Below are positions 1 to 27,909 of a DNA stretch of 27,909 nt, one piece after another. The stretch lies in the IMG/VR virus record IMGVR_UViG_3300031227_005202, positions 1-27,909 of that record; one strand, written 5' to 3'. The DNA is from a virus. The position numbers and the translations under genes are program-made. Within the stretch, counting starts at the first letter, position 1; each line of letters begins with the position of its first letter. The notes beneath the pieces are model-generated. The model searched no databases and was not told the DNA's origin. It saw nothing but the letters and a program-made list of their open reading frames with translations.

Positions 1-1270
1 GGACGTATTCTAGTGCGTCACCGTATTCACCCCTAAGAACAGGGATATCATAAACTATAGCAGGTTTCCCACAATAGAGAGCTTCTGCTGGCGGGATTCC
101 AAAGCCCTCGAAAACCGATGGAAAGATCATCAGCTTGGATCTCTTTATAATGTAGAACTTTTCTTCATCAGTAATGTTAGCATAGAAGCGAATCTTGACA
201 CCTACAGTCTCAGCATTCTTCTGCATTTTGATTCTAAGCTTAGAACTATGAGAGCCTACAAAATTAACTACTGGCCTTATTTCTTCGTCAATCTTAGAAA
301 TGGCAAATATAATCTCATTAGGATTTTTAAAGTCAACGTGTCTTCCTACAAAGACTACTTCATTCTGTTCTTCTGCTTCTACCATATCTGCAGCCCACGT
401 ATTAATTCCAGGCTGAATAAGATCATACTTGCCCTTAAACTTGACGGTCATAGTATCATCATCAAACCACTCTTTGGCATGATTTATAGATTCGTGAGAT
501 ATAGAGAATAAGTGATGCGCGTGATTTGCAATTCCTCTCTTATATCCTGACCAATATCCTTCAGTAGCATCATCTCCATATCTATACTTCCTAACATAGT
601 TAGGAGTTTCAAATACTCCTGCAAAGCAAGGTATGCCAAACTTCATAGAATAATTAAATCCAGCAGTAGCAAGAGGACTAGTTATGACTATGTCAAAATC
701 ATTATCTACAGCCTTCAACATCCACTTTGATTTACGGCAACGTTCCTCTACTACCCATTCAATTCTATCTGCTACATCTATGTATTGAAAGTCTTTTATG
801 AAGAATGCTTTCTTATCTGAAATGATAGTAACCTTGTGACCCATTTCAGCTAACATATATGCTAAGTATACCAGATAATATCTACCACCACTATAGTGCT
901 GAATATTATTCATAAACAGAGCAAAGTGTATCATTCTTCTTTTAGCAGGAATTAATTTGTATATATCATCAGCGGTATTGCCAGTAAGTTCAGGCAGTCT
1001 CATTAGAGGAGACTTATACAGGCTTATGAACTTATCAATTTCTAAAGGTGTTACATCATTAATATCTGATTCATGGATTTCAATAAGTAGCCTATCACCT
1101 TGATGCATTACGCAAGACTTCTTACCAAACTTCACAACGCTATTGCTAGGACGTACTACTGGCTTTGATCCTTCTTGCCCAGCTTCCTTACTTGGCATCA
1201 TACGCCTACGAGCTGCTTGTCTAGGAGTGAGCCTACCAACCTTGCGGTTATTCTGTGCAGTCAGTTTCAT
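1..1270 (-). CDS. GT-B glycosyltransferase (GT4-like), 3' end cut by window edge
   Basis: An open frame runs leftward from ATG at 1270 to the window edge (423 codons, no stop), so the C-terminus is missing. The C-terminal part has the GT4 donor-binding signature PSVFEGFGIPPAEAL near residues 384-398 (E388 and E396 form the E-x7-E pair), followed by CGKPAIVYD. Before it, VVFVGRHVDFKNP matches the start of a GT-B second Rossmann domain, and YYLVYLAYMLAEMGHKVTII near residue 130 the first. The first ~100 residues are basic and not recognised; they could be a phage-specific targeting extension. The start overlaps the upstream gene by 23 bp and has a modest GGGG ribosome site. It probably transfers a nucleotide-activated sugar in the cytoplasm. 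Lying downstream of the capsid gene, it may glycosylate a virion protein (inference). Confidence 0.85.
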   Translation of the reverse strand, partial: MKLTAQNNRKVGRLTPRQAARRRMMPSKEAGQEGSKPVVRPSNSVVKFGKKSCVMHQGDRLLIEIHESDINDVTPLEIDKFISLYKSPLMRLPELTGNTADDIYKLIPAKRRMIHFALFMNNIQHYSGGRYYLVYLAYMLAEMGHKVTIISDKKAFFIKDFQYIDVADRIEWVVEERCRKSKWMLKAVDNDFDIVITSPLATAGFNYSMKFGIPCFAGVFETPNYVRKYRYGDDATEGYWSGYKRGIANHAHHLFSISHESINHAKEWFDDDTMTVKFKGKYDLIQPGINTWAADMVEAEEQNEVVFVGRHVDFKNPNEIIFAISKIDEEIRPVVNFVGSHSSKLRIKMQKNAETVGVKIRFYANITDEEKFYIIKRSKLMIFPSVFEGFGIPPAEALYCGKPAIVYDIPVLRGEYGDALEYV

Positions 1271-1553
1271 CAATTTCCCCGTGCTCTAATTTGTAGAGAG
1301 TTCTGTTTATGTATCTGATTGTATCTATTTCATTTTCATTATAGTATTGTGACCAATAACCATCCCATGCTTCAGATGTCCAATCAAGATTACTCTTTTC
1401 AGCATAGTCAGCATAGTCAGCATAATTTGTTCCATAAATGGCTGCAGCCTGACGCAAAGCATCTCTCTTTGCATTAGGCCCTGTATGAAAAGTACCGATG
1501 TCCCCAAACTTCCAACCTTCTACACCATCTTTTGTACACCTCTTAAGCGGCAT
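1248..1553 (-). CDS. Small conserved-looking phage protein, function unknown
   Basis: 101 residues from ATG at 1553. The frame is open further upstream, but this start has GGAGG seven bases before it, while the next upstream ATG (1559) is only one base from the same GGAGG; upstream of that the frame overlaps the endonuclease gene. The N-terminus, MPLKRCTKDGVEGWKFGD followed by a glycine-rich TGPNAKRDALRQAAAI stretch, resembles a short family I associate with tailed phages (a lone Cys, GWK.G and a basic helix), but I cannot assign a function. The middle has a Tyr-Ala-Asp repeat encoded by a 9-bp tandem repeat; the C-terminus is acidic. The start overlaps the end of the HNH gene by 11 bp and the end overlaps the next glycosyltransferase by 23 bp, so translation is probably coupled. 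Confidence 0.8.
   Translation of the reverse strand: MPLKRCTKDGVEGWKFGDIGTFHTGPNAKRDALRQAAAIYGTNYADYADYAEKSNLDWTSEAWDGYWSQYYNENEIDTIRYINRTLYKLEHGEIDETDCTE
1401..1425. repeat. 9-bp tandem repeat (about 2.8 copies)
   Basis: AGCATAGTC occurs twice in tandem at 1401-1409 and 1410-1418, then a partial third copy. On the coding (minus) strand it encodes a Tyr-Ala-Asp repeat within the 101-residue small phage protein. The unit is a multiple of three, so copy-number slippage would keep the frame. Confidence 0.85.
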
Positions 1554-2373
1554 TTGCATACCTCCATTTAAAACCACCAGAATGTTTATATTTGCCACAG
1601 CAAGCTGATCTAATACTAATAGCATCTCCGTCTGTTGCTTTAGCAGCTTTACCAGCAGAACCATATTCTGCAATAAATTCATTATCCATAGCCAATTGAT
1701 GAACTTTTTTAGGTGCAGTAGATTTACCAAATGACACACCAGGTTCTATTTCCTTTTGACTTCCTGATCCATCTAAATATCTCCACCTAAAACCCTTAGC
1801 AGTAATGGCCATACCTCTACAGCAAGAAGTTATAGCAGTACCATATACTCCAATTTGTCTTCCAGCTTCTCTAGCTGACCTATACCGATTTATTTCATTC
1901 CCTTCCATATCCATCTGGATAACTTCTTTAGATTGAGCCTTAGCAGCAATATCACAATTCCTATGTACATCTTTTCTATAATTATCTTCCCAAGTTACCA
2001 ACCTTATATTATCTAGAGAATATCCCAAGGAATTATCTAATCTATCAAAAGATGGTCTCAACCATTTATCCCAATTAGAATCTCTCCATTTCCTCCACAA
2101 TGCAATGAATTCTTGTTTATGATTGGCTTTAATCCATATTTTAAATTCTTGAAGAGTGTATCCTAATTTCTTATGAGGTTGCCTTTTAGCTGTACCAATT
2201 TGATCTGCATAAATACGTTTAGTTAAACCATTAAGAGTTCTATTCCTTTTCAAAGCAGTTTCACTATCACACTTAGTACAATTTCCATGCATTGTGCCTC
2301 TGTGTATCCTACTTGTAGCAAATTCGCTTTCGTCCTTATCCTGTTTGCAAGAATTACAAAATACTAAAGCCAT
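1543..2373 (-). CDS. HNH-type homing endonuclease with zinc finger and two NUMOD1-like repeats
   Basis: 276 residues from ATG at 2373, preceded by GGAGG six bases upstream; the frame extends 11 codons further without a ribosome site. An N-terminal four-Cys zinc finger (C6/C9 and C32/C35) is followed by a basic region, then the nuclease segment RPSFDRLDNSLGYSLDNIR (about 106-124), matching the D-R-x5-G-Y-x3-N pattern of phage HNH endonucleases. Two C-terminal repeats (about 150-199 and 222-272) each begin with a V-x-Q-x-D/A pattern and end in GF-R/K-WRY, as in NUMOD1 DNA-binding modules. It likely cuts and spreads as a selfish gene. It sits between the capsid terminator and the small phage gene, which it overlaps by 11 bp. 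No intron boundary was seen, so it appears free-standing. Confidence 0.85.
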   Translation of the reverse strand: MALVFCNSCKQDKDESEFATSRIHRGTMHGNCTKCDSETALKRNRTLNGLTKRIYADQIGTAKRQPHKKLGYTLQEFKIWIKANHKQEFIALWRKWRDSNWDKWLRPSFDRLDNSLGYSLDNIRLVTWEDNYRKDVHRNCDIAAKAQSKEVIQMDMEGNEINRYRSAREAGRQIGVYGTAITSCCRGMAITAKGFRWRYLDGSGSQKEIEPGVSFGKSTAPKKVHQLAMDNEFIAEYGSAGKAAKATDGDAISIRSACCGKYKHSGGFKWRYANAA

Positions 2374-2402
2374 AAAAAACCTCCAAAAGGATAATAGTTT
2401 GA

Positions 2403-2470
2403 ACAAGAGCTATCTATAATATAATAAAAATTAGGGAGAGAACCTAGTAAATTCTCCCCCTAGCTCTTGT
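2403..2470. repeat. 10-bp perfect inverted repeat flanking the capsid-gene terminator
   Basis: ACAAGAGCTA at 2403-2412 is the exact reverse complement of TAGCTCTTGT at 2461-2470. The arms enclose the terminator hairpin and lie 30 bp upstream of the HNH start and 34 bp downstream of the capsid stop. They could extend the RNA structure, bind a protein, or mark the endonuclease insertion junction. Confidence 0.75.
2421..2460 (-). terminator. Rho-independent terminator after the major capsid gene
   Basis: On the minus strand, GGGGGAGAA (2460-2452) pairs with TTCTCTCCC (2442-2434) across a 9-nt loop with one mismatch, followed by TAATTTTTATTATA. A GC-rich stem plus U-rich tail 44 bp after the capsid stop is the classic intrinsic terminator form. 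Read-through would supply the HNH gene and the two genes beyond it, unless a promoter lies in the same gap. Confidence 0.8.
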
Positions 2471-2503
2471 AAACTATCACTCCATATTACACTGCAAATT
2501 AGC

Positions 2504-3511
2504 TTAAGAAGCAGAGCCAGTCGTCAATCCATTAAACACAAGGACAGCGTCATCGTACTCGACCTCAAGCGCAACACGTTCAGAGATCGCCCAAACAATA
2601 CTATCATTCTTGATAATAGCATCCTCAGCAAACTTCACCTTGCGGCGGTCACCAAGTACAACATTATCCCGATGAGTGGTTACACCGTATCCTTCAGGGA
2701 TATAGTCTGTCTGAATAATCTTCCACTTATTAAACAGCTCACCAATCTCGCCGGTGAGGATGGTAGCCTTTGCACCATACTTGTCAACAGTCCGAAGGTC
2801 ATCATCTGCAAGCATCTGATTGGCCGAATACGGATTGAGGAAAGTAATCAACTTAGGCTGCTGACGGCCAAACCTACCAAGGCGGTAGATTCCCTGACGG
2901 AAAACATCAACCGTGCAGTTACCGTTAACATCATAGTTCACACCGGATTCAATACCGATAGTGAGAATACCATCAAAGGCCAGCCGTGCATCACGGTTGA
3001 ACCATACTCCATTATAAGCATCCGAGCCATCTGCTTCAGTAGCAGTAGTCTGCCCGTGATCAACATCACCAGTAAGGAATGCTTTCTCTTCACCTTCGCC
3101 CATACCGCGTGCAAAGAGCATACGGATCATAGAGCGCATATCAAGGACACCATCTTCAAAAGTTTCCTCGGAGATCTCAATCCAAGCAAACAGCTTCTTG
3201 GCTAGCAGCTCAATGTTACTTGCGCTGAAAGAGGTTTCCTGACCTTCAGTAGCTTCTGAAGGCTGGTAATAAACTTTTGTCCCAGTAAGCAGCTTCGGAA
3301 TTGTCCGAACACGGCTATTCATGGGCTGGACCTTGAATACCTTACGGAAGTTGTTATACTCCGTTACAATATCAATAAATGTAGCAGCAAGAGGATCAGG
3401 AAGGAAAGGCTGGGCAATAGTACCGGATGATGCACGACCAAACGGTAAGTTACCAATTGTCACGGCCTTCTTCAGAGCCTGTGAAAGCTGTTTCAGATTC
3501 TTAACTTTCAT
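2504..3511 (-). CDS. Major capsid protein, HK97 fold
   Basis: 335 residues from ATG at 3511, which has GGAG six bases upstream; the frame's upstream TTG at 3523 overlaps that ribosome site and is unlikely. The protein forms the icosahedral shell. HK97-type features: a 60-residue N-terminal region with basic helices, then a segment around 100-150 with LLAKKLFAWIEISEETFEDG (P/E-domain pattern of 'A.W..IS.E...D') and MIRMLFARGMGEGEEKAFL, a spine-helix-like run ending in the 'E..F..G' signature. A later R-x-G-x2-P-x-x-I-T-F-L-N-P segment also fits the family. Gene order protease, scaffold, capsid supports the call. No long N-terminal delta domain is present, consistent with a separate scaffold gene. 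A strong terminator follows. Confidence 0.9.
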   Translation of the reverse strand: MKVKNLKQLSQALKKAVTIGNLPFGRASSGTIAQPFLPDPLAATFIDIVTEYNNFRKVFKVQPMNSRVRTIPKLLTGTKVYYQPSEATEGQETSFSASNIELLAKKLFAWIEISEETFEDGVLDMRSMIRMLFARGMGEGEEKAFLTGDVDHGQTTATEADGSDAYNGVWFNRDARLAFDGILTIGIESGVNYDVNGNCTVDVFRQGIYRLGRFGRQQPKLITFLNPYSANQMLADDDLRTVDKYGAKATILTGEIGELFNKWKIIQTDYIPEGYGVTTHRDNVVLGDRRKVKFAEDAIIKNDSIVWAISERVALEVEYDDAVLVFNGLTTGSAS

Positions 3512-3588
3512 GATTTTCTCCAAAAATACTTTCAGGTTATCGAATTAAGTGCGGGTGAGTGAATAAATATACCATTAAATTACCATCA

Positions 3589-4272
3589 TTATTTCTCAGT
3601 AACTATCCCACGCTTAGCAAACTCATGCTGAAGCTTATCACCAAGATAGTTGTCAAGCTTCTGAATGCGCTGACGCTTGGCCATAGGAATCTCGTTGCCA
3701 TTGTCATCATATGCTTCAACAGTTGTAACTTCAATATCAGAATCAGCTGACTTCTTCACCTTTTTCTCAGGTTTCTCGCCATCATCAGCATCTTCTTCAG
3801 AATCATCTTCCTCAGCATCTTCACCCATGTCTACATTACCAGACTTAGCCATCATACCAATAAGATCATCAATAGCATCTTCCTCAGCAGACTGGCCTTT
3901 AGGCTTAGACTTCTTAACAACCTTATCTCCAGTTTCCTTAACTGCATCAGCAATCATGGCCTTAAGAGACTTAGCTGTAATATTCTCAAGAGGCTTATCT
4001 TCGTCTTCCTCTTTCTTATCTGTCTTGTCAGTCTTGCCTTCCTTGATAGTATCAAGGATTGACTTCTTCATTTCTTCCATCTGCTCTTCAATAGTCTTAG
4101 GCTTTTCAATCTTAACGTGCTTAGAGATAAAATCAGAAAGCACATCAATTTTACTCTCAAGGCTCTTGACTGCTACGTTATCAGTCTCAGGCTTTTTCTC
4201 TTCAGTAGCGCCCATAGCTTTAGCGACGCCATCAGACAACATTTTCGCAATTTCTTCTGCTTTGAATTCCAT
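3589..4272 (-). CDS. Putative capsid scaffolding protein (acidic, coiled)
   Basis: 227 residues from ATG at 4272, with GAGGA seven bases upstream; the start overlaps the protease stop by one base (TAATG). The protein is highly charged and Lys/Glu/Asp-rich, with no catalytic motif. A helix-forming N-terminal part (about 1-110) is followed by a run of acidic residues (about 150-170), then a basic C-terminal tail (AKRQRIQKLDNYL region). Low-complexity, helical, charged proteins encoded between prohead protease and major capsid are typically scaffolds that nucleate assembly and are then cleaved or expelled; the basic tail would be the expected capsid-binding end. Assigned by position and composition, not sequence homology, so it could be another head-assembly factor. 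Confidence 0.65.
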   Translation of the reverse strand: MEFKAEEIAKMLSDGVAKAMGATEEKKPETDNVAVKSLESKIDVLSDFISKHVKIEKPKTIEEQMEEMKKSILDTIKEGKTDKTDKKEEDEDKPLENITAKSLKAMIADAVKETGDKVVKKSKPKGQSAEEDAIDDLIGMMAKSGNVDMGEDAEEDDSEEDADDGEKPEKKVKKSADSDIEVTTVEAYDDNGNEIPMAKRQRIQKLDNYLGDKLQHEFAKRGIVTEK

Positions 4273-5969
4273 TATGAATCCTCATTTGAACTATTAATTA
4301 AATCTGTAACTTTTGGTGCCACTTGTTCTATCAGTTCTTGAATAATCTTCAGTTTTGCTTCTTTAGAATCAACATTAATGGTCTTAGCTGTGCAATCGCT
4401 TGCAAGCTTCTCAACTATCGCATCAAGTTTTTCCTTCACATTAGCTAAATCTTCGATACTGTTTCTCAAATTAACGAAATCATCAACTTCCTTCTGGAGG
4501 CCAATAATCTGTAAGTGGTTAAGTAAATGATTGACTACTAGCGCAGGAGCCTTATTCTCCTTTGCCATATTGAATGCTTGGACAAGCCAAGATTTATGCA
4601 GATAAAGAATACCATCTTGAACATAATGGTGAAGGTAATCTTTATGGACTTTATCAGTAGCAAAATTAATAGGGAAGGCTTGGTCTGGGAATTCACCAGT
4701 TTTCTCAAGTTCAGGCTCAGACTTTAAGATAGAGGAGGAGTGTTTGAACTCTGTCTCAATTGTACGCGGTTTACCATCAGCCTCTGTCTTAGTAGACTTA
4801 TCAACCAAAGACTTTACAATACCTTCTGCAAAAGTACTTTTGTTACAAGGTTGATCCGTAATAAGTACGTGAGAAAGATCTCCATCGTCTAGTACAACTA
4901 CTTCCTTACCAAGTTTCTTATCCATTTCACGGAAAGTCTTTGTCACTCTACCGAAAATAGAGAAACCGAACGATATACCATCATCCATCTTCTGAGCAAT
5001 TTTTTCAACATTAGGGTTGTGGTCAAAAGATTGAAGTCTACCTTCAATATCAAAACTTTCTTCTGTGCCGCCCTTATCAACAATGACGCCAACAGTACTA
5101 TCTAAATCAGAAGCATAATGGCTCCCTACTTTAAGAGGTAGGCCAATAGCTTGCTTTTTCATTTTCTTGATAAAATTCTTAGATACTCTCTCAGTATCAT
5201 AATCTACGTCAGTAGTTGACGCAGCACCGCTAACATATAGATGTTTGTCATCACCATCTTGCTTACCAAAAAATCTATCCTTACCTAAAGCATCTTTGGA
5301 TATAATACGCATTGGGACAAAAGTACTAAATTCCATGTTTACGTTTTCCACTAGGATTCCTCCATTTTGGATGTAACTACTCAATATGTTTTCAATTCTT
5401 TGCTTGGCAACGTTACTCTTATATCGCCAAGTACCATCTTTCAAGTAACAATTTTTCTTTATATATTTCCACGTATCATCCTTATTGAACCTATTATTAA
5501 TATAAGTTAAAACAAGAACCTTTCCTATCCCTGAGTCAAATTTTTTTCTTTCACCTATTTCCCAATAGTACCTACCATCCGATTTTCTAACCTTGGTATA
5601 ACCTATTCCAGGCAATACTTCTCTGATTATTTTTTCTACTAATTCTTCTTCAGACAAATCTTTAAAGCAAGCAATTGCTTTGATCATAAGTAGAGATACG
5701 TCTTGAGTCTGTTCCCAAACACTTTTTAGGAAAGAGCTAAGTTTGCGCTTTCTTGTTCTCAAAAGTTCGCAATCATTCTTGTAAGCAAGATAATAACAAT
5801 CAGCTATGTCCCTAAAGTTAGCATCTATAAATCTTGACCAATCATCTCCCTTCTTAAGATGATAGCGTGAGAATATCAGTTCTCCATCTAGTTCCATAAA
5901 ACCATAGTTGGAAAACTTAGCGCCCTTTATCAAAGGGTATGTTATCTGCTCTTCAGTATATTGGGCCAT
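4272..5969 (-). CDS. Prohead maturation protease with large N- and C-terminal extensions
   Basis: 565 residues. The protease core lies at about 210-375: GSHYASDLDSTVG (H284) matches the His region of S78/U35-type prohead proteases, and DGISFGFSIFG (S333) the catalytic Ser 'S-x-G-F' region; DGDLSHVLITDQP near 359-371 fits the family's following strand, where a typical protease has '..L.EVSlv..P'. The enzyme trims scaffold and capsid proteins during head maturation. Odd: typical family members are around 200 residues, but here ~205 unrecognised residues precede and ~190 follow the core. The C-terminal part is helical and could supply a fused scaffold. A strong GGAGG lies seven bases before an in-frame GTG at 5351 (residue 207), so a shorter protease may be made internally. 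Overlaps the portal gene by 28 bp. Confidence 0.8.
   Translation of the reverse strand: MAQYTEEQITYPLIKGAKFSNYGFMELDGELIFSRYHLKKGDDWSRFIDANFRDIADCYYLAYKNDCELLRTRKRKLSSFLKSVWEQTQDVSLLMIKAIACFKDLSEEELVEKIIREVLPGIGYTKVRKSDGRYYWEIGERKKFDSGIGKVLVLTYINNRFNKDDTWKYIKKNCYLKDGTWRYKSNVAKQRIENILSSYIQNGGILVENVNMEFSTFVPMRIISKDALGKDRFFGKQDGDDKHLYVSGAASTTDVDYDTERVSKNFIKKMKKQAIGLPLKVGSHYASDLDSTVGVIVDKGGTEESFDIEGRLQSFDHNPNVEKIAQKMDDGISFGFSIFGRVTKTFREMDKKLGKEVVVLDDGDLSHVLITDQPCNKSTFAEGIVKSLVDKSTKTEADGKPRTIETEFKHSSSILKSEPELEKTGEFPDQAFPINFATDKVHKDYLHHYVQDGILYLHKSWLVQAFNMAKENKAPALVVNHLLNHLQIIGLQKEVDDFVNLRNSIEDLANVKEKLDAIVEKLASDCTAKTINVDSKEAKLKIIQELIEQVAPKVTDLINSSNEDS
5345..5366 (-). promoter_or_regulatory. Possible internal ribosome binding site for a short protease form
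   Basis: Within the protease gene, minus-strand AATGGAGGAATCCTAGTG places GGAGG seven bases before an in-frame GTG (5351-5349), with an in-frame ATG five codons further (5336). The predicted product starts just before the recognisable protease core. The full-length start at 5969 has a weaker site. Confidence 0.45.
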
Positions 5970-7570
5970 TCTAACTCAAACTTTCTTACAACACTTCTCA
6001 TACTGGTAGCACCCATATCAAAATACTTAGGCGTTGATTCAGACTTCTGAAGTATCTTTGATACTGCCGTAATAACTTCAGTAGTATCAATTTTCTCCAA
6101 ACCAGTAGGAGGATTAAAGTTAGCTAACATATGCTCTATTTGAGCACTCTTACCATCCTTCTTATCTTTCTTATCTTTTTTATCTGGATCAACAGGATCT
6201 TTGCCCTCACCACCAACGTTGTTATCAACACCAGCGCTCATAGCGCTCTTACGGTTGGCTTCAATCCTAGACTCCTGAAACTCTCTGAGAGTACTTAGAG
6301 GAGAGAAGTTAAGCGGAACAAATGGTTCATTGCCCCATTCAACAGGAGGCATCTGTAATTCACCGCGCACTTGGTTGATAGTAATAACACCAGTGCGTAG
6401 AAAGATCTCCCATATATCTGCTTGACGCTTCTCGTCATCAATATCAAGATTAGCAGAAGTAAGATAAATGTCATCATAGTTAAAATTTTGGTCACCCCAT
6501 ATAAGAACAGAATTCATAGTATGAAGAAAAACCTTAACCAAAGGTATGATAGCATTCTTCTTATATTGCTCACCTTGTAGTTCTGAATTAAGCTTACCAG
6601 TAGTACCAGTGATAGCTCCTATAACCATAGGCTGCATACCATATACTGCCATGATACGAGAAAGTAGCATAGACTGCCATTCAGAGAATTCCATGTCCTT
6701 ATTAGGAACAGTAAGTTGCTTTATCTCAACTTCACCTTTTTGAGTCCCCATAAATAGTGGCTTATGAGGTTGGCCTTTATGTTCCTGATAGTACCACTTC
6801 TTAGCTCTCTCTAGCGCTCCCTTGCCTTGACCAAATCCTAGGTTCTGAAACAAAAATGCCAGATTAGGTCTGGCATTATTCTCAAAGAATGAGATGTTAT
6901 AATTCATAGCTTCTAAATCACCAAGAATAGAAGCAGCTATGGATTCTATTGGAGAGGTTCCATTTGAATATCCAGAACGTCTGTTCTTTATGAAATTCAT
7001 GAAATCCTGTTTATTCCACCAAGCCTTCTCATTCCCCTCTCTTAGCTGAACGTATGCTTTTGCTTTAAGAACTCCATTCTTCTGAGCATTGACATAAAGT
7101 TCCTCACCAGTAACATTACTACGCAAAGCAAATGGTATCTTCTTACCATCTCTACGTTCGCCCCTAACTATTTCCATACCTCCATCATCATATACCATGA
7201 TGTCGTGCATTACCTTTTTCTCAAGCGATTCAAAACTCTCATAGTCCTCATTAGGAATCATCATAAGATTCATAACAGATTCCATATGACGCTTAACTGT
7301 ATCGCTATAGTCGTTAGACTTGGTATCAATTTTAGTAGAAAGTGGAATAGGGAATAACTCTGATTGAATAGCTCTCTCTTTAGTTGTATCAACAATAGCT
7401 CTTACCCAAGAATTAACTCTATATGCATCTGTCATAAATGATCTATCTACTCTGTAATCTTCTTCCTCCTCTACCATAGCAGAAGAAACAGAACGCTGAG
7501 AGAAATAGTCACTAGTCTTCAATTTTCCTTTAACAGCTTTAGATAGCGCCATATTTGAGGTAACAAACAT
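5942..7570 (-). CDS. Portal protein (HK97/SPP1-type portal family)
   Basis: 542 residues from ATG at 7570, with AGAGGA upstream. The portal forms the dodecameric channel at one capsid vertex, through which terminase pumps DNA. The central part carries the family pattern: a GTSPIESIAASILGDLEAM segment followed by FFENNARPNLAF (the 'G.SP......i........... ff.Ng..p.g.l' core), then a long helical stem region and GMQPMVIGAITGTTGKLNSELQ, which resembles the portal segment before the channel-lining helix. A Lys-Asp-rich low-complexity stretch near residues 465-480 is encoded by an imperfect 9-bp repeat (6152-6187); after it comes a ~65-residue C-terminal tail. The gene lies between a membrane protein and the protease, as expected for a head-packaging module. 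Confidence 0.88.
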   Translation of the reverse strand: MFVTSNMALSKAVKGKLKTSDYFSQRSVSSAMVEEEEDYRVDRSFMTDAYRVNSWVRAIVDTTKERAIQSELFPIPLSTKIDTKSNDYSDTVKRHMESVMNLMMIPNEDYESFESLEKKVMHDIMVYDDGGMEIVRGERRDGKKIPFALRSNVTGEELYVNAQKNGVLKAKAYVQLREGNEKAWWNKQDFMNFIKNRRSGYSNGTSPIESIAASILGDLEAMNYNISFFENNARPNLAFLFQNLGFGQGKGALERAKKWYYQEHKGQPHKPLFMGTQKGEVEIKQLTVPNKDMEFSEWQSMLLSRIMAVYGMQPMVIGAITGTTGKLNSELQGEQYKKNAIIPLVKVFLHTMNSVLIWGDQNFNYDDIYLTSANLDIDDEKRQADIWEIFLRTGVITINQVRGELQMPPVEWGNEPFVPLNFSPLSTLREFQESRIEANRKSAMSAGVDNNVGGEGKDPVDPDKKDKKDKKDGKSAQIEHMLANFNPPTGLEKIDTTEVITAVSKILQKSESTPKYFDMGATSMRSVVRKFELEWPNILKSR

Positions 7571-7572
7571 AA

Positions 7573-8103
7573 TTATTCCTCTTCATCTACAATTTTGTTA
7601 GGTTTACTAGCAATAGGGATATTGGCTTGAGCTATCAAACAAATACCGCACACCACAATTCCTGCACATGCTTTATATATCAAAATAGGGAGGTCATCAT
7701 TTTTGCTTGAGGTAAACATAATGTATAGAATATAACTTAAACTTCCGAGAGTAAAAAGCATTAAAGCGTCAATAAAGATTACAAGCAATAATTCTTCAAA
7801 GTTCTGAATAATGCTGATATAGGTGCTTACAGAGAACACCATATGAAAAAACTTCTTAAATGGATTCCAAAATAATCTGCGCTTCTTTTGTTTCTCAGCT
7901 TCTTTCAGTTTCTTCTCTTGATCATCTAACCGCTTTTGCTGTTCTGTTTTAAAATCATCAGTTTGCGTCTTACGGTCTTTCTGTTTTTTCTTTTTGGTAT
8001 CAAGAAGATCACTATCCATAAGTTCAGCTTGCGCCTCACCCTTCTTGCGGTTAATCTCACCAATCCTTAATTTGGAGTATTCTTTTCCATCTTTTCTGTT
8101 CAC
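7573..8103 (-). CDS. Membrane protein with charged coiled-coil N-terminus, function unknown
   Basis: 176 residues with a GTG start at 8103, preceded by GAGAGGG; no better ATG start was seen. Residues 1-78 are extremely Lys/Glu/Gln-rich and probably form a soluble coiled coil. Two confident hydrophobic helices follow (about 104-130 and 140-161), plus a weaker amphipathic segment at 84-100; the C-terminus is short and acidic. It sits between terminase and portal, two bases upstream of the portal start. Phage proteins with two membrane helices include holins and inner-membrane effectors, but no lysis gene adjoins it, and the long charged N-terminus is unlike a simple holin. It could tether assembly or packaging at the membrane (inference). 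No family recognised. Confidence 0.75.
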   Translation of the reverse strand: MNRKDGKEYSKLRIGEINRKKGEAQAELMDSDLLDTKKKKQKDRKTQTDDFKTEQQKRLDDQEKKLKEAEKQKKRRLFWNPFKKFFHMVFSVSTYISIIQNFEELLLVIFIDALMLFTLGSLSYILYIMFTSSKNDDLPILIYKACAGIVVCGICLIAQANIPIASKPNKIVDEEE

Positions 8104-8113
8104 AGCACCCTCT

Positions 8114-10045
8114 CTAGCCTAGAAGTAAATTGCCACCCTCTGATCCTATCTCACTACTCAAATTGAAACAGACTCCTGCAGTACTGTCTGTGACATCCTT
8201 GCTACCATGCTCATAACCTTCTTCTTCAAATCTATCAGTAGAAAGCTCTGGATGGTCTACTTTGTTATTCTTCTCAATTAGCTCTCTAGTTTCCCTATGC
8301 CATATTGGCATCTTATATGTTTTATAAAGACCTTGCTGTAAGAAATCCTTTTGAGTATGATGGGCAGATGGGTTCTTATCTATGGATAATAACTCTGCTT
8401 CTATACCAGCATGATTAAGCTCCTGAAGCATTTCCACTGACATCCATCCATCAATTGTAGCTTTAAAAATCTGGAAGCCTCTTTTCTCTTGCAAGTCTAT
8501 GAGAAACCTCCTAACATCTGAAAGTCTAACTTCCTTGTCTTCTGTTTTACAAATTATCTGAACAACAAGGTCCATGACTACACCCATGCGTAGTTGGCCT
8601 TCATTCTCTGATAAATCTATCCCATATTCTCTGAGATAAGTTTTCTTCCAAAGATCATCATAGGTTACTCTCATCTCCTGCAGGTGGCCTAGAGCTAATG
8701 CGGCAGCATCATGCTTCTTCCAAACCTGACCTTTAGCTAAGTCAAGATGAGCAGTATAAAAAAGATCATCGTCTCCTTTGAACCATTTCTCTAACAAGTT
8801 ATCTGCACCATCATAAATATTATTAACAGTTACTACCCCTCCACGTATTGGGTTGATAGTAAACTCATTCTTAACATCACAAGCAGAATTCAGAATGAAT
8901 ATATTACTGTACAAATTATCCTTATCAGTCTTAGGGTCTTTGCACTCATACATCATTGCTGCCTTCTCAGGATCTTTGGTATACTCTGAGGCAAATGATG
9001 ATCTAAGCTTTTCTTCTGGCGTATCTGTTCTAACATCATACACAGAATATACTCTGACAAACTTCTTGGGATCAGACTTATTGCGTTTCACCAAAAGCGA
9101 CATAGGGCAATTCCTTGCATACTTATATGATATGCAAAGCATCTTACCCATACCGTTGGTAGATGTAGCACGTACTGTAGCTGATAGTGAGTCATACTGG
9201 CCAATCATTCTCTCATCAGAGCCAAATACATTATCTACCCTCATAGCGCCTATCTCATCCATAATTGCTAGGATGATATTAAGGCCCTCTGCTGTGAACC
9301 TATCCGAGGTTAGGGAGTGGCAACATATTCCCCTACCAAAGTCTATGTTGTCCTGCTTTATGTTACCATCCTTCTGCCTCAAATCCATATAGACAAATTT
9401 TTGCTTACCTACATCCCACCAGAAGTTCCTAGTAGCAAACCAACTTCTTTTTGTTGCTGGATCTTTTGCCAATTTAATAAATGCAGTAAGGTACTTGAAG
9501 AAAACTTTCTTAGCCTGGTTGGAAGTGGAAGCGACATTTACTATGTCAATGGTACTTCCCAAACCCATACCTAGGAACTCTTGCGGATTGAATAGACAAG
9601 CTAATTTGTATCCTTGATTAGCTACAGCTTTAGCAATTGTGGAATCCTTTCCACTACGCTTGCCCCACATATCATCTATTTCTTCATAGTTTGGATCTGT
9701 AAACTGAAATGGATCTTTACCGCAGATTATATCAACAGTCTCTTGTTGCAATTTTGTAAACGGTTCACCTAACATCTTAGACGCAAAGTAATCTGATGTA
9801 ACAGGCTCATATCTCCAAGTATCATTATATGGCTTAAAGCCTACAGGGTATAACTCATTCTGTTCATCATTAGCAGAGTCTGCTACCAAATCTTCTTCTG
9901 GAGTCTTACATAAATCATCCATCTCAGTCATAAACGTGTCCATAAAGAAATCGCCAATATTTTCAATACCGGCATCTTTAGCTGCGCGTGTAGAACGGAT
10001 CTCCCTGAAGTTACCGCCTTTATCTTTCTTGTATATATCTGACAT
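8114..10045 (-). CDS. terL: Terminase large subunit (packaging ATPase-nuclease)
   Basis: 643 residues from ATG at 10045, overlapping the upstream stop by one base (TAATG). It translocates DNA into the prohead and cuts the concatemer. The ATPase domain shows Walker A GKRSGKDST at 128-136 and Walker B ILAIMDEIGAM at 258-268 (D263, E264), with a plausible coupling motif near residues 290-310. The C-terminal RNase H-like nuclease has its expected acidic residues: D435 in HLDLAKG, D532 in TIDGWMS, and D617 or D620 in KDVTDSTAG. A ~90-residue N-terminal extension precedes the ATPase fold. Length is in the usual range for large phages. No small-terminase gene is recognisable, though one of the two short genes upstream is a positional candidate. 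Confidence 0.93.
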   Translation of the reverse strand: MSDIYKKDKGGNFREIRSTRAAKDAGIENIGDFFMDTFMTEMDDLCKTPEEDLVADSANDEQNELYPVGFKPYNDTWRYEPVTSDYFASKMLGEPFTKLQQETVDIICGKDPFQFTDPNYEEIDDMWGKRSGKDSTIAKAVANQGYKLACLFNPQEFLGMGLGSTIDIVNVASTSNQAKKVFFKYLTAFIKLAKDPATKRSWFATRNFWWDVGKQKFVYMDLRQKDGNIKQDNIDFGRGICCHSLTSDRFTAEGLNIILAIMDEIGAMRVDNVFGSDERMIGQYDSLSATVRATSTNGMGKMLCISYKYARNCPMSLLVKRNKSDPKKFVRVYSVYDVRTDTPEEKLRSSFASEYTKDPEKAAMMYECKDPKTDKDNLYSNIFILNSACDVKNEFTINPIRGGVVTVNNIYDGADNLLEKWFKGDDDLFYTAHLDLAKGQVWKKHDAAALALGHLQEMRVTYDDLWKKTYLREYGIDLSENEGQLRMGVVMDLVVQIICKTEDKEVRLSDVRRFLIDLQEKRGFQIFKATIDGWMSVEMLQELNHAGIEAELLSIDKNPSAHHTQKDFLQQGLYKTYKMPIWHRETRELIEKNNKVDHPELSTDRFEEEGYEHGSKDVTDSTAGVCFNLSSEIGSEGGNLLLG

Positions 10046-10368
10046 TAGAACATCACCGGAGGATTTGTGTAGAAAGGCTGTCCTTCAAGATCAACAGTCC
10101 CAATTTGTATACCAGTACACATAAGTTTACCATTTGTGAACCTAGGGTGATAAACTCTGTAGGAAGCCTTTGCACCTGAAATACTCTTTCCAAAAAAATC
10201 TAAAGTATCTGTAGTTCTCATTTCTTTAACTTCTCCTGTATCATCTCGCACAGAAGTAAACTTATTGTCAACAGTGAATAGAGCCGTGTGCAACATCTTA
10301 TCTAATTTTTCCCAATTAAGGTATCCTGCTTTAATCTCCATGTCAAATGCTTCCCGTATTGGTTTCAT
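10045..10368 (-). CDS. Hypothetical protein upstream of terminase
   Basis: 107 residues from ATG at 10368, overlapping the upstream gene by four bases (ATGA) and the terminase start by one base, so the three genes are probably translated together. The sequence is a mixed alpha/beta composition with no membrane segment, signal peptide or Cys cluster, and no motif I recognise. A central KEMRTTDTLDFFGKS stretch and an aromatic C-terminus ending PPVMF are the only notable parts. Position directly before terL makes small terminase subunit a possibility, but the expected N-terminal helix-turn-helix and central coiled coil are not evident, so I leave it unassigned. Confidence 0.7.
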   Translation of the reverse strand: MKPIREAFDMEIKAGYLNWEKLDKMLHTALFTVDNKFTSVRDDTGEVKEMRTTDTLDFFGKSISGAKASYRVYHPRFTNGKLMCTGIQIGTVDLEGQPFYTNPPVMF

Positions 10369-10649
10369 ATAATTCCCGCCTTCACCTTTTTTTGGTATAC
10401 GTCATATGTTTCCATTTTATCTATGAATTTTGCTGGCATAGAACTAGCGCACTGTGAACAGTAGGGAAGATACTCTGAGCTGTTCTTCTTAAGAATCAGA
10501 TAAACAGCTCTGTCAGTAACACAATTCTTTCTAGGCTTGTCAAACAATTTCTTATTACACTCTGAACATAATATTTGGTTCAGATCCATTTCTTTTTTCT
10601 CTTCAGCCTTTTCAGCTTCAATAACTTTACTTCTTAAAGTCGGTATCAT
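10365..10649 (-). CDS. Small zinc-ribbon protein
   Basis: 94 residues from ATG at 10649, the first gene of the leftward unit. Two Cys pairs, CSEC at 28-31 and CSQC at 64-67, with the spacing of a zinc ribbon, follow a helical Lys/Glu-rich N-terminus (EAEKAEEKKE). CVTDRAVYLILKK between the pairs would form the beta hairpin. Zinc ribbons of this kind bind nucleic acid or protein partners; no specific family is recognised. Being first in a packaging module, it could be a transcription factor for late genes or a terminase accessory protein, but neither is shown. The ribosome site is poor (GGA followed by an A-rich run). Confidence 0.7.
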   Translation of the reverse strand: MIPTLRSKVIEAEKAEEKKEMDLNQILCSECNKKLFDKPRKNCVTDRAVYLILKKNSSEYLPYCSQCASSMPAKFIDKMETYDVYQKKVKAGII

Positions 10650-10972
10650 TTTTTTTAATCCATTTAAAAAAAACAGCTAATTGTTATTTCATAAATAGCT
10701 AATTAGAAACGAAATAGAAACTAATAATAAATAGTTAATTAAGAGAAGCGGCATGAAAATGCAATTTGAAGAGCTTTTCACTACTTTTTACTACTTTCAC
10801 GTGTAACCTACTTTCAGCTATATTTTCAGTACTTTTCTCCTATCGTGCTCTTAATATACTATATTCACCGCTACTATAAAAGACCTCCATGATAGTTCCT
10901 TCCCTACTAACGCTAAAAACATTAGGTACCAAAGAAATTTTTTATTATATTTAAGCTAAAGGAGAACTCTCT
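10650..10972. promoter_or_regulatory. Divergent intergenic control region with short repeats
   Basis: 323 bp without a gene between the leftward packaging unit and the rightward array; promoters for both should lie here. ATAAATAGYTAATTA occurs at 10691-10705 and 10727-10741 (14 of 15 identical, 36 bp apart), with a partial copy AGCTAATT at 10675-10682. A second family, (C/G)TACTTT, occurs at 10781, 10791, 10808 and 10829. TATAAA at 10875-10880 and TATACT at 10855-10860 are possible rightward -10 boxes, without a convincing -35 for either. The ATAAATA cores resemble a T4 late promoter box but miss its first T. The repeats could be operators or phage-specific promoters. Confidence 0.55.
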
Positions 10973-11896
10973 ATGGGTTTTAAAAATGTCAGAAAGTGCA
11001 CTGTCCTAATTGATTTTAATAACCAAGTATGGCGCAACTATCACGCTACTGAGAAAGAGAATCTAGTTAATGATGATGGAATTAATACCGGAGTCATCAT
11101 AGGTTTAGTAAAGGTACTTAACCATTCTCACGCTAGGATTAAACAAGATCACTCTCTACCTAACCTTGTCATTTGCGAAGATAGATATCCTACAAGAAAG
11201 AAAGAGTTGTATAAAACTCATCAAGATGCTTTCAAGGATTATGCTCCAAAAACTATAATTTACAAAGATAGACCTAAGAAAGATTTAGACTACAACCCTA
11301 TAGATATTTGCAGGCAATTTGTAGATTGTATTCCTCATGAAAAGATTTATTGTGAAGGAGAGGAAGCTGATGATGTTATGGCAGCCTATATTGCCAACCA
11401 TCCTAATGATGCAATATTCCTATTCTCTACAGATAAGGATATGTGGCAGCTTCTGGCAAAATTTCCTAACCTTACAATAATTTTAGGCGATGGTAAATCT
11501 CCTACCAAAGAAAAAATGCACAAGGAATTCAACGGAGCAGAAGAATCTCACATCCTACTACATAAAATAATTAGAGGAGATAACGGAGATACTGTGAAAT
11601 CTATCTACAGATTTCCGTTCAAAAAGAATGAGAGTTCCTATCTACGCTGTGATGGATCTGTTAAGGATTTCTTAAGATGTATAAAAGAAGATTGCGGTCC
11701 TGAATCAAAAGAATATCTACAGCTTAGATCTAATTTAAAGTTAATAAAACTTAACAATGCAGTTGTGAAACTAAGGGAAGATATTCCCTACACTAGCGAA
11801 CATATAGAGAAGCCTAACTACACTGATTGGAAGAAGTTGTGTCACGGCTATCAGGTGCCGTCACTGTTTGATTCACATCTCCTAAAACTTTTCTAA
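10973..11896 (+). CDS. 5'-3' exonuclease / flap endonuclease (FEN, T4 RNase H-like)
   Basis: 307 residues from ATG at 10973, with AAAGGAG eight bases upstream. Acidic metal-binding residues of the FEN/PIN-like 5' nuclease fold appear in order: D14 in VLIDFNN, D70 in VICEDRYP followed by basic RKKELY (helical-arch side), E131-A-D-D134 in EGEEADD, D154 and D156 in STDKD, and D203/D206 in RGDNGD at the helix-hairpin-helix start. Phage homologues (T4 RNase H, T5 D15 exonuclease) remove RNA primers and 5' flaps during replication, or degrade DNA. Length matches T4 RNase H (about 300). It is the first rightward gene; the next lies 58 bp downstream. Confidence 0.9.
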   Translation: MGFKNVRKCTVLIDFNNQVWRNYHATEKENLVNDDGINTGVIIGLVKVLNHSHARIKQDHSLPNLVICEDRYPTRKKELYKTHQDAFKDYAPKTIIYKDRPKKDLDYNPIDICRQFVDCIPHEKIYCEGEEADDVMAAYIANHPNDAIFLFSTDKDMWQLLAKFPNLTIILGDGKSPTKEKMHKEFNGAEESHILLHKIIRGDNGDTVKSIYRFPFKKNESSYLRCDGSVKDFLRCIKEDCGPESKEYLQLRSNLKLIKLNNAVVKLREDIPYTSEHIEKPNYTDWKKLCHGYQVPSLFDSHLLKLF

Positions 11897-11954
11897 TTGT
11901 TTGCTATTATAACTACTTAACAAATATTATATTAAACTAACTAAAGGATTTAAT

Positions 11955-12269
11955 ATGTCGGTACCTGAGAAAAAAAGAAACAGAATAGGATTTTGGACTA
12001 ATCCAAAAGTCAAGGAGTTCTTTGACAAACTTTGTCAGCATTCGGAAGTTATTAAAACAACTATTGATTGGAAAAAATTCAGAGCCTTAGATAAGAAAAA
12101 TAGATTTGAAATGTATGACAACGCTTACCTAAGCCTAATGGTTTTGAGACGGAAGCGGGAAAGCGATGGAATTTGTACAAAGTGTGGCAAGTATAAAGCT
12201 ATGGAAGAAAAAACTATCTGCAAGAAATGTTACAAAATTAGCCATGATAGATACTTGGAAAGAGAGTAA
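11955..12269 (+). CDS. Small protein with C-terminal zinc ribbon
   Basis: 104 residues from ATG at 11955, with AAGGA six bases upstream. The first ~70 residues are basic and mostly helical; the C-terminus has CTKC (75-78) and CKKC (90-93), a short CxxC-x11-CxxC zinc knuckle ending ISHDRYLERE. I do not recognise a family. It could bind nucleic acid or be a small regulator. The stop is two bases before the first glycosyltransferase start, so it may be the leading gene of the glycan array. The 58-bp gap upstream (11897-11954) is AT-rich, with -10-like sequences but no clear promoter. Confidence 0.75.
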   Translation: MSVPEKKRNRIGFWTNPKVKEFFDKLCQHSEVIKTTIDWKKFRALDKKNRFEMYDNAYLSLMVLRRKRESDGICTKCGKYKAMEEKTICKKCYKISHDRYLERE

Positions 12270-12271
12270 CT

Positions 12272-13225
12272 ATGAAGATAGCATTTAATTGTAGCGGAGG
12301 TCTAGGGAATAATGGAGGTAGTAGGACTGTAATCCGTTGCCAGCAAACTATAAAAAAGCTTGGACACGACTGCAATATAATTACTAATAATGATAGGTTT
12401 AACTGGTTTACTCATGATACTACTTTGCCAAGGATACCTTCTAACATAGATGCATTAATTGCTACAGATATAAAATCTGTAAAACCAACAGTAAGGTCTA
12501 ATGCCAAAAATAAGTTCTGGTATATTAGAGGACATGAAATTTGGGTTCCAGGTTGGGATGAAGACAAACTTATAAGTTATTACAAGAATAGCCGTGTAAC
12601 AAAGATAACAAATTCTATTTGGATGAAGAAATTTATTGAAAGTTTTGGCGGTAAGTGCCATCTAGTCTACCAAGGTATAGACTTTGATTGGTGGAAAGAT
12701 TATGATCTAAGAAGTGAAAGGAAAATAACAATAGGCTGTTTATGGAGTAAGCTTGCAAGCAAGGGTTGGCCTAGTTTTGAAGTACTACACAATTTACTAG
12801 GGAAGGATAATTATAGGTTTGTAGCATTTGGGAATAAGAAGCTTAAGAAACAGCCGTCTTGGTTAGACAAATATATTGTTAATCCAAATAGAGTAGACTT
12901 GGCAAAGCTTTACTCTGAATGCGATGTGTGGTTTGCTCCTACTGAATTAGAAGGATTGCATAATGTTCCTATGGAAGCTTCCCTTTGCGGAGCTAGGATA
13001 GTTTGTGGTGATCATCCTAGGAATGGTATGGCAGACTATGCTACAGAAGATACAGCTTATATTTATGATGATCACAATATTGCTAAAGCTGCAGAATTAA
13101 TTAATGGAATGATATTTGTTGATAACAAATTAGTTAATATGAATAATACTCTGAGGCATAAGATTGGCAGCAGAGAGAAAAACATGAAAAAATTCATTAA
13201 AATTTTGGAGGACAAAGTTGATTGA
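12272..13225 (+). CDS. GT-B glycosyltransferase, GT4-like
   Basis: 317 residues from ATG at 12272, two bases after the previous stop. The N-terminal Rossmann domain begins MKIAFNCSGGLGNNGGSR with a glycine-rich loop (acceptor side) and GHDCNIIT, typical of GT4. VTKITNSIWMKKFIES followed by VYQGID matches the 'sd....l' and 'v.nGvD' junction between the two domains. The C-terminal domain has ELEGLHNVPMEASLCGARIV (225-244), the E-x7-E donor-binding signature, where E227 and E235 are the likely pair. Predicted soluble; transfers a nucleotide-activated sugar with retention (family knowledge). Donor and acceptor are not predictable. Overlaps the next gene by 8 bp. Confidence 0.88.
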   Translation: MKIAFNCSGGLGNNGGSRTVIRCQQTIKKLGHDCNIITNNDRFNWFTHDTTLPRIPSNIDALIATDIKSVKPTVRSNAKNKFWYIRGHEIWVPGWDEDKLISYYKNSRVTKITNSIWMKKFIESFGGKCHLVYQGIDFDWWKDYDLRSERKITIGCLWSKLASKGWPSFEVLHNLLGKDNYRFVAFGNKKLKKQPSWLDKYIVNPNRVDLAKLYSECDVWFAPTELEGLHNVPMEASLCGARIVCGDHPRNGMADYATEDTAYIYDDHNIAKAAELINGMIFVDNKLVNMNNTLRHKIGSREKNMKKFIKILEDKVD

Positions 13226-13877
13226 CATTACCATTCCTGCAACACTAAGACCAGAACTATTAGCTCAAACATTAACAAGTTTTAAGAAGAATGTTAATTA
13301 TTCAGATGGATTTCAAATAATCCTAAATGTAGACTTTGCACCTAAAGCAAAACTTAAAGAAGCTGCAAATATTGCTGCTAAGTGTTTAGGTATAGCTTGG
13401 GACCACTTTACAGTTAGGAAGTATACTACTAGCGACGAACCAAACTTTGCTAAAGCAGTTAAGAAAATATGGGAGAATAGTGAATCAAGATGGGTGTTCC
13501 ATTTAGAGGATGATTGGCTATTCACTAGAAAGATTGATCTTGATCAAATTCTAGGTTCCATAAGTTCACAAATTAGATACATAAGATTCCCTAAAGAACA
13601 CGCTGCAAAGCTTGATAAGGTAGCCCTACAGCCTTCTTTGTGGAGAGGTGACTTAGTAAGGGAACTTTCAGATGAAATGATTACAGATAAAGATCCTGAG
13701 AAACAACTTAGGAGAGGATCTGTGAATACTTTGATTGACAACCTTCTCCCTATGGCTAGTGAGAGAACAGATTGGCCTGGTGGTCCATTCTGTAAGGATA
13801 ATGGTAGGGATTGGAGAGCTGCTAGAGGTCTGACAAAATGGAATAAGAATAAGGATAGGAGCATTACATGGAGCTGA
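13218..13877 (+). CDS. GT-A-fold glycosyltransferase with EDDW motif (TTG start)
   Basis: 219 residues. The start is TTG at 13218, with a perfect GGAGG six bases upstream; no ATG fits. The N-terminus IDITIPATLRPELLAQTL matches the first strand and helix of GT2-like nucleotide-sugar transferases, and VFHLEDDWLF (94-102) is the expected acidic metal/nucleotide site, in D-D-W form. The C-terminal part contains WPGGPFCKDNGRDWR, where the base or acceptor loop would lie. It is related to the C-terminal half of the fused protein at 16282-17709: both have 'T.R..L...T..SF', the L-E-D-D-W site and a late DxGR-(D/E)W. Overlaps both neighbours (8 bp upstream, 10 bp downstream). Confidence 0.8.
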   Translation: MIDITIPATLRPELLAQTLTSFKKNVNYSDGFQIILNVDFAPKAKLKEAANIAAKCLGIAWDHFTVRKYTTSDEPNFAKAVKKIWENSESRWVFHLEDDWLFTRKIDLDQILGSISSQIRYIRFPKEHAAKLDKVALQPSLWRGDLVRELSDEMITDKDPEKQLRRGSVNTLIDNLLPMASERTDWPGGPFCKDNGRDWRAARGLTKWNKNKDRSITWS

Positions 13878-14812
13878 TAATGCTGTATGGAGGTCTATCT
13901 AAGGAACGTAATGGTAAACAGCAGATGATGATAGATGGCAAGTGTACTTGCGGATACCGAGAGTATGCAAAGATGTTTGGATGTATTATTTATCTATCTA
14001 GACAAGATGTTAAGTGTGATTGGGAATACAGTATGACAGATGCTCAACAGGTAATAGATTTTTGTAAGAAACACCCTGAAGCAATAGTTTGGTCTGTTAA
14101 ACATGATCCTAAGAAGGATGTGATACTGAAAGCTATCCCTAACAAGACTGTTTACTATTCTTGCTGCAATAGGAATATGTATAATAATGTAGCAGATGTT
14201 TCGTTAGTAGATACTCCTGCAAGATTAAGAGGTAATGCTAAAATACACATAAAAGGCAAGGATAAGGATTATTGGTGGGATCAAGGCGATACTGAAAGTA
14301 TATACAAACCTTATGATTATATGCTTGTTGGCAAAAGAGGCGATAAGAATGAAGCCCACTTTATTAATGAACTTACTGATAAAGTCAAGGGGAAAAGAAG
14401 CGTTCTTTGGGTAGGTGGAACTGCTCATAAAAACAGAATTAAAGAAACTCACCATAATGTAGATCTTACTAATTTTGGCAGTATGGAATTCGTTGCACTA
14501 AGTATACCTTTAGGAAAGATTGGTATCCTATTCACAGAGCATCCGGCTGAAGGATTCCCTCAGACATTCTTAGAAATGACTATGTGCGGATTACCTACTA
14601 TCTATAATATCAGCGCTCCTATCAATCAAGCATATTTCTATGAAGGTGTCAATACTTTCACTTGTAAGAAGAAACATTTGATAGCTAAAGCAGAGTATGC
14701 TCTTAAGAATTGGTCTGAGGATAAAGCAGATATGTGTCGTGAATTTGCTGCAAAGAATTATAGCCTACAAGTATCATGGCAGAATATAAAGAATCATCTA
14801 GGAGTTAAATGA
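13868..14812 (+). CDS. GT-B-like glycosyltransferase
   Basis: 314 residues from ATG at 13868, with GGAG six bases upstream; the start lies inside the preceding gene. The C-terminal half has EHPAEGFPQTFLEMTMCGLP (224-243), close to the GT4 'EGFG....EAmA.G.P' donor-binding signature, with E228 and E236 as the expected pair. Upstream, KRSVLWVGGTAHKNR (176-190) resembles the start of the second Rossmann domain. The N-terminal half is less typical: MIDGKCTCGYREYAKMFG and a VDTPARLRG segment suggest a diverged acceptor domain. A divergent, probably cytoplasmic transferase; no membrane segment. Ends with an ATGA overlap into the next gene. Confidence 0.78.
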   Translation: MELIMLYGGLSKERNGKQQMMIDGKCTCGYREYAKMFGCIIYLSRQDVKCDWEYSMTDAQQVIDFCKKHPEAIVWSVKHDPKKDVILKAIPNKTVYYSCCNRNMYNNVADVSLVDTPARLRGNAKIHIKGKDKDYWWDQGDTESIYKPYDYMLVGKRGDKNEAHFINELTDKVKGKRSVLWVGGTAHKNRIKETHHNVDLTNFGSMEFVALSIPLGKIGILFTEHPAEGFPQTFLEMTMCGLPTIYNISAPINQAYFYEGVNTFTCKKKHLIAKAEYALKNWSEDKADMCREFAAKNYSLQVSWQNIKNHLGVK

Positions 14813-15621
14813 TGCATAAGGTAGTTACTTTATGTAGTGCCAACTACTTTCAGTATGCCAAGTATTTTATTTCAACTAGGAATAAAGTCAAGGCTAAGTT
14901 CTTTATGTATGGCCCAGATCTTACTCCTGAACAGATAAAAATATTGGAAGATCATAGCATAGAGTATATCCAAGTCAACCAAGAAGACTTTGATACTAAA
15001 ATGCAAACTATGAAGTTTTCTTGTATGCAAGATCAGATTGATTTAGATAATCCTGATGAACTTATAACTTTTGTAGATGCTGATACATTCTTTGTTAAGG
15101 ATTGGAACCCTTCTGTTTCAAGATGGAAGTTTGACATAGGTATTACTGCTAGGAATGATATGATTGATATAGGCTGTAGTAGAGCCTATGCTAATGGAGG
15201 AGTTATCTTTGCGAAGAACACAACTAGGTCTATTGATATTCTTAAGTTTGCTTATGATACTTGCTTGCTCGGTAAGAGTGATTCAATACCAGAGTATGAT
15301 GAGATATGGAAAACTCTTGAAGATCCAAAACGCCCTGCTCACAAAAGACATTTCCGAACAAACCTTAGATGCTGGACTGATCAAGTATTCTTATCATCAC
15401 TAATAGCTCATAGGTTGAAAACCTCTCCTAATTTAAGATCAAAGGATTCAATATCATTTACTTGTAGTGAATGGATGGTATTTATGTTCAACTCAAGATT
15501 TTATAATAGATTGGAAGATTCTTTAGGTAAGAAGGTTGGGAAGGGAGTATACATTAAACATCTTAAACAAACAGGTAGGACTAGAATATCTGGTAAGAAA
15601 GAAAACCTGTTAGGAGCATAG
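14812..15621 (+). CDS. GT-A-fold glycosyltransferase with DxD motif
   Basis: 269 residues from ATG at 14812; the adjacent ATG at 14809 is also possible, but GGAG is seven bases from 14812 and only four from 14809. ITFVDADTFFV (86-95) contains the DxD metal and nucleotide-sugar site, and YANGGVIFAKN (126-136) the N-G-G-V segment found in GT8-like and related GT-A enzymes before the acceptor site. A conserved-looking late region has TDQVFLSSL, the 'DQ..l' pattern of the same fold. The C-terminus is basic with a KHLKQTGRTR stretch. Soluble; the sugar is unknown. Two bases separate it from the methyltransferase downstream. Confidence 0.8.
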   Translation: MHKVVTLCSANYFQYAKYFISTRNKVKAKFFMYGPDLTPEQIKILEDHSIEYIQVNQEDFDTKMQTMKFSCMQDQIDLDNPDELITFVDADTFFVKDWNPSVSRWKFDIGITARNDMIDIGCSRAYANGGVIFAKNTTRSIDILKFAYDTCLLGKSDSIPEYDEIWKTLEDPKRPAHKRHFRTNLRCWTDQVFLSSLIAHRLKTSPNLRSKDSISFTCSEWMVFMFNSRFYNRLEDSLGKKVGKGVYIKHLKQTGRTRISGKKENLLGA

Positions 15622-15622
15622 T

Positions 15623-16285
15623 ATGGAATATAAAAATAAATGGAACAAATATAAGATAGGGAAAGTACCTTGGATAGAATCAAGGAAGAACCATTTCAGT
15701 AAAGAGCTTTATGTAAACTATATGGCTAACAATTCTGCAAAGACAGTACTTGAGATAGGTGCCGGAGAAGCTCATGAAGCTCAACTTATTACTAGGAAAA
15801 GACCTGATATAGATTATCAGATTATGGATGTATCTGAGACATTTTTAAAGCATGCTAAATTAAAAGGATTTAAAACACATGTTGGAGATATGATTGATAC
15901 AGGATTTGGTACAAATAGTTTTGACATGGTATACTGCTGCAGCGTGCTTGAACATTCTCCAAATATAAAGAAGACCATAAAAGAATTAGCTCGCATATCA
16001 AAAAGTTTCTACTTTACTATGTTTAAATGGAGGATGAAGACAGGAACTTTAAAAGCAAAATATAGAGAGGCCAAAAAATATTATTCTTCAGAATTTAATC
16101 TTACTCAGCTTATTGCTCTTATCAATAAATATGGCATAATACACGACGCAGTTATTTGTACATCTAATGAACATAAAGGTAAGAATCTTATATCTTGGTC
16201 TGAGTATGAACAAAAACTTGTAGCTGATGGAATAGACTTTCATCGGAACGGAAACTATCTATCAATATTAGGAGAATGGTCATGA
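15623..16285 (+). CDS. Class I SAM-dependent methyltransferase
   Basis: 220 residues from ATG at 15623, with AGGAG six bases upstream. The Rossmann fold has motif I VLEIGAGEAHEA (42-52), the acidic end of the second strand at D69 in QIMDVSETF (ribose contact), and motif IV/post-I FDMVYCCSVLEHSP (100-113). The rest is shorter than small-molecule methyltransferases and ends in an aromatic tail. Neighbouring glycosyltransferases suggest it methylates a sugar hydroxyl or a related group of the growing glycan (inference). The last four bases (ATGA) overlap the next start. Confidence 0.85.
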   Translation: MEYKNKWNKYKIGKVPWIESRKNHFSKELYVNYMANNSAKTVLEIGAGEAHEAQLITRKRPDIDYQIMDVSETFLKHAKLKGFKTHVGDMIDTGFGTNSFDMVYCCSVLEHSPNIKKTIKELARISKSFYFTMFKWRMKTGTLKAKYREAKKYYSSEFNLTQLIALINKYGIIHDAVICTSNEHKGKNLISWSEYEQKLVADGIDFHRNGNYLSILGEWS

Positions 16286-17709
16286 GCATATCATTAACTA
16301 AATTGGCAAAAAAACACGGAACTGATAAAGGCCCTATGAAGCATTACTATACCAGATCTTATGACTCTATATTTGCACGTATGAGAAATGATAAGATCAA
16401 GATATTAGAGATAGGCGTTGCTGATGGAGCTTCTATTAAGATGTGGCTTGATTACTTTCCTAATGCTACCATATATGGTCTGGATATTTTAGATCTTAAG
16501 CCAAAAGCATTAGGTATCAAAGACAAAAGATTTAAATTCATTAGAGGTTCTCAAGCTGATGAAGCAGTATTAGATTCAATATTGAAAGAATGTCCAGAAT
16601 TTGATATCATAATAGATGATGGATCTCATAGACCGGAAGATCAGCAATTCACTCTTACTAAAATGTATCCTTCAATTAAAGTAAGAGGATACTATGTCAT
16701 AGAGGATTTAAATTTTCTGTGTGAGTCTGAAACCCCTAAGACTGTAGACCTTATTCAAAAGTTTATGGAGACTGGAGAGTTCTATGATGAATATGTTCAA
16801 GAATATACTACTAAGACTGATTTAGTTTGTAGCGATAAGTTGGCATTTTTCTTAAAGAAGAAAGCCAAGCGTTATGAAGTGCCTCAGTTTGATGCTCCAA
16901 ACTTATCACTACTCCTAGCTTACGATATAGACGTTAAGTACAAAGACTTTGAATCAATTCCTATCCAGGTTACAACTACTGCTACTATGAGGCCAGCCCT
17001 TGTAGAGAGGACCTTTGCATCTTTTGTTAAAAACCTAAAAGGTGTAGATTGGCAAAAGTCTACTTTGTTTATTAATATTGATCCTATACCAGAAGGCGAT
17101 AGAAGAAAAGTTGCCAAGGTGTGTAATAAATTCTTTGGTAATGTTGTAGCAAACTATCCTAGGAAATCTAGTTACTCTGAAGCATTTAATTGGGCTTGGG
17201 ACCAAGCTACTGATGAATACATACTAAATCTTGAGGATGATTGGATATTAGTGCAGCCTATCCATATAGCGGAGCTTCTAGATGTATTTGTGCAAGTACC
17301 AACCTTGTATCAAGTTGTGTTACGGGCTTACGGGTACGTATACCCCTCTTGCGTTACGAGTCCCGCCATACTGCACGAGAGGTTCTATAAATTAATTGCA
17401 GGTAAGCTAGACCCTAACCGTAATCCTGAGAATCAGATACATTGTAGAGGAGATGAGTTTGGCCTTAAGGATATTCCTTTCAAAAGGAAGAAGGTCAATC
17501 CTGGTACAAGAGTTCTAGCATATCCTACAGATGGCAATAGTAGGATTGTTAGAGATATTGGTAGGGAGTGGATGGATTCTACTGATTTATGTAGGCCTGA
17601 AAGAAAAGCAGCTTTTACAACTTGGCAGAAGAAGTCTATATCTGATCAACCTGTGAATCCGGTTTACTCTCCTACAATACTTGCTGGTGAAGAAGGCTGT
17701 GATGTCTGA
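16282..17709 (+). CDS. Fusion: MycE/macrocin-type methyltransferase plus GT-A glycosyltransferase
   Basis: 475 residues from ATG at 16282, seven bases after AGGAG; the ATG at 16276 is too close to that site. Residues 1-205 form a methyltransferase: KKHGTDKGPMKHYYTRSYD (10-28), motif I ILEIGVADGAS (41-51), GLDI (66-69), and FDIIIDDGSHRPEDQ (107-121), a signature of MycE-like sugar O-methyltransferases whose metal site involves the D-D-x-S-H segment. After VIEDL a linker leads to residues 228-475, a GT-A transferase: VTTTATMRPALVERTFASF and LNLEDDWILV (316-325). That half is related to the protein at 13218. The fusion implies that glycosyl transfer and methylation are linked on one acceptor. 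A locally GC-richer stretch lies within its second half. Confidence 0.85.
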   Translation: MSISLTKLAKKHGTDKGPMKHYYTRSYDSIFARMRNDKIKILEIGVADGASIKMWLDYFPNATIYGLDILDLKPKALGIKDKRFKFIRGSQADEAVLDSILKECPEFDIIIDDGSHRPEDQQFTLTKMYPSIKVRGYYVIEDLNFLCESETPKTVDLIQKFMETGEFYDEYVQEYTTKTDLVCSDKLAFFLKKKAKRYEVPQFDAPNLSLLLAYDIDVKYKDFESIPIQVTTTATMRPALVERTFASFVKNLKGVDWQKSTLFINIDPIPEGDRRKVAKVCNKFFGNVVANYPRKSSYSEAFNWAWDQATDEYILNLEDDWILVQPIHIAELLDVFVQVPTLYQVVLRAYGYVYPSCVTSPAILHERFYKLIAGKLDPNRNPENQIHCRGDEFGLKDIPFKRKKVNPGTRVLAYPTDGNSRIVRDIGREWMDSTDLCRPERKAAFTTWQKKSISDQPVNPVYSPTILAGEEGCDV

Positions 17710-18523
17710 TATAGATTTTATTACATTCTCTGCAGCTGGTTCTAATGAGTATATACATTTGCTCAGGAAATCAGCAGAGACGTTCAAGAGTAATGAACAT
17801 AACATACATTATAAAGCCGTTATGTCTGGTGATAAGGCTAACACAATATGTCCTGCTGGTTTTGAAGACTTAGGGACTATCCCTCATGAACATATGTGTT
17901 CATCTTATAATCACTCTATTGCTGTCAACTATGCTTTGACAAAGGTAACATCTGAATATGTTATTCTTATAGATGCAGATATCTGTTTATTATATAAAGG
18001 ATGGGATGATGTAATAGCAACTGAATTAGATACAGGAATAGGTTGCTATGGGTTCAACCGTTGTAGAGAGAAGTTCCCATCCATCTTCATGTTCTGTTTC
18101 AAGAGAGAGTTGCTCAAAAATATAAAGCTTGACTTCCGTCCCAACGTATTCCCTAAGAGAGAGAGTGTTAAGAAATATCACATACGTACAAAAAGAGAAG
18201 CAGATTGGCGGCAAAGCCGAATAGGTGGTAGAGTTAAGTGCGATACTGGATGGAGAATACCAGTAATATTAAAAGGTGATGGGCGTCATATGGAGTGTGT
18301 ATTATCCCGTAGTGAAAAGAAGCAGCTACCTTGGGCTAATGATACACAAAGGTTTCACTGCGTAAAGAAACCAGAGCATATGTGCGAGTGGCATTATAAA
18401 GGAAAGATATTTGGAACTCATAAGCAAGCTAGTAGATCCCATCCTCTAAGTAGCTTCTATGGAAGACACTGGAAGAACAGAATTGATTTATATACTCAGA
18501 AGGAATTTGGGATAACACTATGA
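17702..18523 (+). CDS. GT-A-fold glycosyltransferase with DAD motif (paralogue of 25662 gene)
   Basis: 273 residues from ATG at 17702, just after AAGAAGG and overlapping the previous stop by eight bases; a TTG seven codons upstream is a weaker alternative. YVILIDADICLLYKGWDD (86-103) carries the DxD metal site after a GT2-like N-terminal sheet; the HSIAVNYALTKVTSEY stretch before it fits the 'N.g...a...Y' helix of the family. The C-terminal region (D-T-G-W-x-x-P near 181, R-S-E-x4-LP near 203, EWHYKG at 229-234, HWKNRIDLYT at 256-265) recurs in order in the protein at 25662-26528, so the two are diverged copies. Soluble. Ends with an ATGA overlap. Confidence 0.82.
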   Translation: MSDIDFITFSAAGSNEYIHLLRKSAETFKSNEHNIHYKAVMSGDKANTICPAGFEDLGTIPHEHMCSSYNHSIAVNYALTKVTSEYVILIDADICLLYKGWDDVIATELDTGIGCYGFNRCREKFPSIFMFCFKRELLKNIKLDFRPNVFPKRESVKKYHIRTKREADWRQSRIGGRVKCDTGWRIPVILKGDGRHMECVLSRSEKKQLPWANDTQRFHCVKKPEHMCEWHYKGKIFGTHKQASRSHPLSSFYGRHWKNRIDLYTQKEFGITL

Positions 18524-19167
18524 AGATAATCTTATATACAACTCTTTTTGATGGATATGATAATTTCCCAAAATATCACTTACCATATGGGATAGATTTT
18601 GATATCATAACTGATTTGGATCCAAAGATAAGTAATTATGGTCCTTTTGAATTAACTAAATATTACAAAATGTTTCCTCATTTATTTTTTCAAGATTATG
18701 ATCTTAGTGTTTGGGTGGATGCTAACCAAAAATTAATGCAGCCAGAAAAATTACTTGAACTTTGTAAGCAATTAGAGCAGAGCGATAAGACTGCGATATT
18801 TTTCAAACACGCAAAAAGAAATAATATATATGAAGAATCATTAGTATGTATTGACCAAAAAAGAGCTACATATAAAATATTAGATCATTATGTTAAATAT
18901 AGAGATGATGGCTTTCCTGATAATATTGGCTTAATGGATTGTGGCACAATAATTAGAAAGCATAATGATCCTGATTTGATAGCTTTTGAAGAATTATGGT
19001 GGAGATGTTATATAGCAGGATGTAAAAGAGATCAAGTGTGCTGTCCTTATGCTATGTGGAAAACTAAGTATTCTGAAAATATTATGTTACTGGAAAACAA
19101 AATTAGGAATGGAATGTTCCCTCGCAGTCGTCATAAAATAAGAAAGTTGGTGGAAAATGGAAATTAA
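18520..19167 (+). CDS. DUF616/TOD1-like glycosyltransferase
   Basis: 215 residues from ATG at 18520 (ATGA overlap). Features of the DUF616 (TOD1/MUCI70-like, GT-A-type) family: YTTLFDGYDN at 6-15, KYYKMFPHLFF followed by SVWVDANQKL (63-72, the D-A-N acidic site after 'H..f..yd.SiWvDa'), FFKHAKRNNIYEE (about 93-105), a DDGFPDNIGLMDCGTIIRKH stretch, and a late RDQVCCPYAMWK. Plant members are implicated in cell-wall polysaccharide synthesis; bacterial ones sit in polysaccharide loci. A second, diverged member lies at 21763-22428. This gene and the following one are visibly more AT-rich than the preceding genes. Overlaps the next gene by 11 bp. Confidence 0.8.
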   Translation: MKIILYTTLFDGYDNFPKYHLPYGIDFDIITDLDPKISNYGPFELTKYYKMFPHLFFQDYDLSVWVDANQKLMQPEKLLELCKQLEQSDKTAIFFKHAKRNNIYEESLVCIDQKRATYKILDHYVKYRDDGFPDNIGLMDCGTIIRKHNDPDLIAFEELWWRCYIAGCKRDQVCCPYAMWKTKYSENIMLLENKIRNGMFPRSRHKIRKLVENGN

Positions 19168-19855
19168 TATTAATGAGGAATCATTTGTTGTTAATGATAC
19201 TGCAATAATACCAAAAGTTGAAAGCTTTTGGGAATTAGTTAATGCTGGAAAATGGGAGCCACAAACTTTCAATATACTAGATAAGTTTCTAGATGAAGAT
19301 CATACATATATTGATATAGGTACATGGATTGGTCCAACTATACTATATGGGAGTAGGAAATCTAAATTCTGTTATGCATTAGAGCCAGATCACATAGCTT
19401 ATGCGGAAGCAATAGCAAATATTAGATTGAATGATATTAGGAATATCAACCTATACCATAAAGGATTGTATGATATAGAGAGTAGAATGGAAATGAAAAA
19501 TAGGAAGCGTTGTGGAGATGGTATGGCCAAAGTAATAACTGATGGTAGTAAAGGTTGGCTTGCTAATTTCACTACTTTTGATAAATTTGTAGAATCAAAT
19601 AATATCCAAGATTGTAGTTTGATTAAGATGGATATTGAAGGAGCAGAGGAAGTTGTTCTACCAACAATGGCAGATTATATACAGAAAACTCAAGTACCAT
19701 TATTTGTTTCAATACATTATCACCTTGTAAAAGATCCAAGTAAGCTAAAACAAATAATCAAAGATATTGCAAAGCTATATATCAAACCAACTACTGTTGA
19801 TGAAATATCAGAGTACAGATCTGAAATACTTTTCGGAGGCGATGAAAGTGCATAA
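19157..19855 (+). CDS. FkbM-family methyltransferase
   Basis: 232 residues from ATG at 19157, inside the previous gene, with a weak GGTGG site close by. The FkbM fold is shown by YIDIGTWIGPTILYG (51-65, SAM-binding loop), CYALEPDHIAYAEA (72-85, acidic end of strand 2), and LIKMDIEGAEEVVLP (155-169), the family's hallmark 'l.K.DvEG.E'. FkbM proteins O-methylate sugars or polyketides (family knowledge). A preceding ~45-residue N-terminal part has WEL and WEPQTFN, as in FkbM proteins from polysaccharide loci. The neighbouring glycosyltransferases point to a glycan substrate. The end overlaps the next gene. Confidence 0.88.
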   Translation: MEININEESFVVNDTAIIPKVESFWELVNAGKWEPQTFNILDKFLDEDHTYIDIGTWIGPTILYGSRKSKFCYALEPDHIAYAEAIANIRLNDIRNINLYHKGLYDIESRMEMKNRKRCGDGMAKVITDGSKGWLANFTTFDKFVESNNIQDCSLIKMDIEGAEEVVLPTMADYIQKTQVPLFVSIHYHLVKDPSKLKQIIKDIAKLYIKPTTVDEISEYRSEILFGGDESA

Positions 19856-20579
19856 TAAACTTACTATTATAATGCCGACACATTTTATACCTTCGGCTCC
19901 TTCTACGGAAATTATAGAACAAGCCATTAAAAGCTTGTCTACATTACCGGATTTAGAAGGTTGCAAATTACACATCAATTATGATATGCCAGAAGAACAA
20001 TCCGAAGATCATAAAAAATATTATCACAATCTTGTTAATATTGAAGCACCAAATAAAATTGTAACATTTATTCCTGGTGCTCAACAAAGAACATCTTTTA
20101 TGTTTTTACTTAGAGCTGTATCCACTCCATATGTTATGTTAATAGAACATGATTGGGTATTTATAGAAAAGCCTCCAATAGCAAAAGTCATTAAAGCTAT
20201 GGATAACCATCCTAATATAAATGCTGTCTATTTCAACAAAAGATCAAATGTAAGGTGTAATAATGAACCATACTTAATACCAGATACTACTATCCAAGAA
20301 GTACCTTTACTCAAAACGTCTAAATGGTCAAACAATCCAAGTATAACTAGGATAAGCAAGTGGTGTGGGTGGCTTGATATGTTAGATAGTGCTCCTATTG
20401 ATAGGAGTAGAGCTAGGAAACAGATAGAACCTTGTTTGCACGGAGCGTATCAATTGCAAGTAGAGAAAGAAGGGTTTGAGGTTGCTCATAAAGATTGGGG
20501 TTGTTATTCTTATGGCCGACTAGGGAAGAATAAAATGATCAAGCATTTAAATGGAAGCAAACATCTTAACAAGGAGTAA
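19848..20579 (+). CDS. GT-A-like glycosyltransferase with EHDW motif (GTG start likely)
   Basis: 243 residues from GTG at 19848, which is eight bases from GGAGG (19835-19839); an in-frame ATG at 19842 is only two bases from it, giving two extra residues. LTIIMPTHFIPSAPSTEIIEQAI opens like a GT2 enzyme (cut short here), followed by LHINYD, RTSFMFLLRAVSTPYVMLIEHDWVF (the acidic site E100-H-D-W103 aligns with EDDW of the 13218 and 16282 proteins), and late W-C-G-W and HGAYQLQVEKEG segments. It lacks the DxD form, having E-H-D instead, so metal binding may differ. A possible third member of the D-W subgroup. The gap to the next gene is three bases. Confidence 0.72.
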   Translation: MHNKLTIIMPTHFIPSAPSTEIIEQAIKSLSTLPDLEGCKLHINYDMPEEQSEDHKKYYHNLVNIEAPNKIVTFIPGAQQRTSFMFLLRAVSTPYVMLIEHDWVFIEKPPIAKVIKAMDNHPNINAVYFNKRSNVRCNNEPYLIPDTTIQEVPLLKTSKWSNNPSITRISKWCGWLDMLDSAPIDRSRARKQIEPCLHGAYQLQVEKEGFEVAHKDWGCYSYGRLGKNKMIKHLNGSKHLNKE

Positions 20580-20582
20580 GTA

Positions 20583-21161
20583 ATGAGTTCAACGGAAATG
20601 CCTTTTGACAAAACCTGCCACATTAAGGTTATCAAAACAATTGCAGAAGGATTGAAGATTGCAGGAAAATTAGATACATATTTAGAATTAGGTGTTAGGA
20701 ATGGTAGCTGCTTTAATGCCATTGCTCCACTTGCTAAAGGGAAAGCCTATGCAGTTGATATAAATCCTAAATATGAAAAGTTTTGCAAGTGGAATAAGAA
20801 TACAGATAAGTGGAATAAAAACCTAGTTTGGAATGGCTGCCCTACTAACGAATTTTTCGAGAAACTTGATAAGGCTGTTAAATTTGATTTAGTATTCATA
20901 GATGCTTGCCATACTCATGAGCAAAGTTTGGTTGATTTTAAAAATGTTTGGCCTAAAGTTAATCCTAATGGTATAATTTGTATGCATGATACTTATCCTC
21001 CTGCTGAGACGTTTTTAACTGATCACTACTGCTCTGATAGTTATAAGACTGCTGACTACATAAGAAAGAATTATCAAGAGAAGTGTGAAATTGTTACGTT
21101 GCCATTCTTTTTTGGAGTGACTATAATTAGAAAAGCTGACAAACAATTAATGTGGATATAA
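20583..21161 (+). CDS. Class I SAM-dependent methyltransferase (Methyltransf_24-like)
   Basis: 192 residues from ATG at 20583, with AAGGAG six bases upstream. YLELGVRNGSCFNAI (33-47) is motif I; YAVDINPKYE (56-65) the ribose-contacting acidic residue; FDLVFIDACHTHEQSLVDF (101-119) and GIICMHDTYPP (130-140) match the 'fD.ifIDg.H....v..D......L..gG.i..HD' pattern of the Methyltransf_24/macrocin-like group, with D107, H110 and H135-D136 as candidate metal ligands. That group commonly methylates sugar hydroxyls. C-terminal FFFGVTII closes the sheet. Predicted soluble; the substrate is inferred to be a sugar of the phage glycan. Confidence 0.85.
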   Translation: MSSTEMPFDKTCHIKVIKTIAEGLKIAGKLDTYLELGVRNGSCFNAIAPLAKGKAYAVDINPKYEKFCKWNKNTDKWNKNLVWNGCPTNEFFEKLDKAVKFDLVFIDACHTHEQSLVDFKNVWPKVNPNGIICMHDTYPPAETFLTDHYCSDSYKTADYIRKNYQEKCEIVTLPFFFGVTIIRKADKQLMWI

Positions 21162-21164
21162 AGA

Positions 21165-21776
21165 ATGAAATCAAAATCTACTAGCAAACGTGATAGCAGC
21201 AAGCGTAAAATATTCTTAGATTGTGGAGCTTGGAAAGGTAACTCTACCATTCACTTCATAGAAAATTGGGACTACGCTCATTTGTATAAAATATATGCAT
21301 TTGAGTGCAATCCTGATATGTTAGAAAAGATGCAGAAAAATATCAATAATAAAGGCTATCAAGATAAAGTAAAATTTATACAAAAGGCTCTTTGGGATTT
21401 AGATGGAGTAAGGACACTTAAGGTAGGTGCTGGACCATATAGTGAATCAAGCTCTCTACTTCAGCACAAAAGAGTTCTTAGACATCGTAGGGCTGATGAT
21501 ATGAGGGTAGGGTGTATAAATTTTAGTAAATGGTTGAAGGATAATATAAGAGAAGATGATTATGTAATCTGTAAAATGAATATAGAAGGTGCTGAGTATA
21601 GAGTTCTCAATAAGATGATTGGAGATGGCACTATTGATTTAATAGATGAGCTGCATATGTCTTGGCACTGGAAGAAAGTTAAGTATTCAGAAGAAAAGCA
21701 CAATCACTTAGTGGCTCAAATATTAAAGAGGAAAACCAGTCTTATTACTTGGAGTCTTGAACATGGCCAACCATAA
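21165..21776 (+). CDS. FkbM-family methyltransferase (second copy)
   Basis: 203 residues from ATG at 21165, three bases after the previous stop, with only a weak AAAG site. A basic N-terminal tail (KSKSTSKRDSSKRK) precedes FLDCGAWKGNSTIHF (17-31, SAM loop), IYAFECNPDMLEKM (43-56) and YVICKMNIEGAEYRVL (133-148), the FkbM hallmark with N in place of the usual D in 'D-I-E-G-x-E'. The final part has LHMSWHWKK. It is clearly in the same family as the 19157 gene but shares few residues outside the motifs, so an old duplication or separate acquisition. Likely O-methylates a different sugar. Overlaps the next gene by 14 bp. Confidence 0.85.
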   Translation: MKSKSTSKRDSSKRKIFLDCGAWKGNSTIHFIENWDYAHLYKIYAFECNPDMLEKMQKNINNKGYQDKVKFIQKALWDLDGVRTLKVGAGPYSESSSLLQHKRVLRHRRADDMRVGCINFSKWLKDNIREDDYVICKMNIEGAEYRVLNKMIGDGTIDLIDELHMSWHWKKVKYSEEKHNHLVAQILKRKTSLITWSLEHGQP

Positions 21777-22428
21777 AGTTATATATACAACTATAATAGG
21801 GAATGGATATGATCTACATGAACCAATTGTAGAGAATAAGGATTGGGATCACATATGCTTTGTAAGTAGAAACAAGAGCCTACTACTTAAGAGTAAAAGG
21901 AAGGAAAGCAAGTGGAAGATAATACAGGTCAAAGATCCTTCTCTAACAAGTGAGAAGCTTTCACGTAAAGTTAAGATAATGCAGCATGAGTTTCTACCGG
22001 AACAATATGAGACTTCTATCTTTGTTGATGCTAGGTTTACCATAAAGACTGATCTTAATATATTCTGTGAAGAATATTTGAAGCATTATGGCATAGCAGT
22101 TATGTTACATAATAGGAGGAATTGCGCTTATGAAGAAGGTGACTATGTAGTCAACCAAGGATTAGTTAGCCCTAATAAGATACAAATGCAGTTGAGCCAC
22201 TATAAGGCTGATGGGTTTCCTAAGCGCTTTGGTTTATTTGCTCCTGGTATTATGATCAGGAAATGTGGCAATATTAAGGTTGATAAAATGATGATGGATT
22301 GGTGGGAAGAAATAAAGAAGTATACATATAGAGATCAAGTAAGTTTAGCATATATATTATGGAAGAATAAAGTAGACTTTGGCATTATGCCTTTTCACCA
22401 TACTTATGAAAGGTTTATGAACAGATGA
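21763..22428 (+). CDS. DUF616/TOD1-like glycosyltransferase (second copy)
   Basis: 221 residues from ATG at 21763, with GGAG eight bases upstream; an in-frame TTG at 21757 is too close to it. Family features: VIYTTIIGNGYD (6-17), DHICFVS, SRKVKIMQHEFLP (67-79) followed by TSIFVDARFTI (84-94, the D-A acidic site), AVMLHNRRNCAYEE (112-125), GFPKRFGLFAPGIMIRKC, WWEEIKKYTYRDQVSLAY (180-197). This copy matches the standard DUF616 pattern (K-x-x-H-x-F-L-P, H-x-x-R-x-C-x-Y-E-E, RDQ) better than the 18520 gene, which keeps the frame of these motifs but with changes. Ends with an ATGA overlap into the first sulfotransferase-like gene. Confidence 0.84.
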   Translation: MANHKVIYTTIIGNGYDLHEPIVENKDWDHICFVSRNKSLLLKSKRKESKWKIIQVKDPSLTSEKLSRKVKIMQHEFLPEQYETSIFVDARFTIKTDLNIFCEEYLKHYGIAVMLHNRRNCAYEEGDYVVNQGLVSPNKIQMQLSHYKADGFPKRFGLFAPGIMIRKCGNIKVDKMMMDWWEEIKKYTYRDQVSLAYILWKNKVDFGIMPFHHTYERFMNR

Positions 22429-23057
22429 ACTGCTGGCTAGGATTCATAGGCCCTGTACGTTGTGGGCACACTCTACTAGGAGCTATGCTTGATGCTCATC
22501 CTCATGTCATTATGGCTAATGAAGCAAAAGGCATACTAGGGGAACATCCTTATAAATATAAGGCTGATATATTGAATAAGATACAAGATACCAAATATCA
22601 TTTTAGTATAGGTCATCCTGAATTTGCAGGGAGAGACTTTTACATAGATTGGCAATGGCAAAATAATACAGCATTAGAAGATGCAATTGTTGTTGGCAAT
22701 AAAAGATCTGGACCTGAGACTAGATTTTGGATGGAAAACTTTCCTCGCAATATTGATAAGTTCTCTAAGAAACTAGAACTTCCTATCAAGTTTATACATT
22801 TGATTAGAGATGTGGAAGATAGCGTCAAGAGTATGTGTATTATGAATGGTAAAACAAGTCTTGAAAATTACCATACTTACAAACAAGGTACAGAAAATGC
22901 AGAACATATTAAAGAAAGATATAGCTGTTACTCATTATATATGGAGGATTTTATTAATGATCCTATCAATAGTCTTGTTTATGTTTGCAAATTTATAGGG
23001 ATCTATCCATATAAGGATTGGTTGAGAGATTGTGAAAGCATAGTGGTAAAGAAATGA
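22425..23057 (+). CDS. Sulfotransferase-family protein
   Basis: 210 residues from ATG at 22425 (ATGA overlap). GFIGPVRCGHTLLGAMLDAHP (6-26) matches the PAPS 5'-phosphosulfate-binding loop of the Sulfotransfer_3-type 'g.pRsGTTll...l..hp' (C-G-H replaces S-G-T). FIHLIRDVEDSVKSM (123-137), with R128 and S133, matches the 3'-phosphate-binding site 'h.vRdP.d...S'. A family-typical VVGNKRS segment lies between. The replaced loop Ser could reduce activity, or be compensated by C13. It would transfer sulfate from PAPS to a hydroxyl. Ends with an ATGA overlap into a second sulfotransferase, suggesting joint translation. Confidence 0.75.
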   Translation: MNCWLGFIGPVRCGHTLLGAMLDAHPHVIMANEAKGILGEHPYKYKADILNKIQDTKYHFSIGHPEFAGRDFYIDWQWQNNTALEDAIVVGNKRSGPETRFWMENFPRNIDKFSKKLELPIKFIHLIRDVEDSVKSMCIMNGKTSLENYHTYKQGTENAEHIKERYSCYSLYMEDFINDPINSLVYVCKFIGIYPYKDWLRDCESIVVKK

Positions 23058-23773
23058 ACTATCAAGTAATATCATATCCTAAGTGTGGTAGAACTTGGCT
23101 AAAACTGATAATGACTCACTATGCAGAAATAGCATACAAGTTAAGTATCAACAAACCTAGACATTACATAGAACCTCATAGATTACATGATTATAACAAA
23201 TCATTACCTAACATAAAATTTGCTCATAGTATACGTACAGATATCCAATATGTTGATTCTGTGATATTACTTGTAAGGCATCCTCTTGATGTATTTGTAT
23301 CATCCTACTTTCAGTACAATAAAAGAGAGAATGGAGAAGATCACTTTAAAGGTACTATTTCAGATTATTTAAAGCACACTAATACTATGTCTAATATAAT
23401 AGATTTATATAACACTTGGATTAATGCGTGCAATTATTGCATAACTTACGAAGATATGATGCAAGATTTTACAAATACCATATATAATTTATTCAATCAT
23501 ATTGGGATGATTAACTGTAATTCAAATATTGCAATCAAAAAAGTCAAGAAGATAACTTCATTCCGTAGACTAAGGGAAAAGGAATCAAATAATTTTTATT
23601 GTGATGTTAGGATGAAGCCTTTAGATATATCTGATCCAGAATCATTTAAAGTCAGAAAAGGTAAGATAGGCGGGTACAAAGATTATCTATCTCAAGTGCA
23701 AATAGATTACCTAATGGATATAGTAGCAAATAACCTTAGTGATAAATTTACATCATACAAGAAGGAACTATGA
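23054..23773 (+). CDS. PAPS-dependent sulfotransferase (Sulfotransfer_1-like)
   Basis: 239 residues from ATG at 23054. All three PAPS-contacting segments are visible: SYPKCGRTWLKLI (7-19), the 'YPKSGTTW' 5'-phosphosulfate loop with C11 and R13 instead of S and T; ILLVRHPLDVFVSSYFQ (71-87), the 3'-phosphate site (R75, S83/S84); and FKVRKGKIGGYKD (198-210), the C-terminal 'RKG..GDWK' motif. The usual catalytic His region is plausibly HSIRT at 58-62. It is the most complete of the three sulfotransferase-like proteins. Cytosolic form, no membrane anchor, so the acceptor is in the cytoplasm and PAPS comes from the host. Length is near the family minimum. ATGA overlaps at both ends. Confidence 0.88.
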   Translation: MNYQVISYPKCGRTWLKLIMTHYAEIAYKLSINKPRHYIEPHRLHDYNKSLPNIKFAHSIRTDIQYVDSVILLVRHPLDVFVSSYFQYNKRENGEDHFKGTISDYLKHTNTMSNIIDLYNTWINACNYCITYEDMMQDFTNTIYNLFNHIGMINCNSNIAIKKVKKITSFRRLREKESNNFYCDVRMKPLDISDPESFKVRKGKIGGYKDYLSQVQIDYLMDIVANNLSDKFTSYKKEL

Positions 23774-24231
23774 ACTTTAGCAAAATGTGTAAAAAAGTGA
23801 AGCTGGAAGTTCTTTATGAGCGAGATGTAGAGCCTTCTGACTTGGCTATGATTCATGCTCAACATAATCCAGATAGGTATAAATCATATCTATCATGTAC
23901 AACACCGAATGCCAAGCGCCCTATGGAAATGATAAACTCTCCTCATATAAAGATTGTAAAGGATAAGTTTGCAGGACCATACTACAAGATGCTCAAGCTC
24001 TACGGTAGGAAGCATAAATGGATTGAAGAGAAAATCGCCAAGTTCCGTATCCTCTATGGCGATATACTAATGGAGCATATTCAAGAGCCTCCTATTGTAT
24101 TGATACGGCCATTGGTTCCTATTCCTGGCCATGAAAACCATGAGATATGGGAAGGTCATCATAGGATAGCTTGTTGTATAGCGTTGGGTGTAGAGTGCCC
24201 TATAGAGTTCTGCGATTGGAGCTTAATATAA
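23770..24231 (+). CDS. Small protein with ParB/SerK-like GHHR motif
   Basis: 153 residues from ATG at 23770 (ATGA overlap). The C-terminal part has VLIRPLVPIPG followed by HEIWEGHHRIACCIALG (124-140) and VECPIEFCDW. The 'E/D-G-H-H-R-x3-A-x3-G' pattern is seen in ParB-fold proteins, including the DUF1015/SerK group in which the fold acts as a small-molecule (serine) kinase, rather than in plasmid-partition ParB. The N-terminal two thirds are basic and aromatic with no recognised domain. Location between two sulfotransferases, within a glycan array, makes DNA partition unlikely; a kinase or other small-molecule role is possible (inference). Its stop overlaps the next start by one base. Confidence 0.65.
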   Translation: MNFSKMCKKVKLEVLYERDVEPSDLAMIHAQHNPDRYKSYLSCTTPNAKRPMEMINSPHIKIVKDKFAGPYYKMLKLYGRKHKWIEEKIAKFRILYGDILMEHIQEPPIVLIRPLVPIPGHENHEIWEGHHRIACCIALGVECPIEFCDWSLI

Positions 24232-25016
24232 TGTTTAATTTCAAGAATACTAAGAATGATTATGAGATCAGAATCTTTGCTCTAAGGCGAAGTGGTAGTA
24301 ATGCCATTAGCAATTGGATCATTAATCACTTTGGTAATAATGAAGTATTCTATTTAAGCGCTATACCAAAAGAGTTTCTTCTTAAGCCTGAAATATTCAA
24401 AAGAAAACAGCAAGCTAGTATTGACAATTATGGAGCACCTCAGTTGAAACAAATACATACAGATACAGCTTTTAGAAAATCTAAAAGATGCCTGATGTAT
24501 AGATTTGAAGATTGTAATCTCAATAAGAGTACTAGCGACAGAATTAATTCTCACTATTATGGCAAAAGCAATAAGCTACTAAATATTGTCATATTAAGAG
24601 ATGCATATAATATGACTGCTAGTAGGATGGAGTATAACCCTAAAGTTGACACTTCTGTTATGGTAGGAGAGTTCTATAAGGATCTGCTGAAACAGTATCT
24701 AACAAGGATGATAGATCAGTCTTATGAATTAACTGACACAATATTCATAAGTTTTAATGAATGGTTTATGAATAAAAAATACAGAGAATCATTTTCGGAG
24801 TGGCTAGGTTTAGAGCATACAGATAAAGGTTTGAATCAAATAAATCCATATGGTATTGGGAGTAGTTTTGATGGTAAAAAATTTCAAGGCAAAGCTCAAC
24901 AAATGGATGTCTTTAATAGATGGCAGAAATACAAGAACAATCCTATTTTCAGATCTGTTGTAGATGATCCTGAAATACAGGAAATGAACAATTATATCTT
25001 TGGAGGTATGGAATGA
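24231..25016 (+). CDS. Sulfotransferase-like P-loop protein
   Basis: 261 residues from ATG at 24231 (TAATG overlap with the previous stop, GGAG nine bases upstream); the frame extends 20 codons further without support. EIRIFALRRSGSNAISNWI (12-30) resembles the PAPS 5'-binding loop, with R-R-S-G-S-N; IVILRDAYNMTASRME (119-134) resembles the 3'-phosphate site, with R123 and S131. The 'RsGSN' form is typical of bacterial sulfotransferase-like proteins often annotated in phage and polysaccharide loci. The C-terminus lacks an obvious R-K-G motif. Probably the third sulfotransferase or a related P-loop transferase. Overlaps the next gene. Confidence 0.7.
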   Translation: MFNFKNTKNDYEIRIFALRRSGSNAISNWIINHFGNNEVFYLSAIPKEFLLKPEIFKRKQQASIDNYGAPQLKQIHTDTAFRKSKRCLMYRFEDCNLNKSTSDRINSHYYGKSNKLLNIVILRDAYNMTASRMEYNPKVDTSVMVGEFYKDLLKQYLTRMIDQSYELTDTIFISFNEWFMNKKYRESFSEWLGLEHTDKGLNQINPYGIGSSFDGKKFQGKAQQMDVFNRWQKYKNNPIFRSVVDDPEIQEMNNYIFGGME

Positions 25017-25660
25017 TGAGTAAAAAATGGATCAAGCATTTGGACAATGAAGTTTGTCTTGGATTATTACACAAGGAAGGCGATCTATACATATCAAATG
25101 AATTCCCTGATAGGGAGTATGATTCTCAACATTATAGTGATGTATGGGAGAAACGGTATGAAGATGTTCTGATAAAACTTATCCAAGATAATATTGGTCC
25201 TGTTGATAGTGCATTAGATGTTGGAGCTGGATTTGGTGGTATTGCATATAAATTCATAAAAGCATTTGAGCCAAAAGAATATTGCGCTTATGAATTCTCA
25301 AGTGCTCACCATCATATTACAAAGCCTAAAGATTCCTCAACTAATCTTATAGTGAATGGAGAATCATTTAAGGATCTCCCTACTTCTGTAATATCAAAAT
25401 ATGATATTGTAATTTCTACAGAAACACTTGAACATATTAATTGGGATATAGAGTTTATCAAATCAATACCTACATCTAAATGGTTGGCAATTACTATCCC
25501 TACCTTTCTAGGGTGTGGTCATATAAGAAGTTACCCATTAATGGAAAGTATAGAACATAGATATGGTGAATATTTAGATATAGTAGCATCTGAATGGGTT
25601 GGGAATAGGAGAAGGGTAAATTACCCTAAATGGTGGGCTTTCATAGCTAGGAGGAAATAG
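25013..25660 (+). CDS. Class I SAM-dependent methyltransferase
   Basis: 215 residues from ATG at 25013, with GGAGG six bases upstream (the next codon is also ATG). ALDVGAGFGGIAYKF (67-81) is motif I; CAYEFSSAHHHI (91-102) follows strand 2, and YDIVISTETLEHINWD (130-145) is the motif IV region. A later WLAITIPTFLGCGHIR and SIEHRYGEYLDI segment is as in Methyltransf_23-type enzymes. N-terminal ~60 residues (HYSDVWEKRYEDVL) are typical of sugar-modifying methyltransferases but not diagnostic. Overlaps the previous gene by four bases and is one base from the next. More AT-rich than the genes before 18500, like its 3' neighbour. Confidence 0.85.
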   Translation: MMSKKWIKHLDNEVCLGLLHKEGDLYISNEFPDREYDSQHYSDVWEKRYEDVLIKLIQDNIGPVDSALDVGAGFGGIAYKFIKAFEPKEYCAYEFSSAHHHITKPKDSSTNLIVNGESFKDLPTSVISKYDIVISTETLEHINWDIEFIKSIPTSKWLAITIPTFLGCGHIRSYPLMESIEHRYGEYLDIVASEWVGNRRRVNYPKWWAFIARRK

Positions 25661-25661
25661 T

Positions 25662-26528
25662 ATGTGTGAACCACTTATAGATTTGGTGACGTATGCTGAT
25701 GCTAATACTATGGAGTATGTTGATTTCTTATATCAAATTAGTAGCAAGTATTTAAAAAATCCTGAAAGTGTAAATTGGTTGTGTGCAACATTTGATGATA
25801 GTGTACCTTCTAAACCTTGGACCAAAATTTGCCAATATGAGATTCCTGAGATAGAAGATTCTCCTTCAATGAAGCATGCTTCACTTCTACATAAATCTCT
25901 TAAACACTTAAAAAGTAAGTATGTAATTATAGTTGATGCTGATGTAGTATTAACTTACCCTAATTGGGGCCAAGAAATTATAAGTATATTAACTGAATAT
26001 GATTTATTTGGTATAGATTTTCCTCCAGATAGAACAAGGTATAGAGATTTCCCATCAACTAGACTATTCTGTTACAATTCAGAAACTTTAAAGGAAAAAG
26101 GAGCAGAGTTAGATTTTACAGCCAAAAAAGTAATAAATAAGGGTAGAGATGTAACTGGATATGGACGCATCAGTAATCTACAAGATTCATATATTTATAA
26201 CAAGCTGCTTAGATCTAAATTTGCATATGATATAGGGTGGAAATTACCTGCCATAGCTTACCACAAAAATTTAACAAGTTATACATTACGCTGCGTACCT
26301 AGATCTGAAGAGCACTTACCTTATGAAACTCCTGAACAAAAAGAACAATTCCTAGCTATGTACAATAGAGAGACTCATAAAAGTACTGCTGCTGATATGG
26401 CTGAATGGCATCACAAAGGAGTATTGTTTGCTTCTCATAAACACAAGGGTAGGCTGAAAGGTATTAATGATCCTAAACATAATTTATGGAAAAATAGAAT
26501 AATGCTATATACAAAAGGACTAGTATAA
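25662..26528 (+). CDS. GT-A-fold glycosyltransferase with DAD motif (paralogue of 17702 gene)
   Basis: 288 residues from ATG at 25662, with AGGAGG seven bases upstream. YVIIVDADVVLTYPNWG (87-103) carries the DxD site at 92-94. The C-terminal region has D-I-G-W-K-L-P near 190, P-R-S-E-E-H-L-P near 213-220, EWHHKGVLFASHK (248-260) and LWKNRIMLYT (275-284). The same elements occur in order in the 17702 protein, showing common ancestry, while the N-terminal 80 residues and the DAD surroundings differ. The two copies likely use different acceptors or donors. Soluble, no membrane segment. The stop overlaps the next start by one base. Confidence 0.82.
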   Translation: MCEPLIDLVTYADANTMEYVDFLYQISSKYLKNPESVNWLCATFDDSVPSKPWTKICQYEIPEIEDSPSMKHASLLHKSLKHLKSKYVIIVDADVVLTYPNWGQEIISILTEYDLFGIDFPPDRTRYRDFPSTRLFCYNSETLKEKGAELDFTAKKVINKGRDVTGYGRISNLQDSYIYNKLLRSKFAYDIGWKLPAIAYHKNLTSYTLRCVPRSEEHLPYETPEQKEQFLAMYNRETHKSTAADMAEWHHKGVLFASHKHKGRLKGINDPKHNLWKNRIMLYTKGLV

Positions 26529-27184
26529 TGGGGTTCAAAGCTTTAATTGATAAGTACAAAGGCAAGAGAGACTTCCTAATCTATGGAGCTGCTAATTCAG
26601 TACGGTTATATGATAAGGAGATCAAGGAATGGATGAAGAAGGCTAATCCAATCACTATAGGGATTAACCGTATGACACATGTGCACGTACCAGATTATCA
26701 CTTATGGGTCAACAACAAGAGGCTGAAGAGATTCCATAAATGTATCCAACCTAAATCAACATTGTTACTAGGTAGTCACTTATTCAGAGAGACTTTAGGA
26801 TGTGTTTCTGATAAGGATAATGATAGGGCAATTGTTCCATATACTGATGACTTCCATAATAAGAATGAGCCTATAGAATACAAGGATGGAGTCATCAAAG
26901 GATTCTTCCGTATAGGCGGTAACTTGGCAATAATGATAGCTCATCTTATGGGAGCTAGGAACATCTATGTAATAGGTGCAGATGGATACTCTAAGCCTCA
27001 AGAAGGCACTCAGCATTGTTATGGAGAAGGATTTACTGATAGCGATGATATGGAATGGGAAAAGAAGAAAGACCATTTCATTTATAGAGTATTAAGGAAT
27101 ATAGATGAAGCTGGCATAAAGTTCAAAATTATAACTCCAACTATCTACTCAAAATTTTATGATGGGAGCATTCTATGTCTCTAA
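26528..27184 (+). CDS. DUF115/MAF-like glycosyltransferase-type protein
   Basis: 218 residues from ATG at 26528 (TAATG overlap). DFLIYGAANSVRLYDKEI (15-32) resembles the 'i.G.GpSl' nucleotide-binding start of DUF115/MAF-flag10 proteins, ITIGINRM (42-49) the 'i..n.a...l' strand, PDYHLWVNNKRL (55-66) the 'PDy...d' segment, and GGNLAIMIAHLMGARNIYVIGADGY (split here: GNLAIMIAHLMG at 131-142, then ARNIYVIGADGY) the helix-strand typical of the family. Such proteins include Maf flagellin glycosyltransferases, and the same fold includes MptE-type pyrophosphokinases. In a glycan array a transferase role is likelier. Overlaps the aldolase gene by ten bases. Confidence 0.75.
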   Translation: MGFKALIDKYKGKRDFLIYGAANSVRLYDKEIKEWMKKANPITIGINRMTHVHVPDYHLWVNNKRLKRFHKCIQPKSTLLLGSHLFRETLGCVSDKDNDRAIVPYTDDFHNKNEPIEYKDGVIKGFFRIGGNLAIMIAHLMGARNIYVIGADGYSKPQEGTQHCYGEGFTDSDDMEWEKKKDHFIYRVLRNIDEAGIKFKIITPTIYSKFYDGSILCL

Positions 27185-27870
27185 GGTTATTGTGGCAACA
27201 AATTCCTTCCCCTCTAGTATCTGAGATCTTATCATACAGTAGCTTTGATGGCGTAGTGTTAGATGCAGAGCACGGGTGCTTTAATAATGAAACTTTGTAT
27301 AGCTGTATACAAGTTATTAGTAGGCGTGATAGGAGAGCCTTTGTCAGAGTTGCTACGGTTGATGAAGAAAAAGTCAGGATGTGTTTGGATGCAGGAGCAA
27401 CTGGTATTATTTTTGCCAATATAGAATCAGTTGATCAAATTACTAAAATACATAGCATCTGTAATTATCCATCTAGAGGGCTAGGTTTGGTAAGAGAGAA
27501 TATGTGGGGCCATAAGGCATTAGGTATAGCTGCTCCTATTATCATTATACAAATAGAAAGCCGTAAGGCTATTGATCAGTTACCATACATATCTAAAAGT
27601 AATTGGAACAAATTAGTAGACTACTATATGATAGGCCCATATGATCTATCTAAGTCATATGGTGTTGCAGGAGACTTTGAACATAGAGCTGTGAAAGCTG
27701 CATTAACAATATTTGAAGAATGTATACCAGATGAAAAGAAAGGCTATCACCTAGTAAAGGATTGGGATGAGTACTGTATCAGATGTAGGAAGTATGGTAT
27801 GGTTGCTATGGGTATGGATACTACTATGTTATTTGAACAGATAAAGCTTATGGAGAATATGATATCATGA
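27175..27870 (+). CDS. HpaI/HpcH-family aldolase (class II)
   Basis: 231 residues from ATG at 27175, six bases after GGGAG. VVLDAEHG (27-34, H33 as base), FVRVA (56-60, R58), AGATGIIFANIES (73-85), IIQIESRKAI (124-133, E128 as a metal ligand) and YMIGPYDLSKSYG (151-163, D157 as the second ligand) follow the HpaI/GarL pattern. Family enzymes cleave or form 2-keto-3-deoxy acids with pyruvate and an aldehyde. Somewhat shorter than HpaI (about 250-265). In this array it may make or break a keto-acid sugar precursor (inference), and pairs with the next gene, which starts in an ATGA overlap. Confidence 0.85.
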   Translation: MSLRLLWQQIPSPLVSEILSYSSFDGVVLDAEHGCFNNETLYSCIQVISRRDRRAFVRVATVDEEKVRMCLDAGATGIIFANIESVDQITKIHSICNYPSRGLGLVRENMWGHKALGIAAPIIIIQIESRKAIDQLPYISKSNWNKLVDYYMIGPYDLSKSYGVAGDFEHRAVKAALTIFEECIPDEKKGYHLVKDWDEYCIRCRKYGMVAMGMDTTMLFEQIKLMENMIS

Positions 27871-27909
27871 AGACAATTATTACAACTAGTCCATTTGGCC
27901 ATACTAACA
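27867..27909 (+). CDS. Start of a further gene, cut by window edge (possibly 2-hydroxyacid dehydrogenase)
   Basis: ATG at 27867 overlaps the aldolase stop (ATGA), and 14 codons are visible: MKTIITTSPFGHTN. This resembles the opening of phosphoglycerate-dehydrogenase-like proteins ('kvlittspFg'), which would fit a keto-acid partner for the aldolase. Fourteen residues are too few to be sure; the ribosome site (GGAG, 11 bases) is weak. Confidence 0.45.
   Translation, partial: MKTIITTSPFGHTN

Follow-up and report, generated by a model that had tools for sequence, protein, structure and literature searches.

The DNA studied here, from an uncultured phage, carries a run of 21 tightly coupled, co-directional ORFs (12272-27870, + strand, by ORF calling) that may well constitute a cytosolic pathway for a methylated and sulfated glycan, most likely built on one or more phage structural proteins before assembly. 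Within the window, that is, the whole stretch of 27,909 nucleotides analysed, adjacent array ORFs share as many as 14 nt or leave gaps of no more than 3 nt between them, and no + strand terminator was found inside the array. An earlier note had described a coupled array of glycosyl-, methyl- and sulfotransferases starting at 12272 on a phage genome. ORF calls and family searches bear this out, and the phage origin is confirmed by the - strand genes, which encode capsid, portal and head proteins. Its counts of six methyltransferase domains (15623, 16276 N-half, 19157, 20583, 21165 and 25013) and three sulfotransferase-like proteins (22425, 23054 and 24231) were correct, while of some eleven glycosyltransferase domains announced, ten are found and the eleventh is weak. 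Only the ORFs at 23770 (no Pfam match) and 27175 (an HpcH/HpaI aldolase) fall outside these classes. The array had been drawn to the window end; it does reach 27870, but the window edge is not its end, for it continues in contig G001. GC and AT skew both reverse near 11 kb, the meeting point of the - strand structural genes and the + strand array. A chimera of phage and bacterial DNA, which would have undone the earlier description, is ruled out because two other IMG/VR contigs match the window across the array junction, G001 with 99.996% identity over 24,760 bp and G002 with 100% identity over 16,059 bp.

Pfam searches on each protein support a glycosyltransferase, methyltransferase or sulfotransferase family for most array genes, all on the + strand. 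The first, g1 (12272-13225), is a GT4-type glycosyltransferase (PF13692, 5.6e-8, over the cut-off) that is 71%, 49% and 51% identical to its orthologs in the related phages G003, G004 and L078, respectively. It is followed by the GT2-type g2 (13218-13877), a paralog of the glycosyltransferase half of g6 (BLASTP, 1e-12) whose G003 ortholog matches PF00535 (E=0.0014), by the GT4/GT1-type g3 (13868-14812; PF00534, 2e-5, slightly below cut-off) and by g4 (14809-15621), which resembles GT8 or nucleotide-diphospho-sugar transferases through a weak match (PF03407, E=0.017) and is 69% and 44% identical to its G003 and G004 orthologs. The SAM methyltransferase g5 (15623-16285; PF08241, 3e-12) precedes g6 (16276-17709), a fusion of a methyltransferase (N-half) and a GT2 domain (C-half) with matches to phrog_21658 (2e-21) and PF00535 (0.001), the counterpart of which in G004 is two separate genes. 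Next come the GT2-type g7 (17702-18523; PF00535, 0.0095; paralog of g19, 2e-24), the TOD1/MUCI70 glycosyltransferase g8 (18520-19167; PF04765, 2e-8), the FkbM methyltransferase g9 (19157-19855; PF05050, 1.4e-6) and g10 (19845-20579), called GT2-like only from a motif in its sequence and a TIGR04440 match (E=0.044). Two methyltransferases, g11 (20583-21161; Methyltransf_24, PF13578, 2e-13) and g12 (21165-21776; FkbM, PF05050, 9e-12), lead to a second TOD1/MUCI70 glycosyltransferase, g13 (21763-22428; PF04765, 8e-16). Beyond the sulfotransferase block lie the SAM methyltransferase g18 (25013-25660; PF08242, 1e-5), the GT2-type g19 (25662-26528; PF13712, 0.002), the candidate glycosyltransferase g20 (26528-27184) and the aldolase g21 (27175-27870).

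The sulfotransferase block comprises g14 (22425-23057; assigned by PF13469 only, 1e-9), g15 (23054-23773; PF00685, 2e-15) and g17 (24231-25016), with g16 (23770-24231), a conserved core gene lacking a Pfam match (62% identity in G003, 37% in G004), between the last two. In g15, the motifs YPKxGxxW, R(8)S and RKGxxG align with solved sulfotransferases as the canonical PAPS motifs, so that both the 5' PSB loop and the 3' phosphate-binding R/S motif of a PAPS-dependent enzyme can be read from its sequence; no match to g15 was found among 50,697 phage records. The g17 protein has no Pfam match, and its AF2 model matches PAPS sulfotransferases, best of all in the PDB human TPST2 (Foldseek, E=7e-6), placing it among the PAPS-dependent enzymes by fold and motif. 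The g20 protein is MptE/Maf-like (PF01973 superfamily): its PF01973 matches are sub-threshold (15 bits against a cut-off of 34.6), yet they recur in all orthologs. Its predicted model, of low confidence (pLDDT 58.7), is nearest to SteA and MptE/HPPK, not Maf; with such matches, an assignment as a GT42 sialyltransferase is unsupported. PDB sequence searches with g17 and g20 profiles gave nothing useful.

The earlier note left out a precursor pathway, of which the aldolase lies in the window and the dehydrogenase and CMP transferase beyond its edge. The array continues through 27871-27909 (+) and for about 4.1 kb more in G001, where it is on the reverse strand and encodes a 2-hydroxyacid dehydrogenase (8863-9822), a KdsB-like CMP-sugar synthetase (8120-8863) and three more glycosyltransferases, of types GT4 (7137-8123), GT9 (6310-7140) and GT2 (5636-6313). 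This brings the total to about 26 back-to-back sugar-handling genes. The g21 protein is an HpcH/HpaI class II pyruvate aldolase (PF03328, 2e-17; 63.6 bits against a gathering score of 25) that aligns with solved 2-keto-3-deoxy-acid aldolases and matches the TIGR02311, GarL and RhmA models, but below every equivalog cut-off. The KdsB-like protein exceeds the cut-off of NF003952 (200.9 bits against 193), has a conserved QGDEP motif and scores below TIGR00466 and other KdsB models; all the PDB matches listed for it are KdsB. By Pfam, no NeuB-family synthase was found in the window array proteins or in the scanned G001 and G004 proteins. Together, aldolase, dehydrogenase and KdsB-like protein look like a phage-encoded CMP-ulosonate pathway. 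In G004, the dehydrogenase is present, the aldolase is absent and a PseF-like cytidylyltransferase replaces the KdsB-like one, showing that neither the sugar nor the coupling of aldolase and dehydrogenase is fixed. A similar module occurs in a Woesearchaeota MAG (WJJM01000013, locus L062), where adjacent aldolase (45%) and dehydrogenase (51%) genes share a run with a cytidylyltransferase, a sulfotransferase and a methyltransferase; this locus differs in belonging to a cellular genome, in carrying NDP-sugar epimerase/dehydratase-like genes and in having glycosyltransferases not closely related to those of the phage. An archaeal host was not concluded from this match, since the aldolase occurs in only 1 of 279 genomes of the phylum and may reflect horizontal transfer. 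Nor was a host established from the IMG sample numbering, although it resembles that of an Antarctic lake MAG cited in PMC8620254.

Comparison across related phages, as the earlier note had proposed, showed synteny of the array among three diverged phages: gene order is common to the window, G003 and G004, and the array start is seen in a fourth phage, L078. A core of about a dozen genes is kept in order among phages whose terminases are 66-89% identical. Purifying selection acts on the array genes shared with G003; all compared ORFs are intact, with pN/pS values of 0.23-0.50. Orthologs of g9, g10, g14, g15 and g18 are absent from both G003 and G004. The relatives G007, G013 and G011, more distant by backbone, have no array; they carry at its locus a methyltransferase gene followed by a homolog of the g17 sulfotransferase, and a two-domain GT4-GT2 gene is kept beside the capsid gene where that spot is covered (G007 and G013). 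At this distance, then, only GT4-GT2 remains together with a single methyltransferase and a single sulfotransferase at the array locus, and the array appears to have grown out of such a simpler modification system, its peripheral genes varying from lineage to lineage. When viral collections were scanned with g1, with g20 and with the CMP transferase, the array was found in this phage group only; the additional viral contigs recovered with g6 share no more of that gene than the methyltransferase half.

The GT4-GT2 gene also escaped the earlier note. Its 5' part, truncated by the window edge, occupies positions 2-1273 (-; PF00534, E=1e-20), and the full gene in L040 (6632-9052) encodes 806 aa (PF00534, 2e-25), the GT2-like C-terminal half being assigned by motif only. 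In G003, G004, G007 and G013, the capsid gene is adjoined by orthologs of 780-815 aa, and thus the enzyme is linked to a structural gene in every relative that covers the spot. In the window, the major capsid protein, a candidate acceptor, is encoded at 2504-3523 (-; PF05065, 7e-15; 96% identity in G003) and the terminase large subunit, our backbone marker, at 8114-10045 (-; a weak phrog_9 match, and tblastn to annotated terminases). The array-side run begins with a 5'-3' exonuclease gene (10973-11896, +; PF02739, 6e-16), and a small zinc-ribbon-like protein (11955-12269, +) is conserved upstream of the array, with orthologs in G003, G004, G007, G013 and G011. A serine-rich repeat protein lies at the G003 contig end and is absent from the array-less G007 and G013. 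Considered as an acceptor, it amounts to a lead from that one genome; the sequence of the window's own phage does not cover the region.

The pathway could operate as follows. Aldolase, 2-hydroxyacid dehydrogenase and KdsB-like cytidylyltransferase would, judging from their families and recurrence, provide a CMP-activated 3-deoxy-ulosonic (KDO-like) acid. Host NDP-sugars would supply chain extension by soluble GT2, GT4, TOD1-like and GT9-like transferases, among which the MptE/Maf-like g20 is a candidate ulosonate transferase. The six methyltransferase domains and the three PAPS sulfotransferases, whose families are documented above, would decorate the glycan at the expense of host SAM and PAPS. 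Initiation on a virion protein would most likely fall to the GT4-GT2 enzyme encoded beside the capsid gene, which is kept throughout the phage group, and lineage-specific peripheral genes would vary the particle surface. Family matches, conserved order, purifying selection and recurrence of the archaeal module make a decorated glycan well supported; that there is a single one, as the earlier note had it, does not follow, gene content differing between lineages.

Alternatively, the genes might act on the surface polysaccharide of the infected host, remodelling its LPS core or O-antigen so as to exclude superinfecting phages or alter adsorption; we regard this as possible though doubtful. LPS synthesis, too, typically involves KDO-like (here KdsB-like) and GT9 (heptosyltransferase-type) genes, LPS core can be built by cytosolic peripheral glycosyltransferases, and the related archaeal module belongs to a glycan cluster of a cellular genome; these observations speak against a virion target. 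In addition, pelagimyophage glycosyltransferase clusters have been given the host-surface interpretation (PMC7029224), and a role in making and modifying the cell wall was assigned to genes of cyanophage S-SCSM1 (PMC9602691). However, among the array proteins tested in three phages none reaches transmembrane-level hydropathy, so that no membrane flippase, polymerase or transferase of the Gtr or Wzx-Wzy export types was found there, and the GT4-GT2 enzyme stays fixed beside the capsid gene in all relatives that cover the spot. It is unlikely that the array is a set of polysaccharide genes captured into a hypervariable region, making several unrelated products and no single pathway: the five genes without orthologs in G003 and G004 and the paralog pairs g7/g19, g8/g13 and g2/g6 would fit, but the syntenic core, the intact genes under purifying selection and the aldolase-dehydrogenase pair found elsewhere would not. 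Glycosylation of hypermodified DNA bases against restriction, as in T4, is very improbable and was set aside: phages are known to glycosylate DNA and the GT4-GT2 protein matches T4 beta-glucosyltransferase marginally (E=0.004-0.007), but PF00303 (thymidylate synthase/dCMP hydroxymethylase family) was not found in G001, G003, G004, G007 or G013, several of them fragments, the 50 other G003 proteins scanned (all but the largest and smallest) include no base-hypermodification family and have ThyX and an adenine methylase of EcoRI type as their sole nucleotide or base enzymes, and base glucosylation needs neither sulfation nor CMP-ulosonate genes.

Glycosylation of a virion protein in the cytosol has a parallel in flagellin, which Maf enzymes glycosylate in the cytoplasm (PMC4065374), transferring CMP-nonulosonate onto Ser/Thr; some of them accept CMP-KDO (PMC11339370). 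The phage likewise has a putative CMP-ulosonate synthetase near a candidate PF01973-like protein, in a system that would be wholly cytosolic, but differs in having an aldolase where no NeuB-type synthase was found and in the below-cut-off PF01973 match of g20. On a smaller scale, Mycobacterium prophages such as McProf carry, a few genes away from those for terminase and portal, a methyltransferase 30-35% identical to the g6 N-half next to a glycosyltransferase; these are one or two genes, with no sulfotransferase, and a CMP-sugar pathway was not seen. The earlier view that such an array is unusual for a phage holds only in part, since arrays of similar scale exist in the cultured cyanophages S-SCSM1 and S-SCSM2R, and pelagimyophages have glycosyltransferase-rich regions (PMC7029224). 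Both cyanophages show long co-directional glycosyltransferase runs with methyltransferases and sugar-precursor enzymes, and S-SCSM2R has KdsA/KdsB and an annotated sulfotransferase about 8 kb away. They are, however, phages with genomes of 229-244 kb, with GDP-sugar precursor genes, KdsA-type synthesis and 2OG oxygenases, without a three-sulfotransferase block, and no HpaI-type aldolase is annotated in the stretches read. The pelagimyophage clusters also lie in hypervariable regions, but GT8 is commonest there, the genes are partly scattered by twos and threes, the region includes tail fibre genes, and sulfotransferases are not mentioned (PMC7029224). Thus, multi-glycosyltransferase viruses are already known, and the proposed combination of a methylated, sulfated chain with a self-made acidic sugar looks new.

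More tentatively, we propose that phage-made CMP-ulosonic acid (through the aldolase route) and the three sulfotransferases serve to give the particle a coat of sulfated, methylated glycan, with outer decorations that lineages exchange. Such a system would be the phage parallel to flagellin glycosylation and would have developed from a minimal set of capsid-linked glycosyltransferase, methyltransferase and sulfotransferase. If true, this would be a bacterial virus with a largely self-contained glycan pathway, one that covers sulfation and supplies the acidic sugar precursor itself. The phage group would then offer a comparative series, from minimal to elaborated, for the evolution of virion glycan coats, and its differences in gene content would make the role of the decorations in immunity, adsorption and stability testable. 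The module further suggests that an activated sugar is reached by an uncharacterised route of aldolase, dehydrogenase and cytidylyltransferase, which phages share with one archaeal genome at the least.

The window is a 27,909-base contig from an uncultured virus. Its capsid, portal, head and terminase genes lie on the minus strand in the left part, and the right part carries a single co-directional run on the plus strand. From 12272 to 27870, 21 ORFs (g1 to g21, in order) each overlap or abut their neighbour within a few bases, the tight packing described in the earlier note. Its count of about eleven glycosyltransferase (GT) domains, six methyltransferase domains and three sulfotransferase-like proteins also holds, since scans against Pfam, PHROGs and NCBIfam find ten GT domains plus a weak eleventh, six and three, respectively. 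Three of the calls, g2 (GT2-type), g4 (GT8-like) and g10 (GT2-like), are weak single assignments with little or no Pfam support of their own; that of g2 is made secure by paralogy and by its ortholog, and that of g10 rests on a motif only. The sulfotransferase g17 has no Pfam match; in a Foldseek comparison with the PDB, its AlphaFold model (five sequences, mean pLDDT 65) matched PAPS sulfotransferases at E values down to 7e-6, tyrosylprotein sulfotransferases being the nearest.

An assembly artefact or a chimera of phage and bacterial DNA is ruled out by two matches across the phage/array boundary: G001 (IMGVR 3300005935_000063) is 99.996% identical to the window over 24,760 bp, and G002 (3300023256_000412) is 100% identical over 16,059 bp. 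In G003, a 105-kb relative, the array sits at the same location with ~70% nucleotide identity; G004 also has it there, its shared genes being roughly 31-57% identical at the protein level. A fourth lineage, L078, has the first array genes, a methyltransferase preceding g1. All array ORFs tested against G003 are intact, with pN/pS of 0.23-0.50, compared with 0.04-0.24 for capsid, portal, protease, terminase and exonuclease genes, ratios that are rough because synonymous sites are near saturation.

The array outruns the window. G001 adds 2-hydroxyacid dehydrogenase, KdsB-like cytidylyltransferase, GT4, GT9-like (assigned from its G003 ortholog) and GT2 genes, giving ~19.8 kb and 26 genes by coordinate arithmetic. 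The final ORF of the window, g21 (27175-27870), encodes an HpcH/HpaI aldolase. From pyruvate and an aldehyde, aldolases of this class form 3-deoxy-2-keto acids, compounds of the kind that KdsB-type enzymes activate with CTP; the aldolase, dehydrogenase and KdsB-like genes together thus suggest a CMP-ulosonate route. One relative of the aldolase turned up among 84,980 species genomes, scanned with short exact patterns that would miss more distant ones. It lies in a Woesearchaeota MAG, where it adjoins a dehydrogenase 51% identical to that of the phage, in a glycan locus with cytidylyltransferase, sulfotransferase and methyltransferase genes. G004 has the dehydrogenase, lacks the aldolase, and substitutes a PseF-like cytidylyltransferase, an aldo/keto reductase and two radical-SAM enzymes. 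The genes for the latter lie inside the G004 array (G004:26489-27805 and 28780-29850; one B12-binding, one SPASM) and suggest more unusual sugar or peptide chemistry. Just past the array, G001 encodes a small acyl-carrier-like protein (G001:4492-4734, L013; PF00550 above cut-off) that is 50% identical in G003; a gene for a C92 papain-like amidase lies nearby (G001:5083-5634).

No segment of transmembrane-strength hydropathy was found in the array proteins tested from the window, G001, G003 and G004, and the pathway therefore looks cytosolic, without export machinery. A close functional model for cytosolic protein glycosylation is that of flagellin, to which Maf enzymes attach nonulosonic acids in the cytoplasm (PMC4065374); some accept CMP-KDO (PMC11339370). 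The candidate GT g20 (26528-27184) matches the Maf/MptE family below threshold only, so that the comparison is one of analogy, not membership. A GT4-GT2 gene of ~800 aa lies beside the capsid gene in every relative covering the spot, array or not. (A NUMOD-type homing endonuclease ORF, 1543-2406 on the minus strand, separates the two in the window and is absent there in G003.) By analogy with Maf, the glycan would be added in the cytosol to a virion protein, an acceptor that this model and the capsid-linked gene lead us to favour, with about an even chance of being right. One candidate acceptor is a serine-rich SASES-type repeat protein of at least 445 aa in the structural module of G003 (C1:3-1340; L015:3-1340), whose richest 60-residue stretch is 63% Ser/Thr. 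It lies at a contig end and is possibly behind the assembly break there.

The main rival is that the array modifies the host surface, because the KdsB-like and GT9 genes are of LPS type and GT clusters of pelagimyophages were interpreted in this way by their authors (PMC7029224). Modification of DNA is unlikely, since the thymidylate synthase/hydroxymethylase family is absent in the five relatives searched and likewise among 50 other G003 proteins. G003 encodes an EcoRI-type adenine methylase outside the array (PF13651, E=1e-128).

The earlier note held the array to be unusual. Long phage GT arrays are already known from cyanophages S-SCSM1 and S-SCSM2R (PMC9602691); what is new here is three sulfotransferases within a single array, the aldolase-type precursor module and a minimal-to-elaborated series. 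Searched against 50,697 phage records, the KdsB-like protein gave six matches, and g20 and the sulfotransferase g15 gave none. The backbone is shared by three relatives without the array (G007, G013 and G011), whose terminases are 52-55% identical to those of array-bearing phages. In these, all that comes after the exonuclease and zinc-ribbon genes is a methyltransferase and a g17 sulfotransferase homolog, with a patatin- or lipase-like gene in two of the three (patatin-like, G007:21348-22295; class 3 lipase, G011:2075-2845, each in the slot after the sulfotransferase). Across seven lineages, several of them fragments, the simplest reading would be a small ancestral modification set, later elaborated within one clade.
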